Shown here: positions 1-63,767 of the stretch, piece by piece
Layout of the letters: each line of letters opens with the position of its first letter
How positions within the stretch are numbered: the first letter of the stretch is position 1
Virus record (IMG/VR): IMGVR_UViG_3300046479_000008
Span: 1 to 63,767 of that record
Strand: one strand, 5' to 3'
DNA: 63,767 nucleotides
From: a virus
Notes under the pieces: model-generated
Database searches by the model: none
Told to the model about the DNA's origin: nothing
What the model saw: only the letters and a program-made list of their open reading frames with translations
Program-made: the position numbers and the translations under genes

Positions 1-587
1 ATCTCTTCCCGCTGCTCCAGAGGTAGTGTATGAGATATCGAGGCTTGATACTTCCGGACATAGCCTCCTCCGTCCCCGACCTCCATGATCTCCAGGATCC
101 GGACCTCATAGTGCTCATCGCCGAAGCGTATATACCAATCTCCACCCATGTAACCCTTTCTTGCCTTCGGGTCCATGCTCTCTCGGATCCATGCACAACA
201 GGCGCTCAGGTCTGTGTCCATGCTTCCTGTGGCCAGCTTTGAGTTCTTCAGTGCCTCAGCATGGTAAATAAACGCATCCCCCTCAAGGGTGTAGCCGTTG
301 ACTAGCAACCAATCCTTGAGCTCCTCTAGGACTTCCTCGGAGGGAGAGTGTTTGAACTCAACTCGGACGTCGTTAGGGTTCCTGAAATCCCTATAGAAAT
401 CAATATACCCCCCATGGGTTTCCCTATAGTCTGAGACTTGTAGGGTCACTTCCCGGCCCTGACCAGCGATGCTCACTGAGAGTCTACGAGGGAAGGCATC
501 CATCAGAGCCACTCCGGCACGGCGAGCCTCACCAGCAGGGTCTGGGTATCTAGCTGCACGCTTGAGGAGTTTAGCAGTTATCTCCAT
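1..587 (-). CDS. LTAKLLKRA-family protein, 3' end outside window
   Basis: The reading frame is open from an ATG at 587 to the left edge, so the C-terminus is missing. The visible 195 residues begin MEITAKLLKRAARY, the tag shared by several small proteins in this window. Around residue 90 there is a DWLLVNGY stretch matching the family's second conserved motif; a further segment follows (GGDWYIRFGDEHYEVRIL), so this member is longer than its ~120-residue relatives. The start overlaps the upstream gene by 10 bases and has an AAGGA-like site before it. No enzymatic motif is seen and function is unknown. Confidence 0.75.
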   Translation of the reverse strand, partial: MEITAKLLKRAARYPDPAGEARRAGVALMDAFPRRLSVSIAGQGREVTLQVSDYRETHGGYIDFYRDFRNPNDVRVEFKHSPSEEVLEELKDWLLVNGYTLEGDAFIYHAEALKNSKLATGSMDTDLSACCAWIRESMDPKARKGYMGGDWYIRFGDEHYEVRILEIMEVGDGGGYVRKYQASISHTLPLEQREE

Positions 588-937
588 GGTCCTTCTAAGT
601 TCTCCATCACAGGCTTCAGTTGCTCTAGGATCTCATGAGCAGCATTGTTCTCTAATGCAACCCAAATACGCATCACCTGATCGTGTAGTGGGCTGTCCGG
701 GAAGATGTCCTGATCCAGGATCTTGTTGGCAGTGGTCCCGTTGTTGTATACAGAGATGTTGACGGTCACATAGGGAACGGTTGAGCCACAGGCCAAGCTG
801 CACACCACGTGATCTCCCTTGTAGAGCGCATGGTTGTTGTTCCACTGCCACTCGATCTCACGGGCTTCAGTGGCCACGGCTAGATCGGATAGGATCTCAA
901 CTAACAGATCCGACAGGGTTTCTTTGGGGTTGGTCAT
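578..937 (-). CDS. hypothetical protein, 119 aa
   Basis: ATG start two bases after the stop of the gene upstream, with GGAG in front, and a 10-base overlap with the next gene. This fits translation as part of the same minus-strand operon. The protein is acidic. I recognise no domain; the N-terminal half looks helical (DLLVEILSDLAVATEARE) and the middle looks like beta strands. It sits inside the LTAKLLKRA gene cluster but lacks the tag. Confidence 0.7.
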   Translation of the reverse strand: MTNPKETLSDLLVEILSDLAVATEAREIEWQWNNNHALYKGDHVVCSLACGSTVPYVTVNISVYNNGTTANKILDQDIFPDSPLHDQVMRIWVALENNAAHEILEQLKPVMENLEGPWR

Positions 938-939
938 CG

Positions 940-1389
940 TTACTCCAGGTCACGTTGCACTTTGGGATTGCCCTTAGTGATAGCAAGATACAGCCGGTCG
1001 TCCTCGATCATATCTGGCTTCTTGGCCAATTGCTCATTGATAAATCCACGGAGATGATCATCCCAATTGGCTATCTCACCGGCAACTGATTCTTCTATTG
1101 TGTCTAGGAAATTAGGATCTCCTTTGATCTCAGCTTCCATCTCGGGTCTTGTACAACTTGTGGGATTCTCTACAGTTAGGCTGAACATGAAGTGAATCGT
1201 TGACGGTGTATTACCGGAGATCCGTAATCCCTTGAACAGGTCTTCTGTGTTGAAATATCCTCCGAATAGACAATCAGACTCCGTGTTTGGAATCAAGTTG
1301 AAAGATGTTGTGATATGAATGTTCTTACCAAACAACGGGAGGTCCATTGGTCCGGACCAGATGAGCTTCGGATATATGAAGTCAGGCAT
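940..1389 (-). CDS. hypothetical protein, 149 aa
   Basis: ATG start overlapping the end of the upstream LTAKLLKRA gene by 8 bases. The N-terminus (PDFIYPKLIWSGPMDLPLF) is hydrophobic but lacks a convincing signal peptide. The rest alternates predicted strands and an acidic helical C-terminus. No family recognised. Position and overlaps put it in the same operon as the tagged proteins on both sides. Confidence 0.7.
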   Translation of the reverse strand: MPDFIYPKLIWSGPMDLPLFGKNIHITTSFNLIPNTESDCLFGGYFNTEDLFKGLRISGNTPSTIHFMFSLTVENPTSCTRPEMEAEIKGDPNFLDTIEESVAGEIANWDDHLRGFINEQLAKKPDMIEDDRLYLAITKGNPKVQRDLE

Positions 1390-1750
1390 GTTGATCCTTT
1401 ATCGTCTTGATGAGCTGTTCACTCCCCTCGATCTGTCGGAACCCTTGGGTCATAGCCCAATCGATTATCGCCTCTTTTACATCAATCTGATCATTGATGT
1501 CCATGATCAAGGTGTCTTCAGTCTCATATTGATAATAGCTGAAAGTGACGCTCAGATCCCAGCTGACCTTGTAGCCTGTGTCATTACGCTGCTCAGCACA
1601 TACAACTTTGTATACTGGTTGATCAATCTCTAACCCAGACTCCAGCTCAAGCTCTACATCCAGGAACTCCATTAGAGAGTCTACCTCTTTGCGGATGGCC
1701 ATCTCGATCTCACGATTGCCGGCTCTCTTGAGCAGCTTGGCGGTAAGCAT
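1382..1750 (-). CDS. LTAKLLKRA-family protein, 122 aa
   Basis: I chose the ATG at 1750 because it gives the family N-terminus MLTAKLLKRAGNRE. An open frame reaches 1837 but only by running into the upstream gene. The upstream stop ends one base before this start. Near the C-terminus IIDWAMTQGFRQ matches the family's DW...(N/Q)G(F/Y) motif. Between the two motifs lie acidic helices and strands. Function unknown. Adjacent genes at 1752 and 2110 are paralogues, so this looks like tandem duplication. Confidence 0.8.
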   Translation of the reverse strand: MLTAKLLKRAGNREIEMAIRKEVDSLMEFLDVELELESGLEIDQPVYKVVCAEQRNDTGYKVSWDLSVTFSYYQYETEDTLIMDINDQIDVKEAIIDWAMTQGFRQIEGSEQLIKTIKDQHA

Positions 1751-1751
1751 G

Positions 1752-2120
1752 TTAAGCCTCTCCCTTGCTCTTGAACCAGATCTCAGAGGACTTGAATCCC
1801 CACATAGGGATACCATCTTGTTTCTTGTGGAAGCCATTGGCCAACAACCAATCCACCATGTATTTATCCATCAGATCTGGTTTACCGTTCATCTTGATAT
1901 TGGTCCCATTGTCCCTGGTGTCATGGAATTCCACGGTCAACTCCCAGTAGTCTTCTAAATTGTTCTTAGTTTCGTCTGCATTGAGGTACGGAGCAGATGT
2001 ATTGGGGGTGGCCTCAACCTTTAACCCTTCCCCTTTGAGGAATTCCTCCAAGGAAAGACATAGACGAGTCATCTCCGAAGGGACATACTCAGCGGCCTTC
2101 TTGAGCAGCCTAGCCTTCAT
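1752..2120 (-). CDS. LTAKLLKRA-family protein, 122 aa
   Basis: ATG at 2120 gives MKARLLKKAAEYV, a diverged form of the tag; the frame extends to 2168 only by overlapping the preceding gene. The second family motif appears as MVDWLLANGFHKKQ around residue 98. Same length as its neighbour at 1382-1750 and same order of motifs, so the two are paralogues. It overlaps the gene upstream by 11 bases. No catalytic residues can be assigned. Confidence 0.8.
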   Translation of the reverse strand: MKARLLKKAAEYVPSEMTRLCLSLEEFLKGEGLKVEATPNTSAPYLNADETKNNLEDYWELTVEFHDTRDNGTNIKMNGKPDLMDKYMVDWLLANGFHKKQDGIPMWGFKSSEIWFKSKGEA

Positions 2121-2541
2121 TTGTGGCCTCCTTAGTGACCTTGATGAACTCTTTGTCCCCTGCACCACGCCAATCCTTCTCTCGGTAACCGTTGGCGATG
2201 GCCCAGTCCCCTACATTTTCCATAAATTCCTTGTCGGACTCTTCATGGTTATAGTGGAAGCTCAACATCAACCCGGTCCAGAGATCATTGTCTACTGTGA
2301 GCCCATCATGATGATAGTTCTCTGGATCATGGCTACATAGAGAGACAGTCCACTCCTGGTCTTCAAACCATTTAGCCCCTTGTCTACGGGCGCGGACCAT
2401 CCCATATCCAGAACATACCTGAGGGTACACCGTGAGCCCTGATTCCTTCAGGAACTCTGCAACGGAGGTAAGGTCTCTCACCATGAGATCTTGTAGATCC
2501 CCATAGGTATCGGCTCTCTTCAATAGCTTGGCAGTTAGCAT
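2110..2541 (-). CDS. LTAKLLKRA-family protein, 143 aa
   Basis: Start placed at the ATG at 2541, giving MLTAKLLKRADTYGD; another in-frame ATG lies nine bases upstream. Neither has a good ribosome binding site because a terminator hairpin (2552-2577) sits immediately upstream. The second motif is GDWAIANGYREKDW. The protein contains many Trp, His and Asp residues but no recognisable active site. First gene of the tandem family cluster in transcription order. Confidence 0.75.
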   Translation of the reverse strand: MLTAKLLKRADTYGDLQDLMVRDLTSVAEFLKESGLTVYPQVCSGYGMVRARRQGAKWFEDQEWTVSLCSHDPENYHHDGLTVDNDLWTGLMLSFHYNHEESDKEFMENVGDWAIANGYREKDWRGAGDKEFIKVTKEATNEG

Positions 2542-2551
2542 GGTGTCCATT

Positions 2552-2577
2552 AAAAAGGGGAACCACGGCGGTTCCCC
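2552..2577 (-). terminator. Rho-independent terminator
   Basis: On the minus strand GGGGAACC and GGTTCCCC form an 8-bp stem around a five-base loop, followed by TTTTT. It lies 25 bases after the stop of the 2603-2884 gene and ten bases before the start codon of the next gene, so it may act as an attenuator rather than a full stop. Confidence 0.85.
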
Positions 2578-2602
2578 TGGTGGTCTACTTAGAGACCTAC
2601 AT

Positions 2603-2884
2603 CTACTGTATGCGATCCAATTGTGCTCTAATTGCACGAGAGACTTCTCGAGCTATATCTGTTTTGCTCCGGAGCACTTCAAACTCATATGCCACTGCGC
2701 AACAGATCACAGAGAAGGTCCTTGGGTGTCTGGCTGTGAACTCGATTATCGGTGTAGGATCCCCGACGTATTCAAAGTTCTTTATCTCCACTGAGAGAAC
2801 CATCTCAGGGATCAAGGCCTGAACTCTCCCCCTGAGGGATTCTGCAACCTCAGGGAGAGCAATGGCTTCAGTTAGTAGATCCAT
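2603..2884 (-). CDS. hypothetical protein, 93 aa
   Basis: ATG at 2884 has GGAG eight bases upstream and gives MDLLTEAIALPEVAESLRGR. A longer frame to 2914 would need a TTG without such a site. It overlaps the end of the phosphoesterase gene by 17 bases. The N-terminus resembles the short amphipathic starts of other proteins here but lacks the full tag. A terminator follows. Function unknown. Confidence 0.65.
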   Translation of the reverse strand: MDLLTEAIALPEVAESLRGRVQALIPEMVLSVEIKNFEYVGDPTPIIEFTARHPRTFSVICCAVAYEFEVLRSKTDIAREVSRAIRAQLDRIQ

Positions 2885-4007
2885 CCTGGGGTCTCCGATA
2901 GACCACACCACCAATGACGGCCATGTGATCGGTGAAGATGATCTGCTCGGGAATCACTTCACGGAGACAAGGATCTACGTGGAGCAGCGCGAAACCCTGA
3001 TTGTAGGGGTTGAGGCCAGCCACATACTCCACATCCGTCTTGGCGATACAGCCGAGCACGAGGTTGAAGTAACTACCCATAAGCTCTGAAACTTTGGCCT
3101 TAAACTCAGGCTTGTGGGTGTGGCCTGACACTGAGCACATCCCATAGTCCTGTGGCTCGTGGCCAATGCAAATGGTATTGAAGTACTTCTTGTAGTTCTT
3201 CCGGGCTTCCTCTCTGGCCTCCTTGGGCTGGTAGGCAGAGAAATCCCCCTTGGAGACCAGGTTGATCTTGAAGGCATCCAGACCGAAGATCTGGTTCAGT
3301 GACACGCCCATGAGATCAAGCAGGGGAGCAAGGTAAGGCGTTCTATCGGCCATGTGGCGAAGTAGACGCAGGTCGTGATTGCCAAGTATGAAATCGATTT
3401 GAGCATTGGGGCAGTTCTCCCGAAGCGGCCTGAAGATCTTATCCTTGACAAACTCAAACCGCTCCTTGAGGTTCATCAAGCGAGGATCGTGATCGAATCT
3501 AGAGAACTCATAGAGGTCGAACACATCCCCGGCGAGGACGATGATACTGGGCTGGATTCGCTTGGCAGTCTCGAGGAACACGGAGAGCACGAAAGGATCG
3601 GCGTCAATGTCATGGAAGTCTGAGCCTACCAAGATGGTCTGCAGAGCCTTGCTAGGCTTCTTCTCATACTTACCCACCCAAGGGAGGATCTCTACTTCGA
3701 AGAATCCGCGATAGCGATCACGGGCACTGTGAGTGGCGATGGCCTTCTCGATCCGCTGAGCACCCCGGTTGAGTTCCAGGCCAGCTGTGCGCCGATATTC
3801 CTTGAAGGTCCCGAACCGTGAGCCCCACTGGTAGTCATTGAAGGCTCCATGTTTGCGGTATAACTCACGGGTCAGAAACTTGTCAGGAAACTCCTCCTGG
3901 ACACGCAGCAGATCCTGGAGCATTTCTTCTGTGTGGGCATCAAGAGGGTGCTCGGCATTGGTCTTGCTCTCAGCCTCAGCGATGCGTTGTCCGAGTGGCT
4001 TCCCCAT
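2868..4007 (-). CDS. calcineurin-like metallophosphoesterase
   Basis: 379 residues. The metallophosphoesterase signature is complete: SDFHD at ~129-133 (first Asp/His pair), GDVFD at 160-164, GNHD at 209-212 and GHTH at 295-298, so a two-metal site can be expected. The first ~110 residues are an added helical region, possibly DNA-binding since it includes LYRKHGAFNDYQWGSRFGTF, a homing-endonuclease-like or winged-helix-like segment (inference). Phage relatives act on nucleic acid or nucleotide phosphodiesters; the substrate is not readable here. It is distinct from the Mre11-like protein at 42602. TAATG overlap with the gene upstream. Confidence 0.85.
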   Translation of the reverse strand: MGKPLGQRIAEAESKTNAEHPLDAHTEEMLQDLLRVQEEFPDKFLTRELYRKHGAFNDYQWGSRFGTFKEYRRTAGLELNRGAQRIEKAIATHSARDRYRGFFEVEILPWVGKYEKKPSKALQTILVGSDFHDIDADPFVLSVFLETAKRIQPSIIVLAGDVFDLYEFSRFDHDPRLMNLKERFEFVKDKIFRPLRENCPNAQIDFILGNHDLRLLRHMADRTPYLAPLLDLMGVSLNQIFGLDAFKINLVSKGDFSAYQPKEAREEARKNYKKYFNTICIGHEPQDYGMCSVSGHTHKPEFKAKVSELMGSYFNLVLGCIAKTDVEYVAGLNPYNQGFALLHVDPCLREVIPEQIIFTDHMAVIGGVVYRRPQDGSTN

Positions 4008-4195
4008 TACCGAAGCACTCCAGTTCTACGACTCGCTCGGCCATGCTCTTCCAGCAACTCGCTGAGGAGGATTCCATTGACGGTAGTCTTGGTGGGGTCT
4101 ACGATCTCCACCCATCTCTTCACGTCATGGTTGGTCGGATCTTCGATTGTGATTGTGACGCTCTCAACCTCAACTTCTTCGTTTGGGTTACTCAT
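4007..4195 (-). CDS. small acidic protein, 62 aa
   Basis: ATG at 4195 overlaps the stop of the preceding gene (ATGA) and its own TAA shares a base with the next ATG, the coupling typical of this operon. The N-terminal half is acidic (NEEVEVESVTITIEDPT), with a helix near the end (NGILLSELLEEHGRA). No family recognised. Confidence 0.6.
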   Translation of the reverse strand: MSNPNEEVEVESVTITIEDPTNHDVKRWVEIVDPTKTTVNGILLSELLEEHGRASRRTGVLR

Positions 4196-4845
4196 TCTTT
4201 TACCTCGAAATTAATAGGAATGATTAGGTCAGCTTCATCCCTGAGCTGTTGTAGTTCGTGTCGCACCTTGAAGGACTCATTGAATTCTAGAGCTCTGGCT
4301 CGCCTGTTGCGCATGGACACTTGACCTTCCTTGATGGCCTCACATAGATCATCAAAGACTCCGGGCTCAGAAGGGTATCGAACCATCTCATCGCCGTGGA
4401 AATGCACATACATTTCCTCCTTGTAGATCCGCCACATCCAGCCCTGACGGATGTCAAAGATGACCACAAAGGGTTCCATCTTGTTGTCCATGGAGCGGAT
4501 ATACTGGAGCACCTGAGCCTTCTTGAATTCAGAGAAGTCCTCGGGGAAGATGATATCTTCCTCGTCTCCCTTGTAGTCATCCCCAACCTCTACCAGCTTG
4601 GCAGAGATCTCACCAGCAGCGATCATAGCCAGCAAGGGCTGGATGCTCATAGGAGCTACCAGGGTGACCAGGTGATCTCGCAGAGTAGCCATAAGGGCTG
4701 CAGACTCCTGAGACATCTCAGAGAGCATCACATCCACATTGCGGCTTTGCAGGAAGCCGGGGTTGCCGGCCTGACTAGAATTCTCGCTGATTCCGGTCTG
4801 GAACCAACTCAAACATTCCCTGATTCTCTGCAGATCTTTCATCAT
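4192..4845 (-). CDS. hypothetical protein, 217 aa
   Basis: I use the ATG at 4845, which has AGGAG eight bases upstream; the frame to 4863 would need TTG. It overlaps the upstream stop (ATGATGA). Mostly helical in the first half and alpha/beta in the middle (EPFVVIFDIRQGWMWRIYKEEMYVHF), Arg-rich near residue 180. No known domain. Same operon as the 421-residue unknown upstream. Confidence 0.7.
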   Translation of the reverse strand: MMKDLQRIRECLSWFQTGISENSSQAGNPGFLQSRNVDVMLSEMSQESAALMATLRDHLVTLVAPMSIQPLLAMIAAGEISAKLVEVGDDYKGDEEDIIFPEDFSEFKKAQVLQYIRSMDNKMEPFVVIFDIRQGWMWRIYKEEMYVHFHGDEMVRYPSEPGVFDDLCEAIKEGQVSMRNRRARALEFNESFKVRHELQQLRDEADLIIPINFEVKE

Positions 4846-6107
4846 ACGATTCGCTCCTGACAAACTTCAGGATCGCTGGTGGCCTCGTCGGTCAGATCCT
4901 GGATCTTCTCGCATATAGTCTTGAACTCATCGTCGGGGATGGGTTCGGCCTTGTCCAGCAGGGGAGTACAGATGTCCACCACAGCCTGCATCTTGGGGTA
5001 TTCAGTGACCAGGGCCTCGGCCTGGGTGAGAATGTAGAACATCGTCACCAGGTTCTCATCGTGCCGGATCAGGGAGAATCGCTTGGCCTCGTCGTCTGAC
5101 TGGCCGGTGTTGCCATCAAGGAGATCCAGCGCCTTGATCTCTCCAGAGCGCAGACGAGCGACATGCTGTTTGCTGAGCTTAGTGGCCAACCCTAGCTGTT
5201 CAGCCTCACGCTGCTCATAGGGGACCATCTTGGCGTGACCCACTGTGTAGAGGACCACGTTGAGGGCCTTATAGAGCTCATCGAAGGGGTAGCTGAACAC
5301 TTCTTGGAGGATGACATCCTTCTCGAACTCCGTGAGCTGGACCCCATCGATCATCTCTTTCAGCTGATTGCCACCGATCTTACTCACCACCTTGATCGCG
5401 TTGGCCCGAAGGACAGCCCGATACATCAGCGCACGGTCAAGGTATTCGATCTCAGCCTGAGCAATGGGACTCTGCTCAGCAGCAGCGATGGAGGTATCGT
5501 GGGCCACATCACCGGTCTCCACGAAGACCCACTGGTCCAGGTTTGAGACCTCAGCGTAGTCCAGAATCAAACCAAGCCAATCAGCCTTGAACATCTCAAC
5601 CAGGACCAGGGCGAGATCATTAGCCTTACCTTCCTTGGTGAAGTAGTTGGGACATTCACGCTTGACCAGCTCCAGCAGACGAGCATCCTCCCAGGTGTTG
5701 ACCTGACGGATCTGCTCCTCGGTGGTGTTGGTGTAGTCCTGAAACTGCTTGAGGAAGTGTCGTCCCTCACCGAGCATCTCGGCATACTGTTCAATGCTGA
5801 TCAGGCGGGAAGATGTAAGGGTGCCATCATCGGCCACCACCATGATCCCCTGCTCCTGATAGCCGTGTTCTGAGCCGGTGACCTTCATCTTCTTATACCA
5901 AGCCATTTCGCACTTGGCAAAGCGAGGATCCATGACCATATTCCAGGCCGGTCCAAGAGACTCAACCAGACCCTTCTCACCCCAGATTATCTGGGAGATA
6001 GTCTGACACAGCTCATGCTGAACCGAATCGTATTCACTCTGGGTGAGGCGGATCTCTCGGGTCCCGGTTTCCCCGAGTAGACCCCTTACTTGCTGATCGA
6101 AGCTCAT
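4842..6107 (-). CDS. hypothetical protein, 421 aa
   Basis: Long, almost entirely helical acidic protein from an ATG at 6107. It contains no nucleotide-binding loop or metal motif that I recognise. The region around 95-130 (RLISIEQYAEMLGEGRHFLK) and the C-terminal third look like packed helices. Its size and helical nature would suit a structural or scaffolding role, but nothing in the sequence proves it. It overlaps the next gene by four bases and the upstream one by 74. Confidence 0.75.
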   Translation of the reverse strand: MSFDQQVRGLLGETGTREIRLTQSEYDSVQHELCQTISQIIWGEKGLVESLGPAWNMVMDPRFAKCEMAWYKKMKVTGSEHGYQEQGIMVVADDGTLTSSRLISIEQYAEMLGEGRHFLKQFQDYTNTTEEQIRQVNTWEDARLLELVKRECPNYFTKEGKANDLALVLVEMFKADWLGLILDYAEVSNLDQWVFVETGDVAHDTSIAAAEQSPIAQAEIEYLDRALMYRAVLRANAIKVVSKIGGNQLKEMIDGVQLTEFEKDVILQEVFSYPFDELYKALNVVLYTVGHAKMVPYEQREAEQLGLATKLSKQHVARLRSGEIKALDLLDGNTGQSDDEAKRFSLIRHDENLVTMFYILTQAEALVTEYPKMQAVVDICTPLLDKAEPIPDDEFKTICEKIQDLTDEATSDPEVCQERIV

Positions 6108-6387
6108 CTGCTATATCCTTGTTTGATTGGTGATCAAGCGTAGGATACTCACTTGGTGTTAGAGCTTGGTTAACTCCACGTATCATGTCAACTATATTCT
6201 CAGCCAAACCCATATAGTCCCGCCAACGGAAGTGGCCTCGACCGAAATGTGCATCCACACCATCAAAGGACATATCATCCTCTGGGTCAACGCAACCAGG
6301 GACCAGACGCCAAGCATCCAGTCCCTGATCCAGGTGGTTCGCTATCATTGTTGCTATCGTTACTCGCCAAACGGATTCGATGTCCAT
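6034..6387 (-). CDS. hypothetical protein, 117 aa
   Basis: ATG at 6387, two bases after the upstream stop. It fills what would otherwise be a 280-base gap, although its last 24 codons overlap the next gene. That tail is low-complexity, rich in Arg, Asp and Pro, as expected for an out-of-frame extension. The body contains FRWRDYMGLAENIVDMIRGV. No domain recognised. Confidence 0.55.
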   Translation of the reverse strand: MDIESVWRVTIATMIANHLDQGLDAWRLVPGCVDPEDDMSFDGVDAHFGRGHFRWRDYMGLAENIVDMIRGVNQALTPSEYPTLDHQSNKDIADELRSASKGSTRGNRDPRDPPHPE

Positions 6388-6389
6388 GC

Positions 6390-6758
6390 CTACCTGATGA
6401 ATGTTAACCTGCGAGCCAGATCATCCGCATACATGGCCAGATAGCCATTAGTGAACTCCCATCGCTCGCCTTGATGATCGACAGAGTTGCGGACCAGCTC
6501 CTCTACTTTACCGGGAGGAAGATGATCCCGCATGAGTTCATAGAGGAACGCCACGAGGTCACTCTTGTTTCCCACCTGGCCGCTACGCTCACGGAGAAGC
6601 TCATTGGCGGTCTTGGGTCTCCATTTGCCGGCTGACTTGTTCACCTCACCCAAAGGATTACCGGAGGTATCCAGGATCATCCCACACAGGGCACATTGCT
6701 TGCTCTCACCGATGAGCTTCTCCGTGTGTTCTCCATTGGGCCCATAGGGACAACGCAT
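6390..6758 (-). CDS. putative zinc-ribbon protein, 122 aa
   Basis: Cys3 and Cys22-x-x-Cys25 with a His at 11 suggest a small N-terminal zinc site (MRCPYG and QCALCGM). The rest is helical (ELLRERSGQVGNKSDLVAFL). Its stop overlaps the next gene's neighbour by two bases and its start is one base from nadE (TGATG). No enzymatic function assigned. Confidence 0.65.
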   Translation of the reverse strand: MRCPYGPNGEHTEKLIGESKQCALCGMILDTSGNPLGEVNKSAGKWRPKTANELLRERSGQVGNKSDLVAFLYELMRDHLPPGKVEELVRNSVDHQGERWEFTNGYLAMYADDLARRLTFIR

Positions 6759-7627
6759 CAGCGCACCTTGATCACAGGAGGAGCCATGTGCTTGTGCTTG
6801 TTGGCCAGGTGCCGGTTCCAGACGAACAGGACCTTGTCGTGCAGATCGTCGTCCATGATCCGCTTGATATGCAGGGGCATCTCTTCATCCGTCAGGGCGG
6901 CATACTTCCGGAGATCCCGGATCCATTCGATCGCCGGAGCCATGTCGTTGTAGGACATTCCCAGTTCGCTCTCGTCGGTCTGGTTGTCCCAGAGGCCCGC
7001 AGAGGGAACCCGGTCGATGTGTGAGTCCAGGATCACGCCGTTGGCGGCCAGGTAGTCCAACAGGTCGTATACTTCCTGCTTGTAGAGCTCACCGATGGGG
7101 AAGATGTCGGCCAGAGCGTCACCACCCTTGGTGTCGTAGCCGATGTAGTCCTCACTGAGGTTGCCGGTCCCCATGACCCGATGACGCTTGCCCGGATTGT
7201 TCTCACCCAGCTGACCACACACGGCATAGAGGTAGACCATACGCATACGACTGCGCATGTTCCCCTGGGCCAGCTGCTGCAGGACCACTTCCTGGCCGGT
7301 GGAGAAGCAGATGGTCTTCTCGGCGAAGCTGCAGGGATCCTGGATGCTCAACGTGTAGTCCTTGATCCCCAGGTGGGAGGCCAGCTGCTTGCTGCGGCTG
7401 TTGAAGAACGAGAAGTCCCGGCTGCTATAGGGCATGTGCAGACCGACGACGTTGCCCTTTCCCAGGGCATGGACGCACAGGGTAGTGACCAGGGTGGAGT
7501 CAGCACCGCCGGACATACCCACCACGGCCACATCTACGGCCTCCTTGATGCCTTCACAGATCCTCTGGATCAGGTTGCTGCAGAGCTTGTAATCCAGCTC
7601 GTTCTCAGTGTGAGTCAGATAGGACAT
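6758..7627 (-). CDS. nadE: NAD synthetase
   Basis: 289 residues, close to the length of the ammonia-dependent form. The PP-loop SGGADST is at 39-45. GNMRSRMRMVYLY (~122) and GTGNLSEDYIGYDTKGGD (~153-170) are the classic ATP and deamido-NAD binding segments. No glutaminase domain is present, so free ammonia is the expected nitrogen donor. The reaction is deamido-NAD plus ATP plus ammonia to NAD. In this phage the product would feed the NAD-dependent ligase encoded 5-8 kb away. It overlaps the Thg1-like gene by 13 bases, so the two are cotranscribed. Confidence 0.95.
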   Translation of the reverse strand: MSYLTHTENELDYKLCSNLIQRICEGIKEAVDVAVVGMSGGADSTLVTTLCVHALGKGNVVGLHMPYSSRDFSFFNSRSKQLASHLGIKDYTLSIQDPCSFAEKTICFSTGQEVVLQQLAQGNMRSRMRMVYLYAVCGQLGENNPGKRHRVMGTGNLSEDYIGYDTKGGDALADIFPIGELYKQEVYDLLDYLAANGVILDSHIDRVPSAGLWDNQTDESELGMSYNDMAPAIEWIRDLRKYAALTDEEMPLHIKRIMDDDLHDKVLFVWNRHLANKHKHMAPPVIKVR

Positions 7628-8403
7628 GGTACCCCCAGGATGTCTTTGAGAAATTCGTAGGGCTCCATCTTCGCCACATGCGGGTGTAGAGCCTTGACCA
7701 TGGTTCGGAGAACTGGACCCTCGGGCCGATGAGCCTTGGGGATGCGTGCCAACTCGTCCAGAGTCAGGATACGCTCCACGGTCTCACGCCGCAAATACGT
7801 TCCTCGTTTGAATGCGGGTTCCTCGTCATTCCAATTGACTTCAACAGAGTGGAGGAGATCATGCTGGTCCTTGCCCTTCTTCCCATGAAGCTGCTTGTGG
7901 GAGAAGTGGGCCTGAGCTAGCATGGACAATGAGTTCTTGCTGGCGTCTAGCTCACGCCACTTGAAGACGTTGTAGACTTCATTGAGATCCGGCACGGCCC
8001 AGACCCTGCAGTCAAAGTGGGGATACAGATCTGCCTTACTGGGCAGCATGGAGAGCAGGTGACGGGAGAAGAACCCAGAGGCTCTCCCGGCCAGGATGGA
8101 CTCCAGCTTCTGGATGCGCCCACCGAAAGGCCTCTCATCCTTAGGAAGCCACACCAGGGTGATCTCGTCGCTCTGGGTGTAGCCAAGGTCAGCGTGCTCC
8201 ATCTCGACCAAATGGCTGGCAGTCTTGACCATTAAGCCCATGAAGTCTTTGTCGTAGGGTCGCGCCAGACCCTTGGTGAAGGTATGGAAGGCTCTGCCGT
8301 CCAGACGGGCCAGGATCGGTAGGCCCAACATGAGCTTTCGACCGGCCTCAGCCATCTCAAACTCTTTGCATCGATTTCCTAGATCATCCATTGCCAATGT
8401 CAT
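7615..8403 (-). CDS. thg1: Thg1-like 3'-5' RNA polymerase
   Basis: 262 residues. RLDGRAFH (33-40) and SDE (78-80) are the family's metal-binding motifs; with Asp35 and Asp79 they define the palm-like active site. The family adds nucleotides in the 3'-5' direction: G-1 on tRNA-His in eukaryotes, 5'-end repair of truncated tRNAs in bacterial and archaeal members. Given the phage setting, the repair role is more likely (inference). A strong AGGAGG lies seven bases before the ATG. It is followed by nadE and preceded by a 44-residue Cys-rich mini-protein. Confidence 0.93.
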   Translation of the reverse strand: MTLAMDDLGNRCKEFEMAEAGRKLMLGLPILARLDGRAFHTFTKGLARPYDKDFMGLMVKTASHLVEMEHADLGYTQSDEITLVWLPKDERPFGGRIQKLESILAGRASGFFSRHLLSMLPSKADLYPHFDCRVWAVPDLNEVYNVFKWRELDASKNSLSMLAQAHFSHKQLHGKKGKDQHDLLHSVEVNWNDEEPAFKRGTYLRRETVERILTLDELARIPKAHRPEGPVLRTMVKALHPHVAKMEPYEFLKDILGVPCPI

Positions 8404-8414
8404 GAAAGGTCCTC

Positions 8415-8549
8415 CTAAGGAACTGGATCAGCTTGGATCCTTCCCTCCTTGGCCTTCTCGTCCTTCTCCCAAAAGCAGAAGGGGCAATGGGCGTTGCACC
8501 CGCCTGGGAGAACCAAGGACAGGTTAGGATTGTCGTTGAGGAACTTCAT
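8415..8549 (-). CDS. 44-aa mini-protein with radical-SAM-like CxxxCxxC
   Basis: An ATG at 8549 with AGGAG eight bases upstream opens a 45-codon frame ending at TAG 8415. Residues ~16-27 read GGCNAHCPFCFW, matching the CxxxCxxC iron-sulphur signature and first-strand context of radical SAM enzymes. After it only a charged tail remains, so the TIM barrel is absent. It may be a functional small metal-binding protein or the 5' remnant of a lost radical SAM gene. The intact RBS and tight fit between neighbours favour translation. Confidence 0.6.
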   Translation of the reverse strand: MKFLNDNPNLSLVLPGGCNAHCPFCFWEKDEKAKEGRIQADPVP

Positions 8550-8559
8550 CGTTACTCTC

Positions 8560-8751
8560 CTAGGCATCCGGGCCGAGGTTCAAGATACCTGCCAGCTCTA
8601 GGGCCTTGATGGCCAGGGTATTGTACGCATTCTTCCATTTGGTGTGGTCTGTTTCCAAACGTTCAAGCTCGATGGCCATGCACTCAACGCATCTTCCCTT
8701 ATGCCTCGCAGGGTTCTCATGATTACAAAACATCGGTCTGAAGATGCTCAT
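8560..8751 (-). CDS. small Cys/His protein, 63 aa
   Basis: Residues 9-24 hold Cys9, His11, His17, Cys21 and Cys24 (FCNHENPARHKGRCVEC), a probable zinc knuckle, followed by an amphipathic helix. Start ATG overlaps the upstream stop (ATGA). Phages often encode such small metal-binding regulators, but no specific family is recognised. Confidence 0.6.
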   Translation of the reverse strand: MSIFRPMFCNHENPARHKGRCVECMAIELERLETDHTKWKNAYNTLAIKALELAGILNLGPDA

Positions 8752-9740
8752 TGGGATTCCTTCTCCAAGGTTGCGTCCAAGAGCGCCTTGAGCTCACCAT
8801 GAGCCGCCAGGAGATCCCCTTGGAGTTTGATCTGAAACCGGCCTTCAAGGACACTCTGAGTGTCCGTGGCCAGGTAGGCATGGGTCTCATCATCCCACAC
8901 GTTGGAATGGTAGATGCCCCACTTGCTGAGCTTCTTGCGGATCGCCGAGACATCATACTTGAACAGGATGGTGTCCACGGCCTTCTTGTAGTTGCTGTTG
9001 ATGTAGTAGAGGGCCTGAGCAAGCTCATGCTTGAGGGCCTCTTGGGAGGGTTGCTGGGCCTGGGAGTCAGCGGAAGCAATAACATAGAACTCAGGATGCA
9101 CCAGACCCAGGGTCAGGGAGTCTAGGAGATCCGCGATGGCCTCTTCCTTGTCCGTCAGCCGGAACCCTTCACCTCTCCGGCTAGCCTCACCCAGGATAGC
9201 CCATGAGGGAATGTTGAAGCCAGCGAAAGACTTCTTGGTGCGCCGACCATAGAATGCCTTCAGCCTGGACCAGGAGAACACCTGGTTGTAGAACTTAGGA
9301 CTCTCCGCGTGCTCCTGGAACCGTAACAGATAGCTACACATGTCCTCCACACGACGGAAGTTGAAATGCAGCACATCAGGGAGGACCATGGTGACGTCAA
9401 ATCCCTTGCTGGCGGCCATTACCTTAACGTTATAGGCTCTGTCTTCATGCATCTCTTTGATCCTTTGCTTCCGAACAATCGGCAGTCCCAAGATGACAAA
9501 ATCTAATATGTTATCCAGGGCCTCTGGACTCATGATGGGATTGAGTTCTGGTCGCTTACGCTCACAATCCAAGAGGTTCTTCAGATCATACTCTTCCCAG
9601 TTGGTGTTCCGGTCTCGACTATACTGACCACAAACCCTTTTACTAATGCTCTCCAAGACTGCATTGTAATGCTTGAGGGAGAGATCTAACTCTCGGCCTA
9701 GATCACGGATCTCCGGGAAGTCTAATGCTCCTTCGGTCAT
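8748..9740 (-). CDS. hypothetical protein, 330 aa
   Basis: ATG at 9740 overlapping the preceding gene by four bases. Predominantly helical with two Arg/Lys-rich stretches (PIVRKQRIKEMHEDRAYNVK and RLKAFYGRRTKKSFAGF), so nucleic-acid contact is conceivable. I could not match it to a domain. The C-terminal half carries many Gln and Leu residues and a predicted coiled segment. Cotranscribed with the 9737-10207 gene. Confidence 0.7.
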   Translation of the reverse strand: MTEGALDFPEIRDLGRELDLSLKHYNAVLESISKRVCGQYSRDRNTNWEEYDLKNLLDCERKRPELNPIMSPEALDNILDFVILGLPIVRKQRIKEMHEDRAYNVKVMAASKGFDVTMVLPDVLHFNFRRVEDMCSYLLRFQEHAESPKFYNQVFSWSRLKAFYGRRTKKSFAGFNIPSWAILGEASRRGEGFRLTDKEEAIADLLDSLTLGLVHPEFYVIASADSQAQQPSQEALKHELAQALYYINSNYKKAVDTILFKYDVSAIRKKLSKWGIYHSNVWDDETHAYLATDTQSVLEGRFQIKLQGDLLAAHGELKALLDATLEKESQ

Positions 9741-10207
9741 ACCATCATGTCCGTGTTGACTACCCGCATGTTGATCAAAGCGGCAGGGTTGAAGGCGAAT
9801 GCGCCAAGGGTCTCGTGGATCCTCCAGCCGATCTCTGAGAAGGCCTGGATGAGCTCATGATGCTTTCTCAGGCGGCTATTCGAGAAGGCCTGGATGAGCT
9901 CATGATGCTTTCTCAGGCGGCTATTCTCGGGGAGTTGAGGAGCTTGATTGTGTTCCAGATAGAGGATATAGTAGCGATCCAAGGCCTCCTGGGTCATCCC
10001 GTCATAGAGTCCGGTCTCCTTGAGAAGCCATTCCATGAGCTCCACGGTCTTGGTGGCAGTCAAGGCAATCGAAGAATCTTGGGATTGAAGATGGATCCTC
10101 CCACCCATGCGGATGAAGGCCTCCATGACCCCATCGATTCCACATTCGATGTAGATCTGCTTGAGTTGTTCTACCTTATAGGGCTTCTTGTATTGTTCAA
10201 TGCTCAT
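9737..10207 (-). CDS. hypothetical protein with internal 15-residue duplication
   Basis: 156 residues from ATG at 10207. NSRLRKHHELIQAFS occurs twice in direct succession, encoded by an exact 45-bp tandem repeat. The first ~95 residues align by eye with the protein at 10318-10869: QIYIECGIDGVMEAF against QIFQEEGLDMVLYTV, and VELMEWLLKETGLYDGMT against AELMEHSLQDFWGLPT. The two are therefore diverged tandem paralogues. Function unknown. Confidence 0.75.
   Translation of the reverse strand: MSIEQYKKPYKVEQLKQIYIECGIDGVMEAFIRMGGRIHLQSQDSSIALTATKTVELMEWLLKETGLYDGMTQEALDRYYILYLEHNQAPQLPENSRLRKHHELIQAFSNSRLRKHHELIQAFSEIGWRIHETLGAFAFNPAALINMRVVNTDMMV
9837..9926. repeat. exact 45-bp tandem duplication inside a gene
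   Basis: Units at 9837-9881 and 9882-9926 are identical over all 45 bases as read. Since 45 is a multiple of three, the frame is kept and 15 residues are doubled. Perfect identity including third positions indicates a recent event or an assembly artefact. Confidence 0.9.
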
Positions 10208-10296
10208 AGGGGAAGCTCCGGGAAGGGGCCAGTGAGATTCACTTGGAGATTGGATTCTGCTTCAGTGAAGTTACGATGAACTACCTCAACGTCCAT
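10204..10296 (-). CDS. possible 30-aa leader-like peptide
   Basis: ATG at 10296 opens a 30-codon frame whose TGA overlaps the ATG of the next gene (ATGA), the coupling used throughout this operon. It fills the only gap between the two paralogues. No ribosome binding site is obvious, so support is weak. The peptide is polar with a Pro-rich end. Confidence 0.3.
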   Translation of the reverse strand: MDVEVVHRNFTEAESNLQVNLTGPFPELPL

Positions 10297-10317
10297 TGCA
10301 GCATAAGGAGCAACATG

Positions 10318-10869
10318 CTAAACTCTGCGTACATAATGAACATAAGGAGGAAGATGAATCCCATCAGCCAGCGGAGTCATGAGACGGAACCTGGGAGGAT
10401 CCGGTCGTCCAGCACCAATGTAGGCCGGTTGATCTATAAACGAGAACTCTTGGGGCCACTGATCCATGGCCATCCGAGCACTCCTTCGGAAATGACCACC
10501 ATCTAGGTAGCGCTGCACTGGCTCAGGACGGTCACGGGGGAGCATACCCAAGAGGTTCCCCACGGCCCAAGCTGGTGGGTTACGCTCCCGAAGGAAATGT
10601 AGGAAGTAGCCTTCCACGAACTCCTCCACTGTGGGTAGGCCCCAGAAGTCCTGTAGGGAATGCTCCATGAGTTCAGCAGATTCCAGAGCGCATTCGGTGT
10701 GCTCGAACTTGGAGAACCCTTCGGAGATCAACCTGTGATAAGACCAGCGCATGAATTCCCGTATGCCCACCGTGTAGAGCACCATGTCCAAACCCTCCTC
10801 CTGGAAGATCTGGATCAAGAGATCTTTATGATTCGCTGTGAATTCGCTGGAAAGCCTTGACGGGTTCAT
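10318..10869 (-). CDS. hypothetical protein, paralogue of the 9737-10207 product
   Basis: ATG at 10869 gives 183 residues; the frame to 10950 would need GTG deep inside rnhB. It overlaps rnhB by 44 bases. Similarity to the downstream neighbour spans ~80 residues (see that entry). The C-terminal third is extra, rich in Pro, Arg and Tyr (RPDPPRFRLMTPLADGIHLP). No known domain. Confidence 0.7.
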   Translation of the reverse strand: MNPSRLSSEFTANHKDLLIQIFQEEGLDMVLYTVGIREFMRWSYHRLISEGFSKFEHTECALESAELMEHSLQDFWGLPTVEEFVEGYFLHFLRERNPPAWAVGNLLGMLPRDRPEPVQRYLDGGHFRRSARMAMDQWPQEFSFIDQPAYIGAGRPDPPRFRLMTPLADGIHLPPYVHYVRRV

Positions 10870-11473
10870 AGGTGACTCGATGTTGGATGCAGGGTCCAAG
10901 ACGGGCAAGAGCCTCTTGATGCACTGGAGTCCCATAGCCCTTGTGCCCACCGAAATCGTATCCGGGGATCAACTGGTCTAAGTTACCCATCCAGCGGTCT
11001 CGCCAAACCTTGGCCAAAATTGAGGCACAGGCAATAGCACAGCTATGGGCATCACCTTTGACCACCGTCCGGACCTTGGTAGCCTTATTGGCCTTTCCTT
11101 GCCACTGGTTGCCATCTACGAGCGCCAAGGGGATAAGACCCACCTGATCCTGGCATTCACTCAGTGCTTGGGTCATCGCCAGCATGGTCGCCTGAAGCAC
11201 GTTGACCTCATCAACTAGCTTAGAATCCGCAGCTACGATTGAGTATGCCCAAACATTAGCTTTGATGGCGTCAAAGAGTTCCTCTCGACGCTTCTCCGAG
11301 AGCTTCTTGGAGTCGTTTACGGTTTTGAACACAGGCTCGTTCAAACACCCCGGTGTGAGCACGACACAGGCAGCAGAGACCGGTCCAGCCCAAGCGCCTC
11401 GACCAGCCTCATCCAACCCAGCCCACATAGGCATACGTAGGGCTAGGTCGAAATCAACGAGGCATGTAGACAT
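10826..11473 (-). CDS. rnhB: ribonuclease HII
   Basis: 215 residues, typical length. GLDEAGRGAWAGPV (19-32) holds the catalytic Asp21-Glu22. NDSKKLSEKRREEL follows, Asp120 lies in LVDGNQ, and Asp141 begins DAHSCAIACASILAKVWRD, completing the DEDD site. HKGYGTPVH near the C-terminus is also diagnostic. It cleaves the RNA strand of RNA-DNA hybrids at ribonucleotides, so here it probably removes primers or misincorporated ribonucleotides during phage replication. Encoded just downstream of the ligase genes in transcription order. Confidence 0.96.
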   Translation of the reverse strand: MSTCLVDFDLALRMPMWAGLDEAGRGAWAGPVSAACVVLTPGCLNEPVFKTVNDSKKLSEKRREELFDAIKANVWAYSIVAADSKLVDEVNVLQATMLAMTQALSECQDQVGLIPLALVDGNQWQGKANKATKVRTVVKGDAHSCAIACASILAKVWRDRWMGNLDQLIPGYDFGGHKGYGTPVHQEALARLGPCIQHRVTYEPVKAFQRIHSES

Positions 11474-11879
11474 TCTTCATCTCCGATGGTCTAGGCAGAA
11501 TGGTCTTGAGCTCTGCTCGCTTCTTTGAATCCCAGGGGCGACAAGTGAAAAAGAATATGATCGCCGTGTCGATGTTCCGCTTAGTCGGGGGTTTCCCAAC
11601 TCGGAAGGCCATAACACATCCGTCCATGTCATAGAGTGGGAAGACATCCATCACATCCTCAATGGCATATACGATCCCATAGGGATTGAGAATTGCCCAG
11701 AGCCATGGTTCGTTCCAGGACCACTCCTTATCTACGATAAGCCCATAGTGAAGGAACTCTTGCTCTAGGTCCCGCAGGTCTGTGTATACCTTCCGGGTGT
11801 CTAGGATCAATAAGCCATCATCGTCCACAGGGAAGCAGCTGGACTCCTTGGCAAACCAGAGATCATCGTCGTTCATCAT
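11454..11879 (-). CDS. hypothetical protein, 141 aa
   Basis: Two adjacent ATGs at 11879 and 11876; the first overlaps the upstream stop. Rich in aromatic residues (EWSWNEPWLWAILNPYGIVY) and acidic near the N-terminus. IIFFFTCRPW is hydrophobic but too short for a confident membrane segment. It overlaps rnhB by 20 bases. No family recognised. Confidence 0.65.
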   Translation of the reverse strand: MMNDDDLWFAKESSCFPVDDDGLLILDTRKVYTDLRDLEQEFLHYGLIVDKEWSWNEPWLWAILNPYGIVYAIEDVMDVFPLYDMDGCVMAFRVGKPPTKRNIDTAIIFFFTCRPWDSKKRAELKTILPRPSEMKNVYMPR

Positions 11880-12382
11880 GGCTCCGGATTGGCCTTGGGG
11901 ATGTCACAGACATCTCCGGTCCAGCGAATGACCTTGTGGTTACGGTTCCGGGGATAGTCCTTCTCGTAGTGATGTGCATGGAGAAATTCCTGAACCGCAT
12001 GCCAATTCTCGTGATTAGTCTCTGGTTCACGGAGGATCTCGTAATCATACTCTTCCCGGCCCACAAAGACTTCCCATTGGTTCCGATGGCCACACTTGGG
12101 GCACACCATACCATAGCTTGGAGCAACGTTGTCGGTCTTGTTGTTCTTGAGTTCTTGGCCGGTCTGACCACAATGGCACTGCTCGATCATGCGCCAAGCG
12201 GTCTTGATTGCTCTCCACTCCCGGACCAAATCGATCTTCTCGGCTGGCTTTGCCGGCTCTGGTTCAGGATCCAAGGGTGAAGTGAAATGCTCCTTGACTA
12301 CATCATTGTGACAGACAGCGATGATCAAGCCGATCATCGCAATGGCAACAATACATATAAGAACCCATACTCCAGCACTCAT
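11876..12382 (-). CDS. membrane-anchored zinc-ribbon protein, 168 aa
   Basis: Residues 5-24 (VWVLICIVAIAMIGLIIAVC) form one strong transmembrane helix at the N-terminus. A short Pro/Glu linker follows, then a soluble domain with Cys69-x-Cys71 and Cys94-x-x-Cys97 that probably binds zinc. The orientation is unknown. ATG start overlaps the ligase C-terminal gene stop. Function unknown. Confidence 0.7.
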   Translation of the reverse strand: MSAGVWVLICIVAIAMIGLIIAVCHNDVVKEHFTSPLDPEPEPAKPAEKIDLVREWRAIKTAWRMIEQCHCGQTGQELKNNKTDNVAPSYGMVCPKCGHRNQWEVFVGREEYDYEILREPETNHENWHAVQEFLHAHHYEKDYPRNRNHKVIRWTGDVCDIPKANPEP

Positions 12383-13311
12383 TAGATCTCCACATCTGTA
12401 TCAAAGTCCCCATCAGCGGGGATCTTCACGCCATTGGATTCCAGCGTGTTCTTGAGCCACTTGGTGTCCAGGACCAGAATCCCTAGCTCTCTAGCCTTCT
12501 GGAGCTTGCTTGGCCCTGCACCCATTCCTGCCACAACATGGGTCACCTTCTTGGTGACTCCCGACTTGATATCCGCACCCAGGGCCTTCAGATGAGCCTG
12601 GATCACTTCACGGTCCATACCAAGATGTTCACCCGTGACACAGATGGCCATACCCGCCAGGGGTTGCTGACCATTGGAGACCGTGACAACGACCTTACTC
12701 ACCTGAGCCTTGGGCCGGACACCTGCCTCGTGGAGCCTCTGACACAACTCATCGTTCTCCGTGGCCCAACGGACAACATTGTCCAGCTTCTTATCTCCGA
12801 ACCCTTCCAACCCGAAGTCCCCGATGGTCTTGAGTTTGGTGCAGAGGGTGCCCAGGGTGTCGAGCTTGAGCGCCATGGCCAGCTGCTTCCCTAACACTTT
12901 ACCGATGCCCTCAACGTTCAGGGCCACTAGCCAACGATCCCAATCACGGGTGCGAGCTTGGGAGATTCCCTCCAACATCTTGTTGACGCCGACAATGGAG
13001 AACCCACTCTTCTTCAGCCTGAGCTCATACTTATCTACGTCCTTGGCCCGAGCGGCCTGGCAATCCAAGGCGAACTCAAAGAGATCCGCGAGGTCCAGGG
13101 CGTAGCCACCAGAGGCCAGGAGGGTTGCCATCTCAGGCCCCAGGGCCTCGATCTCCAGCACGTCACGGTTAGCGATGGCCACCAGGTCCTCACGGACCCG
13201 GCCAGGACATTGCCGGTTGGTGCAATAGAGGGACTCGATCTTGCTCTTAGGATCCTGAGTCCTCGTGATAGGCCCTTGACATTCAGGGCACTGAGTTGGA
13301 ATTTCGATCAT
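12382..13311 (-). CDS. ligA: NAD-dependent DNA ligase, C-terminal part
   Basis: 309 residues that correspond to the second half of bacterial LigA. The four-Cys zinc finger is at C8, C11, C30 and C35. Helix-hairpin-helix repeats come next (NRDVLEIEALGPEMATLL, LNVEGIGKVLGKQLAMAL, GFGDKKLDNVVRW). A BRCT domain from ~215 ends with VLDTKWLKNTL. It has its own ATG and lacks adenylation residues, so it must act with the N-terminal protein encoded at 14201, presumably by association. The split falls exactly between the OB fold and the zinc finger. Confidence 0.93.
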   Translation of the reverse strand: MIEIPTQCPECQGPITRTQDPKSKIESLYCTNRQCPGRVREDLVAIANRDVLEIEALGPEMATLLASGGYALDLADLFEFALDCQAARAKDVDKYELRLKKSGFSIVGVNKMLEGISQARTRDWDRWLVALNVEGIGKVLGKQLAMALKLDTLGTLCTKLKTIGDFGLEGFGDKKLDNVVRWATENDELCQRLHEAGVRPKAQVSKVVVTVSNGQQPLAGMAICVTGEHLGMDREVIQAHLKALGADIKSGVTKKVTHVVAGMGAGPSKLQKARELGILVLDTKWLKNTLESNGVKIPADGDFDTDVEI

Positions 13312-13314
13312 TGT

Positions 13315-14199
13315 TTATTCCTGGTTGAGGGTGACCATCAGTTCGAGAACATCGTCATAGGAGAACCGTTCCCCACAGGCCGTGGTGAGTAACTGATCCA
13401 ACTCCTGCTGACGGGGAGACAAGGGGATATGCTTGTAGGCCAAGGGCTGAGGCTCATCCACAATGACATCACATTTTACTTCCTGATCAAAGAACCCAGG
13501 TTCCTTCAGGAGTTTCTCCATCCTAGGCATGGGCCTGTAGCAGTCCCCACAGTCACTGCAGGTGTAGCCCTGCTGCTCACACTCCAGTTCCCGCTTGGGC
13601 TTCTTAGCCAACTCCTGGAGAAGTTCATTGAGGTCAAGCTTCTTCTCCTTGTTCTCCTTGGTCCCATAGGCTTCATCATAGGCCTTCTCGAACTGCAGGT
13701 CCTGCTTCTCCTCCTTGTCCAGGATGTCATAGCAGGGGCAGTCACACTCAGGGCAGTCGTTGTTGCACTGCTTGAGCATGGACGCATGGGGATCCTTCTC
13801 CTCGATGATATCGAAGCCACCACAGGTGATGTCTGTGTTGACTCCGACCATGATCCCCGTGAGGAGGATGCTGGTGATCTTGGTAGGGTCGGAGGCACTA
13901 CCACGCTTGACGTCACCCAGGACCTGAGCCATGGAGCACAGACCCAACAGTGGGGTTACCTCTCGGGCATGCTTGAGCTTTACCGTGTAGTCCTCATTGA
14001 TACGAATGTTGGCCCACACACCATCATCATGGAACTCAATGTTCTCAACACGGCCCACATTGATCCGGGTGTTCATGGCAAGCACCACAGGAAGATCACG
14101 AATGTCTCCCTGGATCTTGACCTTACAGTCCTGGCTGAAGAACTCATTGTCGTGATCGGGCTTTCCGCCCAGACGAAGAATACGACCATATACGCGCAT
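13315..14199 (-). CDS. hypothetical Cys-rich protein between the ligase halves
   Basis: 294 residues. The N-terminal ~130 look beta-rich (VYGRILRLGGKPDHDNEFF, NIRINEDYTVKLKHAREVT). Two Cys clusters follow: CNNDCPECDCPCYD (~144-157) and CEQQGYTCSDCGDC (~208-221), which could bind metal. A Lys/Glu-rich stretch separates them. It is inserted between the two ligase genes with one- to three-base gaps, so it is translated with them. Whether it assists the ligase is unknown; I recognise no family. Confidence 0.75.
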   Translation of the reverse strand: MRVYGRILRLGGKPDHDNEFFSQDCKVKIQGDIRDLPVVLAMNTRINVGRVENIEFHDDGVWANIRINEDYTVKLKHAREVTPLLGLCSMAQVLGDVKRGSASDPTKITSILLTGIMVGVNTDITCGGFDIIEEKDPHASMLKQCNNDCPECDCPCYDILDKEEKQDLQFEKAYDEAYGTKENKEKKLDLNELLQELAKKPKRELECEQQGYTCSDCGDCYRPMPRMEKLLKEPGFFDQEVKCDVIVDEPQPLAYKHIPLSPRQQELDQLLTTACGERFSYDDVLELMVTLNQE

Positions 14200-14200
14200 G

Positions 14201-15553
14201 TTACTCCTTGATGACCTTGGTGATGATAGGGATCACATCCCCACTGCGACACACTTCAACCTTACAGGGTACCTCCTCGATACCTAGCTCGGCTATGAAT
14301 GTTAAGTTGTTGAGATTTACGCGAGCAATGGTGGCCCCGTTGAGGACGATCGGTTCGAGCACGCCTACAGGGGTAAGCTTACCATTGCGGCTTACATACC
14401 ATTCGAAGCCCAAGAGCATGGTGTCCCCAATGCTATCCTGGAACTTGTAGGCCCTGGCCCAATTCGGGGACTTGACGTTGATACCCATCTGGTCACGCAC
14501 ATCCGGGGTATCCACCTTGAACACCAGACCATCTGTGAGCATACCGATGCCCTTACCGTGCCACACAACCTCACGCTCCTGCTGCATCTCCGTGAGGTGC
14601 ATCTGCAGGTTCTTGAGCATCTCAACAGCCGGGAAGGTACGCAGCTTGGGCTGATTGAAGTGGGCGGTCTGGTTGAGATAGTCCAGCACATGAGAGCGCC
14701 AATGGCTGCTCCGGCTACGCTTGCTTAACCAGGTGTCATCGACACCGAAACAATCCCAGGGCTGGAAGGAGAGTCCACGACGCTTGACCTCAGCGAGGTC
14801 CTTGAGCTTCATAGTCCCGGAGGCCAGGTTCCGTTGGCTCGTGTAGAGCTTCTTCCCGGCCTTCTCCAGCTCGGCATTGAGTGCATCCATACGGCCCTTG
14901 GAGATCCATACCTCCCCACGAACCTCTACGAGGCTGGTAGGGTAGAACTCCTTGGGCAACGTGAGCGGGATGGCTCCGCTGGCTGCCATCACTGACGTGA
15001 CATCCTCACCCGCCTCACCATCGCCTCTGGTGACAGCCTTGAGGAGCTTGTGGTCCACGTAGTGACAGGAGAGTGAGTTGCCGTCCACCTTGGGCTCGAT
15101 GTCAATCCAGGCGTCTGGGTATTGCTCCACCACATCCCGGACCCACTGCTCAAGCTCTTTGATATCATAGCAATTGTCGATGCTGAGCATCATTTGGATA
15201 TGACGAACACGACCACCTGCATCGGTGAGGTCAGAGCCAACGCTTGTGAGCACAGGAGCCAGATGCTTGCACTGAGGGTTCTGCTTTACAAGTTCCTTCA
15301 GCTCACGCTCGACCGTGTCGTATTCCTTATCATCCATGATAGGTTCAGCGAGCACGTAGTAGGCGTGACGAGCGTCAGCCAGGAGGCTATTGAGCTCTAC
15401 GATACGATCCACTAGAACCTCCAGCCATTGAGGAGCCACCAGAGCTTTACGTTGAGGATCAGGTTCTGGAACCACTTCTTCATATCTATCTCCCGGTTGA
15501 GCCGAATCCACCTTCACCACGGATGCTCTCAGGTAGGGTATCTGAGTCTTCAA
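14201..15553 (-). CDS. ligA: NAD-dependent DNA ligase, N-terminal adenylation/OB part
   Basis: Up to 450 residues. Domain Ia is at AYYVLAEPIMDDKEYD (64-79), the adenylation motif KVDG at 155-158 (catalytic Lys155), TRGDGEAGEDVT at ~175-186, EVRGEVWI and RNLASGT after it, then DGLVFKVD. The OB fold ends at SGDVIPIITKV. Zinc finger, HhH and BRCT are absent and encoded separately at 12382. The start is uncertain: 15553 is a TTG without a ribosome site; several GTG codons lie 33-140 bases further in, all before domain Ia. The frame overlaps dut by up to 68 bases. Confidence 0.93.
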   Translation of the reverse strand: MKTQIPYLRASVVKVDSAQPGDRYEEVVPEPDPQRKALVAPQWLEVLVDRIVELNSLLADARHAYYVLAEPIMDDKEYDTVERELKELVKQNPQCKHLAPVLTSVGSDLTDAGGRVRHIQMMLSIDNCYDIKELEQWVRDVVEQYPDAWIDIEPKVDGNSLSCHYVDHKLLKAVTRGDGEAGEDVTSVMAASGAIPLTLPKEFYPTSLVEVRGEVWISKGRMDALNAELEKAGKKLYTSQRNLASGTMKLKDLAEVKRRGLSFQPWDCFGVDDTWLSKRSRSSHWRSHVLDYLNQTAHFNQPKLRTFPAVEMLKNLQMHLTEMQQEREVVWHGKGIGMLTDGLVFKVDTPDVRDQMGINVKSPNWARAYKFQDSIGDTMLLGFEWYVSRNGKLTPVGVLEPIVLNGATIARVNLNNLTFIAELGIEEVPCKVEVCRSGDVIPIITKVIKE

Positions 15554-15959
15554 TAGTGGGAGCTACGAAGGGAAGGAACACCACCTGGCCGATACGATCA
15601 CCGCAGGAGAACACCCGCTTGGTGTCACCGGTATTGATCATGAGCATCATCAGCTCACCACGATAGTCAGCGTCGATGATCCCAGGGGCATTGTGGACCA
15701 AGACACCTGATTTGAATGCCAATCCACTTCGAGAGGTAGCGATATAGAACATCGAAGAAGGACAGGCCATGGACAGGCCGGTGTGAACACTACGGCGCTC
15801 TCCTGGCTCCAAAGAGAAATCCTCATCACAGCAGATGTCATATCCAGCAGCATGCTCTGAGCCTCTACGGGGCAGCTGGGCTGTGGGGGTAAGACGCTTT
15901 ACAGTAACCGTCCCTGCAAGAGGGTGAGTCAACTCCATAGGCTGGAGAACTTTAGTCAT
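15486..15959 (-). CDS. dut: dUTP diphosphatase
   Basis: 157 residues of the trimeric dUTPase family. Motifs in order: AAGYDI, ATSRSGLAFKSGV, PGIIDADYRGEL (uracil and metal site), GDRIGQVVFLPF and the C-terminal glycine-rich RGEGGFGSTG that closes over the nucleotide. It converts dUTP to dUMP and pyrophosphate, which keeps uracil out of DNA and supplies substrate for ThyX at 35168. A perfect 12-bp inverted repeat containing its Shine-Dalgarno lies directly upstream. Confidence 0.97.
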   Translation of the reverse strand: MTKVLQPMELTHPLAGTVTVKRLTPTAQLPRRGSEHAAGYDICCDEDFSLEPGERRSVHTGLSMACPSSMFYIATSRSGLAFKSGVLVHNAPGIIDADYRGELMMLMINTGDTKRVFSCGDRIGQVVFLPFVAPTIEDSDTLPESIRGEGGFGSTGR

Positions 15960-15963
15960 AATT

Positions 15964-16001
15964 TATCCTCGTTGAATGCCCTAGGGTACTCAACGAGGAT
16001 A
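15964..16001 (-). promoter_or_regulatory. inverted repeat covering the dut ribosome binding site
   Basis: Arms TATCCTCGTTGA (15964-15975) and its complement (15990-16001) pair perfectly; the 14-base loop contains the palindrome CCCTAGGG. In the mRNA the GAGGA of the second arm is the Shine-Dalgarno of dut, five bases from the ATG. No U-tract follows, so this is better read as a translational control hairpin than as a terminator. Confidence 0.6.
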
Positions 16002-16006
16002 TAGGG

Positions 16007-18280
16007 TTAGATGCCTTGTGTGCTGCTTGGGTTCTGATAGAACGAACGGTCTTCGTTGGCATGAGGCTCATCCAGACCGGGCTCATGAGAGGCTCCTTCC
16101 AGATCAGGTTCCTTGCTCTCACCAGCGATGTCACTCTCGGGGTTCTCACCATCGGGAATATCTGATAGGCCCAGGACCACGTAGAGCTTGTCCATCACAG
16201 CGTCAAAGTCTTCATCGGTGAAGCCCTTGGAGTAGAACCCAGCGGACTCCAGAAGGTCATGATTGTTGAGCTTCTCACGTAGTTCCTGCTTGAGAGCTTC
16301 AATGTCCTCGTGGCCATCATAACTACCCGCAGCGTCTTCAAACTCTTTGACCACATTGTCTACCAGATCACTGGTGGCCAGTTCCTCAGCGATGTCCGAG
16401 ATGTAGTCTTCACCAGAGGGTTCATCGGTGCCAGTGATCTCCATACCACCATCGGCGAACTTAACCTCACCATCGTCTTCACTAGAGGCCTTGCCGAAGC
16501 TGCTACGATAGCTGGTCAGGATGTTGAGGACCTGAGTGCAATTCTTGATTGCCGGCTGAATCGCCTGAAGCTGTTCTGGATACTCACCAACCATATCCAT
16601 CAGGATGTCAACTATGCTCTGGAGGTTCTGGATCGTGGACTCCTCGGGCACCTTGGCAGCCGGGAGATGGGCCAGGGTCTCAAGCATTGAGTCCAAGGCT
16701 TCCATGTGAGCGTCACCACCAGGATCACCAACCAAGGCGTCCTTGTTGGCGCCGATTAGGTTGCTGGCCTCCTGAAGCATGCTCTGGGCTTTGGTGAGCT
16801 GATTCTCTTCGGCAGCAGCGCCAGTCCACTGGGTATCAGATTCCTTCTCAGGATCCATACGAGGTCCACCAACCATTGAAGACTCGGTGGTCTCAGCACT
16901 ACCCGGCTCACCGTAGTCCATCTGAGCTCTAAGACCTTCACCAGCGGCTACATGGCCAGTGTCAGGGTTGTTCTGATCAGGGTTAGTGTTGCAAGCACAG
17001 GGAGCACCAGGAGTGATGGGCTGACCACAGGAGGGACAGTTGCCCTGCTGAGCCTGAGCACCTGAAGGAGCATTGGTGTTAGCGTTCATGTCAGCGGTCT
17101 TGTCTTCCTCTTCACCACCGAACATATCCTTAGCGGTTTCCGGATCAGCAGTGCCAGAGAAGTCAACCAGGTCTTCATCTTCAGGAGCATCATCTAGGCT
17201 CATACCCTGTTCCTGAAGGACCTTGTCGCAGACATCATCTACCTGATCTTCAGGGACGCCAACGGCGCTGCAAGCCTCAAGCAGCTGCTCAAGCAATTCC
17301 TTATTGTCCTCTTCGGCCTTGTAGTCCAGGACCTTCTGGACCCAGTCACCACCGGTAGATTCCTTTTCAGGAGCCTGAGCGGAGGTATCGTTGATGTCCC
17401 CAGTGGGCTCCTCAACCTCGTTTCCCTCGATGCCATCAGCCTTCTTGCGGCGAGCGGCCAGACGAGAACGGAAGGAGGCCTGTACCTTCTTGGGCTCTTC
17501 AAGCTTGTCCTGCACTTCACGCTTAGTCTCATACACAGGCTGCTTGGTGGGATAGTTCTTCTGGAACTTGTCATCCACATGATCGGTCTCTGCATTACGA
17601 TTATCGGCAGGGAGTTCAGACTGGAAGCGACGGCGCATCCCCCCCATTTCAACGTCAACGGGGACGAGGTTAGCGGTGTGGCGCGATGCCATTCTTGATC
17701 TGAATTTCATTTGTTTACCTTCCTTGTTAGAATTCTTAGGGCTTAATAGGTTGAGAAAATCTTCATCCGTATCTACGTTTTGAGCTAGAGAACCGGAGCT
17801 CAGATCATAGCCAATATCCTGAATCGCAGAGAAGAATTCTTTAGCAGCAGTCTTCCGGGAAATCTTGATGAAGTTCCAATCCTGGGGGTTCTGCCCATAC
17901 TTGGTGTAAAACTCTTGCACAGCGTTCTTGTCGGTCTCTTCCAGGAGGCCATTCAACAGACTCCGATACTGGAAATATGCTCTCTTGACTTCCATATCAG
18001 TGCTGGAGGCCAGACCCTGTAGGCCTTTTCCAAGCTGATGGGCCCACTCATAGAGATTGGACCCTTTGACCTTAATGTTCTTGAGGACCTGGACGGTCTT
18101 GGCTTGGATCTCATTCGCAAGCTTATCAGCCAGGGCTTCCTTCTGGTAACGCTGTGAGGGCAGCTGACCTTGTTGTTGCCTGTTACGATAGTTGTCCTCT
18201 CGATAATTCACCTTATCAAGAGGGCCAGTCCAATCAACAGCTTGCTTTCTGCGGGAACAAATCACGGATTTGAATGCCAT
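16007..18280 (-). CDS. large acidic multi-segment protein, 757 aa
   Basis: Low-complexity and strongly acidic, mostly helices with polar linkers. Three basic segments resemble each other: FKSVICSRRKQA at residue 3, FRSRMASRHTAN at 193 and FRSRLAARRKKA at 270. The second begins at Met191, where the DNA (GGAAGGTAAACAA before ATG at 17710) looks like an RBS and repeats the AAGGTAAAC seen before the first ATG. A shorter 567-residue product from 17710 is therefore possible. A CxxC...CxC site lies at 415-430. A virion or scaffolding role is conceivable; no family is recognised. Confidence 0.8.
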   Translation of the reverse strand: MAFKSVICSRRKQAVDWTGPLDKVNYREDNYRNRQQQGQLPSQRYQKEALADKLANEIQAKTVQVLKNIKVKGSNLYEWAHQLGKGLQGLASSTDMEVKRAYFQYRSLLNGLLEETDKNAVQEFYTKYGQNPQDWNFIKISRKTAAKEFFSAIQDIGYDLSSGSLAQNVDTDEDFLNLLSPKNSNKEGKQMKFRSRMASRHTANLVPVDVEMGGMRRRFQSELPADNRNAETDHVDDKFQKNYPTKQPVYETKREVQDKLEEPKKVQASFRSRLAARRKKADGIEGNEVEEPTGDINDTSAQAPEKESTGGDWVQKVLDYKAEEDNKELLEQLLEACSAVGVPEDQVDDVCDKVLQEQGMSLDDAPEDEDLVDFSGTADPETAKDMFGGEEEDKTADMNANTNAPSGAQAQQGNCPSCGQPITPGAPCACNTNPDQNNPDTGHVAAGEGLRAQMDYGEPGSAETTESSMVGGPRMDPEKESDTQWTGAAAEENQLTKAQSMLQEASNLIGANKDALVGDPGGDAHMEALDSMLETLAHLPAAKVPEESTIQNLQSIVDILMDMVGEYPEQLQAIQPAIKNCTQVLNILTSYRSSFGKASSEDDGEVKFADGGMEITGTDEPSGEDYISDIAEELATSDLVDNVVKEFEDAAGSYDGHEDIEALKQELREKLNNHDLLESAGFYSKGFTDEDFDAVMDKLYVVLGLSDIPDGENPESDIAGESKEPDLEGASHEPGLDEPHANEDRSFYQNPSSTQGI

Positions 18281-18283
18281 AGT

Positions 18284-19033
18284 TTACCTTCGAATAGAGA
18301 TCTCAAAGGAAGATCTAGGAAGGTCTATGACCCTACCGAACACCCATCCCTTTTCAACATACTCTTGGATCTGAGCCTCGGGGATAATGGAGGTTTTGAC
18401 CCCATTATTCATCCAACGACTCTTTCCCATTGTCTTAGCACGTTTTTCAATTGCTTCTGGGTGAATCTCTATACCCTTTCTGGCCTCAGACAAACGTCTC
18501 TTAGCTTGCTCAGACTTAGGTCTCCCTGAATGGGTTTTAGACATCTTCTCTTTGGTAATCTCAGAGTGTAATGTACCTACACCCCAAACCCCTTTACGAG
18601 CATCGGAAGCCGCTCTGCGTTGCTCATCTGTCCATTTCCTTCCAGGCTTACCCTTGTGACTCTCTGCTATTCTGAATTTAGTTTCATTGCTCAATCTACC
18701 CGGACCCTTAGATGATATTTCAATGTTGTATCCGATTTCCCGTTTCCAAGAATGAAATGTAAGGATTAGGCATTGTTCCCAACGATCACATTGGTCTTGA
18801 GGGCATAGAAGAAGAGATTCAAACTTAAAGGCCCTTGGACCATATTTGTCCCAAGAGGCCTGAAGATGTCTGGAATCCTTCCCACTACGTAGCCTTTCTA
18901 TATGAGACTTGCATCGTTGATAGATTCCCAGTTTGCCTTGAGCTTGACCAATGTAAACTTTACCATTGACTTGGTTTGTTATAATATAGATTCCAACCTC
19001 AGTTGGGAGATGCCTGATCAGGTCCCGCAGCAT
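18284..19033 (-). CDS. GIY-YIG homing endonuclease with NUMOD3 repeats
   Basis: 249 residues. The catalytic GIY-YIG module is at the N-terminus: GIYIITN (14-20) and KVYIGQAQ (~26-33), with Arg at KSHIERLRSG. Basic repeats of the NUMOD3 type follow (HKGKPGRKWTDEQRRAASDA, HSGRPKSEQAKRRLSEARKG), which bind DNA in free-standing phage homing enzymes. Its start overlaps the DUF6378-like gene upstream by 35 bases and it ends three bases before the 757-residue gene, the layout of a mobile gene inserted between two host genes. Confidence 0.9.
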   Translation of the reverse strand: MLRDLIRHLPTEVGIYIITNQVNGKVYIGQAQGKLGIYQRCKSHIERLRSGKDSRHLQASWDKYGPRAFKFESLLLCPQDQCDRWEQCLILTFHSWKREIGYNIEISSKGPGRLSNETKFRIAESHKGKPGRKWTDEQRRAASDARKGVWGVGTLHSEITKEKMSKTHSGRPKSEQAKRRLSEARKGIEIHPEAIEKRAKTMGKSRWMNNGVKTSIIPEAQIQEYVEKGWVFGRVIDLPRSSFEISIRR

Positions 19034-19388
19034 TTACCTTTTCCTTAACGGGGAAGATCCTTCCCCTTACTTCTCCTTCAGAAGTAAAGAAATTGGCATT
19101 AGTGTCGATCTCTTCAAGGATCGCTGAGTAGACAGCCAGGTCCCGTAGAGAGTCCTGATGGCTCTCTCCCCGCTCGACAGACACAGCCCACCTAGTTAGC
19201 TTTACTACGGCCAACTCAAGGATGTGCCATCTCTGGAAGGCCTCATCGGAGTCCAACTTGACCCCGTTGGGGAACAAGGCTTGCATGACCCCACCCACAC
19301 GCTTGAAGTTGTCACCGTATACAGCATTGCGTTCGTTATATGTCTTGGCAGCTTCCGCTAGGATCGCTCCAGCTTTGATCTCAGTCAT
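18999..19388 (-). CDS. DUF6378-like protein
   Basis: 129 residues. The core ILAEAAKTYNERNAVYGDNF, followed by FQRWHILELAVVKLTRWA and HQDSLRDLAVYSAILEE, matches what I recall of the DUF6378 family (all-alpha, resembling MazG-type phosphohydrolase helices; biochemical role not established). The last ~20 residues (GRIFPVKEKVNAAGPDQASP) overlap the homing endonuclease and probably replace an original C-terminus. A second copy of the same domain ends the protein at 24376. Confidence 0.75.
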   Translation of the reverse strand: MTEIKAGAILAEAAKTYNERNAVYGDNFKRVGGVMQALFPNGVKLDSDEAFQRWHILELAVVKLTRWAVSVERGESHQDSLRDLAVYSAILEEIDTNANFFTSEGEVRGRIFPVKEKVNAAGPDQASPN

Positions 19389-19401
19389 GGTTCACCTTGT
19401 G

Positions 19402-20121
19402 TTAGGATACTGGTGTGAAGGATAGCACCTTGACAGCCGGAGGAGGCACCATACCATCCGCTTCGGCTTCTTCCACACCCGCTAGCATTGCACTATTTAG
19501 CTCATCAATTGCTTGCTTCTCTGTGAAAGGACTCTCTGAGTAAGCAATATAGATCTGATCATCCGAATTGTCAACTTCCATAACGAATGGATAGCCCAAG
19601 AGATCCTCTAGGATTGCCATGAAAGTGCTCTTCGCGCAGTCATCATCGAATAAGGCTAGAGTTGTAAACCCTTCTGGGACCTCATTGGGATCCTCATCGA
19701 CTAGCTCAAGCTCCTCTGGAGTCATGGCTCTAGGGCCAGCCCAAGCAAAACCATTCGCGGGATCTCCACTGATCACAAACTTACCCTGAGTTTGCATCTC
19801 CGCAAGCTTCTCTTGCACTTCATCGGCTATACCACGCCAGTCAAAGATATCAAAGTTGATGCTCAACTGGGTTTCCTTCACAGAGTAGCCAGATACAATG
19901 CCAAGGTCCTCGAAATCCTCACGCAAGCTAGGGCTATTGGCGGCCAAGAATACGGTGGAGGAGGCAACTTGAAACTGATCCCCACCCAAGGGTTTTCCAC
20001 CCAAGACCTTCACGGCTCTGGCGATCTCTTTCTTACACTGAGCCGGGTCGTTGTCTGGAAGGTAGATGGAGAAGGGTTTCCGCTTAGGAGCAGCAGTGAG
20101 GAGTTTGGAGGTTAGTCTCAT
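19402..20121 (-). CDS. LTAKLLKRA-tagged hypothetical protein, 239 aa
   Basis: Starts MRLTSKLLTAAPKRKPFS, a variant of the window's recurring N-terminal tag. The rest is acidic alpha/beta with strands around VFLAANSPSLREDF and LSINFDIFDWRG. The DW...G motif of the smaller relatives is not evident, so only the tag may be shared. ATG overlaps the upstream stop by four bases. Confidence 0.7.
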   Translation of the reverse strand: MRLTSKLLTAAPKRKPFSIYLPDNDPAQCKKEIARAVKVLGGKPLGGDQFQVASSTVFLAANSPSLREDFEDLGIVSGYSVKETQLSINFDIFDWRGIADEVQEKLAEMQTQGKFVISGDPANGFAWAGPRAMTPEELELVDEDPNEVPEGFTTLALFDDDCAKSTFMAILEDLLGYPFVMEVDNSDDQIYIAYSESPFTEKQAIDELNSAMLAGVEEAEADGMVPPPAVKVLSFTPVS

Positions 20122-21089
20122 AGAGTCTTCTCAAATAGATATCGATCGCCCATCTCATCCACCTTCTTGAAGCCTATGCTGAGCAGGATGTCCCATAGGT
20201 AATCAAGAAGCTCATGTGTGTTCTCGAAGTCATAGAACTCTTCCTTGAAGACCAGAGAGGAGCAAATGAACCTTGCATCACTCTCCTTATACATAGTGAA
20301 TGTGGTAAGGGTTTCATCATTATAGCTGACGCAGAACCCATGGGAGGTTCCTGAGGTCTGTCTCTGAGAGACTTGGAATCCGGCCTCACGGAGCATATTG
20401 GTGGTCTTATACATAAGCTTACAGGTGGTGTCCCACGCCTGAGATTCAGATGTAGCATGCTTACGAAGCAGTTTGGCCGTGAACCGCTTAGAGGTCTTGG
20501 TGCCCTCACTGAGGGATCCCCAGATGATCTGTGCCATCATCCTGTAATCCCGCTCACCCAGGGCCTGGGAGATCTCCATCCCATACTCCCAATCGGGATC
20601 GTCATCCTTGCTCACCCCTAGGTCGATCAGACCTTCTTGGATAGCCCTGGTGGCAACATGCTCAAAGTCATCACCATGGATCAATGCCTCATAGACATCG
20701 TTCTCTGACTTACAAGAGCGGAACACCGGCTCGTCCAGGAGCATATCCGCCAGGAGCACATAGTCACTCTCCTTGAGGGACAACTTACTAGTTGGCTCAT
20801 GGAAGTTCCGGATGTTGTCCAAGGCTTCCAGGCAGAGGACCTCGTGATCATAAGGGCAATCACTCAAGTCATCACCATCCTCACCCATACCAGGGTGGTA
20901 GAAGGATCTAGGATCCTCCTCCCAAGCGGGGAGCGAATGGTTCATGACAATGTCTTTGAGCTTCTTCCAGCCCTGATCAGATACAGCGTCCCAGTTACCA
21001 AACTCTCGGCTCTGGACCTGTTCAAACAGATGCCTGATGCATCCCTCAAACATCTCCACCCATTCTTCTCTGGTATAGCGTCTTGGCAT
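20118..21089 (-). CDS. LTAKLLKRA-family domain fused to an N-terminal region
   Basis: ATG at 21089 has GAGG six bases upstream; the frame to 21101 would use TTG. 323 residues. The first ~200 are an acidic helical region without known domain. Then RFTAKLLRKHATSESQAW marks an internal copy of the tag, and ~120 residues later YLWDILLSIGFKKV matches the family's second motif. This looks like a fusion of an upstream gene with a family member, which shows that the tag need not be N-terminal. Confidence 0.72.
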   Translation of the reverse strand: MPRRYTREEWVEMFEGCIRHLFEQVQSREFGNWDAVSDQGWKKLKDIVMNHSLPAWEEDPRSFYHPGMGEDGDDLSDCPYDHEVLCLEALDNIRNFHEPTSKLSLKESDYVLLADMLLDEPVFRSCKSENDVYEALIHGDDFEHVATRAIQEGLIDLGVSKDDDPDWEYGMEISQALGERDYRMMAQIIWGSLSEGTKTSKRFTAKLLRKHATSESQAWDTTCKLMYKTTNMLREAGFQVSQRQTSGTSHGFCVSYNDETLTTFTMYKESDARFICSSLVFKEEFYDFENTHELLDYLWDILLSIGFKKVDEMGDRYLFEKTL

Positions 21090-21116
21090 GTATGTCCTCA
21101 ATAGAGTACGTGAAGG

Positions 21117-22016
21117 TTAATCTACCAGGATCTTTCTCTTTCCACCCATCTCAGCACGGAGGGATGAACGAGCATTATTTCCTGGATCGACGTAAGGCAA
21201 GGGCTCAATTGGGGTTTCGGCTTCCTGAACGGGCTCAACTGTGGGTTCAGGGTCTGGTTCTTTGGTCATAGGTTGGGTTGGAACAGGTTCTGGGGCCGGT
21301 TTAGGCTCCTGGGGATGGCTGTGGGGTGACGTGACAAAGATCCCAATCTCAATGGATATGGCAAAGATCGCCAAGACCCAGAAGGCTACCCACCGGGGTG
21401 ACATGGCCAGGGTATCCCCGATGACCTCATACATGGTGCGCTTCTGAGTAGACAGATTGGTCTTGTCTTGGGTCTGCAGCGTGTTGATCCGCGTCTGGGA
21501 CTCCATACGCTTGCTCATGTAGTCCTGGATGCTCTGCTGGTCGGCCACGATGAGCTTCTGTAGCTCGATCTTCCTGGTGATCTTATCGTCATCTAAGGAG
21601 GCAATGGCCGATCTCTTGTCTGCTATGGCCTTCTGGGTGGTGCTGATAGACTCTTCGTATAGTTGCTGGTTCTTCCGCTCCAGATTGATGTCATCCACCT
21701 TAGACACCACCCCCACTCGGGCACCCACCTGATCCACCGTGGAGATCGCGTAGCCGAAGGAAGCTAGCAGCGAGTAGAGAGCCACGAACCCATAGGCCCC
21801 GTAGAGACCTACCATCCGCATCATCTTGCCCTTATGCTCACGGACCATGTTGGCGGCCACTAGGCAATAGAGCTTCAAGGCCTCAATGGCCAAGGAGCCT
21901 CCGATGAGTGCCACCTTCTCCAATGGGCTGGTGCCAAGCTCGATGGCTAGGTTGTAGGTAAAGAACGAGCTTACCAGTGCCAGGAACAAGAAGCTTATCC
22001 ACTGAAAGTATTCCAT
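21117..22016 (-). CDS. membrane protein with central coiled coil
   Basis: 299 residues. Likely transmembrane helices at ~5-25, 34-57, 68-92 and 205-229. Between the third and fourth lies a ~100-residue charged heptad-like helix (LERKNQQLYEESISTTQKAI to RINTLQTQDKTNLSTQKR) that should form a coiled coil. The C-terminus is Pro/Glu-rich (PQEPKPAPEPVPTQPMTKEP). Such an architecture could sense or tether at the inner membrane; no family is recognised. First minus-strand gene after a divergent switch at 22017-22079. Confidence 0.8.
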   Translation of the reverse strand: MEYFQWISFLFLALVSSFFTYNLAIELGTSPLEKVALIGGSLAIEALKLYCLVAANMVREHKGKMMRMVGLYGAYGFVALYSLLASFGYAISTVDQVGARVGVVSKVDDINLERKNQQLYEESISTTQKAIADKRSAIASLDDDKITRKIELQKLIVADQQSIQDYMSKRMESQTRINTLQTQDKTNLSTQKRTMYEVIGDTLAMSPRWVAFWVLAIFAISIEIGIFVTSPHSHPQEPKPAPEPVPTQPMTKEPDPEPTVEPVQEAETPIEPLPYVDPGNNARSSLRAEMGGKRKILVD

Positions 22017-22079
22017 TCGAGGTCCCTTAGATTCATTAGGCTACTGAGGCTTTCAATCACGAGTTGATCCAGGAGTCTT

Positions 22080-22496
22080 ATGCTCACCGCCAAACTACTC
22101 AAGAGGGCCGTCAAGAGACTAGGTAAGACTGTCATTCAGGAGTTGGGGCAAGAGCTTCTAGCATTCCTGCAAGAGACCTTCCCGGCTAACGAGTTCAAGC
22201 TACAAGTCTCTGATTGGGGTGCGCAGAAGGGTGATGCAGACATTTTGGTCAAATACGGCTGGCAGTTCATCAACATAGCCTCCTTTGGTAAGATCAAGGG
22301 CGCTGTGATCATGGGGCTTATGAATAAGGAGAAGCATTTCCAAGGCCTCAAATGCACACCAGAGGAAGTGGCTATGTTCTTAGAGATCCAGGAGGCCATT
22401 GGGGATTTCATAGTGACCAAAGGATTCCAACAGAAAAGCGTCAACGGGGATGACTTTCATACTTGGTATAAGCAACCAGAGGCTTCTCAATCCTAA
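22080..22496 (+). CDS. LTAKLLKRA-family protein on the plus strand, 138 aa
   Basis: Begins MLTAKLLKRAVKRLGKTV, and GDFIVTKGFQQK near the end matches the second family motif. Length and motif order equal those of the 1.4-2.5 kb members although this gene lies 20 kb away on the other strand. CAGGAG stands eight bases before the ATG. A 63-base divergent region separates it from the membrane protein gene and should hold promoters for both, but I see no clear consensus boxes. Confidence 0.8.
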   Translation: MLTAKLLKRAVKRLGKTVIQELGQELLAFLQETFPANEFKLQVSDWGAQKGDADILVKYGWQFINIASFGKIKGAVIMGLMNKEKHFQGLKCTPEEVAMFLEIQEAIGDFIVTKGFQQKSVNGDDFHTWYKQPEASQS

Positions 22497-22514
22497 TTTG
22501 ATTCCGGAGAATCC

Positions 22515-22823
22515 ATGTCCGCGCAATACTACACCTTCACTCAGACTGTCTACCTCCCCAATGGGATCACTATGGGCAACGGAGACTTCATGGCCTTCGA
22601 CGCAACATCCTTCGTAGCCCTAGTCTACCCTGGTATGGTTGATAAGCAGGTGTTGCGGTTCAACCTTGGTGAGATCAATGCAATGCTCGCTAAGGGGTTC
22701 ATTGTCTCCACTGCTGTAGTCCCTGCAGGGTTGCCCGGTGATCTCAACTTCGATGACTCCGCTGTGATCGTTGAGCCCATCGTTCGCCCTGTGGATCCCA
22801 ACGTTCCTGCCCCAGGGGCCTAA
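22515..22823 (+). CDS. hypothetical protein, 102 aa
   Basis: CCGGAG precedes the ATG. The sequence is beta-rich and neutral (YYTFTQTVYLPNGITMGNGD), ending in a Pro-rich tail (VRPVDPNVPAPGA). Such compact beta proteins are common among virion decoration or tail proteins, but nothing specific is recognised. Second gene of the plus-strand pair; a terminator follows about 70 bases downstream. Confidence 0.7.
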   Translation: MSAQYYTFTQTVYLPNGITMGNGDFMAFDATSFVALVYPGMVDKQVLRFNLGEINAMLAKGFIVSTAVVPAGLPGDLNFDDSAVIVEPIVRPVDPNVPAPGA

Positions 22824-22892
22824 TGATATGGATATGAATTCCCCTTTCCTTCAAAAGGGTTGATTTCACGTTTTGATTTCAGACACAAGTCA

Positions 22893-22913
22893 GGCCCCAT
22901 TGCTGGGGCCTTT
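22893..22913 (+). terminator. Rho-independent terminator of the plus-strand pair
   Basis: GGCCCC and GGGGCC form a 6-bp GC stem with loop ATTGCT followed by TTTCT. It lies between converging genes and ends the 22080-22823 unit. A weaker CCCTTT/AAAGGG hairpin is seen just upstream near 22842-22860. Confidence 0.7.
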
Positions 22914-22932
22914 CTCATGTAATGAAGGGAAG

Positions 22933-23547
22933 TTACTGAATGCGCTGGATGAACTTGAGGTCGTAGCCCAGGATGGCTTCGGTGTCCAGGATCAGGTAGT
23001 GATACTTGCGGCCCTCAGCGACCAGGAACGGGTTGGTGTGGCTCTCGGTGAGGACTTCCTGAGCGATAACCAACCCACCCTCGGTGACCAGGTGCTGCTT
23101 GACCAGCTCCACATTGGGCACATGGAAGCCCAGGTGAGAGAGCTTGCAGGGCGGCAGGGGCACCCCAGTAGCAGCGGCTCTGGCGGAGTGCCAGTCGGTG
23201 TTGGTCTGGGTGGGAGCGTCGTAAGTGAGCAGCTCGAACTCAACGCCCTTGGAGGTCATACCCGGCTTGACGTTGACGTAGCTGTAGGAGAAGTTCAGCA
23301 CTCCCTGGACCTGAGTCTGCTGCCCGAACACGGTGCCCTGAGCGACATTGCGATCAGTGGCCCAGTCGGAATGGCCCAGACCACCCATGAACAACTGCAC
23401 GTTGGGCAGGGCATCAGCGGAGACCAGGAAGGCGATCTGGTCGACCACCATGGGGAAGGGGAACTTGAGGGTCTTGGCGAACCCAGCGAGCTTCGCGAGG
23501 GCGGCCAGGATATCAGGATTGCTCTGGGGTTCAGTGATTGGTGACAT
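22933..23547 (-). CDS. VOC/glyoxalase-fold protein
   Basis: ATG at 23547 with GGAG nearby gives 204 residues; the longer frame runs into the SDR gene. Two half-domains can be seen: VVDQIAFLVSADALPNVQLF ... GVEFELLTYD, then LSHLGFHVPNVELVKQHLVT ... YHYLILDT. Each has the opening strand-helix of a vicinal-oxygen-chelate module with His/Glu/Tyr candidates for metal binding. Substrate is unknown. Likely cotranscribed with the SDR gene 29 bases upstream, suggesting an auxiliary metabolic pair. Confidence 0.65.
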   Translation of the reverse strand: MSPITEPQSNPDILAALAKLAGFAKTLKFPFPMVVDQIAFLVSADALPNVQLFMGGLGHSDWATDRNVAQGTVFGQQTQVQGVLNFSYSYVNVKPGMTSKGVEFELLTYDAPTQTNTDWHSARAAATGVPLPPCKLSHLGFHVPNVELVKQHLVTEGGLVIAQEVLTESHTNPFLVAEGRKYHYLILDTEAILGYDLKFIQRIQ

Positions 23548-23576
23548 TGATTGTGCTCCGTAGAAGAGAGGATACC

Positions 23577-24347
23577 TTAGGCCCCGTAGGGCATGACGGT
23601 CTTGTTGAAGAACTCGTGACGGCTCTTGTGGCCGAGGATGAAGCCGATATACTCCGCCAGGGCATGCACGGAGGTCTCCTTCCCGCTGGGGAGAGAAGTG
23701 AGCTGATACTTGGTGGTCTGCTCCGGAGTCCAACCATTGGCCTCACTGACCGCATTGAGGATGTAGGTGCTCATCCCAGACTCATCGGGCTGCTTGTGCT
23801 CCGGATCCTTGGGGCCTTCGAGCTTGTTGGGACTGATGCCAAACACTGTCACACCCCAACCCTTGCGCCAGGATTCGTGACCAAGCTGCAGGGTGATCAT
23901 CTTCTGTGCAGCCTTGGACGAGTTGTAGAGACTGCTGTTCGTGAAGGGCACCTCAGAGGCATTGGAGATGATGTTCAGGATGGTGCCCTTGGAGGTCTTC
24001 AGGGAGGGCAGGAACCCCTGAGCGAGGAACAGGGTGGCCTTGGCATTCAAGGCATAGATCTGGTCAAACTCCTCGCTGGTGATGTCCTCGAAGGGGACGA
24101 TCTTGTTGACCCCAAGGTTGTTGACCAACACATCAACCTGTCCACCACAATGACCTAATACCTCCTGGATGGCATCATGGGTCTGGTCGATGTCCGAGAG
24201 GTCAGCGACAATGGTGGGGAACTCAATGCAGGGTTTGCAGTCAATGTTGAAGCACTCGAAGCCCTGGTGATGCAGCTCGCGCAGGATCTGTAGACCCAGA
24301 CCACTGGACCCGCCGGAGACTACCGCTACGCGTTTCTGTTTAATCAT
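23577..24347 (-). CDS. short-chain dehydrogenase/reductase
   Basis: 256 residues, standard SDR length. The nucleotide-binding loop is SGGSSGLGLQ (11-20), NNLG appears near 76, and the catalytic Tyr-x-x-x-Lys is YNSSK with an upstream Ser in NIISNASEV. Asp in NIDCKPC after strand two suggests a preference for NAD(H) over NADP(H) (inference). Substrate cannot be read. A host-type metabolic gene inside a phage operon, paired with the VOC-like protein. Confidence 0.9.
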   Translation of the reverse strand: MIKQKRVAVVSGGSSGLGLQILRELHHQGFECFNIDCKPCIEFPTIVADLSDIDQTHDAIQEVLGHCGGQVDVLVNNLGVNKIVPFEDITSEEFDQIYALNAKATLFLAQGFLPSLKTSKGTILNIISNASEVPFTNSSLYNSSKAAQKMITLQLGHESWRKGWGVTVFGISPNKLEGPKDPEHKQPDESGMSTYILNAVSEANGWTPEQTTKYQLTSLPSGKETSVHALAEYIGFILGHKSRHEFFNKTVMPYGA

Positions 24348-24375
24348 ATTACTCCTCGATGATGGATGTTCTAGG

Positions 24376-25437
24376 TTACCGGCTAGCCTTATCCCGGATC
24401 ACAAGCTCTTCCCATATCGCAGCATAGACAGCCGCATCATGGATTGAGTCTTGATGGTCCAGCTGAGAGATCCGGACAGGGGATAGGCCCTTGGGGTTGA
24501 GCGCACGACAGAGCTTGTGGACAATGATCCCAAGGGTGGCCATGATCGCATAGTCGGATTCAGTCTCAACCACTACCCCATCGGGGATCAACGCCTTGAG
24601 GACTTTGCCGGCTCTGACGTATGAGCTACCATATACCCGGCCACGCTCGGCGAACGTCTGCTGCATCTCCCCCAGGAGGGTGGACGCATTGGGCAGCTGC
24701 GGTTCATCAACCACAGGACGGGAACGCTCTAAGGCCTGGAACCCCTCACGGAGTTCCTCGGCCAGATTCCGCTGACCTTCAACGACCTGGCCTTCAAGCT
24801 TATTGGCCTGGATGTTCATGTCCCCAGATACCGTAAGGGTAATGGACTCCTGTTGACCATCGGCCTCCAGGGCATCCAAGGCCTCCTGGACCCAAGCAGG
24901 AGGAGCCGCAACGGGTTCCAGCAGAGCATCAAACCCCTCAACACCTTGGTCACCATTGTCCTCTACGTCCTTGTTGAGCGCCTCAAGGTATTCCTCACTA
25001 AGGGGATCCAGGGCCTGTAGACCCTCTTGCAGATCATCCTCCTCATCCCAGCCGATCTGGGACTGTGAGGCCAAGGAGGCATCCGTGAAGGAGAAGCTGG
25101 GATCCTCCTTGAGGATAGGTTCGATCTCTACCTGCACGATCTCCTCCTTGGGGCCTCTGAGCTTACGCCGGGTGGAGATCCCATAGGGATCCCGCTCATA
25201 ACCCTCGATGGGGATGATACGCCCATCACTGGGAGGACCATTGGGACGCACCGGGGGCACCTGAGGTACGAGGAGCTCAACGGGTTCAGGGGCAAAGCAC
25301 TCAGAGCGGATCTCCCCTGAGTTGAGTACAATCACCGGGCATACATCAGCTCGCTTCCCGTCGATGGTGATAGCAGTATGGTTCAAGCTCTTATCCACGA
25401 ACACCTTACCTGTACGATCAACGAACGTTCTCTCCAT
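24376..25437 (-). CDS. protein with C-terminal DUF6378-like domain, 353 aa
   Basis: The first ~240 residues are acidic and Pro-rich with low complexity, probably largely disordered. The C-terminal ~110 (MQQTFAERGRVYGSSYVRAG, then HQDSIHDAAVYAAIWEELV) repeats the pattern of the DUF6378-like protein at 18999, including the ERxxVYG and HQDS-DxAVY motifs. It therefore carries the same helical domain at the end of a long linker. Cotranscribed with the 2H phosphoesterase upstream. Confidence 0.7.
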   Translation of the reverse strand: MERTFVDRTGKVFVDKSLNHTAITIDGKRADVCPVIVLNSGEIRSECFAPEPVELLVPQVPPVRPNGPPSDGRIIPIEGYERDPYGISTRRKLRGPKEEIVQVEIEPILKEDPSFSFTDASLASQSQIGWDEEDDLQEGLQALDPLSEEYLEALNKDVEDNGDQGVEGFDALLEPVAAPPAWVQEALDALEADGQQESITLTVSGDMNIQANKLEGQVVEGQRNLAEELREGFQALERSRPVVDEPQLPNASTLLGEMQQTFAERGRVYGSSYVRAGKVLKALIPDGVVVETESDYAIMATLGIIVHKLCRALNPKGLSPVRISQLDHQDSIHDAAVYAAIWEELVIRDKASR

Positions 25438-25447
25438 CTATGACTCC

Positions 25448-26029
25448 TTATAGGTTAACATACTCTACTAGGCCATCAGCCCTGGAGAGTTCAAAACAGC
25501 GCATTGGAACCTCGACATCGAGTTCCACGGATTCCACTTGATGTAGGATATCCTGGACCAACCCCTTCCGGAGATACGCTAGGGTCATATGCGGTTTGTA
25601 TTCACCATGGGAGGAATGCTCAGCTAGAGCGGCATTCAAGCGCATTAGATCATCGGATTCCACACTCAGGTAGAGCACATCAAACCGGGGATCACTGGTG
25701 AAGCATCCGAACCCTGTGATGGTGAACCCCATAGGGGGTTGCACTTCATCGATGATCCTAGAGACCTTAGAGAGACAATCACTCTCACGGATCCCGTATA
25801 GGACGGTGACATGAGAGTCCAGGGTTCGACCATAGCTAGCGTATAACGCTGAGTCAGGGACCAATTGCTTAGAGATGAACTCAACATCACTCATTAGACT
25901 CTTAGGCGCAACGGCCATGACACAGGAGTAATCGTGCGTCGAGGGCTTAGACACATTGTTGACCGTCTCGGCTAACTGGTTAGCTAACCGATAACGCTTA
26001 GGTGATCTGAATAACAATGTGGATCTCAA
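25448..26029 (-). CDS. 2H phosphoesterase (2'-5' RNA ligase-like)
   Basis: 193 residues. Two HxT motifs define the family: HVT at 73-75 (DSHVTVLYGI) and HMT at 147-149 (YKPHMTLAYL). The 2H family hydrolyses or ligates 2',3'-cyclic phosphate or 2'-5' RNA ends; some phage members cleave cyclic oligonucleotide signals used in defence. The start is a TTG, chosen because AGGAG lies six bases upstream and no ATG precedes the first motif. Its N-terminus (RSTLLFRSPKRYRLANQLA) is basic and amphipathic like the other tags. Confidence 0.85.
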   Translation of the reverse strand: MRSTLLFRSPKRYRLANQLAETVNNVSKPSTHDYSCVMAVAPKSLMSDVEFISKQLVPDSALYASYGRTLDSHVTVLYGIRESDCLSKVSRIIDEVQPPMGFTITGFGCFTSDPRFDVLYLSVESDDLMRLNAALAEHSSHGEYKPHMTLAYLRKGLVQDILHQVESVELDVEVPMRCFELSRADGLVEYVNL

Positions 26030-26333
26030 TGGATTCTCCTAGATAGGTAGTCATGGCCGTAGCGCAACCGGTATTCAACCAGAACACCAGGGAGGGCCAA
26101 CCATAACGATCGGGATTACGCAGGATACGCTTCATTTGTTTACGCGTGAGCTCCCATGGTGGACGATCACCGTCGATGTGCTTCATGACAGGACACCATG
26201 GGAGCCAACTCTGCCCGACTGGAGAACCTAACCATTGGATCACTGTGGCAGCAACGACTCGATCCCTATGGGTGACGTCATAGGCTCGCTCGTTGTTCTT
26301 ACCTAGGATGAACTCCAGGGTGTTGCACTTCAT
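25998..26333 (-). CDS. hypothetical protein, 111 aa
   Basis: ATG at 26333 lies seven bases after GGGGGG, itself one arm of a hairpin. The frame continues upstream to a TTG at 26405 with protein-like sequence (EKKLHEAWKDTNSK), so the real start may be there. The product is rich in Trp, Arg and Thr (QSWLPWCPVMKHIDGDRPPW). It overlaps the 2H gene by 32 bases. No family recognised. Confidence 0.55.
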   Translation of the reverse strand: MKCNTLEFILGKNNERAYDVTHRDRVVAATVIQWLGSPVGQSWLPWCPVMKHIDGDRPPWELTRKQMKRILRNPDRYGWPSLVFWLNTGCATAMTTYLGESIEIHIVIQIT

Positions 26334-26338
26334 CGGTG

Positions 26339-26357
26339 AACCCCCCATAGGGGGGTT
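26339..26357. repeat. perfect hairpin AACCCCCC-ATA-GGGGGGTT
   Basis: An 8-bp stem with a three-base loop overlaps the ribosome binding region of the 25998-26333 gene, so folding could block its start. Related but shorter versions (AACCCCATAGGG followed by TTGCA) occur near 25727 and 26460. Confidence 0.6.
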
Positions 26358-26405
26358 GCACTTGCTGTTGGTGTCCTTCCAGGCCTCATGGAGCTTCTTC
26401 TCCAA

Positions 26406-26785
26406 TGGGTTGCCGGTTAGGGGATTCGAATAGGTTCATAGTGCACCCCTGGGATGATGAACCCCATAGGGATTGCAAGTCATAGACTTGATGCAAGTCA
26501 TAGACTTGGATTGCAAGTAAGCCAAGATACCCTACCAGGATTGCAAGTCATAGACTTGGATTGCAAGTCATAGACTTGAGCTGAGAGATCAGTGTTGACC
26601 AACCTTACCCACAGGTTTGCCGATGAGGAGCATTCTAGACCAGGGTTGGGGAACCTAGGAGTGAATGGGGATGGAAATTGAGAATTCATGGGCGCAGGAC
26701 AGATTCAAATCTCAATTAAACTTTCCCGCGCATATTCACGAAACATAATCCGAACATAACATGAGAATATTCCTCGCTATAGGTA
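26406..26785. other. 380-base non-coding block
   Basis: No convincing gene on either strand; the only frame of note (26498-26689 minus) has no ribosome site and is largely made from the repeats. The block holds the palindrome array at 26476-26578 and an AT-rich stretch at 26700-26780 just downstream of the tRNA-Lys. It could be an origin or a regulatory region. Confidence 0.6.
26476..26578. repeat. four copies of palindrome CAAGTCATAGACTTG
   Basis: Exact copies at 26476-26490, 26494-26508, 26544-26558 and 26564-26578, each a 6-bp inverted repeat around ATA and mostly preceded by GATTG. A decayed fifth copy starts at 26514. Start-to-start distances are 18, 50 and 20 bases. Palindromic units within direct repeats resemble iterons or operator arrays. 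Confidence 0.9.
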
Positions 26786-26861
26786 TGGTGCACCCTACTG
26801 GGATTGAACCAGCGACTCTCCGGTTAAAAGGCCGGATGCTCTACCACTGAGCTAAGGGCAC
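26786..26861 (-). tRNA. tRNA-Lys (TTT)
   Basis: A cloverleaf can be drawn from GTGCCCT (5' end at 26861): D arm GCTC/GAGC, anticodon stem TCCGG/CCGGA with loop CTTTTAA, T arm with TTCAATC, acceptor end AGGGTGC, discriminator A and encoded CCA. Two G-T pairs are in the acceptor stem. The anticodon reads lysine codons. Confidence 0.95.
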
Positions 26862-26942
26862 ATGGATTTGGATTATAGATTTATGTTTCACCAAGCATCA
26901 TACTAGGGGAACATATGGGGATCTTGAAGATCTTTCTGCAAT

Positions 26943-27018
26943 TGGAGCGGGTGAAGGGGATCGAACCCTCAACGAACAGCTTGGAAGGCTGACACTCTAG
27001 CCATTGAGTTACACCCGC
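26943..27018 (-). tRNA. tRNA-Gly (TCC)
   Basis: Acceptor GCGGGTG/CACCCGC, D arm ACTC/GAGT, anticodon stem CAGC/GCTG with loop CTTCCAA, T arm GAGGG-TTCGATC-CCCTT, discriminator T and encoded CCA. The anticodon TCC reads GGA and GGG. It is 81 bases from tRNA-Lys and in the same direction. Confidence 0.95.
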
Positions 27019-27063
27019 TAGAAATCTAAGATACGCAATCGAGTTTAGATAAGGAGAAAAAGA

Positions 27064-27717
27064 TCAAACCATCATCCAGTCGTAGGATGTGTTGCCAGAT
27101 ACTCCAGGGAGAACATAACCCATATCCAATAAGATCTCACGGGCCTCAGCGTATGAGGGTTCATTGGTGGATACATCTGCACTTCTTATGAACCTCGCTG
27201 TCGGATTTCCCTTAGCGGAAACCCCGAGCTCATAGGTATATTCGCATTCTCCCTTAGTGAACTTTATCCCGATGGCCATGAAATGTTCTTCCTCATTGGA
27301 GATCGTGAACCCTTGAGCGATCAATCTAGCACAGACAGCGTCCACAATCCAATCGTTCCATGTCCGTTGGAGGAACACCTTGCTACCAGTGCTGGGTTCT
27401 TGTCTACAACCCATGGTGATGAACCAGTCGATGATAGTCTCGATCTCATTGAGGTCTTTGGTTTGCCCCTTACGTTCAATGATCACCCTGGAGCCTTTGA
27501 ACACGATCTCCAACGGGTAGGGCCTAGGAGCACCCATGGCTGTTTGAGCATCATAGGGACGAGGATCCGTGCCAGCCATGACCTCATCCTCAGACATTGA
27601 ATCCCGATAGTGTTTCATCTGACATGGGATGGATTCTCCCCTAAGGAACTCTATGAGTCCATTGGGATGAACATCTACGAAGTACTTAGTGGATGATCGC
27701 TTGAGGAGTGGATGCAT
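27064..27717 (-). CDS. MHPLLKRS-tagged two-repeat protein, 217 aa
   Basis: ATG at 27717 gives MHPLLKRSSTKYF, an N-terminus shared with the protein at 28968. The frame to 27762 runs into the upstream gene. Residues ~93-115 include TIIDWFITMGCRQE, the second motif of the LTAKLLKRA family. A similar helix-plus-turn recurs near the end (EAREILLDMGYVLPG), suggesting two copies of the domain. One base separates it from the tagged gene upstream. Function unknown. Confidence 0.7.
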   Translation of the reverse strand: MHPLLKRSSTKYFVDVHPNGLIEFLRGESIPCQMKHYRDSMSEDEVMAGTDPRPYDAQTAMGAPRPYPLEIVFKGSRVIIERKGQTKDLNEIETIIDWFITMGCRQEPSTGSKVFLQRTWNDWIVDAVCARLIAQGFTISNEEEHFMAIGIKFTKGECEYTYELGVSAKGNPTARFIRSADVSTNEPSYAEAREILLDMGYVLPGVSGNTSYDWMMV

Positions 27718-27718
27718 G

Positions 27719-28129
27719 TTAACCCTTACGGCCCTTGATACCACAGCTCTGTAGGAAGTCACGGTCGTCGCGTCTCGAGTTGTCCTGAGCGTAGTTCCCG
27801 GTCTCGGATAACACCTTAGTGATAATCGAATCCAGGGTTCGCATATGAGCGGCCAATTGCCCTACAGGGAATGCCTGTGAGCTGACGACACGACCATTAG
27901 GGTTCTGGATATGAAACATACAGCTGCCGGTTCCCGTGACCGCCATGGTCATAGTGCAATCTCGACCTAGGAAGTACTTAGCGCAGACATTCGGCTCTCC
28001 GTAGTCCTGGCTAACATAATCGCTTAGGTGATCCAACTGCAGTTGAGCATCAATGGTAGCTTTAGCTGACTCGAACTGCACCATCAGCTCGGACAGAGCA
28101 CGCTTAAGGAGTTTGGCTGTTAGGCGCAT
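27719..28129 (-). CDS. LTAKLLKRA-tagged protein, 136 aa
   Basis: Starts MRLTAKLLKRALSELMVQ, a near-perfect tag. The body is alpha/beta (LGRDCTMTMAVTGTGSCMFH); the DW...G motif is not obvious and the C-terminus is basic (CGIKGRKG). It is directly upstream of the MHPLLKRS protein, so the two kinds of tag are cotranscribed. Confidence 0.75.
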   Translation of the reverse strand: MRLTAKLLKRALSELMVQFESAKATIDAQLQLDHLSDYVSQDYGEPNVCAKYFLGRDCTMTMAVTGTGSCMFHIQNPNGRVVSSQAFPVGQLAAHMRTLDSIITKVLSETGNYAQDNSRRDDRDFLQSCGIKGRKG

Positions 28130-28163
28130 AGGATAGATTCCTCTATCCTAGAGAGGGAAAACC

Positions 28164-28565
28164 TTAGCAGGAGTGTTCACCCCAATGGAGTTTGATCTCT
28201 TGGATCATGGGCACCTTCTCGCGCATGATCCCGATGAGTTTGACCAGCTGATCCATGCTCAAGGACCCAGAGTCCATGTAGTCGGAGCCGTGGGCCAGCG
28301 GTAGACCGATGTAACCCTGGCCCTGGTCCATGTGGATGTAGGTCCACCGATGTCCTCCACGATCCTTACCATCGAAGACAGCCCCATCGACACTGGAGTA
28401 GAGAAGGTCATTGATCTCATCCATTGAGTCCTCCAGGGGCTTCCCTGTGATGGCCCGGATGATCTCCAGGACCCCCATGGGATCCTTGTGGTAGTTGACC
28501 TCGAACCCTAACAGCACGAACGAGGAGGATGATGAGTTGCTGACAAAGCCATTCCTGATTTTCAT
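28164..28565 (-). CDS. SNSSSSSF-tagged protein, 133 aa
   Basis: Begins MKIRNGFVSNSSSSSFVLLG. From memory this N-terminal motif occurs in many unrelated-looking hypothetical proteins of bacteria and phages, with no settled function. After it comes an acidic alpha/beta body (MDEINDLLYSSVDGAVFDGK). Adjacent to a second tagged gene with a one-base gap. No other domain recognised. Confidence 0.75.
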   Translation of the reverse strand: MKIRNGFVSNSSSSSFVLLGFEVNYHKDPMGVLEIIRAITGKPLEDSMDEINDLLYSSVDGAVFDGKDRGGHRWTYIHMDQGQGYIGLPLAHGSDYMDSGSLSMDQLVKLIGIMREKVPMIQEIKLHWGEHSC

Positions 28566-28566
28566 A

Positions 28567-28824
28567 TTAGTCTCTCCATTGGATGTCCCGGTCTGGGATC
28601 AAGAGTTTTCCTTTAAGGTACTCTCGCATGTTGAAGTTGCCCATGAAGGTGCAACCACAGATGGTGTCGGCGGTCTCCGAGATGTCCCATGCCCACTCTG
28701 GGTCACAACCTGGATCCTCATAGTGAGTCCGGATGGCCTCTTTCTGCCATGGGGCCAATGCGTCCTTGGATATGACGAATGAGCTTGAGGAGCTATTGGA
28801 GACGAAACCTGATCTCGTTTTCAT
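28567..28824 (-). CDS. SNSSSSSF-tagged protein, 85 aa
   Basis: Begins MKTRSGFVSNSSSSSFVISK. The rest is short and acidic (TIC, CGCTF and several Trp), and apart from the tag it does not resemble its neighbour. Sits between tRNA-Thr and the 28164 gene. The Ser block is encoded with mixed Ser codons, so it is not a simple nucleotide repeat expansion. Confidence 0.7.
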   Translation of the reverse strand: MKTRSGFVSNSSSSSFVISKDALAPWQKEAIRTHYEDPGCDPEWAWDISETADTICGCTFMGNFNMREYLKGKLLIPDRDIQWRD

Positions 28825-28861
28825 ATAACACCTATGGATGACTTTGCGTAAGCAAAGCTAA

Positions 28862-28936
28862 TGGAGCCGCTAGAGGGAATCGAACCCCCGACCATCTGCT
28901 TACAAGGCAGGCGCTCTACCCCTGAGCTACAGCGGC
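28862..28936 (-). tRNA. tRNA-Thr (TGT)
   Basis: Acceptor GCCGCTG/TAGCGGC (one G-T pair), D arm GCTC/GAGC, anticodon stem CCTGC/GCAG(A) with loop CTTGTAA, T arm GGGGG-TTCGATT-CCCTC, discriminator T and encoded CCA. The anticodon TGT reads ACA and ACG. Confidence 0.95.
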
Positions 28937-28967
28937 AACCCTAGTCTATGACTAGCACAGTCCTAGA

Positions 28968-29414
28968 CTACTTGGACTTACGCTTCAACAGGTCAGACTG
29001 ATGAACCCTATTGCTAGGCTTAGAGATCACAAGGAGCTTCAAACCCAAGCAGTCCATGTCCTCCAACGGGTAGCCCAGTCGCTCTAGGATCTTACGATAC
29101 ACAGGCATCTTGCTGGGGTTGTTCCCGCCTACCCATAGCTCACCATACTGCTTGACCCATCGATCAATCACAGGGATCGCATCGAGCATGTTACCCTTGA
29201 TCGCACCGGGGATCTTAGTCATCTGCTGCTCTGGTGAGGAGAAGTCCTGACCCATGGCCTGTAGGGCTAGATGATAGCAGTTCAACAACGGGAAGTGAGT
29301 GAGCACGAGATCATACCCACCAACCTCAGCCTCATCGACTACTGTGTAGCCATAGTGTTCGATGTTGTCCTTGATATGTTCAGGTAGCTTACTTCTCTTC
29401 AACAGGGGATGCAT
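28968..29414 (-). CDS. MHPLLKRS-tagged protein, 148 aa
   Basis: Starts MHPLLKRSKLPEHIKDNI. The body reads as an alpha/beta Rossmann-like domain (YGYTVVDEAEVGGYDLVLTH, ELWVGGNNPSKMPVYRKI) and ends Lys/Arg-rich (SDLLKRKSK). It may bind a nucleotide or phosphate, but no signature is complete. It overlaps the HAD gene by 26 bases. The basic hydrophobic start recalls LTAKLLKRA. Confidence 0.65.
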   Translation of the reverse strand: MHPLLKRSKLPEHIKDNIEHYGYTVVDEAEVGGYDLVLTHFPLLNCYHLALQAMGQDFSSPEQQMTKIPGAIKGNMLDAIPVIDRWVKQYGELWVGGNNPSKMPVYRKILERLGYPLEDMDCLGLKLLVISKPSNRVHQSDLLKRKSK

Positions 29415-29880
29415 GTAGGATCTTCTCCAACTCTAACTTAGTCTGGAGAAGGTTCTCGTATAGGATTCCGTAACCCCCTTGTGCTCGCCACTGAGGTATG
29501 TTCAACCTAGAGTCATCGATGAGAACATAACCCGGCTGTGCATAGGCTTGCTTGTCTACTGCGTATGGGCCCACATGGAACTCCATAGGCCCCCAGTGGT
29601 CGGTGATCCATTGACGCTTGTCCTCCTCAGCATAGGGTATGTGCCGACGACGGGGCAACGCTGTTAGGATAGCCACAGGGACATTGAGCGAACATACATA
29701 GCTCATGAGCTCATAGGCCTCAGGCATAGGTTCCAGTAGGGAGAACCAGTGGGGGAAACTGAGCACGGCCTCCCACAGGGTTGAGTCCTGGAGCGCACGA
29801 GGGTCTACCTGACCTACCTCGGCAACCATCCGATCGAAGTCAGCGAGCACTCCGTCCATGTCAAGAAATATTTTCTTAAT
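29389..29880 (-). CDS. HAD phosphatase (5'-nucleotidase-like), probable ATT start
   Basis: The only in-frame ATG (29859) lies inside the DMDG catalytic loop and would delete the nucleophile Asp. Continuing upstream the frame reads KKIFLDMDGVLADFD, a normal HAD start, back to ATT at 29880 or 29886, with AGGAGG at 29891-29896. I therefore place the start at an ATT codon. Other motifs: ILTALPRR (motif II Thr) and YVLIDDSRLN (motif IV). The pattern fits 5'(3')-deoxyribonucleotidases, which dephosphorylate nucleoside monophosphates. Confidence 0.75.
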   Translation of the reverse strand: MKKIFLDMDGVLADFDRMVAEVGQVDPRALQDSTLWEAVLSFPHWFSLLEPMPEAYELMSYVCSLNVPVAILTALPRRRHIPYAEEDKRQWITDHWGPMEFHVGPYAVDKQAYAQPGYVLIDDSRLNIPQWRAQGGYGILYENLLQTKLELEKILHASPVEEK

Positions 29881-29902
29881 GTTAATATATCCTCCTTATA
29901 GT

Positions 29903-29924
29903 CCCCACAGTATGATTAGTGGGG
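29903..29924 (-). promoter_or_regulatory. hairpin upstream of the HAD gene ribosome site
   Basis: CCCCAC and GTGGGG pair across a ten-base loop, ending seven bases before AGGAGG. It could be a weak terminator for upstream transcription or a leader structure. There is no U-tract on either side. Confidence 0.35.
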
Positions 29925-29949
29925 TTATGGGTAAAGGGCGGTTGGTGAA

Positions 29950-30020
29950 CGTCCTAAAAATTAATTCAAAACCCAAATTTAAAATTGGCCACCTAGAGGG
30001 CCAAAATTAAATTTTGGAAA
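29950..30020. repeat. cluster of AT-rich palindromes
   Basis: CCAAAATTAAATTTTGG (30001-30017) is a perfect 7-bp inverted repeat; CCAAATTTAAAATTGG (29973-29988) is a near copy; a GGCC...GGCC hairpin lies between them. The stretch is far richer in A and T than the surroundings. It may hold a terminator or protein-binding sites. Confidence 0.5.
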
Positions 30021-30121
30021 CCGAATCTCGATTTCCAAACTCCAGGGCCGCTCTTTGGTCCACCAGTGTAATCCACCCTAGCCCGGTTGAGCATCTCTAC
30101 TAGGACATCAAGGTCACTCAT
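29993..30121 (-). CDS. possible 42-aa protein
   Basis: ATG at 30121 overlaps the TGA of the exonuclease gene (ATGA coupling). The first 25 codons look protein-like (MSDLDVLVEMLNRARVDY), whereas the last 15 come from the AT-rich palindromes. It may be a coupled small gene or a chance frame. Confidence 0.35.
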   Translation of the reverse strand: MSDLDVLVEMLNRARVDYTGGPKSGPGVWKSRFGFQNLILAL

Positions 30122-30951
30122 GCATTTGCCTTATAGTAATGCCGGAGCGTATGCAGGGTGTCAGAGTCCAGATCCTTCATGTTGTCCAGCGCCCAGCCCA
30201 GATACCCACGGGGGACCTCCGACCAGGGTTGTCCTTTGTGCTTGCCGAACTGACAGGTACGGAGCAGGATGGGCCGGTCGGCCCATAGCTGCAACGCCTC
30301 TAGCGTCGACAGCTTACCCTTGAACACTCCCTCGTTCTCAAGCTCCTGTAGCTCACGGATCAGTAGCTTGGTGGTCACTAGGGCGTCTGGCAGGGCACTA
30401 TGGGCTGGCATCCCTTCGGCCTCAGGGACCTCCAGGGGTAGATCATAGCGCAGGAATTGATTGGTGTAATGCTCCGAGACCCACAGGTGCTTTGCCAATC
30501 TCAGGGTGCACAACACTGGACGATCCATGGAGGGTAGGAACATGAAGTCGAAGGCAGCGTTATGGGCCGCGAAGGCATCCATAGGCCGATGAGCTAGCAT
30601 AGACGCAAAAGCATCCATGAACCGGGGTGCCCCCGCGACATGGGCGTCGGTGATGTGATGAATCGCTGAGGCATCGCTGGGGATATGTCTACCCGGATCC
30701 ACTAGGGTCTCATAGGTATCAATGATTCTCCCTTGGTGCATCCATACCCCGGCCAACTGACACACCTTATGCCCCTCTGAGATCTTCAACCCTGTGGTCT
30801 CGGTATCCACCACTAGGTAGATAGCATCCATAGGATTCATGGATTCGGGTTCCTTCACGCAATACTGGCCATACCATTTAACGAAATCATCGTTGAACCC
30901 CACCTGGCCCTTGAGGAGTGCTTCGGCTTTCCATGCTTGAAATTCTAACAT
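30118..30951 (-). CDS. DnaQ-type 3'-5' exonuclease with C-terminal DUF3820-like region
   Basis: 277 residues. Exo I is DTETTG (Asp49, Glu51), Exo II is AHNAAFDF, and Exo III is the HSALPDA pattern (HxAxxD), giving a DEDDh active site; HHITDAHV is also typical. The last ~65 residues (CQFGKHKGQPWSEVPRGYLG) match DUF3820, a short module of unknown role found after such exonucleases. Expected to trim DNA or RNA 3' ends; no polymerase is fused. Confidence 0.92.
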   Translation of the reverse strand: MLEFQAWKAEALLKGQVGFNDDFVKWYGQYCVKEPESMNPMDAIYLVVDTETTGLKISEGHKVCQLAGVWMHQGRIIDTYETLVDPGRHIPSDASAIHHITDAHVAGAPRFMDAFASMLAHRPMDAFAAHNAAFDFMFLPSMDRPVLCTLRLAKHLWVSEHYTNQFLRYDLPLEVPEAEGMPAHSALPDALVTTKLLIRELQELENEGVFKGKLSTLEALQLWADRPILLRTCQFGKHKGQPWSEVPRGYLGWALDNMKDLDSDTLHTLRHYYKANA

Positions 30952-31218
30952 CTAGGGTTCCGTCCAATAGTAGATGAAGTCCCCAACGGCCTGTTTGACC
31001 ATGGTCTCTTCACGGGGTAAGGTGTCCATAGGGTATATGGGATTACATGCTAGGCTTCGACCGCCAATTGCGGTAACGCGGATGTAGAGGTTGAGGTAGC
31101 GCTCATCCTCAACCTCATAGTCCACCACAACAGTCGCCAAGGGGATCATCTGGCCAAGGATCCTCTGGATGCGTTCTACGACCCAAGCGGGGTTGTAGTC
31201 CGTGACCATGGGATCCAT
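30952..31218 (-). CDS. hypothetical protein, 88 aa
   Basis: Start at ATG 31218, which overlaps the upstream TGA; the GTG three bases earlier is less likely. Alpha/beta content (ATVVVDYEVEDERYLNLYIR) and an aromatic end (DFIYYWTEP). It abuts the exonuclease gene. No family recognised. Confidence 0.6.
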   Translation of the reverse strand: MDPMVTDYNPAWVVERIQRILGQMIPLATVVVDYEVEDERYLNLYIRVTAIGGRSLACNPIYPMDTLPREETMVKQAVGDFIYYWTEP

Positions 31219-31661
31219 CACAGGAGCACCTTGGAGATCAGCTTGGAGGCCAAGGCAGCATCGAAGCTGTTGCCGTAGCCGAACTTCAAGACGCGCATCA
31301 CCGCGCCCATGTCTTTCTTGGTCTCTGCGCCTGTGCGCTCGATGGCTGCATCAACTGCGGCCTGGAGCTCGTGCTCGGATAACATCTTCGGTAAGTAGGT
31401 CTCCAGGACCTTGATTTCGGCGGCTTCCAAGGCGCTCTTGTCCAAAGCTCCACCTCGGGTGAACTGCTCGATGGAGTCCTGACGTTGCTTGACCATGCGC
31501 TTGAGGACCACTTGGGATTCGTCGTCAGTCAGGGTATATCCATTGCCTTTAGCGATGGCCTCATTACCCAGCTGGGTGATCGCCATACGCAGGACGGTCA
31601 TCAGGGGTTTGTTCTGGTCCATCATGGCCAGCTTGAGATCGTTCTTGATCTTGTTTAACAT
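31218..31661 (-). CDS. GatB/YqeY-like protein
   Basis: ATG at 31661 with AGGAG nine bases upstream gives 147 residues, the usual YqeY length. MLNKIKNDLKLAMMDQNKPL opens like YqeY proteins; VLKRMVKQRQDSIEQFTRGG and KDMGAVMRVL towards the end are characteristic. The family shares the tail domain of the tRNA-amidotransferase subunit GatB, which contacts tRNA; the stand-alone form has no established reaction. A tRNA-linked role would suit the other RNA genes here (inference). Confidence 0.88.
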   Translation of the reverse strand: MLNKIKNDLKLAMMDQNKPLMTVLRMAITQLGNEAIAKGNGYTLTDDESQVVLKRMVKQRQDSIEQFTRGGALDKSALEAAEIKVLETYLPKMLSEHELQAAVDAAIERTGAETKKDMGAVMRVLKFGYGNSFDAALASKLISKVLL

Positions 31662-31662
31662 A

Positions 31663-32112
31663 TCAATATGCTCCTGGTTGAACTTGGTAACATGCCAGTC
31701 CGGCACCGCGCCACATGGCGACCATCTTGTCGCGGTCTTCTAACACGAATAGAACGTCTTCGGGTTTGAAGTGGAAACGCTCCATGGCTAGCAGGAAGGC
31801 TTCCCATTTTACGATCGTGTCGGATCGAAAATCTTTTTTTGGTCTCATGAGCAGAGCTTCGCTCCCAAAGAACAATTCATGCTTAGTGAGCCACTCTTCG
31901 GTCTGGGGTCGCCACTGCTCATCACGACCAGTGACGTAGAGCACTAGATGTTCGGTTTCCATCATCCCACGGAGTAGGGCTTCCACCCCAGGGTAGATTG
32001 GATCATGAATACAATTGGAGTTGAACTCATCCCATTGCTTGCTCTTGGCGAAGTGCTCTCGGTGCTGAGCATCACAGAGGGTTCCATCTAGATCACATAT
32101 AATAATGCCCAT
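31663..32112 (-). CDS. HAD phosphatase of the polynucleotide kinase type
   Basis: 149 residues starting directly with the catalytic loop CDLDGTLCD (Asp7, Asp9). It continues with HREHFAKSKQWDEFN, YVTGRDE (motif II), a central TEEWLTKHELFF, LLMRPKKDFRSD and FVLEDRDKMV. This series is that of the 3'-phosphatase domain of T4 PseT and relatives. The kinase domain is missing. It would remove 3' or cyclic phosphates from nucleic-acid ends ahead of ligation or repair. Confidence 0.88.
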   Translation of the reverse strand: MGIIICDLDGTLCDAQHREHFAKSKQWDEFNSNCIHDPIYPGVEALLRGMMETEHLVLYVTGRDEQWRPQTEEWLTKHELFFGSEALLMRPKKDFRSDTIVKWEAFLLAMERFHFKPEDVLFVLEDRDKMVAMWRGAGLACYQVQPGAY

Positions 32113-32181
32113 GAATAGGTCTCCAAACTAGGATAGCGATTTCCTGGAAGAAAGGTAGGACTCACATGGGGAGATACTGAT

Positions 32182-32958
32182 ATGACTGGAAATTATGGTT
32201 GGCATCCTGACAAGCCTGACCACCGAGATTTGAAATATGCAATCCATCGTATGGGCGTTGAAGCTCCTGAGGATGCCAGCAAGCTGGTTACTCACGTAGA
32301 CCTCACTGCACAGATGCCTCCAGTGTATGACCAGGGTGAGTTGGGCTCTTGCACCGGCAACTCCATCGCTGCAGGATTCCAGTTCGAGCGTATGAAGCAG
32401 AAACTCGCCAACTGGGTTCCCTCTCGGCTGTTCATCTACTACTTCGAACGGCTCATGGAAGGGACCGTCAATGAGGATGCTGGTGCGCAGATCCGTGATG
32501 GTATCAAAGTCATTGCTACCAATGGTGTGCCCGAAGAGACCCTGTGGCCCTACAACCCCACTGAGTTCGCGATCAAGCCCACTACGGCAGCGATCCAGTT
32601 CGCTGAAGCCCATAAGGCCACCCAGTATATGCGCTTAGATGGCACCAAGCTCTCTGAGCTCAAGACCTGTCTCGCTGCTGGCTATCCGTTCGTATTCGGC
32701 TTCACCGTCTACCCGGCCTTCGAATCTGAGGAAGTCGCTAAGACCGGTGTGTGCCCCATGCCGGATCTCACCACTCAGCCTGTGGGCGGCCATGCTGTTC
32801 TGTGCGTTGGGTATGACGATGCCTCCCAGACCTTCCGGGTTCGCAACTCCTGGGGACCCGATTGGGGTCAAAAGGGCTACTTCACCATCCCCTATGCTTA
32901 CTTGACCAACCCTGACCTGGCCCAGGACTTCTGGACCATCCGCCTCGTCAACGCATAA
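32182..32958 (+). CDS. papain-like (C1) cysteine peptidase
   Basis: 258 residues on an isolated plus-strand unit with its own terminator. Gln51 and Cys57 in DQGELGSCTGN, His204 in GGHAVLCVGYDD and Asn222 in VRNSWGPDWGQKGYF give the full papain site. There is no signal peptide and no long propeptide, so it should act in the cytoplasm or be packaged. Phage copies are known but their targets are not. GGGGAG precedes the ATG. Third positions favour C more than in its neighbours, as in highly expressed genes. Confidence 0.93.
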   Translation: MTGNYGWHPDKPDHRDLKYAIHRMGVEAPEDASKLVTHVDLTAQMPPVYDQGELGSCTGNSIAAGFQFERMKQKLANWVPSRLFIYYFERLMEGTVNEDAGAQIRDGIKVIATNGVPEETLWPYNPTEFAIKPTTAAIQFAEAHKATQYMRLDGTKLSELKTCLAAGYPFVFGFTVYPAFESEEVAKTGVCPMPDLTTQPVGGHAVLCVGYDDASQTFRVRNSWGPDWGQKGYFTIPYAYLTNPDLAQDFWTIRLVNA

Positions 32959-32980
32959 TCGACGCTTAAACGACCAATTA

Positions 32981-33002
32981 GGCCCCCTCCTTGGGGCCTT
33001 TT
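32981..33002 (+). terminator. Rho-independent terminator of the C1 peptidase gene
   Basis: GGCCCC and GGGGCC form a stem around CTCCTT, followed by TTTT. It starts 23 bases after the stop codon. Confidence 0.85.
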
Positions 33003-33006
33003 ACGT

Positions 33007-33270
33007 CTATGCCATCTTCATTCTGCTGCCTCTGGTCTTGAGGGTGAGACCTAGAGCGGCTGCGATCCGTTCTCGACCCTCTAGGGTGTGAAGTAGATGG
33101 GGCATATGCCGCTCAAAGACCTCATAATTGGGGTGTCTACGGAGATTCTTCTCAGAGATATCTAACTCTGGCTTGGGTTTTGGCAGGGGTTTTACGAATA
33201 GCCACCGGAATATTCCCCGGAAGATCCCCAATCCACAGCGTTTTATGAAGTCAAACAGAAGAAAGATCAT
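33007..33270 (-). CDS. small membrane-associated protein, 87 aa
   Basis: The first ~27 residues (MIFLLFDFIKRCGLGIFRGI) are hydrophobic with a few Arg/Lys and may form an amphipathic or short membrane helix. A Pro/Lys linker and a basic helical tail (HTLEGRERIAAALGLTLKTR) follow. ATG at 33270 is directly next to the stop of the ATP-grasp gene. Function unknown. Confidence 0.6.
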   Translation of the reverse strand: MIFLLFDFIKRCGLGIFRGIFRWLFVKPLPKPKPELDISEKNLRRHPNYEVFERHMPHLLHTLEGRERIAAALGLTLKTRGSRMKMA

Positions 33271-34140
33271 CTAGAACTCCATGCTTTCGATAGCCTCAAC
33301 GATCTTACCCACGTTACAGGCGTAGAATCCTGAGGAATTCAGGTTGTTGACCTCGATCACCCTGGGGCCTTCATGGGTCTCAGCGATGTCAATCACGAAC
33401 CCTCGGGCGGGTTGCCATTGGTCGATCATCTTCTGAGCAAACTCAGCCACATACGGGGGAACGTATTCGTCATAGACCACCCGAAGTCCTAGCTTGTACA
33501 TGCTCTGGGTGACAATACGCTTGTCTACGACGAAGAACCGATACTCCGCAAGGATCTCCTGCCAAGGAGAAGCCATCACTTCCGTAGCTGGGCTCAACCA
33601 TCTGGGATCCCGACCCTGAGAGAGCAGAGTAGATCTCCAATCCTCGAACTCATCCCTGTCCAGGACTAGACCTGTAAAGGCCTTAGTGTCCTCACAAGGA
33701 CGAATGAACACCTTGTCCACAAAGGGGATCTGCAGCGTTCCCAATGGGCCCACGACAGCTACGGCGTTAAGGAGATTGTGACCCCAACCCTCCACCCATC
33801 TGGAATAATGGAAGTTGTCGTTCAGGAATGTCCCCGGAACCCATCCCCATTCCTTGGCTACGATGTTCATCAGGGTAGCCCCACAGACCATCGTATACAC
33901 CTTGGGAGATTCTTCCATCAGCGTCTGCGAGGGATGCATGCAAACTACTGGTCCGGTGATCTCTGGCATTTCGTCCACGTTGTCATAGAGCGAGAAGTCA
34001 AGATCGTAGGGAACCAGCTTGTGCGTGTGAGGAAGAAACTTGACCAGCGTGTAGGGGATCCCACCCCGGTCCAAAGCCTCCAAGAGGGCTTGATGACCGG
34101 CTTCGCTGAACACGTTGTCCTGAATAATCCAATGCATCAT
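33271..34140 (-). CDS. ATP-grasp protein (R2K/DUF4343-like)
   Basis: Start at one of two adjacent ATGs (34140 or 34137); 288-289 residues. The C-terminal half has the ATP-grasp pattern: EYRFFVVDKRIVTQSMY, GFVIDIAETHEGPRVIEVN with the metal-binding Glu/Asn, and NSSGFYACNVGKIVEAI. The N-terminus (GPVVCMHPSQTLM) is the family's Rossmann-like lid. Phage and bacterial R2K members are thought to couple amino or peptide groups to an acid; the substrate here is unknown. It precedes the 97-residue unknown gene by one base. Confidence 0.78.
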   Translation of the reverse strand: MMHWIIQDNVFSEAGHQALLEALDRGGIPYTLVKFLPHTHKLVPYDLDFSLYDNVDEMPEITGPVVCMHPSQTLMEESPKVYTMVCGATLMNIVAKEWGWVPGTFLNDNFHYSRWVEGWGHNLLNAVAVVGPLGTLQIPFVDKVFIRPCEDTKAFTGLVLDRDEFEDWRSTLLSQGRDPRWLSPATEVMASPWQEILAEYRFFVVDKRIVTQSMYKLGLRVVYDEYVPPYVAEFAQKMIDQWQPARGFVIDIAETHEGPRVIEVNNLNSSGFYACNVGKIVEAIESMEF

Positions 34141-34141
34141 A

Positions 34142-34435
34142 TCACCAATAGAAGTTCTGCCACTCAGGATACTCATTTTGGAGAACCACCAGAGACACTG
34201 GCTTGGCCCAGACCTGCTTGTAGCTGGGCTCTTCCACTTCAATCAGAACCTCAATCTCCTGATTGCAGATCTGGAATCCTTTGATCTCCCCGAATTCCCC
34301 GATGTAGAGATTTCCTCCCATGGTGTATACGGGGGCAATGACCTGCGCATAGATCTTGGGCGGGAATTCATCGAAGTCCACCATCACATCTAGGTTGAAG
34401 AAATGCACACGATTCGCGTTCACTTGTTCTCCCAT
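34142..34435 (-). CDS. hypothetical protein, 97 aa
   Basis: ATG at 34435 overlapping the methyltransferase gene by 16 bases. Beta-rich (FPPKIYAQVIAPVYTMGGNL, IEVLIEVEEPSYKQVW). No family recognised. Between ATP-grasp and methyltransferase genes it might be an accessory to either; the sequence does not decide. Confidence 0.6.
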   Translation of the reverse strand: MGEQVNANRVHFFNLDVMVDFDEFPPKIYAQVIAPVYTMGGNLYIGEFGEIKGFQICNQEIEVLIEVEEPSYKQVWAKPVSLVVLQNEYPEWQNFYW

Positions 34436-35166
34436 AAGGCCTTGTAACCTGCTGACACATCAATCTCAATTGCATCCAGACCAAGCATCCGCGCTGCGAG
34501 CAAGGTTGTACCAGAGCCGGCAAACGGGTCCAAGACCATACCCTTGTTGGCTGCCAATTGTAGACACCACAGGGGAAGCTCTAAGGGGAATGAAGCAGGA
34601 TGCTCCTTAGGCCCGTGAGTGGTAGGGTAGGGGATGAACCACACATTGCCCCGGCACCGCTTGTCGGCCTTGATTCCCTTGAACCGAGCGATGTTGCTCT
34701 TGTCCTTATAGGGAACCCCGATGGCCACACGATCCAGGTCCACTTTGTTCTTGGTCAGGTGGAAGATATGCTCGTGGGTGGAGTTGAGGTAGCTGGGAGA
34801 GTTCACGGTCTTGAAGTGACCCTGTGTGTCCTCACCAATGCTGATGCTCTTGACCCATATGATGTCATTCTGCACTTGCCAGCCAGCATGAAGGAAATTT
34901 CCAAGCAGCTCATAGACTCGCATGGGCTGAGATGGTTTGGAACCCACCTGTAGGAAGAGACTCCCGTAATCGCTTGTGGCTCTCAATAACCCCTTAGCTA
35001 CATCCCACAGGAACATCCTATATTCTTCATCTCTTAGGTTGTCGTCCCAGACGTCATACTTGACCCCAATGTTATAGGGTGGGGATGTGACTGTGGTCTG
35101 GATGGACCCCTGGGGAATCAATGCCAGTTGCTCTCGGACATCCCCTACCCTATAGTCAATGGTCAT
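34420..35166 (-). CDS. DNA methyltransferase (N4-cytosine/N6-adenine, beta class)
   Basis: 248 residues. Catalytic motif IV TSPPYNIG lies at 27-34 near the N-terminus and the SAM-binding DPFAGSGTT at 213-221 near the C-terminus, the beta-class order. TSPPY is more usual for N4-cytosine enzymes, but N6-adenine cannot be excluded. The target recognition region between them includes THEHIFHLTK and HASFPLELP-type segments. No cognate restriction gene is nearby, so a solitary protective methylase is likely. Confidence 0.92.
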   Translation of the reverse strand: MTIDYRVGDVREQLALIPQGSIQTTVTSPPYNIGVKYDVWDDNLRDEEYRMFLWDVAKGLLRATSDYGSLFLQVGSKPSQPMRVYELLGNFLHAGWQVQNDIIWVKSISIGEDTQGHFKTVNSPSYLNSTHEHIFHLTKNKVDLDRVAIGVPYKDKSNIARFKGIKADKRCRGNVWFIPYPTTHGPKEHPASFPLELPLWCLQLAANKGMVLDPFAGSGTTLLAARMLGLDAIEIDVSAGYKALWENK

Positions 35167-35167
35167 G

Positions 35168-36031
35168 CTACTTCCTCTGCATCTCGGGGATGGCCTCGTG
35201 GGTCGTGTGCTCCCAAACCTCTTGGATCTGATCCTTGGTCAGGGGATCGGTGCGGTAGAATTGCAGGGGTTTCTTGGGGTCAGCGGTTTTTTCGAAGCCG
35301 TTGAATCCCATACCTTGATTAGGATCATAGACCCCAGCTTGCTTGACCGGGCAATCGTGGTAGTTCTCGAAGGAGCAGATCCCTTTCTGAGCACACTCAA
35401 CACGGAGTACGGTCTCGAATTCAGGGAAGATCTCCAGGACGGCATTGCGCATGCTACGGGCCATGAGCTGAATCTCCCTCTGGGCTCTGCAGCACAGGCG
35501 ATGGGACAGGAACTCACTGAGGCTGCGCAGGTTGATGGTCATGAGCAGGTTGGTGCAGTTGGCGTGCGGTAGGGTCTGACGGGCATCCTGAGTGGGAACA
35601 CCCATCTCGATGAGCTTGAAGTAGCCCTCGTATTCACTCTTGAGCAGGTCTTCGTAGAAGGCGATCTGCTCACTATACTGCTCCTGGTGGTCTTCCCATT
35701 CCAGAGGCAGGCAATACTGCATATCTGAGATCACCACGGTGCGCTGGCTCTGCACGGAGAAGCTACAGGTCCTTGTGCGGGTGGCCTGAGCCATCAGCGA
35801 TCTGGATACGTCCTGGATCAAGAAGGAGAAGTTCACGTGCTCCCAGGCACTCCGGATGGTCCCGAGGGAGTATTTGAGCTCGGTGGCCTTCTTCTCAGGA
35901 CTCCAGGCCTTGATCTCGTCGAACATCGAGGGGCTCATGGACAGCCGGGTCATCTTCGCCAGCAAGAGCATGTCGATAGCGAAGGGGGTGTGGTTGATCA
36001 GGGTGACTTTAGGGTGTTTGAATTCAGTCAT
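35168..36031 (-). CDS. thyX: flavin-dependent thymidylate synthase
   Basis: 287 residues. The ThyX motif RHRxxSxxxxSxR appears as RTRTCSFSVQSQR (85-97), with Thr in place of the His. Other family elements are NLLMTINLRSLSEFLSHRLC and the helix REIQLMARSM. It methylates dUMP using methylene-tetrahydrofolate, FAD and NADPH. With dUTPase and dCMP deaminase it completes a phage route to dTMP. The Cys cluster CAQKGICSFENYHDC near the C-terminus is extra. Cotranscribed with the methyltransferase. Confidence 0.93.
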   Translation of the reverse strand: MTEFKHPKVTLINHTPFAIDMLLLAKMTRLSMSPSMFDEIKAWSPEKKATELKYSLGTIRSAWEHVNFSFLIQDVSRSLMAQATRTRTCSFSVQSQRTVVISDMQYCLPLEWEDHQEQYSEQIAFYEDLLKSEYEGYFKLIEMGVPTQDARQTLPHANCTNLLMTINLRSLSEFLSHRLCCRAQREIQLMARSMRNAVLEIFPEFETVLRVECAQKGICSFENYHDCPVKQAGVYDPNQGMGFNGFEKTADPKKPLQFYRTDPLTKDQIQEVWEHTTHEAIPEMQRK

Positions 36032-36381
36032 GGATTCTCCTTCTCTAGGGATACTGCCTCGTTCAATAGCTGAAGGCCGTGGCGCAGAGCGTCATGGGCC
36101 TTCTTTACTGGGCCTTCCGGAGGGAACCGTCCTTCGGCTTCAGCGTTCCGGCGAATCAGCTCCATGGCCGCATAGAGATCCAGGAATTCCTCCTTTAGGC
36201 TCAGGAATTCCCGTCCTGCTGCATCTGGCTGAGCCTGTTCTAGGCTATGGATACGCTGCTGCAGGGCATCCAAGACCTCCAGGTTCTCTCGGCCACAAGG
36301 GCCTGACCCCATCTTCTCCCGGATCGAGGGGGCAACGTCCAGCCAAGGGATATGTGTGGAGAGGGTTTCAGCTGTGTTCAT
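36028..36381 (-). CDS. hypothetical helical protein, 117 aa
   Basis: ATG at 36381, and its end overlaps thyX by four bases (ATGA). Almost wholly helical with Leu/Glu heptads (LEVLDALQQRIHSLEQAQ), probably a short coiled coil. No family recognised. Confidence 0.65.
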   Translation of the reverse strand: MNTAETLSTHIPWLDVAPSIREKMGSGPCGRENLEVLDALQQRIHSLEQAQPDAAGREFLSLKEEFLDLYAAMELIRRNAEAEGRFPPEGPVKKAHDALRHGLQLLNEAVSLEKENP

Positions 36382-36383
36382 GG

Positions 36384-36593
36384 TTAACCCTTGATGGCCG
36401 ACCGGACTCTACGCAGTTCCTTGGCCAAACGGACCAGTCCCTTGGTGCTGCGGATCCCTCGGCCCTGTGCTAGGGCCTCCAGGTGCGTCCGGTCCTCCTT
36501 GTGGCGAAGGCCCCAAAGGTCTGGGGGGATGTTCAACATGGGAATACAGTTGGCAACAATGAGATTGCGGATACGGATGTTGTTGGGTCTCAT
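36384..36593 (-). CDS. small basic protein, 69 aa
   Basis: ATG at 36593, two bases before the next gene. Arg-rich (VRLAKELRRVRSAIKG at the end), so nucleic-acid binding is plausible. First gene of the minus-strand operon that leads to thyX; the 59 bases upstream are shared with the divergent HNH gene. Confidence 0.6.
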   Translation of the reverse strand: MRPNNIRIRNLIVANCIPMLNIPPDLWGLRHKEDRTHLEALAQGRGIRSTKGLVRLAKELRRVRSAIKG

Positions 36594-36652
36594 GGGCTTT
36601 CTTCTCCTATTTTGTTAAAGGGTTGGAGCATATCCGAGGTTAAGGACATCAG

Positions 36653-37030
36653 ATGTTACTAAAGTTACTGCGTATTGCTTGCTCTGTGCTCAGAGAGGGC
36701 AGCAAGGTTGTCACCCGTAGCTCTGGGTGGCCTACAGCTAGGAAGCATCATTTGAAGGCTCAACCTTATTGTGCTGCCTGTGGGGGAACCACTCTGCTGC
36801 AGGTGCATCATATGTTGCCATTTCACCTTGATCCCCAGCTTGAATTGGATCAAACCAATCTAATCACTCTATGCATGGGAACCAAGGAGTGTCATCTGGT
36901 CATCGGTCATGGTGGTGATTTCCATCACTACAATCCTAATGTCCTGGGGGATGCCCAGACGGTGTTGAATGATCCAAGCAAGTTCGCTGCTGTCAAGGCC
37001 AATGCTGAGGCCACTAGGAAGCCATTATGA
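36653..37030 (+). CDS. HNH endonuclease
   Basis: 125 residues on the plus strand. Cys41-x-x-Cys44 (YCAACGG), then LQVHHMLPF with the catalytic His pair, NLITLCMGTKECHLVIGH completing the zinc/HNH fold. These free-standing enzymes are nicking or homing nucleases in phages; no intron is seen beside it. Its stop overlaps the next gene (ATGA). The N-terminus has a short helix MLLKLLRIACSVLR. Confidence 0.88.
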   Translation: MLLKLLRIACSVLREGSKVVTRSSGWPTARKHHLKAQPYCAACGGTTLLQVHHMLPFHLDPQLELDQTNLITLCMGTKECHLVIGHGGDFHHYNPNVLGDAQTVLNDPSKFAAVKANAEATRKPL

Positions 37031-37494
37031 ACGATAGAGATATGTTTCCAGAGATCCAAGATGGTGATCTAATTGCCTTCCAATGCCGAAAGGGATTGGG
37101 AGACTGGCTGATCCGTTGGTGGACCAAGAGCCCATGGACCCATGTGGGAGTAGCGTGTTGGTGGCGAGACACACTGATGATCGTGGAATCCTATCCGGGC
37201 TATGGGGTGCGTTGTCGTCCGCTGTCCCAGGACCTACAAGATGCTTACTGGATTCCCACCGGGCTGTCTTGGACTCCAAGGCTACATGAGATGGCCACTG
37301 ATCTGTTTGACACCCCGTATTCTTGGATCAACGATTGGCAAGCCGCATGGGGAGAAAAGCTGTTGGGACATCATATGCAATGTGCTCAATATGCCTCTTA
37401 CATCTTTACGCAAGCAGGACTCAAAGGAATGCCCTTGAGCCCCACACCGGGTAATGTTGTAGCTTGCTTCAAGGCCCAACCACAGAAGCTATGA
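37027..37494 (+). CDS. NlpC/P60-like permuted papain amidase (YiiX type)
   Basis: 155 residues. His39 in WTHVGVAC comes before Cys119 in HHMQCAQYAS, the permuted order of YiiX/LRAT-like members. DGDLIAFQCRKGLGDWLIRW at the start is typical. Such proteins hydrolyse amide or ester bonds in cell-wall peptides or lipids; no signal peptide is present. Coupled to the HNH gene. Its last six bases overlap the convergent minus-strand gene. Confidence 0.85.
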   Translation: MNDRDMFPEIQDGDLIAFQCRKGLGDWLIRWWTKSPWTHVGVACWWRDTLMIVESYPGYGVRCRPLSQDLQDAYWIPTGLSWTPRLHEMATDLFDTPYSWINDWQAAWGEKLLGHHMQCAQYASYIFTQAGLKGMPLSPTPGNVVACFKAQPQKL

Positions 37495-37737
37495 GTAGTC
37501 GTAGACCTTCTGCATGAGCCAGATCTGCCAGCAGATCCAGAAGGCATATCCGAAGATCAGACACACACCGGGAATCCAGTGGAGACTCAGACCCAGGACA
37601 ATGGCTTCAATTCGAGCCAAATTGATAAGCTCCTCGGTCCAGACTTCTCTGTTCCAAATCTGCTTGTGCCGCAGGGCGGTCAGGGTGTCTGTGGACAGCA
37701 GGGTCTTGAAGTAGCTCTTGAGGTTCTGGAGAATCAT
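37489..37737 (-). CDS. single-pass membrane protein, 82 aa
   Basis: Residues ~46-76 (IVLGLSLHWIPGVCLIFGYA and following FWICWQIWLM) are hydrophobic and contain one or two membrane helices near the C-terminus. The N-terminal half is soluble and basic. ATG overlaps the upstream FAD gene stop by four bases. Size and topology would fit a holin or inner-membrane accessory, without proof. Confidence 0.6.
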   Translation of the reverse strand: MILQNLKSYFKTLLSTDTLTALRHKQIWNREVWTEELINLARIEAIVLGLSLHWIPGVCLIFGYAFWICWQIWLMQKVYDYS

Positions 37738-38729
37738 AGCCGATCCCTATTCTTGAGCATGGCCAGCTGACGGCCATATTGGTCCTTATGGTCAATGAAC
37801 CCGGCGACGATGCCAGCGTCCTCAACTACATCATGCATGAGCAGGTTGGGCTTCCAGGTGGCAAAGCGGCCCAAGGAATAGATGCTATAGAGTTCACTCA
37901 GGGCCATGATGAACCCTCTGCGAGCAGTCTCGTCAATGGGGACCAGCTTACCGAACCGTTGCTCCTTCATCTTGATGTCTCCGATCACGGCGTGCTCGAT
38001 ACCGAAGTTATCCAAGACGCACATGGCAGTCCGGGCCAGCCAACCCAAGCCAACCATATCCAAACCGGAACTGAAGTCATCCATACGAGGACGAGGCTCG
38101 GTCTGGAACTCAATGATCAACTGGTTGCCCGTTATTGAGCAGCGATAGAAGGATTCGTCCCCAGGGTAGTAGAGGGTCTGATAGACGTCAACCTCCGGCT
38201 CAAGCAGCTGCACCGTCACGGCCCAGATGCTCTTGTAGTTGAACTGCGGTGGCTCCGGCCAGCCCACCATCTTCATCATCACCGGCATAGGGATGGTGCT
38301 CACGGCAGGACACATAGCTCCTTGAGCGATGATCAGATCGTCTGCAGTCAAGGGGGAGTTATAGATGATCTCCACCCCCTCGGAGAGACGAGCCACGAAA
38401 TCCTTTGGGGCGATCCAACGGTCGGTGGTGTCTAGGTTCATGATGCTCCGACCACGCACAGTTCCGTTGGTCTTCAGGGAATACATATTCCCCAACCGCA
38501 GAGTCGGCTGTGTGATGATCTCTCCCTCGTAGTGAATCCCCTTCAGGACCTTCACCTTCTTGAACGGGATCCCTGTGATCTCTGAGATCTGTTCATCCCG
38601 GAATCGCAGCAGAGCCTCATGGTTATGTGGCAGAGAGGGTTGAGCCTCGTGGATGACTGGACGATGCTTGCGGAGCACATGGGCAGCAATCAAGCCAGCC
38701 ATACCCCCGCCATAGATATCAATGCTCAT
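37734..38729 (-). CDS. FAD-dependent oxidoreductase, UDP-galactopyranose mutase-like
   Basis: 331 residues. The N-terminal Rossmann loop DIYGGGMAGLIAAHVL binds FAD. The C-terminal segment SLGRFATWKPNLLMHDVVED resembles the flavin-contact end of UDP-galactopyranose mutase and amine oxidase proteins. The middle is diverged and shorter than in characterised mutases (~370-390 residues), so the substrate is uncertain; sugar nucleotide modification is a guess. Cotranscribed with the MazG-like gene through an ATGA overlap. Confidence 0.75.
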   Translation of the reverse strand: MSIDIYGGGMAGLIAAHVLRKHRPVIHEAQPSLPHNHEALLRFRDEQISEITGIPFKKVKVLKGIHYEGEIITQPTLRLGNMYSLKTNGTVRGRSIMNLDTTDRWIAPKDFVARLSEGVEIIYNSPLTADDLIIAQGAMCPAVSTIPMPVMMKMVGWPEPPQFNYKSIWAVTVQLLEPEVDVYQTLYYPGDESFYRCSITGNQLIIEFQTEPRPRMDDFSSGLDMVGLGWLARTAMCVLDNFGIEHAVIGDIKMKEQRFGKLVPIDETARRGFIMALSELYSIYSLGRFATWKPNLLMHDVVEDAGIVAGFIDHKDQYGRQLAMLKNRDRL

Positions 38730-39475
38730 AGATCTCTCCCACTATCATATTCAGCTTCAGCTTCTGGTTCTGATTCCTCTAGGTTACGAGGTTTCATTAT
38801 CTCAGCCATTTGATAGTCATACCATTTCTCGGAGGTCATCAAGGCCCTGGAGAGAAGGTTCTGCAGGATGAACGCATCCACCGGCTTGACCCAGATGCCA
38901 TTGATTGTGTTGTCACCACAGAACGCTGGATGGTTTGGGAACAGGCTGTGATAGACCATCCCAGGAGTGCCCCTCTTGTAGTGACGCACCTTGCGGATCA
39001 TCTCCCAGTAGGGTTCAGAGTATTCAGGATCCGCATCCGGCAGTCCCTTGAGGAACCATTTGCTGTAGCTCTTTATGGTGCGACGGTATTCGAGCTTGTC
39101 CAAGTTGTGCTTGGGGAGATCAGAAACATCACGCCCGAGGAGCTCAGAAATCATGGCGAGATACCAGAGCACATCACCCATCTCCTCCATGATGTGATCC
39201 TTCTCCTCTTCGTTGAGATCAGCGGGATCCGTCTTGTCCATGTAACGCCAGAGTTTGGTGACTTCTTTGACCACTTCTCCGGCCTCTTCTCCCAACCCTA
39301 GGGTGAAGCACTGCAACACACCCTCGTGATTGGTGACATGTTCTGCAGCTTTATTCTGGAATTCTCGGAGATCTAGCTCCGGTTTATTGAGATCTGCGTA
39401 TTTTACCCACCGGCCACCATTGACTTCGAACAAATCTACGTTGCCGTTATTGAATTTAAGCTCATAACGCTTCAT
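38726..39475 (-). CDS. MazG-like nucleotide pyrophosphohydrolase
   Basis: 249 residues. Metal site: EEAGE at 63-67 and EEMGD at 97-101 in helices separated as in MazG, followed by WYLAMISELLGRDVSDL and NLDKL. The family hydrolyses (d)NTPs to monophosphates or, in phages, lowers host alarmones. The N-terminal 40 residues and C-terminal ~110 (with KSYSKWFLKGLPDADPEYSE) are added. The acidic tail overlaps the FAD gene start. Confidence 0.88.
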   Translation of the reverse strand: MKRYELKFNNGNVDLFEVNGGRWVKYADLNKPELDLREFQNKAAEHVTNHEGVLQCFTLGLGEEAGEVVKEVTKLWRYMDKTDPADLNEEEKDHIMEEMGDVLWYLAMISELLGRDVSDLPKHNLDKLEYRRTIKSYSKWFLKGLPDADPEYSEPYWEMIRKVRHYKRGTPGMVYHSLFPNHPAFCGDNTINGIWVKPVDAFILQNLLSRALMTSEKWYDYQMAEIMKPRNLEESEPEAEAEYDSGRDL

Positions 39476-39483
39476 TTTATCCC

Positions 39484-40134
39484 CTAAGAAAACGTGTCAA
39501 TTGAGGTCTTATCCAGCCAATTTAGCTCTTTTTGGAGGTTTTCCTTGGCCTGTTTGTCGTATAAAGCCTTGAAATAGCGAGTGCTATACAGGGTTTCCAG
39601 CTCTAACATGGACTTAATCCATGCTTTACGGCCCTCATGGAAGGCCGTAACACCACAAATAGGGACGAATTCCTGAGCTACTTGACGGGCACGAGTGGTA
39701 TACCCCTCCCAATTAGGATCGCCTAGATGAGAAAGATCCAAATCCATCAACAATCCTGAGTGAGTATTCACGATCCCAGTCATAGGAACCGGGAGATGCT
39801 CCTTGGTGGACATAATCATGTCCTCAATTGGGCCATTCCAACCCAACTCATGGGCCTTCATCCAGAGCATAGCATGGTCAGCACTGCGCTCTTCATTGTC
39901 CTTGGCCCCAGGGGTGTAGACCCAATCGTGGAAGATGATCCCATAGGCCATCAGATCGCGATCAATCTTGAGATCCTCGAACCAGCGGTTCTGAGCCATG
40001 AATTCATTCATGCGCTCGAACATGTAGTGCAGGTGCTCCAGGGTGTGGAACTTCCGATGTGGCTGCTGATATTGAACTAGCACACCCACCTGAAGATCTA
40101 CGCCTCTGTAAAAAGGCATAATGGACTCGTACAT
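39484..40134 (-). CDS. HD-domain phosphohydrolase (COG4339-like)
   Basis: 216 residues. RKFHTLEHLHYMF (His30, His34), IIFHDWVY (His69-Asp70), DNEERSADHA and MSTKEHLP, then DLDLSHLG, match the predicted metal-dependent HD family typified by COG4339. The substrate is unknown; related enzymes act on nucleotides. It follows MazG in the operon, which fits nucleotide pool control. Confidence 0.85.
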   Translation of the reverse strand: MYESIMPFYRGVDLQVGVLVQYQQPHRKFHTLEHLHYMFERMNEFMAQNRWFEDLKIDRDLMAYGIIFHDWVYTPGAKDNEERSADHAMLWMKAHELGWNGPIEDMIMSTKEHLPVPMTGIVNTHSGLLMDLDLSHLGDPNWEGYTTRARQVAQEFVPICGVTAFHEGRKAWIKSMLELETLYSTRYFKALYDKQAKENLQKELNWLDKTSIDTFS

Positions 40135-40171
40135 GTGATTCCTTCAATCAATAGCTTAGGCTACTCGTTCG

Positions 40172-40285
40172 TTATTTACTGAAATCGATCAAGTCTTTTC
40201 CAGTGACCCACTTGTAGGGGATGGCAGCAATACACATGCCTACGAAGAGTAACGCTCCACCTAGCTGTTTGATTCGCCACATCAT
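40172..40285 (-). CDS. 36-37-aa single-helix membrane protein
   Basis: ATG at 40285 is fused to the stop of the gene upstream (TAATG), with a second ATG three bases on. The peptide has a basic start (MWRIKQLGG), a helix (ALLFVGMCIAAIPY) and a polar tail. It is the sole content of the 150-base gap. Similar in size to the peptide at 50663, but not clearly homologous. Confidence 0.55.
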   Translation of the reverse strand: MMWRIKQLGGALLFVGMCIAAIPYKWVTGKDLIDFSK

Positions 40286-41181
40286 TAGGCCTCCAGTTCG
40301 TCGTCCGCCAAGGTCTCCAACAGCGCCTCAACGTCCTTACCAGACAGGACATTAACTGGTGGAGGGGCATCCAGGTCTTCCCGGAACATCAACATGCGTC
40401 CGGCAGCAGCCTTACCCTCGTTGGGATCGGTGGAGAAGAACAACCACTCACCACTGGCTGTCTCTGCGTGGAGGTAGGCTCCGTTGGGGTGATCCATTAC
40501 GAAGTCACTGACCTCGATGATCTCGGTGACCTTCAGATCCTTGACGGGCTTACCGGCGATGAGCACTTTGTCGATGCCCTTGCTGGATCCAGCCGCCTTG
40601 AGTTTGCTCTGCACACCCGGAGTTGGAACAGCTGGCTCACCCGGATCGGCTTTGAATTCAGCTTTGGCAGGGGCAGTGACTTCTTCAGTGCGCTCTACGG
40701 GTTTGTTCTCCGTGTTCTCTACGGGCTCACTTGGGCCATGGGAGAGCAGGAACTCATCCAGATAGGTATCATCATCAGAGACAGCCAGGGCTACGATCTG
40801 ATTCAGAGAGAGTTTTTCTCTTCCACCGGCGTAGGAGAAGTTGCAAGTGCGAGCGCCTTCTTCCCCGGAAGAATACGCAAACTCTTCCTGAGCATCTCCG
40901 ATGTAGAGACCTGAGCCTACGATGTAGTAGAGCTGATCAGAGCTCATTGGAACTGCCACGGCGATCATAGAAGGCTTAGGACTCTCTTGAGCCTGACCCT
41001 CGTCGTTGTCATAATCCCCAGCCTCATGGATGGCTTCACCGGCCAGGTCAAGCACTGCACCTTGGTTGATGAGCACATACAGCACAGGATGGAAATCATC
41101 ATGGTCATAGACCTCTCCGAAGATCTCCATAGCCTTATGGAGTCCCTCCAGGTCTTCCTTGGCAATCCCGACAAAACGCAT
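40285..41181 (-). CDS. hypothetical acidic protein, 298 aa
   Basis: Acidic throughout, with two alpha/beta regions joined by a Pro/Glu/Ala linker around 150-190 (VERTEEVTAPAKAEFKADPG). The C-terminal region starts LKAAGSSKGIDKVLIAGKPV and ends in helices. No domain recognised. It starts with ATG at 41181, one base after the next gene's stop. Confidence 0.7.
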   Translation of the reverse strand: MRFVGIAKEDLEGLHKAMEIFGEVYDHDDFHPVLYVLINQGAVLDLAGEAIHEAGDYDNDEGQAQESPKPSMIAVAVPMSSDQLYYIVGSGLYIGDAQEEFAYSSGEEGARTCNFSYAGGREKLSLNQIVALAVSDDDTYLDEFLLSHGPSEPVENTENKPVERTEEVTAPAKAEFKADPGEPAVPTPGVQSKLKAAGSSKGIDKVLIAGKPVKDLKVTEIIEVSDFVMDHPNGAYLHAETASGEWLFFSTDPNEGKAAAGRMLMFREDLDAPPPVNVLSGKDVEALLETLADDELEA

Positions 41182-41182
41182 A

Positions 41183-41737
41183 TCAGTTACCCTTCTTCAA
41201 CAGATGGTATTCCTCTTTGAAATACTCAACGTATGAATCTAATTCTTTGCAGGAAGCCGCCATTTCACTCCAATTCTCCGGGATGTGCATCCACTCCCCT
41301 TTGGAGGTTCTGGTGGTGAAGGCAGCGACATGGACCTCATGGGAGGCCCCGTATTTCTCTAGGATCTCTGAGTAGCGATGATTGTGGAAGCCAATGAGAA
41401 CCACCCTAGATCCGGCAGGGATCTCGTGAAAGATACGATGTAAGTATAAGGTGGGCTTGTAAAACTTCTTACCTTCTTCGACTCTTGAATCCACAGGATT
41501 CATTCTAATCACTTCAATACCATTCTTGGTCAGAGAACGGATGTAGCGTAGCGCCTGATCTTCTTTGGTAGAACCAAATAGCACGATGGTCTGACTGGGA
41601 CCTTCGAAGTGGTATACCTCACGGGACAGATACGAAGCGATGTCAACCACGAAGAACTGGGTTCCGAATTTCTCTCCAGCCCTAAACAGATGGGACGACT
41701 CAATGATTATATAGTTGTTGACTGATCTAGTATCCAT
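41183..41737 (-). CDS. hypothetical protein, 184 aa
   Basis: ATG at 41737. Alpha/beta sequence with strands QTIVLFGST, IEVIRMNP and SRVVLIGFHNHRYSEIL, suggesting a Rossmann-like or receiver-like fold, but no signature residues are evident. Acidic helices end the protein. Upstream lie 47 bases with a small GTTCC/GGAAC hairpin. Confidence 0.65.
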   Translation of the reverse strand: MDTRSVNNYIIIESSHLFRAGEKFGTQFFVVDIASYLSREVYHFEGPSQTIVLFGSTKEDQALRYIRSLTKNGIEVIRMNPVDSRVEEGKKFYKPTLYLHRIFHEIPAGSRVVLIGFHNHRYSEILEKYGASHEVHVAAFTTRTSKGEWMHIPENWSEMAASCKELDSYVEYFKEEYHLLKKGN

Positions 41738-41784
41738 TTACCACCATGTTCCTAAAAGGGAACTAGGCAGTCAAGGGCAGCAGG

Positions 41785-42600
41785 TTAATCAATTATGGTG
41801 CATCCACTCCAACGGGGAATGAGTTGAATCTTCCCTTGAGCCTCGACGAACCGATCTCGCATAAACTCTCGGATGGTTAACGTGCGGGCGATGCCTCCGA
41901 TGTCTCCGCTCTTAGATACAAATACCCCACCAAAACCTTCAACTTCAATTCCAGCCTGGGTGGTATTGATGTTGACTGGATCCATGCCCTCGTAATACTC
42001 TATACGCCTGTTTCCCTTTGGATGTAGAATATACGGATCCCAGAACTTACTATTGATGTTCGAGATACCACAAGTGTCCGTAAACGCCGGAGTAGACCCA
42101 TAAGGGTAAAGCCTATACGAGGTTACACCAATGGCTCTCACGGCCTTGGCAGACTTCAACAGCGCCAGGGCTTCATTCCATTCTAGATTCTCAGGCTCGT
42201 CCTCGCGCATCTTTGCCTTGAGCATCCAGGGAGACTCATCGGCCCTGGCAAACTTCACCTGGAGGAGATCCATACGCTGGATCGCTGCGGCTAGATCGTA
42301 TAGCGGAGTGGTCCAGAGTTCACAATTGAGGTAGATCTGGCTCCAGATGTTTGCGTCAAGTAGCTCCGCCAATTGGAGAATGATCTGCAGAAGATCTTCC
42401 TTGGTCATGGAGATCTTGAAAGGGTTCTCTGCCTGAACCTCCTCCCAGCTTGAACGAATCAAGCGGTTAACCAGGGTTCGCTCGTGGCCCTGATGTTCAA
42501 TATAATTGAACTTCTCCTTGAAGAAATTTCCCATTGCTTCCTGAGAGTTCCAAATGGTATCTGCCTTCATGGCAATGATCTCAGCTACTTCTGGCTGCAT
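41785..42600 (-). CDS. hypothetical protein, 271 aa
   Basis: I choose the ATG at 42600, preceded by GGGAG at six bases, one base after the SbcD-like stop; a GTG at 42618 is possible. Helical N-terminal half, beta-rich C-terminal half (IEVEGFGGVFVSKSGDIGGI). No known domain. Directly downstream of the Mre11/Rad50-like genes, so a role in recombination is possible. Confidence 0.65.
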   Translation of the reverse strand: MQPEVAEIIAMKADTIWNSQEAMGNFFKEKFNYIEHQGHERTLVNRLIRSSWEEVQAENPFKISMTKEDLLQIILQLAELLDANIWSQIYLNCELWTTPLYDLAAAIQRMDLLQVKFARADESPWMLKAKMREDEPENLEWNEALALLKSAKAVRAIGVTSYRLYPYGSTPAFTDTCGISNINSKFWDPYILHPKGNRRIEYYEGMDPVNINTTQAGIEVEGFGGVFVSKSGDIGGIARTLTIREFMRDRFVEAQGKIQLIPRWSGCTIID

Positions 42601-42601
42601 T

Positions 42602-43594
42602 CTAAACTCCCATGTCACATACTTGCATGATTAAGTCAACAAGCTCTTGGTCATCGCCACAAAGTTCCTTGATGATCTCAATCGGATCGGACACATTGAT
42701 CTCTCCGATGTCCGTAGTCACCTGGGAGATGAACGCCTTATACTCGGTTCCCTTGTTGGCCTCCAGGACCTTCTTGTCTCCGGTTCGGAAAGCGATCTCA
42801 AGAGGTTCCACGGTGAGCTCACGCTCCTTGAAACCCCATCCCGCTTTGTCAAATTTGAGCCCTAAAGCCATGATTGGGCGCTCAACCTCGTCCTGGGCCA
42901 GAGCGGCACGAGCGAGGCTCCCTGGGTGAAAATGGGTGCATATTCCAACTTCAGTCGGCTCTACCCTGGAATGGTCATGACCCCAAAGGAAGACATCAAA
43001 GTCAATATCCTCCAGGAGGTCGTAGCCGATGATCGGGGAACCAAACATGTTCTGGGCTCCACCGGGTCTAGCCATGGCATGGGCAATGCCGATCCGGTAA
43101 TCCACCCCCTCAGAGCGAGGAGGATAGGCTAGGATCTCATCCAGCATGGTCATGTCATCAGCATAGTCGAACCCTACAACCTCAACCACCAGACCATCAC
43201 GGTCGGTGAAGAACTCAGAGGCGCGGATAGGTTCATAGACTCCGGCGTGACAGAGCACACCAAGGGGTTGGTTGTTCAATGTGTCGTGACGGTCGAACTC
43301 GATGTCATGGTTGCCCACTACACCCCAAACCTTACCGGTGTTGAAGCCCCCGAATAGATCGATGACCTCGGTGATCAATCCTTTGGGATTGGCCTTGCTC
43401 ATGGGCTTCTTGATATGGAACACATCCCCGCCACAGAGACAAACCCCGTTGAGTCGATTGGTCCACTCCTGGATGGTCTCGATCTTCTTCAGAATGGCTC
43501 CACGGTAATCCCCGGTACGACGACCTGGAGGGATGGCCGACAGATGCATGTCTGTCATATACGTGAAGAACAATCCTTCTGAATCGATTCTCAC
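42602..43594 (-). CDS. sbcD: SbcD/Mre11-like nuclease
   Basis: 330 residues. Metal motifs in order: TDMHLS (14-19), GGDVFH (55-60), GNHD (94-97), IAHAMA and GHDHSR. The extended capping region after the phosphoesterase domain and its place after a Rad50-like gene support Mre11/SbcD (T4 gp47) rather than a generic phosphatase. Expected role: end processing for recombination-dependent replication. The start is GTG with AGGAG six bases upstream; its G is shared with the previous stop. Confidence 0.87.
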   Translation of the reverse strand: MRIDSEGLFFTYMTDMHLSAIPPGRRTGDYRGAILKKIETIQEWTNRLNGVCLCGGDVFHIKKPMSKANPKGLITEVIDLFGGFNTGKVWGVVGNHDIEFDRHDTLNNQPLGVLCHAGVYEPIRASEFFTDRDGLVVEVVGFDYADDMTMLDEILAYPPRSEGVDYRIGIAHAMARPGGAQNMFGSPIIGYDLLEDIDFDVFLWGHDHSRVEPTEVGICTHFHPGSLARAALAQDEVERPIMALGLKFDKAGWGFKERELTVEPLEIAFRTGDKKVLEANKGTEYKAFISQVTTDIGEINVSDPIEIIKELCGDDQELVDLIMQVCDMGV

Positions 43595-43872
43595 TACTTG
43601 CTCCTGAATGCTTCTAGAAGAGCCTCGCCGTGTTCCATCTCGGACTCAAGGGTCTCCAGCGTAGATTCCAATTCTTCCTTGGTATCATTACGCAGGGTCT
43701 TCAGCTCAGCCCCGGACAGCTCCTCAACGTCAACCCCAAGGGACTTCAGGGTCTTGACCAGAGTGTCATACTGGGAGTCCAGGACAGCCTTCTCACGGTC
43801 CAACTTGGTCCGCTCATCAGAGAGCTTCTTCGACCTCTTCTCCAAAGCTTTAATGCGATCTTCAATCTCCAT
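43594..43872 (-). CDS. coiled-coil protein between Mre11- and Rad50-like genes
   Basis: ATG at 43872 with GGAG five bases upstream gives 92 residues; the frame to 43908 would use TTG. It is one long charged helix with heptads (MEIEDRIKALEKRSKKLSDE to LESTLETLESEMEHGEAL), broken by GVDVEELSGAELK. Overlaps the ATPase gene by 11 bases. It might pair with the coiled coil of that ATPase or bridge it to the nuclease. Confidence 0.7.
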   Translation of the reverse strand: MEIEDRIKALEKRSKKLSDERTKLDREKAVLDSQYDTLVKTLKSLGVDVEELSGAELKTLRNDTKEELESTLETLESEMEHGEALLEAFRSK

Positions 43873-44995
43873 TTTCTCTCCACTTATGGCCACATTCTGG
43901 GCATTCAATAACCGTCATGGCATTCAACTCAGCTTTAGCACGGTCTAACTGAGCACCAACATCGATGATGTCAGAATCTAACCCATCGATTTCATGCGAA
44001 TACTTGATTATTTCTCCCCTCAGGTTACTGTATTCCTCAAGAGCTAGGAATAGAGTGGGGTCAGGGACCTTATACTCCGGGAGATCTGGGAGTTTAGACA
44101 GTCGTTCCCGGACTCCAAGGAGCCCATCTAAGGCCCGAAGGACTGAGGGGTCCACGTGAATCTCAGGAGGAATGATCCCTTCCAGAGCATCTTCCAAGGT
44201 ATTGAGAGTCCTGGCGGTCTCGTTGAGCTCTTCTAGATTGTAAAGCAGCTCACGGATCTCAGCCAGCCGAATGAACGTGGGGATCTTGATCCCATCTAGG
44301 ACCTTCTGAATCCCATGACTCTCCTGGATATTCTCAATCAGCTGATCAAGTTGATCGGAGTGTTCACCTTTTAGGAGAATCTTGTTCTCAAGCTGCTCAA
44401 GAGTAGCAATTAGAGCTACAGCATCACGCTCAAAGAACTCCTTTATGTCCTTGATATCTCTGGCAATCTCCTTGAGTTCCCCGCCGATGACCTTGCTTTC
44501 GCTGTTGGTCTCGGTGATACGGCGGTTGACTTCTTTCTTCCCAGACTCAAGTTTCTCCGTGGACGCGAAGGCCCCTAGGAGTTGGTTAAGTTGTGTGGGT
44601 TTGAGGGTTATCCCAAACTGAGGATCAAACTGACCAGCGAAGATAGGATCCAGTTCAAGATCACCAAGAACAATGGAACCGAAACCAAGGCTAGTGATAT
44701 CTTCAGGCACAGAACCCGAGAGTTTCTTGTAGTCATTTCCGTTAACCAGGTATGTCGGAGCGCCTTTAGACGTTCTAGAAATGGTAGCTTCAAGTAAGTC
44801 CTCCTGGAGAGTCACTACAGACTCATTGGTTCCATTCTTGATGAACCCATCCGGGAACTCATTCCTGGTCACCGCCTTGAGAGCACGGTATACAGCACTC
44901 TTACCAAGGTCAGAGGGTCCCACCAAAGCAGCGAGACCCTCTATGTTGACCTCAAATTTGTCCCAGGACTGAAAGTTACGTCCTGTGAGTTTCAT
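43862..44995 (-). CDS. Rad50/SbcC-like ATPase, N-terminal half only
   Basis: 377 residues. It opens MKLTGRNFQSWDKFEVNIEG with Walker A GPSDLGKSA (26-34), as in Rad50, SbcC and related SMC-like proteins. Coiled coil follows from ~150, then a terminal CPECGHKW resembling half of the zinc hook. The returning coil, ABC signature and Walker B are absent, and no downstream gene supplies them. Known phage relatives share this shortened form as far as I recall. Partner of the Mre11-like nuclease encoded downstream. Confidence 0.82.
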   Translation of the reverse strand: MKLTGRNFQSWDKFEVNIEGLAALVGPSDLGKSAVYRALKAVTRNEFPDGFIKNGTNESVVTLQEDLLEATISRTSKGAPTYLVNGNDYKKLSGSVPEDITSLGFGSIVLGDLELDPIFAGQFDPQFGITLKPTQLNQLLGAFASTEKLESGKKEVNRRITETNSESKVIGGELKEIARDIKDIKEFFERDAVALIATLEQLENKILLKGEHSDQLDQLIENIQESHGIQKVLDGIKIPTFIRLAEIRELLYNLEELNETARTLNTLEDALEGIIPPEIHVDPSVLRALDGLLGVRERLSKLPDLPEYKVPDPTLFLALEEYSNLRGEIIKYSHEIDGLDSDIIDVGAQLDRAKAELNAMTVIECPECGHKWRENGD

Positions 44996-44997
44996 CC

Positions 44998-45225
44998 TTA
45001 GCTTCTCCCGACAAAGTTCCCCTTGAACTCTTCATTGGAAACCTCTTCGATCGCGTCGAGGAGCTTCTCCGTGTCCGGGAGGATGTAGCCGAAGCCACCC
45101 AGGAGGGTGAAGAACTGATCGGTGAGTTCCACCCAGGTGAGATCCGCGCTGGGAAGGGTGGCGGCCATGGTGGCATTTGAACCATCGTCACGGGATGAGG
45201 ATACGGTAATTGAAGTGCAGTCCAT
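44998..45225 (-). CDS. hypothetical protein, 75 aa
   Basis: ATG at 45225 with AGGAG nine bases before it; the longer frame would begin inside recA. Ser/Thr-rich N-terminus (MDCTSITVSSSRDDGS), then two helices (WVELTDQFFTLLGGFGYILP). Lies between recA and the Rad50-like gene, so probably part of the recombination operon. No family recognised. Confidence 0.65.
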   Translation of the reverse strand: MDCTSITVSSSRDDGSNATMAATLPSADLTWVELTDQFFTLLGGFGYILPDTEKLLDAIEEVSNEEFKGNFVGRS

Positions 45226-45238
45226 TGGGTATGTCTCC

Positions 45239-46483
45239 TTACAAGGATACGTCATCGTCGTTAAGATTGAACTTCTCAAGCTTGGGGAAATCCGGCATTT
45301 CGTCGGTGTCACCAGAGACGTAACGGTCCTGAGCAGTCAGGGAAGTGGTGAAGCCCTGCTTGTCAGCGCGGATGGCTAGAGCCACCATCTCACGGAGCTT
45401 GTTGAGCACTGTAGCATCCGGCTCTTCCACCAACTCACGGATGGCCTGGGCCTTGTTCTCGTAGGTAGCGATGGGGTTCTCTGCATCTCCCACGATCCAC
45501 TTCTTACCTGAGTTCTTGATCAGGTCGTAGTGACGAGCCAGTTCACGGACGGAGATGAAGTCGTCCACACCCCGACCAGGACGAATCCATAGCACACCCT
45601 CACGGTAACCACCAGCGGTGGACTTGTTCTTGAGCACCCGGACCTTGACCTTGTTGACGATGAAATCGCCCTTGTCGTCATCGGTTCCTTCGAACAGGAA
45701 CTCATCGTCCGCACCACCAGCCCGGAAGGCCTTGGCCACATTGACCTCCAAGGTGATTGAAGGGACGTAGCGGATCTGGTTGCCACCAGGGAGCACGTAG
45801 GGGAGGTTGGTCATTGAGGGGTACTTCTGAGCCATCGCAGCTTCCTGAGAAGCATCGATACGAGCACGGATCTGGTTGACCATGATCAGGCAAGCATCAT
45901 ACTTGGCGGCGTAGGGAAGGATCGCATCGAAGAAGCTTGAGATGTCCTTGGCGTGTCGGCCGATTGAAGCCTTGAACGCAGTGCCGTCCATGATCTCCTT
46001 CTCTTCGAAGGAATTCTTCATACGAGGCACGGAGTCAAACACGAACAGACGTACACCGGCCTTCATGAAGATCAGGGCTTCCTTGACGCAACGGTCAATG
46101 GATCCAGGCTGACGCACGGTGATCATATCCTCAGAGGTATCCACACCGATTCCCTCAAGGTATTCAAGGGAGCAGGTGTTCTCGAAGTCGAAGATCACGG
46201 CGGGTTCGCCGGTATGCCGTTGATGGGAAGCAATGAGTCCATAGGCCAGAGTGGACTTACCACCGTGCTCTTTACCGTGAATGGTGATCACCCGGCCACG
46301 GTGGGGAATGCCCTTGAGACGGAGAACCTCATCCCACACAATGGAACCAGATGGGGTGAACTGCTCCACCACACCCTTCTTGAGGACCTGGTAGTCCTCG
46401 GAGGGGACCTGATTCAGGGCCTCCAGGAACCGAGATTTGACGTCAGTTCCGGTGAATTCTTTAGCTTTCAGTCTTGGTGCCAT
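45239..46483 (-). CDS. recA: RecA/UvsX-type recombinase
   Basis: 414 residues. Walker A is GKEHGGKST (70-78), Walker B VRLFVFDSVP, and the L2-like MVNQIRARID follows. IFDFENTCSLEYLEGIGVD resembles the RecA segment around the catalytic Glu. The acidic C-terminus (KLEKFNLNDDDVSL) is common to RecA and UvsX. It would coat ssDNA and drive strand exchange together with the Mre11/Rad50-like and ssDNA-binding proteins nearby. It is longer than E. coli RecA (~350). Confidence 0.92.
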   Translation of the reverse strand: MAPRLKAKEFTGTDVKSRFLEALNQVPSEDYQVLKKGVVEQFTPSGSIVWDEVLRLKGIPHRGRVITIHGKEHGGKSTLAYGLIASHQRHTGEPAVIFDFENTCSLEYLEGIGVDTSEDMITVRQPGSIDRCVKEALIFMKAGVRLFVFDSVPRMKNSFEEKEIMDGTAFKASIGRHAKDISSFFDAILPYAAKYDACLIMVNQIRARIDASQEAAMAQKYPSMTNLPYVLPGGNQIRYVPSITLEVNVAKAFRAGGADDEFLFEGTDDDKGDFIVNKVKVRVLKNKSTAGGYREGVLWIRPGRGVDDFISVRELARHYDLIKNSGKKWIVGDAENPIATYENKAQAIRELVEEPDATVLNKLREMVALAIRADKQGFTTSLTAQDRYVSGDTDEMPDFPKLEKFNLNDDDVSL

Positions 46484-46495
46484 TGTCGTCCTTGA

Positions 46496-47311
46496 TTAGA
46501 TAGTGAAGGATACTTTCTCGAGTCGTTTGCGAGGAGGTATTCGAGCGTCTTTGATGGTTAGCTGACGGGGAGATTTAACGTGCTGTGACCAATACTCTTC
46601 ATTTAGAAGAACTCCCCTCGGAACAACATAAGCATTCTTTCCTTTTCCTTTTGTAACCGGAGTCGAGTCTAGAAAACGGGCCTTGAAGTTCTCTGGAACT
46701 TCCTCGCCAGAGAACAGTTTTAGAGTCCATGATGCCATCACAGCGAACAGGGCAGCGTCACAAGCATCTGTATCCAAACCCGGAAACTCTTTCTCATCAA
46801 AGAAAGTCCAAGCGAGGTCCTGGTTTTCTTTCTTGTTATCACTTCCTTTTTGGACCAATCCTAGGATATTTCGCATGGTCGCAGCGTTGATTCGAAGATT
46901 CCAAATTTCTTTGAAATTTTCACTTTCCTCAGCCCAGGGGAGAAGAGAAGAATTTACGATAGAATGAATGGCTCCTAAATAATCATTGCCTGGGGTAGGA
47001 ACCTCAGAAACAATCAATAATCCGAGATCTTTTTCAGGGGGGTTCAGCAGAATGCTATTCAATTTCTCCTTGAGAAACCAAGAAGAACTATAACATCTAA
47101 CCCATTGTGGGTCGGAAGACTCCGATTTAACCGAACCTATGAACTCGGCCTTGAGCTCCCCGTTTATAAATGTTCCAACCCACACACCTGATCTAGACAG
47201 ACTCAGGTCTGTAGACAAGAGGATCCAATCTTTCACATTGGGTCTATGTTGCGGTAAAGTCAACACCGGCAAAGGTTTAACTCTACGTTGCTTTTTAGGA
47301 GATACAGTCAT
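46496..47311 (-). CDS. RuvC-like RNase H-fold nuclease
   Basis: 271 residues. WILLSTDLSLSRSGVWVGTF gives the first strand with catalytic Asp, GLLIVSEVPTP the second acid (Glu), and DTDACDAALFAVMA the C-terminal Asp pair, the usual RuvC/RNase H arrangement. INAATMRNILGL is typical of RuvC-like phage proteins. The basic C-terminus (IPPRKRLEKVSF) may bind DNA. Likely a Holliday-junction or branched-DNA nuclease, given recA next to it. Its start codon overlaps that of the divergent homing endonuclease. Confidence 0.75.
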   Translation of the reverse strand: MTVSPKKQRRVKPLPVLTLPQHRPNVKDWILLSTDLSLSRSGVWVGTFINGELKAEFIGSVKSESSDPQWVRCYSSSWFLKEKLNSILLNPPEKDLGLLIVSEVPTPGNDYLGAIHSIVNSSLLPWAEESENFKEIWNLRINAATMRNILGLVQKGSDNKKENQDLAWTFFDEKEFPGLDTDACDAALFAVMASWTLKLFSGEEVPENFKARFLDSTPVTKGKGKNAYVVPRGVLLNEEYWSQHVKSPRQLTIKDARIPPRKRLEKVSFTI

Positions 47312-48062
47312 GGAGACCTTTCAAAGAACCGCGCCTCTCAGAATGAAATGCGGAATATACTTCCTTCGTAATAAGGTTACAGGGCAGATGTATGTTGGCC
47401 AATCGGTCAATATGGGTGCCAGAGTGGCCTCGCATTTAAATGAGCTTCATCAAGGCATTCACACAAATCAACCCATGCAAAACTCTTGGAACAAATATGG
47501 AAGATCTGAGTTTGAATTCGGTTTGATAGAACTGTGTAAGAAAGAGGATCTCACTCGAATGGAGAACCATTTAATGAGTAAGTTTCAAACCAGAGACAGA
47601 GCCTTTGGATTCAACATCCTCAAAGCAGAGGAGATTGGACCAAGAATATCCCCCAATAAAGGGAAAACCATGACCCAAGAACAGAAGGATAAGATCTCCC
47701 AGACCTTGTCGGGAAGGAAATTGGATCCCCAACATATTGAGAATGCTCGGAAGGGTCATACAGGAATCTCAACCACTTTGAAAGGTAGAAAACAATCTGA
47801 TGAACACAGAAAGAAATGCTCCCAAGCCAAGAAGGGGAAACCTAAACCTGATGGATTCGGAGAAACCATCTCTGCCAAGCTGAAAGGGAAACCTAAAAGT
47901 CCAGAAGCAATTTCCAAGCGACTTGAAACCATAAGACTCCGAGAGCAAGATCCGGAGTATGTCCAGGCCAGGTATGAGAAATACTCCCAGGCTCACAAAG
48001 GAAAGATCCCTTGGAACAAGAAGAAAGACGAGGATCCTGTTGAGGAGTCCTCGTCTAACTAG
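47310..48062 (+). CDS. GIY-YIG homing endonuclease with NUMOD3 repeats, plus strand
   Basis: 250 residues from ATG at 47310, with AGGAG eight bases upstream. CGIYFLRNKVTGQMYVGQS is the GIY-YIG motif and ASHLNELHQG supplies the Arg/His region. Repeats NKGKTMTQEQKDKISQTLSG, RKGHTGISTTLKGRKQSDEH and KPKSPEAISKRL are NUMOD3-like DNA-binding beads. The start ATG shares two bases with the ATG of the divergent RuvC-like gene. It is the only plus-strand gene in its neighbourhood and looks like an insertion. Confidence 0.9.
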   Translation: METFQRTAPLRMKCGIYFLRNKVTGQMYVGQSVNMGARVASHLNELHQGIHTNQPMQNSWNKYGRSEFEFGLIELCKKEDLTRMENHLMSKFQTRDRAFGFNILKAEEIGPRISPNKGKTMTQEQKDKISQTLSGRKLDPQHIENARKGHTGISTTLKGRKQSDEHRKKCSQAKKGKPKPDGFGETISAKLKGKPKSPEAISKRLETIRLREQDPEYVQARYEKYSQAHKGKIPWNKKKDEDPVEESSSN

Positions 48063-48069
48063 ATCCAGA

Positions 48070-48999
48070 TTAAATCTCTTCTTCCTCACCCTGACGGGGA
48101 GCAGCCGCCTGTTTGCGGATGATGGCCTTGTACTCCAGCTCGTCGATCTTGCGACCGAGTCCGCGAGAGAGGTCCTTGCCGTCACGGAACTCTTCAGCGG
48201 CGGCCAGGATCTCGGCCTCCAGCTCAGGGTCCTGACGCCACCATGCCTTGTTGGAGATCTTGGTGAACTTGAAGCCGATCTTGGTCTCAGCGTTCTCCAT
48301 CATGGAGATGTCGAAGTCATACACAGACTCGTCTTCGGTCTTGAGAGCGAAGATGTCGTTGTAGTTCTTGCGGCTCATGCGGAGATACTTCACTTCCCAC
48401 TCGATGTCCACGGATCCGTCACGGTCCTTCTGGAGAGTGCCGTCCTTCTTGGCGTTGGTGTACTGGACCACCAAGGCGAGGGCACGCAGGTTCTGACGGG
48501 ACTTCTGATTCTCGTTCAGCTTCTGGCAGCACAGGGCGTTGGGGTTCTTCTCGTCAGAGAGACAGATGAAGGTTCCCTGCCCATCCACGTAGTGGGTGTT
48601 GGCAGCCTTCACACGGAAGCCAGGGATCAGCGCGAACCGGAGCACCTTGGCACCGTCGAGCTTCAGACGAGGCAGACGAGCCTTCTTGTAGGCGATACGC
48701 TCATCACCGAAGTCAACGTCCATACCTTCCGGGAGATCTTCGTCTCCGGACTTCTTGGAGGATTCCTTGACGTCTTCATCGTCCTTGAGGGAGGAACGGC
48801 GCTTCTTGGGCTCTTCCTCTTCTTCATCTTCCTCAATCACACGCTTCTTCTTGACTGGGGGTTCGTCATCTTCCTCGGCGACACGCTTGGTGACCTTGCG
48901 AGGGGTTTCTTCTTCGTCGTCTTCGATCACACGCTTCTTCTTCTTGATCGGGGTCTCGACATCTTCGTCATCGACAAAACGCTGGCGTTTCTCTACCAT
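48070..48999 (-). CDS. probable ssDNA-binding protein with charged repeats
   Basis: 309 residues. The first ~70 hold three alternating blocks of basic and acidic residues: KKKKRVIEDDEEETP, TKRVAEEDDEPP and KKKRVIEEDEEEEEP. The middle ~200 is an OB-like region with FICLSDEKNPNALCC, a Cys cluster comparable to the zinc site of T4 gp32, and many basic and aromatic residues. The tail is acidic (QGEEEEI), as in phage SSBs. Neighbours recA, RuvC-like and SNF2 support the assignment, which remains inference. Confidence 0.65.
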   Translation of the reverse strand: MVEKRQRFVDDEDVETPIKKKKRVIEDDEEETPRKVTKRVAEEDDEPPVKKKRVIEEDEEEEEPKKRRSSLKDDEDVKESSKKSGDEDLPEGMDVDFGDERIAYKKARLPRLKLDGAKVLRFALIPGFRVKAANTHYVDGQGTFICLSDEKNPNALCCQKLNENQKSRQNLRALALVVQYTNAKKDGTLQKDRDGSVDIEWEVKYLRMSRKNYNDIFALKTEDESVYDFDISMMENAETKIGFKFTKISNKAWWRQDPELEAEILAAAEEFRDGKDLSRGLGRKIDELEYKAIIRKQAAAPRQGEEEEI

Positions 49000-49086
49000 A
49001 TGTTGCTCCTTGAGTTAAGTGGCGCGGTGCTTGTTTTGCTTGCGCACTGGGGTGTTGAAAGTTATTCTAAGTTACAGATGAGTTGT

Positions 49087-50214
49087 TTAGTCGTCGAAAA
49101 CTATTCTACGTTTCTTGAGGGTTGGAGTTGTGAGTTGAGTTGAACTCTCGGGTTCACTATCTTTCTTACAGTCCTGGATTTCCTCTTCATCGTCGAACAT
49201 TGTCTTTCGCTTGCTATGTCTTCCCACTGTGAGGATAGTGACTTCCTCTTCCACCTGAGCCGGAACCTCAACGGAGGCCTCGACCTGTGCTTCAAGTTCT
49301 TCAGTCTGTTCCGGTTCAAAGATCATTCCCGGCTCAGGTTCTTCTTCAAGATTGATTACAGTCTCCTCGGGAGCTTGAGCCATTTCGGCTTCAAGCTTCT
49401 CCATCTCGGTTTCCATGTCAATTGTAGCAAAGGAGAAACCCTCCTCTACAATCTTCACAGGGGCCGGATCGGAGTTCTTGAACATGGATCTCTTGGAGGC
49501 AATACGCATCCCCTCTGGAGGATCATCCATGACTAGACTGCCCCGTTCCCCAAGGCCATACTTGTCCCTTAAAAGCTCTTCCCCGGTCTTGCCATCCAGA
49601 TACCCAGCCTGACCCAACAGGGGCAACAGCGAGGCGTTAGCCTGGTCCTTACCGATGTTATACTTCTCCTGGGAGAGCTTCTTACGGGACTTGAGCCGGT
49701 CGGCCAGGAGGACCAGAGCCATATCCAAGGCCTCCAGATCTGATCCGGACTCCCCGAGCATCCGAGTGAACTCACTATCACTCAGAGCCTCCAGGGATTT
49801 ATTGGACAACTTGATCTCCATCCGCTTCAGATCCTCTTGAAGACCAATGAGATACCAAGCCTTGAAGGTGTCCCGGAGGTTCTTGATTGCACTGGTAGCG
49901 GACTTGACCTTGCTGTGGAAGAACAACACTTTGTTCAGAGAGACTTCAATGTGATCAAGGACGTTCTCTAACCCACTGGTCAAATCGATCAGGTAGGCTC
50001 GTGAGGTTCCCGGAGCGATAACTGGCTGGAGACTCAATGAGGGAAGGTCGTTGACCTCATTCAAGAGCTGATTGTAGAAGGTCTTGTAGGAGACAACCTC
50101 GTCACCATCGGCGTAGGTGATTCCACTGGAGAATCGCTTGATCTCATCTAAGAGCCAGCTCCCATGGAGGACCGTCTCCGCTTTAAGTTGATTGATGATG
50201 GATTCGGTTGACAC
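49087..50214 (-). CDS. hypothetical protein with acidic tail, 375 aa
   Basis: GTG start at 50214 with AGGAG five bases upstream; no ATG fits. Residues 1-230 are helical. The last ~110 are acidic with Lys/Arg clusters, including SKRKTMFDDEEEIQD and the terminal LKKRRIVFDD. This resembles the basic-acidic blocks at the start of the neighbouring ssDNA-binding candidate, so the two may interact or bind the same partner. Possibly a helicase loader or replication accessory, but no domain is recognised. Confidence 0.7.
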   Translation of the reverse strand: MSTESIINQLKAETVLHGSWLLDEIKRFSSGITYADGDEVVSYKTFYNQLLNEVNDLPSLSLQPVIAPGTSRAYLIDLTSGLENVLDHIEVSLNKVLFFHSKVKSATSAIKNLRDTFKAWYLIGLQEDLKRMEIKLSNKSLEALSDSEFTRMLGESGSDLEALDMALVLLADRLKSRKKLSQEKYNIGKDQANASLLPLLGQAGYLDGKTGEELLRDKYGLGERGSLVMDDPPEGMRIASKRSMFKNSDPAPVKIVEEGFSFATIDMETEMEKLEAEMAQAPEETVINLEEEPEPGMIFEPEQTEELEAQVEASVEVPAQVEEEVTILTVGRHSKRKTMFDDEEEIQDCKKDSEPESSTQLTTPTLKKRRIVFDD

Positions 50215-50222
50215 TTGATCTC

Positions 50223-50666
50223 CTATTTATACTGAACCGTGATTGGCGCGAACTTATGAAGGTCAGGATCTAGACACAGACTGAGCAGCCACATTGCATT
50301 GCTGACCATTCGGCCAAGCTGACTCTCCCTCCACAGGTGATCCATACCCAGTACAACCACCTTCTCGTCTGTCATTGTGCGGACTTCAGATAGGTTACAC
50401 CCGATAGCCATGAACACATAGACAATGAAGTTATCACCAGAAAGCCGGGTCACTAGATCCCAACCTTCCTCAGAGATCTCTACACCAGTCTCTTCCTTGA
50501 ACTCACGGCTCATAGCCTGTCGAGGAGTTTCTCCCTCTTCAATATGGCCACCGATGCCATTGAGTAGGCCCTTCTGCCAGTCCGGGCGTTCCTTACGGAT
50601 CATCGCAACATGAGACTGGGTGGCATCAAAACCGAAACCCAATACGTAGGGGATTTGTTCTGTCAT
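50223..50666 (-). CDS. Nudix hydrolase
   Basis: 147 residues. The Nudix box reads GGHIEEGETPRQAMSREFKEETGVE and fits Gx5Ex7REUxEExGU fully. The substrate (a nucleoside diphosphate derivative) is not predictable; dNTP sanitation or NAD/ADP-ribose cleavage are options. TGA of a 31-residue membrane peptide overlaps its ATG. Confidence 0.92.
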   Translation of the reverse strand: MTEQIPYVLGFGFDATQSHVAMIRKERPDWQKGLLNGIGGHIEEGETPRQAMSREFKEETGVEISEEGWDLVTRLSGDNFIVYVFMAIGCNLSEVRTMTDEKVVVLGMDHLWRESQLGRMVSNAMWLLSLCLDPDLHKFAPITVQYK

Positions 50667-50758
50667 ATGCTTGGTCCTGTCACCTTATGAAATCTTGCCC
50701 ATCCCCAAAGGAAGATGAGATCTGCAGCTGCCCAAATTGCTATAATCTTCCAGATCAT
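50663..50758 (-). CDS. 31-aa membrane peptide
   Basis: ATG at 50758 overlaps the TGA of the upstream gene and follows GGAGG at four bases; its own TGA overlaps the Nudix ATG. The peptide is a single hydrophobic helix rich in Trp, Ile and Ala (IIAIWAAADLIFLWGWA) with a basic end. Double coupling and a good ribosome site make it a likely real small gene. Confidence 0.6.
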   Translation of the reverse strand: MIWKIIAIWAAADLIFLWGWARFHKVTGPSI

Positions 50759-51057
50759 TCTTCCTCCAGGAAGGCATGCTTGATCTTTTTGGTTCTGGTC
50801 TCCGCTCGGGTCACCATCTTGTCCAGGGTAGCATAGTCGATCTCACCAGCCACACATCTTGCTGCATGGACACCCTTGAATGCTTCCAGGAACATGTCCA
50901 GCAGCTGGCCGGTGGCGACCTCGATCTTCTCCATCTCAAGTCCCTCACCAATTGGTGACTCCGCAGAGAGATGGACCGATCGGGCGTCGCCGTTCCCGTA
51001 ATGTTTATCTGAAACATCCAGCGTCACAGTAACCTTGTTGATCCTGAAAAGGCTCAT
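50755..51057 (-). CDS. hypothetical protein, 100 aa
   Basis: ATG at 51057. Starts with beta strands (LFRINKVTVTLDVSDKHY) and ends in a helix (LDKMVTRAETRTKKIKHAFL). No known family. Sits between the SNF2 helicase and the Nudix gene within the same operon. Confidence 0.65.
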   Translation of the reverse strand: MSLFRINKVTVTLDVSDKHYGNGDARSVHLSAESPIGEGLEMEKIEVATGQLLDMFLEAFKGVHAARCVAGEIDYATLDKMVTRAETRTKKIKHAFLEEE

Positions 51058-51066
51058 TGGGGTTCC

Positions 51067-51288
51067 TTATGCTTCCGTGGCCAGGATTGCAGCCATAGGG
51101 GGAATCTGTTCATCGAAGTCCTGCTTGGCATAGCGGAGGACAACCTCATTGTGATCATCGACGACCACAGCACCTACACAGGCAGTGATATTGATCTCAC
51201 ACCAGAGGTTGTTGGCGTCGTGTCCGTGTCTGGTAGTAGAAACGAGCGCACCGGCCTCGTCTACGTTATAAGTAATCAACGTATGCAT
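51067..51288 (-). CDS. hypothetical protein, 73 aa
   Basis: AAGGAG stands four bases before the ATG at 51288. Short beta-rich protein (MHTLITYNVDEAGALVSTTR, ACVGAVVVDDHNEVVLRYAK). No family recognised. Confidence 0.6.
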   Translation of the reverse strand: MHTLITYNVDEAGALVSTTRHGHDANNLWCEINITACVGAVVVDDHNEVVLRYAKQDFDEQIPPMAAILATEA

Positions 51289-51317
51289 AAATCTCCTTGA
51301 AGGGTTGATCTAGATTA

Positions 51318-53267
51318 CTAGATCTCTTCCCCGAAATCTAGTTTGTTTAGTGGCGTCTTTAATGGGGATTTGCCACGAGCCTTCTTATCACTCCGCTTCT
51401 CGTAAGAGGTTTTATAATTCACCTTCTCCCGAGAATCCTTGAGTAGATCCCCGCTTAGATATTTTCCCATTGGGACATCTCTTGTATGCGCCTTGAGCAT
51501 TGTTATGAATTCTGCATCACTCAGATCCCGATCGATCCCAGATTCAAGATCAATCTCTTTGAGTTCAGACTCAAGCAAACCGGCACTATGAGACTCTCCT
51601 AGGATAGATTCAAAGACCCCCTTCTTTCCAAGCAAGGTTGTGACAACATACTCGTCCACCGTGCCTCGCATGACCATCGCGTGAAGGGTGCAAGCACTGT
51701 GAGGGGAGGCCAAGCGTAGCATACGACCAACTAGCTGGATCAAATCACCCCAGGACCAAGGGAGGTCCAGACAGACCATATGAGCGGCTTGCTGGAGATT
51801 GACTCCTTCCATGGCGGCAGTGTTGATGACAATGAGGTTGTAATCGTTGGAACCCTGGAACTTATCCATGGCCGCTTCACGTTGAGCCTCATTCTCGTCC
51901 CCGGTGATCCGTAGGAATCTACGTCCACTCAGGCCTTTCTTCTTAATCAACCATTCAAGACGATTGATCCAGGTCTTATACTTGGTGAATACGATGACTT
52001 TCTCACCATCTAGGTCACCTTCCAGAAGGTCCAACAGGGCTTCCTCTTTGGGACTTAGGGTCTTGGTGTGGAGCTTTTCCTCATCGAAAGCCTCTAGGAG
52101 ACAGGGATGATTAGCAACCAGCTGATACACGGACAACATGGTCATCATGTTGCTTGGATCACGGTCCACTAGGGCAAGCTCACCAGCGATCTTACGGATC
52201 CCAGGTGGTAGAGTGTAGCGACCTTCTGGAATGTCTTTGGTGAGAAGCTTGTATTGCTTGTCGTCCAGATCCAATTCGTGGAATCTAGTGGTCAGCCGAG
52301 GCAACGGCTCCTTGACTTGTCGTTGACTTCTACCATATACAAATGGGCGAATGGAGGACTTGAACTCCTTCATGTTCTTGTAGCCGATCAGCTTGAAGAC
52401 TCGCTTGTAGCCAAACTGCTGCATCTCGTATACGCAGAACTTCTCCTTGAAGGCGTCCAAGGATTGATGCGGTCGGATACCCATTGCCGAGATCACGGCG
52501 TAGAGTTCATCCGCACCATTCTTAATCAAGCTCGCACTGAGACCCCATACCCGCAGGGCACAACGTTGAATCTGCATCATGGAGATCCGGGTCTGAGCCT
52601 CTGGGTTCTTGAGCTTATGACATTCGTCGAAAATCACCAACAGATGTTCCCGATGAGGCCAGAGCATAGCAACCAGATCTTGGATCTCCTGAGAGATCAA
52701 TTCTTTGCCATTCTTACCAACTGGATCTCCATTGTCATCCACCGGCCCATCATAGGTCTTACGGCGTCCAATGAGTGAGGAATACTTGGTTACAAGCACA
52801 CTGGGCCCATCATCCTCAAGCCACATCTTCACCTGAAGCATCCGACCCTCATGGGAGGTCTTCTTCTCCCAACGTTCCTTCATGGTATGACAGGAGAGGG
52901 TGGAGAACCGGGTGACCTCCTTGGCGAACTGACGAGCCACGGACTTGGTTGTGATCACTAGGGTCTTTAACTTGGGATCCTTGTTGGTATGATAGGCAAT
53001 ACCCGCAATGGCGGTCATAGTCTTACCTAACCCTACAGCGTCCCCAATGACCATACGAGGGATGAGCATCAGATGGGCTACCGCTTGGGTCTGATAGTTC
53101 TTGAGCGGCCAATCGGTCTTCAGCAGAGGCCCCACGTTGATTGCAATGGGACCATCTGCTGGATCGTGTTGACGGACACGCCAGAGCTTCTCTAGGGTCT
53201 TATCCTGCAACCCGATTGATCTGGTATAATCCGTAATTATAGGACAAGCTTCAGTTTCCGTTTCCAT
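51318..53267 (-). CDS. SNF2-family DNA helicase/translocase
   Basis: 649 residues. Walker A GDAVGLGKT (75-83), motif II DECH (214-217) in VIFDECHKLKNP, motif III GLSAS, then the second RecA lobe with VIVFTKYKTWINRLEWLI, NTAAMEGVNLQQA and motif VI QLVGRMLR. These define superfamily 2, SNF2/RapA-like, also used by phages for replication or recombination (compare UvsW). The C-terminus is Lys/Arg-rich (SYEKRSDKKARGKSPLK). It heads the operon with the ssDNA-binding candidate. Confidence 0.93.
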   Translation of the reverse strand: METETEACPIITDYTRSIGLQDKTLEKLWRVRQHDPADGPIAINVGPLLKTDWPLKNYQTQAVAHLMLIPRMVIGDAVGLGKTMTAIAGIAYHTNKDPKLKTLVITTKSVARQFAKEVTRFSTLSCHTMKERWEKKTSHEGRMLQVKMWLEDDGPSVLVTKYSSLIGRRKTYDGPVDDNGDPVGKNGKELISQEIQDLVAMLWPHREHLLVIFDECHKLKNPEAQTRISMMQIQRCALRVWGLSASLIKNGADELYAVISAMGIRPHQSLDAFKEKFCVYEMQQFGYKRVFKLIGYKNMKEFKSSIRPFVYGRSQRQVKEPLPRLTTRFHELDLDDKQYKLLTKDIPEGRYTLPPGIRKIAGELALVDRDPSNMMTMLSVYQLVANHPCLLEAFDEEKLHTKTLSPKEEALLDLLEGDLDGEKVIVFTKYKTWINRLEWLIKKKGLSGRRFLRITGDENEAQREAAMDKFQGSNDYNLIVINTAAMEGVNLQQAAHMVCLDLPWSWGDLIQLVGRMLRLASPHSACTLHAMVMRGTVDEYVVTTLLGKKGVFESILGESHSAGLLESELKEIDLESGIDRDLSDAEFITMLKAHTRDVPMGKYLSGDLLKDSREKVNYKTSYEKRSDKKARGKSPLKTPLNKLDFGEEI

Positions 53268-53286
53268 CTACCTTCAATCAGCCCTA

Positions 53287-53499
53287 CTACGCAGGGGCCA
53301 TCAACAACGCCAGGAGCTCATGCTCTGTGACTTCAACCCAGGAACCGAACTCAGGAAGGATCTCTAGCTTGAGGCCTCCTACAGGGTACCGGCCCTCCTT
53401 GGGGTCTAAGACCTGAAGATTAAACCCATTCTTAGAGTCACCTTCTATTCTTATATTGTTTACCTGAGTCCCTTGAACTCGGACTTTTATTCTGGACAA
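53287..53499 (-). CDS. hypothetical protein, 70 aa, TTG start
   Basis: TTG at 53499 preceded by AGGAG six bases upstream; the frame has no ATG until its last codons, so the TTG is the start. Beta-rich (RIKVRVQGTQVNNIRIEGDS). No family recognised. Short gap to the SNF2 gene that follows. Confidence 0.6.
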   Translation of the reverse strand: MSRIKVRVQGTQVNNIRIEGDSKNGFNLQVLDPKEGRYPVGGLKLEILPEFGSWVEVTEHELLALLMAPA

Positions 53500-53508
53500 G
53501 GCCTACTC

Positions 53509-53733
53509 CTATGCGTTCCCGATGGTACCGAGATGCTTGATGACGTGGTCCTTCCCTTTCGGGGTCACGATCATTCTCCCTGGTCCAAACTTTATGTAAC
53601 CATTAGACAAAAGCCGGTAAGCAACTAACTCGTCCCAAAATACCTTGGCAGATCCGGGAACGCCCTCTGGATGTAAGTCCAGAATATATGATAAAGCCTT
53701 CAACGCCTTCAATTCAGTATCTGATTGGATCAT
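53509..53733 (-). CDS. winged-helix-like small protein, 74 aa
   Basis: Helix-turn-helix-wing layout: KALSYILDLHPEGV, FWDELVAYRLLSNGYIKF, then the hairpin GPGRMIVTPKGKDHVIKHL. The ending TPKGKDHVI is typical of winged helix proteins. It may regulate the SNF2 operon, which starts here after the ClpP terminator. The family is not identified. Confidence 0.55.
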   Translation of the reverse strand: MIQSDTELKALKALSYILDLHPEGVPGSAKVFWDELVAYRLLSNGYIKFGPGRMIVTPKGKDHVIKHLGTIGNA

Positions 53734-53754
53734 GATATCCTCCAGGCATAGAAG

Positions 53755-53784
53755 GGGCTCCCCTATGATAGTCTTGGGGAGCCC
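53755..53784 (-). terminator. hairpin terminator after clpP
   Basis: GGGCTCCCC and GGGGAGCCC make a 9-bp stem around a 12-base loop; CTTCTAT follows, so the U-tract is weak. It lies between the clpP stop and the ribosome site of the next gene. Confidence 0.65.
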
Positions 53785-53800
53785 ACGAATGTTTGGTGCT

Positions 53801-54652
53801 CTATTTCTTTGAAGAGGGCTTCTTTACTGGCTTCTTCTTGGGCTTGGGAATAGGCTCTTCCAAAACCTCTTCCTCTTCCTCCTGGGGTTTAGCTTTCTTG
53901 GCGGGAGTCTTCTTCCGGACCGGCTTCTTCTCTTCTACCTTTGGGGTCTCTTCCTCATCGGTGATGATCTCCAACTGGTAGGCCTTGGCCTGGATCAGAC
54001 TCACATAGGCAACCTCATCCACGAGGCCCAGTTTCTTGGCCTCTTCTGGGCCCAGGAACAGATCAGTGAACCCGGTGGCAGAGATGGCGTCCTGAATCTG
54101 CTTGACCGTCTTACCACAGTTCTTGGCGATCTCGGTGATGAACAGAGTATTCATACGCTCGAAGTTATTCAGATCCACCCGCATCTCTTCCAGGTGGCCA
54201 CCCGTCCCAGCGGAAAGCTGATGCACCATGGCATTGCTCAGGGGAGCCATGAATCGCTTGCCGTGAGATCCTGCAGAGAGGATACAAGCAGCAGCACTGT
54301 AGGCGTAGGAGACGCAGTAGGTCATGAACTCGATCTTGCTGGCACGCATTGTGTTCAGGATTTCAAAACACGCCAGTAGTGACCCACCAGGGGAATCGAT
54401 GACGATCAGAGCGATGTCAGCCTTGCGGATGTATTCCAGTTCCTTGACAGCCTCACGAAAGCTCTTGGCTAGCTTGGAGTCTACTTCTCCGCTGAGATAG
54501 ATCGTGGGGGTATGGGGATCAATAATCTTCTTATTGGTCTCGAGAAGCATCTCCTCTATCTCATCGTCCTCATCCACATTTCCATGGCGCTTCCTTTTCA
54601 AATCCGGGGAAAGGGGTTCGTCTTTCCCACCACAAGCCATAACTCGTCTCAT
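53801..54652 (-). CDS. clpP: ClpP-like serine protease
   Basis: 283 residues. TIYLSGEVD and VIDSPGGSLLACFEI begin the fold; the catalytic triad is Ser119 (SYAYSAAACILSAG), His144 (NAMVHQ) and Asp197 (GFTDLFLGPEEAKKLGLVDE). The final ~65 residues are an added Lys/Glu/Pro tail (KKPVRKKTPAKKAKPQEEEE). No capsid genes are near, so a role as prohead protease is not supported; a general phage protease or ClpP substitute is equally possible. No ClpX-like ATPase is seen. Confidence 0.92.
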   Translation of the reverse strand: MRRVMACGGKDEPLSPDLKRKRHGNVDEDDEIEEMLLETNKKIIDPHTPTIYLSGEVDSKLAKSFREAVKELEYIRKADIALIVIDSPGGSLLACFEILNTMRASKIEFMTYCVSYAYSAAACILSAGSHGKRFMAPLSNAMVHQLSAGTGGHLEEMRVDLNNFERMNTLFITEIAKNCGKTVKQIQDAISATGFTDLFLGPEEAKKLGLVDEVAYVSLIQAKAYQLEIITDEEETPKVEEKKPVRKKTPAKKAKPQEEEEEVLEEPIPKPKKKPVKKPSSKK

Positions 54653-55284
54653 TAATTCTCCTCTTCTGTAATGGAACCATCAAGATGCTCGACACACAGG
54701 TTCATGAACAGGTTACCAACTTCCCCAATAGCAGAGAAAAGGCAGTTATCCCCGGAGCCGGTCATCTGGAAACTATCAGTAAAAGCTGGGACATCCTTGA
54801 TTTTCAAGCCCATGATTGCATTGGCGCTGCCCTGAAATTCTAGAACAGGCTTGCCGGAGTATACGAAAGTGGCCTCGCTGAGATCTAAGACAGCCATATC
54901 ACAGAGAACCTGTACAGGAACGTTAACCTTGTACTCCCCTTTGGCCAGCTTCACAGCCTTAGCCTGGGACATGGAGGGTGACCCTAGGATGCTACGGAAA
55001 CCTTCCAGAGTGTCTGTTTCGATGGGATTCTCTGTGGCGTGATCCCACACCTGACAGTTGACCTTCAAGAGGCGATGGATCTGTCTACGCTGCAGGTATT
55101 CCTTGAAATACATCCAAGGAACCCCGATAGCTGAACTGGAGCAGACGTCAAACTTCTGCCACAGACTTAGCTCATCCCAGAGAGGGTGAATGCGGCCCTT
55201 GAAGTAGGTATACAGGGTCATGAAAAGCCACCAGAGGAACAGCACACCGCCGAAGGCTAGAAATGCTGGATGATGGATATGCAT
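54652..55284 (-). CDS. membrane-anchored protein, 210 aa
   Basis: ATG at 55284 overlaps the upstream TGA; a GTG three bases earlier is possible. One transmembrane helix at ~8-28 (FLAFGGVLFLWWLFMTLYTY), then a soluble domain with a helical part and a beta part (LCDMAVLDLSEATFVYSGKP). Its stop shares a base with the clpP ATG, so the pair is translated together and might work together. Confidence 0.7.
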   Translation of the reverse strand: MHIHHPAFLAFGGVLFLWWLFMTLYTYFKGRIHPLWDELSLWQKFDVCSSSAIGVPWMYFKEYLQRRQIHRLLKVNCQVWDHATENPIETDTLEGFRSILGSPSMSQAKAVKLAKGEYKVNVPVQVLCDMAVLDLSEATFVYSGKPVLEFQGSANAIMGLKIKDVPAFTDSFQMTGSGDNCLFSAIGEVGNLFMNLCVEHLDGSITEEEN

Positions 55285-55688
55285 CACAGATCCTCCCCGA
55301 ATTTGAACACAGGATCTTTGGTGGGATTCTCAGGCAGAGGAACGTTGGCCTCAACCATGCTGCTGAGGGCCTGGAACCTGGACATGTCATCCTCCAGGGC
55401 CTTCATGCCAGGGAAGCGAGCCAGGATCAAACTCCACCAATCCTCTGACTGATTCTTACGAACGGAGACCAGGCCAGATAGGGACTTGGCGGCGTCTACG
55501 GAGAGTTCCTGAGCCGAAGTCTTGAGCGCCTCAAGGCCTTCAGCGGAGATCTCGGCAGCTTCCAGGAGGCCCGCAATGTTCTTGATGGCACGAATATCTG
55601 CCACATAAGAATCCGCAAGGATCAGAACGATCATCGTCAGGAGATCATCGGGAAGGTTTACAGTTTTAATGGGGGTTTCATTACTCAC
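55284..55688 (-). CDS. hypothetical helical protein, 134 aa, GTG start
   Basis: GTG at 55688 with GGAG eight bases upstream. Helices rich in Ala, Leu and Glu (LEAAEISAEGLEALKTSAQE). The start lies after a terminator and an AT-rich gap that contains TATTAT (55711-55716), a possible -10 box, so this may be the first gene of the clpP operon. No family recognised. Confidence 0.65.
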   Translation of the reverse strand: MSNETPIKTVNLPDDLLTMIVLILADSYVADIRAIKNIAGLLEAAEISAEGLEALKTSAQELSVDAAKSLSGLVSVRKNQSEDWWSLILARFPGMKALEDDMSRFQALSSMVEANVPLPENPTKDPVFKFGEDL

Positions 55689-55742
55689 GATATTAACTCC
55701 GTAGATGTGTATAATAGGCTACGGGGTAATGGTATAACGAAA

Positions 55743-55766
55743 TTAGCCCCCCGTGAGGAGGGCTAA
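55743..55766 (-). terminator. hairpin terminator after the Cys-rich gene
   Basis: TTAGCCC and GGGCTAA, extended by a wobble pair and two GC pairs around TCAC, give a 10-bp stem; TTTCG follows. It lies 20 bases after the stop of the 55787 gene. Confidence 0.7.
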
Positions 55767-55786
55767 TGGTTTGCCTTCAAAGCCGG

Positions 55787-56410
55787 TTAGAGCTTCTTGG
55801 CCTTCTGGAGCACCTTGAGAACCGAGTTAGGGATGAGCACATCCTTGACCTTCGGGATGACCGTGGTGCAGGCAGCGAGATCCTGCAAGCTGGGGATGTT
55901 GCCGTGGAAAGGACAGCCCAGGTTGTAGGTCCTCCGGTTCTGGAGTAGCGGGTTGGTGGGTTCACAGAGACACCCCTTGATCCGACACCAGTGAGTCCGA
56001 CGAGCCTGATCCTCGGGGAAACCCCAGAGGCGCTGGAGGATGCGGTCCAGGACGTCCACGAAATCCGCAGCCTGACGGGCCGGGATATATTCCTTCAGCT
56101 CCATGAGCCGTGCAGAGGCCTCCTGGGTCATGTAGAGCAGCTTGTGGATCTCCACGATCCGGGCCAGGGCCTCGGGCCGGGTGTTTCCGTTCCAGACCTG
56201 CTTGAAGAACAGTTCCGGATTCAGGTAGTTGACCTTGCCGTCGTGGTAGCGGATTTCGAAATCCGCGAACTTGATGCCGGAGTTGATGTCCACTTCCGCG
56301 CAGGGGTTCTTCAGGGCGTCGTTCACTTCCTGCTCACGCTCCAGGGAAGGAGGAAGACAACCCGGACGACTGCAATAGGGGGTGCGGATGTTGGGGGTGC
56401 ACCTACACAT
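55787..56410 (-). CDS. Cys-rich protein, 207 aa
   Basis: ATG at 56410 with GGAGGAG upstream; the apparent N-terminal extension to 56650 is the shadow of the next gene. Cys pairs occur at the start (MCRCTPNIRTPYCSRPGC) and in CRIKGCLCEP and NLGCPFHGN, so several metal sites are possible. A helical region lies between (FVDVLDRILQRLWGFPEDQA). No enzyme family recognised. Confidence 0.7.
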   Translation of the reverse strand: MCRCTPNIRTPYCSRPGCLPPSLEREQEVNDALKNPCAEVDINSGIKFADFEIRYHDGKVNYLNPELFFKQVWNGNTRPEALARIVEIHKLLYMTQEASARLMELKEYIPARQAADFVDVLDRILQRLWGFPEDQARRTHWCRIKGCLCEPTNPLLQNRRTYNLGCPFHGNIPSLQDLAACTTVIPKVKDVLIPNSVLKVLQKAKKL

Positions 56411-56672
56411 GGATCTCCTCCTTCTGCTTCTTGGCAGCCTTGCCCTTGGGGTTGCCCTTGGGCTTCTTGGGCTTCTCCTCGGTCCCTTCGACGACGACCT
56501 CGGCCTTGGGCTCCTCGATGACGGGCTTGGCGTCCCGGACCATCTTCTTCCAGATCTGCTTGCCGCAGTAGGCCCAGAGGCCCTTGGCGACGAGTTCGGC
56601 GGCGACCTGGTCGGACACCTTGCGATAGGGTTCGTTGACGTGATGGCCACCGATGTGTTTGATGCACTTCAT
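56403..56672 (-). CDS. small protein with Lys-rich tail, 89 aa
   Basis: ATG at 56672. The first ~50 residues form a small helical domain (VSDQVAAELVAKGLWAYCGK); the rest is Glu/Lys/Pro-rich (EEKPKKPKGNPKGKAAKKQK), compatible with nucleic-acid binding or a flexible tail. It overlaps the Cys-rich gene by eight bases. Confidence 0.65.
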   Translation of the reverse strand: MKCIKHIGGHHVNEPYRKVSDQVAAELVAKGLWAYCGKQIWKKMVRDAKPVIEEPKAEVVVEGTEEKPKKPKGNPKGKAAKKQKEEIHV

Positions 56673-56730
56673 TGGAAACTCCTCCATGCAGGGGCAACGT
56701 TGCCCACTGAAGAAGGATACGCATATGACA

Positions 56731-56750
56731 AGGCCCCCATTTGGGGGCCT
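56731..56750 (-). terminator. hairpin terminator after the dCMP deaminase gene
   Basis: AGGCCCCC and GGGGGCCT pair across AAAT; TTGTC follows on the minus strand. It begins 21 bases after the deaminase stop. The U-tract is short. Confidence 0.65.
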
Positions 56751-56770
56751 ATTGGTGTGATTGAATTGAA

Positions 56771-57226
56771 TTACAGTTCGACCAGTTCCACTCCGGACTC
56801 TGCACAGTATTTCCGGGTCTTGTTGAATGCCTCTGCCCACCGGGTGAGTTGTTCCTCGGTTGGCCGGGGAGCCACCATACGAGTGATCCCCGCCTGGATC
56901 ATCTGCACGCAGCAGCGGTCACAGGAGATGAAAGGCCAGGTGTAGAGCGTGTAGCCCTTGAGCGAAGGATCCCTGGAGAAGATCTGAGCATTGACTTCAC
57001 AATGCACAATCCTGGAATACTTCTCCACACGATCCAGGTAGAGCTCAGGGTCATCGGGCATGCTGCTCGGGAAACCATTGAAGCCAACAGAGGCCACAGT
57101 GCGATCCGGACGGACAATCACTGCTCCGGCCTGAGTGCTTGGATCCTTGCTCCAGGAGGCGACCAACTTGGCCATTTCAAGGAACCGTTGATCCCATTTG
57201 GAAACACTCATTTGCTCTTGGGCCAT
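56771..57226 (-). CDS. dCMP deaminase family protein
   Basis: 151 residues. The zinc site reads HCE at 75-77 (usually HAE) and SCDRC at 101-105 (usually PCxxC). GAVIVRPDRTVASVGFNGFP is typical of dCMP deaminases. It converts dCMP to dUMP, the substrate of ThyX. GAGG is eight bases before the ATG. The ORF is at normal length for phage enzymes. Confidence 0.92.
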   Translation of the reverse strand: MAQEQMSVSKWDQRFLEMAKLVASWSKDPSTQAGAVIVRPDRTVASVGFNGFPSSMPDDPELYLDRVEKYSRIVHCEVNAQIFSRDPSLKGYTLYTWPFISCDRCCVQMIQAGITRMVAPRPTEEQLTRWAEAFNKTRKYCAESGVELVEL

Positions 57227-57229
57227 AGA

Positions 57230-57415
57230 TCAGACCTCATCGATCTTGATGGAGCACTCTTTCCAGAGCGTCACGGACTGAGTATCTCCGACGTTGATGA
57301 CCCCGATTTCTTCCACATGAGCCGGAGGTTGGGTGGGGTCAGTGATATCCTTGGTGATCCGCTGGACCTTGACGGGATAGGCCCCCGTGTTTTCGATCTT
57401 GAGAATGACGGTCAT
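57230..57415 (-). CDS. hypothetical beta-rich protein, 61 aa
   Basis: ATG at 57415, ending three bases before the deaminase start. Alternating hydrophobic residues (MTVILKIENTGAYPVKVQRI) suggest a beta sandwich. No family recognised. Confidence 0.6.
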   Translation of the reverse strand: MTVILKIENTGAYPVKVQRITKDITDPTQPPAHVEEIGVINVGDTQSVTLWKECSIKIDEV

Positions 57416-57423
57416 GGTTGCTC

Positions 57424-57999
57424 CTACTTCTTGAAGGGGTCAATGCGCTGCTTGATTCCGGTCTTCCACGTTTTGGCGGTGTCCTCAGAGACGATCACAC
57501 GCTCCAACTCATCCCAGGACTTGCGCGGGAAGCCGCTGGTGACAATGGAACCCCAGATGGGAACCTGCTGCTCCTGCTCGACGGACTTTCGGTAGACCCT
57601 GGCCAGGTCAATCTTCTTCCGCTGGGCCGCAGCGAACTTGGCGTAGCCGGACTCGGCGGCGACCATGATCTTCTTGAAGATGTCGGAGTCGATGGTGGGG
57701 TTCTGCTCTTTGATCCACTGCATCATGGCCTTGGATCCATCAGCGCCGTAACGACCGGAGTTGGCGACCTTGATGGCGTTGACCACGAGGTCCTTGTATT
57801 CCCCGACCGCGAGGCCCTGGGTCTGGAGGCTGTTGGTGACTTCCGTGTCGACGTTCTGCATCTCTTTGTCCTGGGCGTTGATGTCCGTCTCGAAGCCCAC
57901 GTAGGTCTGCCGAGTGGACACGTAGGAGCCCATGCAGCTGCCGCCGAGCAGGAGCACTCCGAGGGCCACGACGCCACTGATGATAAGTCCTTTGTTCAT
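57424..57999 (-). CDS. LemA-like membrane protein
   Basis: 191 residues. An N-terminal membrane helix (LIISGVVALGVLLLGGSCMG) is followed by long helices as in the LemA family. YVGFETDINAQDKEMQNVDT and GEYKDLVVNAIKVANSG fit that architecture. The Cys at 22 lies near a poor lipobox. Function of LemA is not settled. The gene upstream encodes a membrane protein with a TPM-like part, the partner type often found beside lemA in bacteria. Confidence 0.65.
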   Translation of the reverse strand: MNKGLIISGVVALGVLLLGGSCMGSYVSTRQTYVGFETDINAQDKEMQNVDTEVTNSLQTQGLAVGEYKDLVVNAIKVANSGRYGADGSKAMMQWIKEQNPTIDSDIFKKIMVAAESGYAKFAAAQRKKIDLARVYRKSVEQEQQVPIWGSIVTSGFPRKSWDELERVIVSEDTAKTWKTGIKQRIDPFKK

Positions 58000-59211
58000 T
58001 TAGAATCTCCTCTTGGGATAGGACTCTTTGGTCCTGGTTGGGGATAGACGGTAGGGGAAACTAGAAGATTCACTCTCTGGAATGAAGAACACCACCACAG
58101 CACCGGCGATCATGTAGAGCAGAGAGACATAGTAGATCCAGAAGGGGATCTTGATCTCGTTCTTGAGATACTCGAACTCAGCCATACGCTTACGCTCGAA
58201 GTGGCCGAATATCCCTTCTCTGAATGCGGACATGATCTTGGCACGATCGTCAATCCGAGTCCCAACCAGCTTTTCCTTCAGGAAGGGTTCCAAGGTTTCA
58301 TTCTTGGTCCAGGAGACCACCTGAGCCCAATTGATGTTGTCAGAGGAATCTTGGCCCACACCAAGGACCAGGATCACATCGTTCTTCTTCCCGTTGATCC
58401 ACTTGTCCTTCAGAGCCTGGACGTAGCCGATATCAGAACTGGTGATAACGATCAGGGGGTTGCACTGCTTGGAGGCCCCCACGGCGTCAGCCAGGACATC
58501 CATGTCCCACTCCATGAGGTTCTTCCAGGACCCATCCAGGATCACACCAGGGTTGAGGATGCGTGGTTGCTTGGGCCCATGGGGGGTCATCACCAGACCT
58601 GGATAGTCCGGGACTTTGTAACCATCCTCACCCTTAGCTCGATAGACCGTGCCGTAGCTGGCCTTGACCCAGTTGACGATTTCCTTGGAGGAACTATAGG
58701 GGACAATATCCCGCACATCCCCATCCCAGCGGGTCACGTAGGTCTTACCGTCCCCGAAGGAGCATTGACCGGGGTGACTGTGGCTGACGCAAGGTTCGTT
58801 CTGAAAGTTGCGCACGTAGCCGATGTATTGAGCTTGTTCAATCCCATCATTGCCCACGGTAGTGAACACGTTCCATTGGGGACTATGCCTCGTTTCATGG
58901 CGAACGGTCCGGTAGCCCGTGACGTTGCCTTTGGAATCTCGGATGGCCTCCTGAGTGTAATATTCTTCGGTCCAGGGTTCCTCATACTGGGCTGCAGTGA
59001 CATGGCCGTTGAGGATGCAGAAATCATCCACCCCTGTGCCATATCGAATACCCATGGAGAAGGTTCCGATCACCAGGATCGTGTAGATCAAGGAGATCCC
59101 GCCAGCGATGATTGGCTCTTTGTCCTTCCAGAGCGTGAAGGCCCAGATGAGGACCAGACCGAAGACTACCATGGCCCACATGGACCATTGTGAACAGATC
59201 AGACCGAACAT
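58000..59211 (-). CDS. membrane protein with TPM-like region, 403 aa
   Basis: Two membrane helices near the N-terminus (WAMVVFGLVLIWAFTLW, AGGISLIYTILVIGTFSMGI) and one near the C-terminus (IYYVSLLYMIAGAVVVFFI). Between them is a large domain; ITSSDIGYVQALKDKWINGK followed by NDVILVLGVGQ recalls the core of the TPM domain, a possible phosphatase/photosystem-type fold. The similarity is by eye only. The gene lies directly upstream of the LemA-like gene, with adjacent stop and start. Confidence 0.6.
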   Translation of the reverse strand: MFGLICSQWSMWAMVVFGLVLIWAFTLWKDKEPIIAGGISLIYTILVIGTFSMGIRYGTGVDDFCILNGHVTAAQYEEPWTEEYYTQEAIRDSKGNVTGYRTVRHETRHSPQWNVFTTVGNDGIEQAQYIGYVRNFQNEPCVSHSHPGQCSFGDGKTYVTRWDGDVRDIVPYSSSKEIVNWVKASYGTVYRAKGEDGYKVPDYPGLVMTPHGPKQPRILNPGVILDGSWKNLMEWDMDVLADAVGASKQCNPLIVITSSDIGYVQALKDKWINGKKNDVILVLGVGQDSSDNINWAQVVSWTKNETLEPFLKEKLVGTRIDDRAKIMSAFREGIFGHFERKRMAEFEYLKNEIKIPFWIYYVSLLYMIAGAVVVFFIPESESSSFPYRLSPTRTKESYPKRRF

Positions 59212-59285
59212 GGCTCCTCCATCAGAGAACCAGGCTACTCATAAAGATTGAACCCGGAATCTGGGACCAAAAGTTTGGATTGAAT

Positions 59286-59411
59286 TTAACGAACCAGATG
59301 ACCTATACCTAGCATTCCAGCCCATTTATAGAGAACCATGCAAAGCCCAGCGAGGGCAGCTAGACACTCAATAGTGATCCAAGCGGCTTCAAGCCATGCC
59401 GATTCAATCAA
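59286..59411 (-). CDS. possible 41-aa membrane peptide, TTG start
   Basis: The frame opens with TTG at 59411, one base after the HD gene stop, and runs to TAA at 59286. The peptide is a hydrophobic helix (IECLAALAGLCMVLYKWAGM) ending basic. There is no clear ribosome site, so translation would rely on coupling. It is the only candidate content of the 200-base gap at 59212-59412. Confidence 0.4.
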   Translation of the reverse strand: MIESAWLEAAWITIECLAALAGLCMVLYKWAGMLGIGHLVR

Positions 59412-59412
59412 C

Positions 59413-59910
59413 CTACGCCAGAAGCTTGTCGAGGTGTTCCCACATTGGCTCAAACTCACCCTCCTTGTAGAGAATTGCTCTGAAGAGCGGATACTTCTTG
59501 CGATACTTAGCGGTCTTCCCACCAGCTTCTACATTAGCTATGCGATCACACAGCTTGAGGAATACGGCACCAACACACTGTCGGATCTTCTTAAGGGTTT
59601 CCTCATCGGTAAGCTCGTCGGAGACATGCCAGATGATATCCCCGACCTCTTGGCCGTAACGTTCAGCCAATTCCTCACGGGACATCCCTGTGTCCTCAAT
59701 GAGATCATGACCCCATGAACCTAGGACCACCACCTCAATGGAGACCCCATAGGGGAGGAAGGGCATGAACCGATAGACCACATCCCGGACTGCACGGAGA
59801 TGGAACGTGTAAGGCTTATCTCCGCCGTAGGTCTGATGCTTGTGCCGATCAGACGCCAGGTTGATCATATCATGTTCAAGTGCTCTGAATGCCGCTTCCG
59901 TGTATTTCAT
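59413..59910 (-). CDS. RelA/SpoT-type HD hydrolase
   Basis: 165 residues. HKHQTYGGDKPYTFHLRAV (His37), SWGHDLIEDTG (His68-Asp69) and FLKLCDRIANVE are the three motifs of the (p)ppGpp hydrolase domain found in SpoT and small alarmone hydrolases. No synthetase domain is present. It could remove host alarmones during infection or act on other nucleotides. Confidence 0.88.
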   Translation of the reverse strand: MKYTEAAFRALEHDMINLASDRHKHQTYGGDKPYTFHLRAVRDVVYRFMPFLPYGVSIEVVVLGSWGHDLIEDTGMSREELAERYGQEVGDIIWHVSDELTDEETLKKIRQCVGAVFLKLCDRIANVEAGGKTAKYRKKYPLFRAILYKEGEFEPMWEHLDKLLA

Positions 59911-60046
59911 TGGGGACCTTCTCCTTCTTGTCTTGTTCTAGGATACGGTCCCGTAGGCTCACCCAGCGACGATTCCCAGCCTCCCATTCATCTGCCCAGA
60001 TCGCGGGGATATCCCTAAGATCCTTTGAGGGCTCAGGAAGTAACAT
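59876..60046 (-). CDS. small protein, 56 aa
   Basis: ATG at 60046 with GGAG eight bases upstream; the longer frame overlaps the gene before it. Charged helix (DIPAIWADEWEAGNRRWVSL) with a basic end. It overlaps the HD gene by 35 bases. No family recognised. Confidence 0.55.
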   Translation of the reverse strand: MLLPEPSKDLRDIPAIWADEWEAGNRRWVSLRDRILEQDKKEKVPNEIHGSGIQST

Positions 60047-60050
60047 ACGT

Positions 60051-60404
60051 TTATCTCCCTGTGAACTCAACCATGGCCATTGGAGGATCATAGTTCTTAA
60101 TCTCGAAGACATAATCGCATTTGAGCCGATTGTCCAACCAGATCCTCTGGGCTATGACATCCCCAACGGTGCCCTTTGTGAGAAATTCATCCAGAATCTC
60201 TCGACGTATAGAACATTCCTGGACATCCCCCTCGAAGGTCACTCGCTCCATAGCTTCTCGGAAAGATTTGAGAGCTTCATGGGCGAAGTCAGCGGAGCGC
60301 CCGAAGGTGAGATTCTTGGAGCGGAGTTCAATGGGTTCCCCTTTGGATTTCCAAACGACGTCACAGACGGAACTCCCGTAGACCGTAAGAATATACTTAG
60401 TCAT
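60051..60404 (-). CDS. hypothetical protein, 117 aa
   Basis: ATG at 60404 with AAGGA five bases upstream. Strand-rich start (TKYILTVYGSSVCDVVWKSK) and central helices (DFAHEALKSFREAMERV). The start overlaps the smpB end by eight bases, so the two are cotranscribed. No family recognised. Confidence 0.65.
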   Translation of the reverse strand: MTKYILTVYGSSVCDVVWKSKGEPIELRSKNLTFGRSADFAHEALKSFREAMERVTFEGDVQECSIRREILDEFLTKGTVGDVIAQRIWLDNRLKCDYVFEIKNYDPPMAMVEFTGR

Positions 60405-60816
60405 TGTTGTCCTTCCGGAGATCCTTCTCCTTGATTGCTTCACGCTTGTCGTGCTTCTTCATAGCTTTTCCGACGAGCAGACGGAGTTTGAGCCAGCCTC
60501 TGAAATCGAAGTAGGCGTGCTCCACCAGGACCCGCATACCATCTCTGGTATGTTTTTCTAGTCGATTGATTTCTTTGCGATTGAGAAGCAGCTTGATCTT
60601 GCGCGGCTCATCATAGAGATCAGAGTGAACCCATGCCTCCCCGTTCTCCACCCGGACCAAGGCGCTGCTAAGATCAAACCCTTGATGGCTCCGGATACGC
60701 TGAATGTCTTTCCTCTCCAAGAGGATCCCGGCCAAGAAGGAATCCTCAATACGATAATCGTAATGGATTCGCTTATTACGATATACCGTAGCATTGTTCT
60801 CAACGTGTTGCCACAT
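60397..60816 (-). CDS. smpB: SmpB-like tmRNA-binding protein
   Basis: 139 residues. NKRIHYDYRIEDSFLAGILL, then SALVRVENGEAWV, RKIKLLLNRKEINRLEKHT and the tail KKHDKREAIKEKDLRKD follow the SmpB pattern from start to end, including the basic tail that enters the ribosome. SmpB delivers tmRNA to stalled ribosomes for rescue and peptide tagging. It is slightly shorter than typical SmpB (~155). No tmRNA gene was seen here, so it probably pairs with host or distant phage tmRNA. Confidence 0.9.
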   Translation of the reverse strand: MWQHVENNATVYRNKRIHYDYRIEDSFLAGILLERKDIQRIRSHQGFDLSSALVRVENGEAWVHSDLYDEPRKIKLLLNRKEINRLEKHTRDGMRVLVEHAYFDFRGWLKLRLLVGKAMKKHDKREAIKEKDLRKDNND

Positions 60817-60824
60817 CTTGGCTC

Positions 60825-61361
60825 CTAGTGCTGGCTGTAGGTGATATGTCCAGCGTAATACCAGTGATCTCCATGCTCCAAATCAGCATCTAGGCGACCA
60901 TCGTTACCCGAATAGGTCAGCTCATAGAGATATTTCCCCTTGTTCTCCTTGAGGAACTCCTCGATCACCTTCACATGAAGAGCATCACTGCGCTGCTTCT
61001 GGATGATCCGATAGGGCTTGAGGGCCTTACGATAGGCGTGCCGCTCTTCCTCACTGGAGCCCCAGGGGATTGCTTCTGCAGCTTCGGTGGCCGCTTTGTA
61101 TTCAGGATCATTGTTGAGCTCCCAGCGGTTGGGGTGCTCATATTCAGTGAGGAGCCGAGCGATGAGCTCATAGTCCTCGGGGTCAATCACTTTGGGTGAG
61201 CAAGTCTTCAGATCCCCGGTGAGCCTGGTGATCTGTTCCTGGTAGAACAGCTTGAAGGTCTCCTTGACCCAATCCTCTGTCAACTCCCCAGGAGCACATG
61301 CCAGGGCCACAACAAAGCTGCTGCTTGAACTGTTAGAGACGAAACCATTGCGGATCTTCAT
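60825..61361 (-). CDS. SNSSSSSF-tagged protein, 178 aa
   Basis: ATG at 61361 with GGAGG five bases upstream gives MKIRNGFVSNSSSSSFVVAL; the frame to 61373 would use GTG. The C-terminus LEHGDHWYYAGHITYSQH nearly repeats that of the partial gene at the right edge (LEQGDHWKNVEHITYSHR), so the two are paralogues. Middle region helical and acidic. Located between smpB and coaD. Function unknown. Confidence 0.75.
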   Translation of the reverse strand: MKIRNGFVSNSSSSSFVVALACAPGELTEDWVKETFKLFYQEQITRLTGDLKTCSPKVIDPEDYELIARLLTEYEHPNRWELNNDPEYKAATEAAEAIPWGSSEEERHAYRKALKPYRIIQKQRSDALHVKVIEEFLKENKGKYLYELTYSGNDGRLDADLEHGDHWYYAGHITYSQH

Positions 61362-61386
61362 ACAATCCTCCACCCTAAAATACCTC

Positions 61387-61404
61387 GGCCCTCCGAAGAG
61401 GGCC
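61387..61404 (-). terminator. UUCG-loop hairpin terminator after coaD
   Basis: GGCCCTC and GAGGGCC pair around the stable tetraloop TTCG on the minus strand. ATTTT appears seven bases later. It lies between the coaD stop and the next ribosome site. Confidence 0.7.
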
Positions 61405-61431
61405 TTTGGTGGGTGTGAATTGAATCCAGAG

Positions 61432-61905
61432 CTAGAGCAAATCCTTGGGGACGCTACGGATGGCTTCGATTTCTCTGATGGTAGATGAGCTGATATGCCC
61501 TAGGCTCCGATCTGTTATGAAGAACACAATGGGCACCAGCAGTCCAAGGTCCTCGTTCCAGTATTGGAAGTTCATCTCATACTGTAGGTCGTAGCCATTA
61601 CGTAGCCCACGGATCACCGCTCCAATCTGTGGGATGTCCTTGCCTGTAGCTAGGATCTTGTCGTTGTAGTTCCGGACAGCGTCACTCAGGAGGCCATCGT
61701 AGGTCAGGAGCCCAACCTTGAGCCCATAGCCCTCTCGGAGCTCATAGAACCACCCAGGGGTCCCCGGCTTGGGTTTGGGCTTGGAGGCATTGTGACCAAT
61801 GGCGATGACCACGCGATCAAAGACCTTCAAGGCCTTTTCTAACACATCGGCGTGGCCAGCGTGCCAGGGGTTAAACGAGCCGGGGTAGATTGCTGTGGTC
61901 ACCAT
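61432..61905 (-). CDS. coaD: phosphopantetheine adenylyltransferase
   Basis: 157 residues, the normal CoaD length. AIYPGSFNPWHAGHADVL with HxGH at 15-18, VIRGLRNGYDLQYEMNFQYW, and HISSSTIREI are the family signatures. It makes dephospho-CoA from 4'-phosphopantetheine and ATP. Two ATGs are possible (61905 and 61923); 61905 follows AGGAGG by three bases. This is a rare gene in phages, found here with nadE. Confidence 0.94.
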   Translation of the reverse strand: MVTTAIYPGSFNPWHAGHADVLEKALKVFDRVVIAIGHNASKPKPKPGTPGWFYELREGYGLKVGLLTYDGLLSDAVRNYNDKILATGKDIPQIGAVIRGLRNGYDLQYEMNFQYWNEDLGLLVPIVFFITDRSLGHISSSTIREIEAIRSVPKDLL

Positions 61906-62137
61906 GAACCTCCTGTAATGCATGTTTCAATTCAACGAGCATCTTGAACCCAGGACCCTGTGCAATATAGTAGTCCACCGTTGGACGCCATCGCTTCAGA
62001 GCCTTCCGGATACCCAAGCGCAAATGTCCTTTGCTCTTATATCTTCCAACGAACATACGCTCAGCATGATGATTGAAATATGTTACGGACCATGGATGAG
62101 TTTTGGCAGTTCGAATGCCCATTGGATAGTAGGTCAT
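61871..62137 (-). CDS. small basic protein, 88 aa
   Basis: ATG at 62137 overlaps the upstream stop by four bases; the end overlaps coaD by 35. Rich in Arg, Lys, His and Tyr (GRYKSKGHLRLGIRKALKRW), suggesting nucleic-acid contact. No family recognised. Confidence 0.6.
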   Translation of the reverse strand: MTYYPMGIRTAKTHPWSVTYFNHHAERMFVGRYKSKGHLRLGIRKALKRWRPTVDYYIAQGPGFKMLVELKHALQEVHGDHSNLPRLV

Positions 62138-63012
62138 CTGGAACCAGGAAGCAGCACGGAAAGGATGAGCCGGTCCAAAGCCACTTGGATCTGCGTGGCC
62201 TGTTCATCCGTGACCCCCTTGTGGGAGATTGTGGCGGTGAAGTCCCGGATGATTCCGGCCTTGATCGGGGTGAGATGTGTGAGCAGAGGGATGTCCTTGA
62301 TACGGTCCTTGGTGGGGATGAACGCAGAAGGCTCAGCCGCTCTGGTCTCCATGGGGGCCTTGGTCCGGGATTCTTTCTTCTTGGCCTGGACGCCATGGAC
62401 CTTGTTCCGGTAGGCCAGTTCCTTCTCATTGAGCACCGGGATCGAGGTATCCTCCGGCTGCTTGATGGTCTGGAAGAACAGGGTCTTCTCCGCCGGGGAG
62501 AACTTACGGGTCTCCAATTCGACGCCACTGACGATGTTGTAGGAGTAGCCCAGCCGATGGGACATTTCGTCCTGGGACAAGTGGGCCTCGTTCCGGAGCT
62601 TCTTCACCTTCTTCCCCCAACCTTCTAGGGTGGGTTTGATGTTGGGCATAGCAGCCTCCTTGGGCTTGGGTTTACGAATATCCCCTAGTCGTTCTTTCGG
62701 CAGGGGTGGATCCAGGTGGTATTGCTTCTTGCTGTCGCCGCTGTCCAAGGGCCTTCCCAAGGACAACTCAGCGCGTTCAGTATGGGAGAATCCCCGTTTC
62801 TCCAGGAAACTCAAAACCTCTGCGGGCTGATCCCCCGCAAATTCCTGACTCACCCTGGTCCGAAAGGGGTTGAGGAAGATCGTAGTAGTGAGGAACAGGG
62901 GTGTCCAAGACTTGTCCGGCCTCTTGTTGCGGGTCTTGGACCAGGGCACGAAAGGTGTGACATCCTTGCGCAAAGGATGGTCAATAGGGAGGAAGTCAAT
63001 CAGTCTGGTCAT
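62134..63012 (-). CDS. XRE-type helix-turn-helix protein, 292 aa
   Basis: ATG at 63012 overlaps the TGA of the receiver-like gene. Residues ~132-182 (GWGKKVKKLRNEAHLSQDEM followed by LGYSYNIVSGVELETRKFSP) form a Cro/C1-type helix-turn-helix. The flanking regions are Pro/Lys-rich and polar and show no domain. It may regulate phage genes; pairing with a receiver-like gene upstream suggests a signalling link (inference). Confidence 0.75.
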   Translation of the reverse strand: MTRLIDFLPIDHPLRKDVTPFVPWSKTRNKRPDKSWTPLFLTTTIFLNPFRTRVSQEFAGDQPAEVLSFLEKRGFSHTERAELSLGRPLDSGDSKKQYHLDPPLPKERLGDIRKPKPKEAAMPNIKPTLEGWGKKVKKLRNEAHLSQDEMSHRLGYSYNIVSGVELETRKFSPAEKTLFFQTIKQPEDTSIPVLNEKELAYRNKVHGVQAKKKESRTKAPMETRAAEPSAFIPTKDRIKDIPLLTHLTPIKAGIIRDFTATISHKGVTDEQATQIQVALDRLILSVLLPGSR

Positions 63013-63416
63013 CACTTCTGCCTCCAGCCAGCCAACTCGGTTATAGGGATACGGAGCACCTTAATCCCCTCTCCCTGCAATATGCTCTCCATGACCTCCG
63101 CACCCTTGGGGTTCATGGAATGAATGACCACCAAAGCCGGTTTCCACGGCAGACCCACGATGCACTTGGCGAGATCCCGGCCCGTGATCTCCCTGGGGTA
63201 TGGCTCGTAGACATATGTCTCCAAGTCGTGATCCAAGAAGATCACATCGAACTCATTCATCTCCAGCTGATCAAGAGCATGAAGGGCGTTGCTGGAATAG
63301 GTGCATGCGGTCTTCAGAACCCCAGAAGCATAGAGGGCATCCTTGCGGCAGGGGAAGTCATCAACGACCAGGACCCTAGCCGGGGACTCGATTACTACTG
63401 GGGGCTTGTGAGCCAT
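63012..63416 (-). CDS. receiver-like domain protein (cREC type)
   Basis: 134 residues. VLVVDDFPCR (Asp19-Asp20), DVIFLDHDLE (61-65), GRDLAKCIVG and VVIHSMNPKGAEVMES follow a receiver-fold family I know as the cyclic-phosphate processing receiver (cREC). It differs from normal response regulators in the LDHDL and HSxNPxG motifs. The family has been linked computationally to RNA-end or cyclic-phosphate chemistry. No kinase or output domain is attached. GGAG precedes the ATG. Confidence 0.75.
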   Translation of the reverse strand: MAHKPPVVIESPARVLVVDDFPCRKDALYASGVLKTACTYSSNALHALDQLEMNEFDVIFLDHDLETYVYEPYPREITGRDLAKCIVGLPWKPALVVIHSMNPKGAEVMESILQGEGIKVLRIPITELAGWRQK

Positions 63417-63425
63417 CAGGACTCC

Positions 63426-63767
63426 TTAACGGTGAGAATAGGTAATGTGTTCCACGTTCTTCCAGTGATCCCCTTGCTCCAAGACACAACGGGAGCAATC
63501 CCATTCTGAGCAATGATATGCATAATGGAGGAGCCACTGCCCTTTATGGGCTTCCAGCCAGGGCTGGAGGAAGTCCTTGTGGACCGCCTGAGTGAGCTCT
63601 TCGAACTTGGCGTACCAGGCCCGGTAGGCATCAGCTTGGTTGCTGGGTGGTCGCTTCTTGTAGTGGGCCTGAACCCGCTTGCTCTTGGCAAGGAGATCAA
63701 AAGGGCAACCCTCGTCGGTGATGATCTTGGAGATGATCTGGGGGATCAGCTCATCGGAGATCTTGAG
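63426..63767 (-). CDS. probable SNSSSSSF-family protein, 5' end outside window
   Basis: The frame is open from the right edge to TAA at 63426, giving at least 113 residues. The end LEQGDHWKNVEHITYSHR matches that of the tagged 60825-61361 product and the region before it is similar in layout (DFLQPWLEAHKGQWLLHYAY). The N-terminus is beyond the window; if the relation holds it should carry the SNSSSSSF tag. The Cys cluster CSEWDCSRC is not shared. Confidence 0.65.
   Translation of the reverse strand, partial: LKISDELIPQIISKIITDEGCPFDLLAKSKRVQAHYKKRPPSNQADAYRAWYAKFEELTQAVHKDFLQPWLEAHKGQWLLHYAYHCSEWDCSRCVLEQGDHWKNVEHITYSHR

What the first reader, a model, noticed from the sequence alone, without database searches (positions are those of the whole stretch)
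1..29414. Expanded phage protein family defined by LTAKLLKRA tag and DW...G(F/Y) motif
At least seven proteins at three loci (starts 587, 1750, 2120, 2541, 20121, 22080, 28129) begin with variants of LTAKLLKRA. One more carries it internally (20118-21089, RFTAKLLRKHA). Two begin with the related MHPLLKRS (27717, 29414). Many also share, about 90 residues later, a motif like (I/V)xDW(A/L)(I/L)xxG(F/Y)xxK. Outside the motifs they have diverged strongly. This suggests a lineage-specific family with a short basic amphipathic targeting or packaging peptide. Possible roles are capsid-directed internal proteins cleaved after the tag, localisation to a replication compartment, or a binding tag for a common partner.
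Basis: partly seen in the sequence, partly recalled or inferred. Interest (0 to 1): 0.82.

Follow-up and report, generated by a model that had tools for sequence, protein, structure and literature searches.

The report
Jumbo-phage N-terminal cargo address tag
An uncultured giant phage puts the same ten-residue label, RLTAKLLKRA, on the front of dozens of small proteins that are often otherwise unrelated; it most likely works as a shipping label that loads them into the virus particle for delivery into the bacterium, and relatives put similar labels on enzymes of the kind phages inject.

Summary
The window has 7 tagged N-termini, 2 MHPLLKRS relatives and 1 internal copy; a 61.8-kb contig of the same kind (G001) has about 24 more among roughly 90 genes. 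The tag is sharply bounded, [RK]-[LF]-T-[AS]-[KR]-L-L-K-[RA]-A: conservation stops after that Ala, and codons vary freely, so selection acts on the peptide. With tags masked, a profile still links many bodies into one family (helix, four strands, DWxxxxGF helix, strand); other tagged bodies are unrelated, so the tag is portable. The phage belongs to a jumbo-phage clade with cultured Tunturiibacter phage Tunturi_5. Relatives carry variant tags on injected- or virion-type proteins: an ADP-ribosyltransferase-like protein near the portal gene, a GP88 protein related to Tunturi_5's 'minor head protein', a lytic transglycosylase whose relatives bear a signal-like N-terminus instead, and polyvalent proteins. 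The window's 29414 protein is homologous to a domain of a polyvalent protein. Best reading: a virion-packaging address analogous to the T4 capsid-targeting sequence, but without a conserved Glu cleavage site. Packaging and cleavage are inferred, not shown. A replication-compartment tag is disfavoured: UvsX, SSB, SbcCD, RuvC, helicase and ligase lack it.

The parts
1..587 (-). Tagged protein MEITAKLLKRA..., DWLLVNGY motif; cut by the window's left edge
   Evidence: member of the tag-masked profile
1382..1750 (-). Tagged protein MLTAKLLKRA..., IIDWAMTQGF; folded here
1752..2120 (-). Tagged protein MKARLLKKA..., MVDWLLANGF; start overlaps the end of the preceding gene
2110..2541 (-). Tagged protein MLTAKLLKRA..., VGDWAIANGY; first of a tandem cluster
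19402..20121 (-). Tag variant MRLTSKLLTAA on an unrelated 239-aa body without the DW motif
   Evidence: no Pfam; not retrieved by the DW profile
20118..21101 (-). Two-part protein: unrelated N-terminal region, then internal tag RFTAKLLRKHA (20486-20454) and a DW-type domain
22080..22496 (+). Tagged protein MLTAKLLKRA..., IGDFIVTKGF
   Evidence: profile E 0.026
27064..27717 (-). MHPLLKRS protein with IIDWFITMGC
   Evidence: profile E 0.18 only
27719..28129 (-). Tagged protein MRLTAKLLKRA... on a body without the DW motif
   Evidence: not retrieved by the DW profile
28968..29414 (-). MHPLLKRS protein; body homologous to tagged G015 4542-4955 and to a domain of a 2975-aa polyvalent protein in G013

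Best explanation
The ten-residue N-terminus [RK][LF]T[AS]KLLK[RA]A is a portable address peptide, probably an amphipathic basic helix. It binds a head-assembly component (the scaffold or the internal N-terminal region of the capsid protein) during late infection, so that the attached proteins are packaged in the virion and delivered with the DNA. The cargo is a fast-evolving set: one expanded small alpha/beta domain family (the DW domain) plus unrelated bodies. Shown: the tag, its sharp boundary, its portability, selection on the peptide, the domain family, and variant tags in relatives on injected-type proteins or near head genes. Inferred: packaging, the binding partner, delivery and any cleavage.
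For: Sharp 10-residue conservation that drops to near noise after Ala9, and amphipathicity above shuffles; all six Leu codons used at both conserved Leu positions; tag on unrelated bodies. In relatives: MKFTAKLLQKS on an ART-like protein near the portal gene; MIFKAKFLHKA on a protein with a sub-threshold PARP match; MFNFTAKFLVKA on a GP88 protein whose Tunturi_5 relative gp272 is annotated minor head protein; MRFTFKAKLLQAT two genes downstream of the capsid gene in G015; MKFKFRAKLLQGS on a lytic transglycosylase whose Tunturi_5 and G010 relatives have signal-like N-termini there; Tunturi_5 polyvalent gp273 starts MAKSRLLKKA. Window 29414 is homologous to a polyvalent-protein domain. Recognised replication and recombination enzymes of the window lack the tag. 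Polyvalent and Alt-type ART proteins are packaged or predicted to be (PMC5512222).
Against: No virion proteomics. Neither the window nor G001 contains recognised head genes, so the partner is unseen. The T4/SPN3US-type Glu cleavage motif is absent. Tags also occur internally and once at a C-terminus. The excess of tag-like N-termini across relatives' genomes is modest: 5 vs 1.8, 6 vs 1.7, 9 vs 1.7 expected, and variants there were partly found by looking. The ART assignment in G007 is by motif only.
Confidence: 0.55

Rival explanations
1. The tag is only the first turns of helix 1 of an expanded paralogous domain, conserved for folding or dimerisation and spread by gene duplication; there is no targeting function.
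For: AlphaFold2 puts the tag at the start of helix 4-37; tags precede domain repeats inside G001 polyproteins and window 20118-21101; most tagged proteins have the DW domain.
Against: Bodies outside the DW family carry the same tag; second and third domain repeats in G001 38020-39126 lack it; conservation ends abruptly at Ala9 although the helix continues; the tag block has the lower confidence, pLDDT 60.
Confidence: 0.22
2. The tag directs proteins to an infection compartment (replication centre, phage nucleus or membrane) or to another shared intracellular partner, not to the virion.
For: A basic amphipathic N-terminal peptide is generic for localisation. In G015 it stands where relatives have a signal-like N-terminus.
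Against: UvsX, SSB, SbcC, SbcD, RuvC, helicase and both ligase parts of the window lack it. Relatives' tagged genes lie near portal and capsid genes.
Confidence: 0.13
3. A nucleic-acid-level or expression element (translation start enhancer, mobile 5' segment copied among genes) that happens to encode the same peptide.
For: Some codon bias: AAA at Lys4, CTC at Leu6. Several tagged genes directly follow tRNA genes in a tRNA-rich region of G001.
Against: Synonymous codons vary widely; no shared upstream motif; the peptide also recurs internally.
Confidence: 0.05

Closest known systems
T4 internal proteins with a capsid-targeting sequence (CTS)
   Same: A diverse set of small proteins sharing only a short conserved N-terminal peptide (PMC3012670).
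   Different: Different sequence; no conserved Glu cleavage site; many more carriers here; virion location not shown.
P1 DarB N-terminal packaging signal
   Same: N-terminal 30 residues suffice to send a reporter to the capsid (PMC9024508).
Polyvalent proteins (Iyer et al. 2017)
   Same: Window 29414 is homologous to a domain of a G013 polyvalent protein; Tunturi_5 gp273 has NUDIX, ART-PolyVal and GNAT domains and starts MAKSRLLKKA.
   Different: Window proteins are mostly single small domains; no shared N-terminal tag is described in the passages read.
Propeptides of giant-phage head proteins (SPN3US)
   Same: N-terminal extensions on head proteins of giant phages (PMC10052503).
   Different: Those are mostly 111-254 residues, two of 20-24, and are cut after AXE; this is 10 residues with no such motif.

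Membership tests
T4-type capsid-targeting sequence | short N-terminal peptide shared by otherwise diverse small proteins of one phage | tested here: met
T4-type capsid-targeting sequence | tagged proteins are inside the head and are injected | not testable with these tools
   no virion proteomics exists for this lineage; none found in the Tunturi_5 paper
T4-type capsid-targeting sequence | Glu-ending prohead-protease site at the end of the peptide (T4 from own knowledge; AXE in SPN3US) | tested here: not met
   no conserved Glu at positions 1-22; the last conserved residue is Ala9
T4-type capsid-targeting sequence | peptide suffices to send a reporter to the capsid | not testable with these tools
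   needs a fusion experiment
Polyvalent proteins | homology to polyvalent-protein domains | tested here: met
   window 29414 only: E 1.5e-11 to residues 796-928 of a G013 protein with ART-PolyVal, 2H and GNAT
Polyvalent proteins | several domains in one large polypeptide | tested here: not met
   window tagged proteins are 122-327 aa with one or two domains
T4 MotA C-terminal domain fold (DW domain) | significant structural match | tested here: inconclusive
   best VIA-align Z 5.8 to 1kaf, rmsd 3.9 over 88 residues, within the usual range of chance; no Foldseek match at E 1e-3 or better

The most novel reading that the evidence does not exclude
This jumbo-phage lineage has a general-purpose packaging code: one 10-residue address, carried by about 10 to 25 percent of the genes in the stretches seen, loads dozens of fast-evolving effectors into each virion through one receptor in the head, possibly cut after the conserved Ala. 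Relatives use diverged dialects of the same address, and genes become virion cargo by swapping N-termini, including exchange with a secretion signal.
Probability: 0.35. Interest if true: 0.85.

Novelty: new variant of a known kind. Interest (0 to 1): 0.64.

Why it matters
If true, the tag shows from sequence alone which of a giant phage's many unknown proteins are delivered into the host. That turns dozens of anonymous genes into a list of candidate early effectors and counter-defence proteins, and offers a portable peptide for loading proteins into phage heads. A cultured relative (Tunturi_5) makes it directly testable.

Tried and rejected
Pfam and PHROGs on window members: nothing significant. 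Back-translated tag pattern in GTDB genomes: 63 hits, none resembling this N-terminal tag, so no prophage carriers were found this way. Broader pattern in IMG/VR: only G001 held real tags by inspection. Relatives searches with single proteins (2541, the 757-aa protein, UvsX): none. De novo N-terminal motif search in relatives (Tunturi_5, G005, G006, G007, G009, G010, G013 and others): no motif approaching the window's strength. Suspected frameshift in the G001 polyprotein: rejected, it is a TAATG stop-start overlap. Common upstream promoter motif: none. Fold of the tagged ART-like protein without an alignment: failed, pLDDT 33; no homologue in phage or plasmid records. Foldseek and VIA-align on the DW domain: no reliable match; T4 MotA C-terminal domain, phage G gp76 and gp643 and an Alc-named protein are weak leads only.

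Full report
What is there. The window is a 63.8-kb IMG/VR record of a phage. A DNA pattern for [hydrophobic]TAKLLKRA scanned over IMG/VR hit one other relevant contig, IMGVR_UViG_3300046479_000013 (61.8 kb, here G001). G001 turned out to hold about 24 tagged N-termini among some 90 called genes, plus internal and C-terminal copies. G001 was found through the tag, so one hit is by construction; the rest are not. The window and G001 share almost no other genes apart from GIY-YIG-type endonuclease genes, so they may be parts of one genome or of sister genomes; this was not tested.

Statistics. Among gapped four-letter patterns near gene starts, KLL..A is found in 7 window genes (0.096 expected) and 16 G001 genes (0.07 expected); no related phage shows an N-terminal pattern approaching this. 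The tag matrix gives 9 and 25 N-terminal hits against 0.5 and 0.9 expected from the internal rate; the matrix was built from these same tags. In 257 Gb of bacterial and archaeal genomes the DNA pattern gave 63 hits that look like chance.

Anatomy of the tag. Over 31 copies with a Met within six residues (one of them, G001 15473, is inside a longer frame), the consensus is [RK]-[LF]-T-[AS]-[KR]-L-L-K-[RA]-A. Both Leu are invariant in this set, which was selected on them. Lys or Arg at position 4 is in 30 of 31 and Ala9 in 28. Relative entropy falls from 1.9-3.4 bits at positions 1-9 to 0.3-0.9 from position 10 on, near the small-sample bias of 0.44. The peptide is more amphipathic than its shuffles. 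All six Leu codons occur at both conserved Leu positions, so selection is on the peptide, not the DNA.

The bodies. With the tags masked, a profile from four window bodies retrieves ten domains at E < 0.01. All are on tagged proteins, one of them an untagged second repeat; most of the next hits are tagged proteins too, and the best hit in a related phage without the tag is at E 0.14. So the DW domain family is real without the tag. AlphaFold2 on 20 aligned members gives a helix at 4-37, four strands, a helix at the DW..GF motif and a last strand (mean pLDDT 76.5, pTM 0.68; first ten residues only 60). No known fold matches reliably; T4 MotA C-terminal domain (Z 5.8) is a weak lead. Other tagged bodies are not retrieved by this profile: window 20121 and 28129, a ParB-like protein (PHROG E 3e-4), a 416-aa protein and others. 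A tagged 374-aa G001 protein has the DW domain only at its C-terminus, far from the tag. Tag and domain are therefore separable.

Relatives. The window's UvsX, SbcC, SbcD, RuvC, SSB, helicase and split NAD ligase match Tunturiibacter phage Tunturi_5 (308.7 kb, Acidobacteriota host; PMC11924767). Its capsid protein leads to 152 IMG/VR stretches with relatives. In G007 and G023 a protein starting MKFTAKLLQKSDALYHGTS lies just downstream of the portal gene (portal PHROG E 4e-26), with one small gene between. The ALYHGT motif looks like an ADP-ribosyltransferase, but no profile confirms it. G023 also has MIFKAKFLHKA on a 257-aa protein with a sub-threshold PARP match (E 0.019) and MQFVSKFLQAA on a protein with a sub-threshold nucleotidyltransferase match (E 0.084). 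G007 has MFNFTAKFLVKA on a GP88 protein (E 4e-29) whose Tunturi_5 relative gp272 is annotated minor head protein. G015 has MRFTFKAKLLQAT two genes downstream of its capsid gene, and MKFKFRAKLLQGS on a DPBB lytic transglycosylase; the Tunturi_5 relative of the latter (gp251, annotated lipoprotein precursor) and the G010 relative have signal-peptide-like N-termini in that place.

Link between the two tag forms. Window 29414 (MHPLLKRS) is homologous to the G015 protein that starts MRFTFKAKLLQAT (E 1e-20), to G006 MHELLVKKA (E 2e-23) and to residues 796-928 of a 2975-aa G013 polyvalent protein (E 1.5e-11) with ART-PolyVal, 2H and GNAT domains. This ties MHPLLKRS to the tag and one window protein to the polyvalent class. 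Tunturi_5 gp273 (polyvalent) and gp205 (annotated ADP-ribosyltransferase; Pfam found only weak GNAT matches) start MAKSRLLKKA and MSRSKLLTRRA. Capsid proteins of the clade have a tag-like LLG[TQ]LLK[ST]A within their first 25 residues. These variant matches were partly found by looking for them, and the genome-wide excess in relatives is modest, so they are support, not proof.

Interpretation. The tag is portable, sharply bounded and selected as peptide; it is absent from the replication and recombination enzymes recognised here; and in relatives it is attached to injected-type proteins or proteins of virion gene clusters, or stands where a signal-like N-terminus stands in relatives. An address for packaging into the virion fits best (0.55). 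The closest working analogues are the T4 capsid-targeting sequence, where a diverse set of internal defence proteins shares only that peptide (PMC3012670), and the P1 DarB signal (PMC9024508). It is not filed as a T4 CTS: a Glu-type cleavage site is absent and packaging is not shown. The main rival is that the tag is just part of the domain's first helix (0.22).

Limits.

Noticed in passing
28164-28565 (-), 28567-28824 (-), 60825-61373 (-): A second shared N-terminus, MK[IT]R[NS]GFVSNSSSSSF, on three window proteins with different bodies; none found in G001, Tunturi_5 or the other relatives scanned.
   Followed up: partly
12382-13311 (-) and 14201-15553 (-): NAD-dependent DNA ligase split into two genes with one gene between them; Tunturi_5 has both parts too, as gp108 and gp116.
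   Followed up: partly
32182-32958 (+): Looks like a papain-type (C1) cysteine peptidase on the rarely used + strand; by eye only.
   Followed up: no
9737-10207 (-): In-frame tandem repeat NSRLRKHHELIQAFS x2 inside a 156-aa protein.
   Followed up: no
18284-19033 (-), 47139-48062 (+); G001 23619-24245 (-): GIY-YIG-like (by eye) endonuclease genes, 30-44% identical to one another; almost the only non-tagged homologues shared by window and G001.
   Followed up: partly
26786-26861 (-); G001 about 17-52 kb: Window tRNA call with a two-base anticodon. G001 carries 30 tRNA genes through the region rich in tagged genes, and several tagged genes directly follow a tRNA; one is called Pyl/CTA.
   Followed up: partly
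16007-18280 (-): 757-aa protein with internal FRSRMASR and FRSRLAARR stretches; its N-terminal region is homologous to G002 23347-25527, G006 154587-155123 (starts MKSRLLNKK) and G015 22120-22731 (contains MFTFTSKLITKLS).
   Followed up: partly
53801-54652 (-): ClpP-family protease (Pfam E 2e-32) with a long charged C-terminal tail.
   Followed up: no
L008 16796-17170 (-) and 15144-16862 (-): In G001 one gene ends in a C-terminal tag (LRAKLLKRI) and overlaps the next gene's start as TAATG; the next protein is a multi-domain chain with two internal tags.
   Followed up: yes
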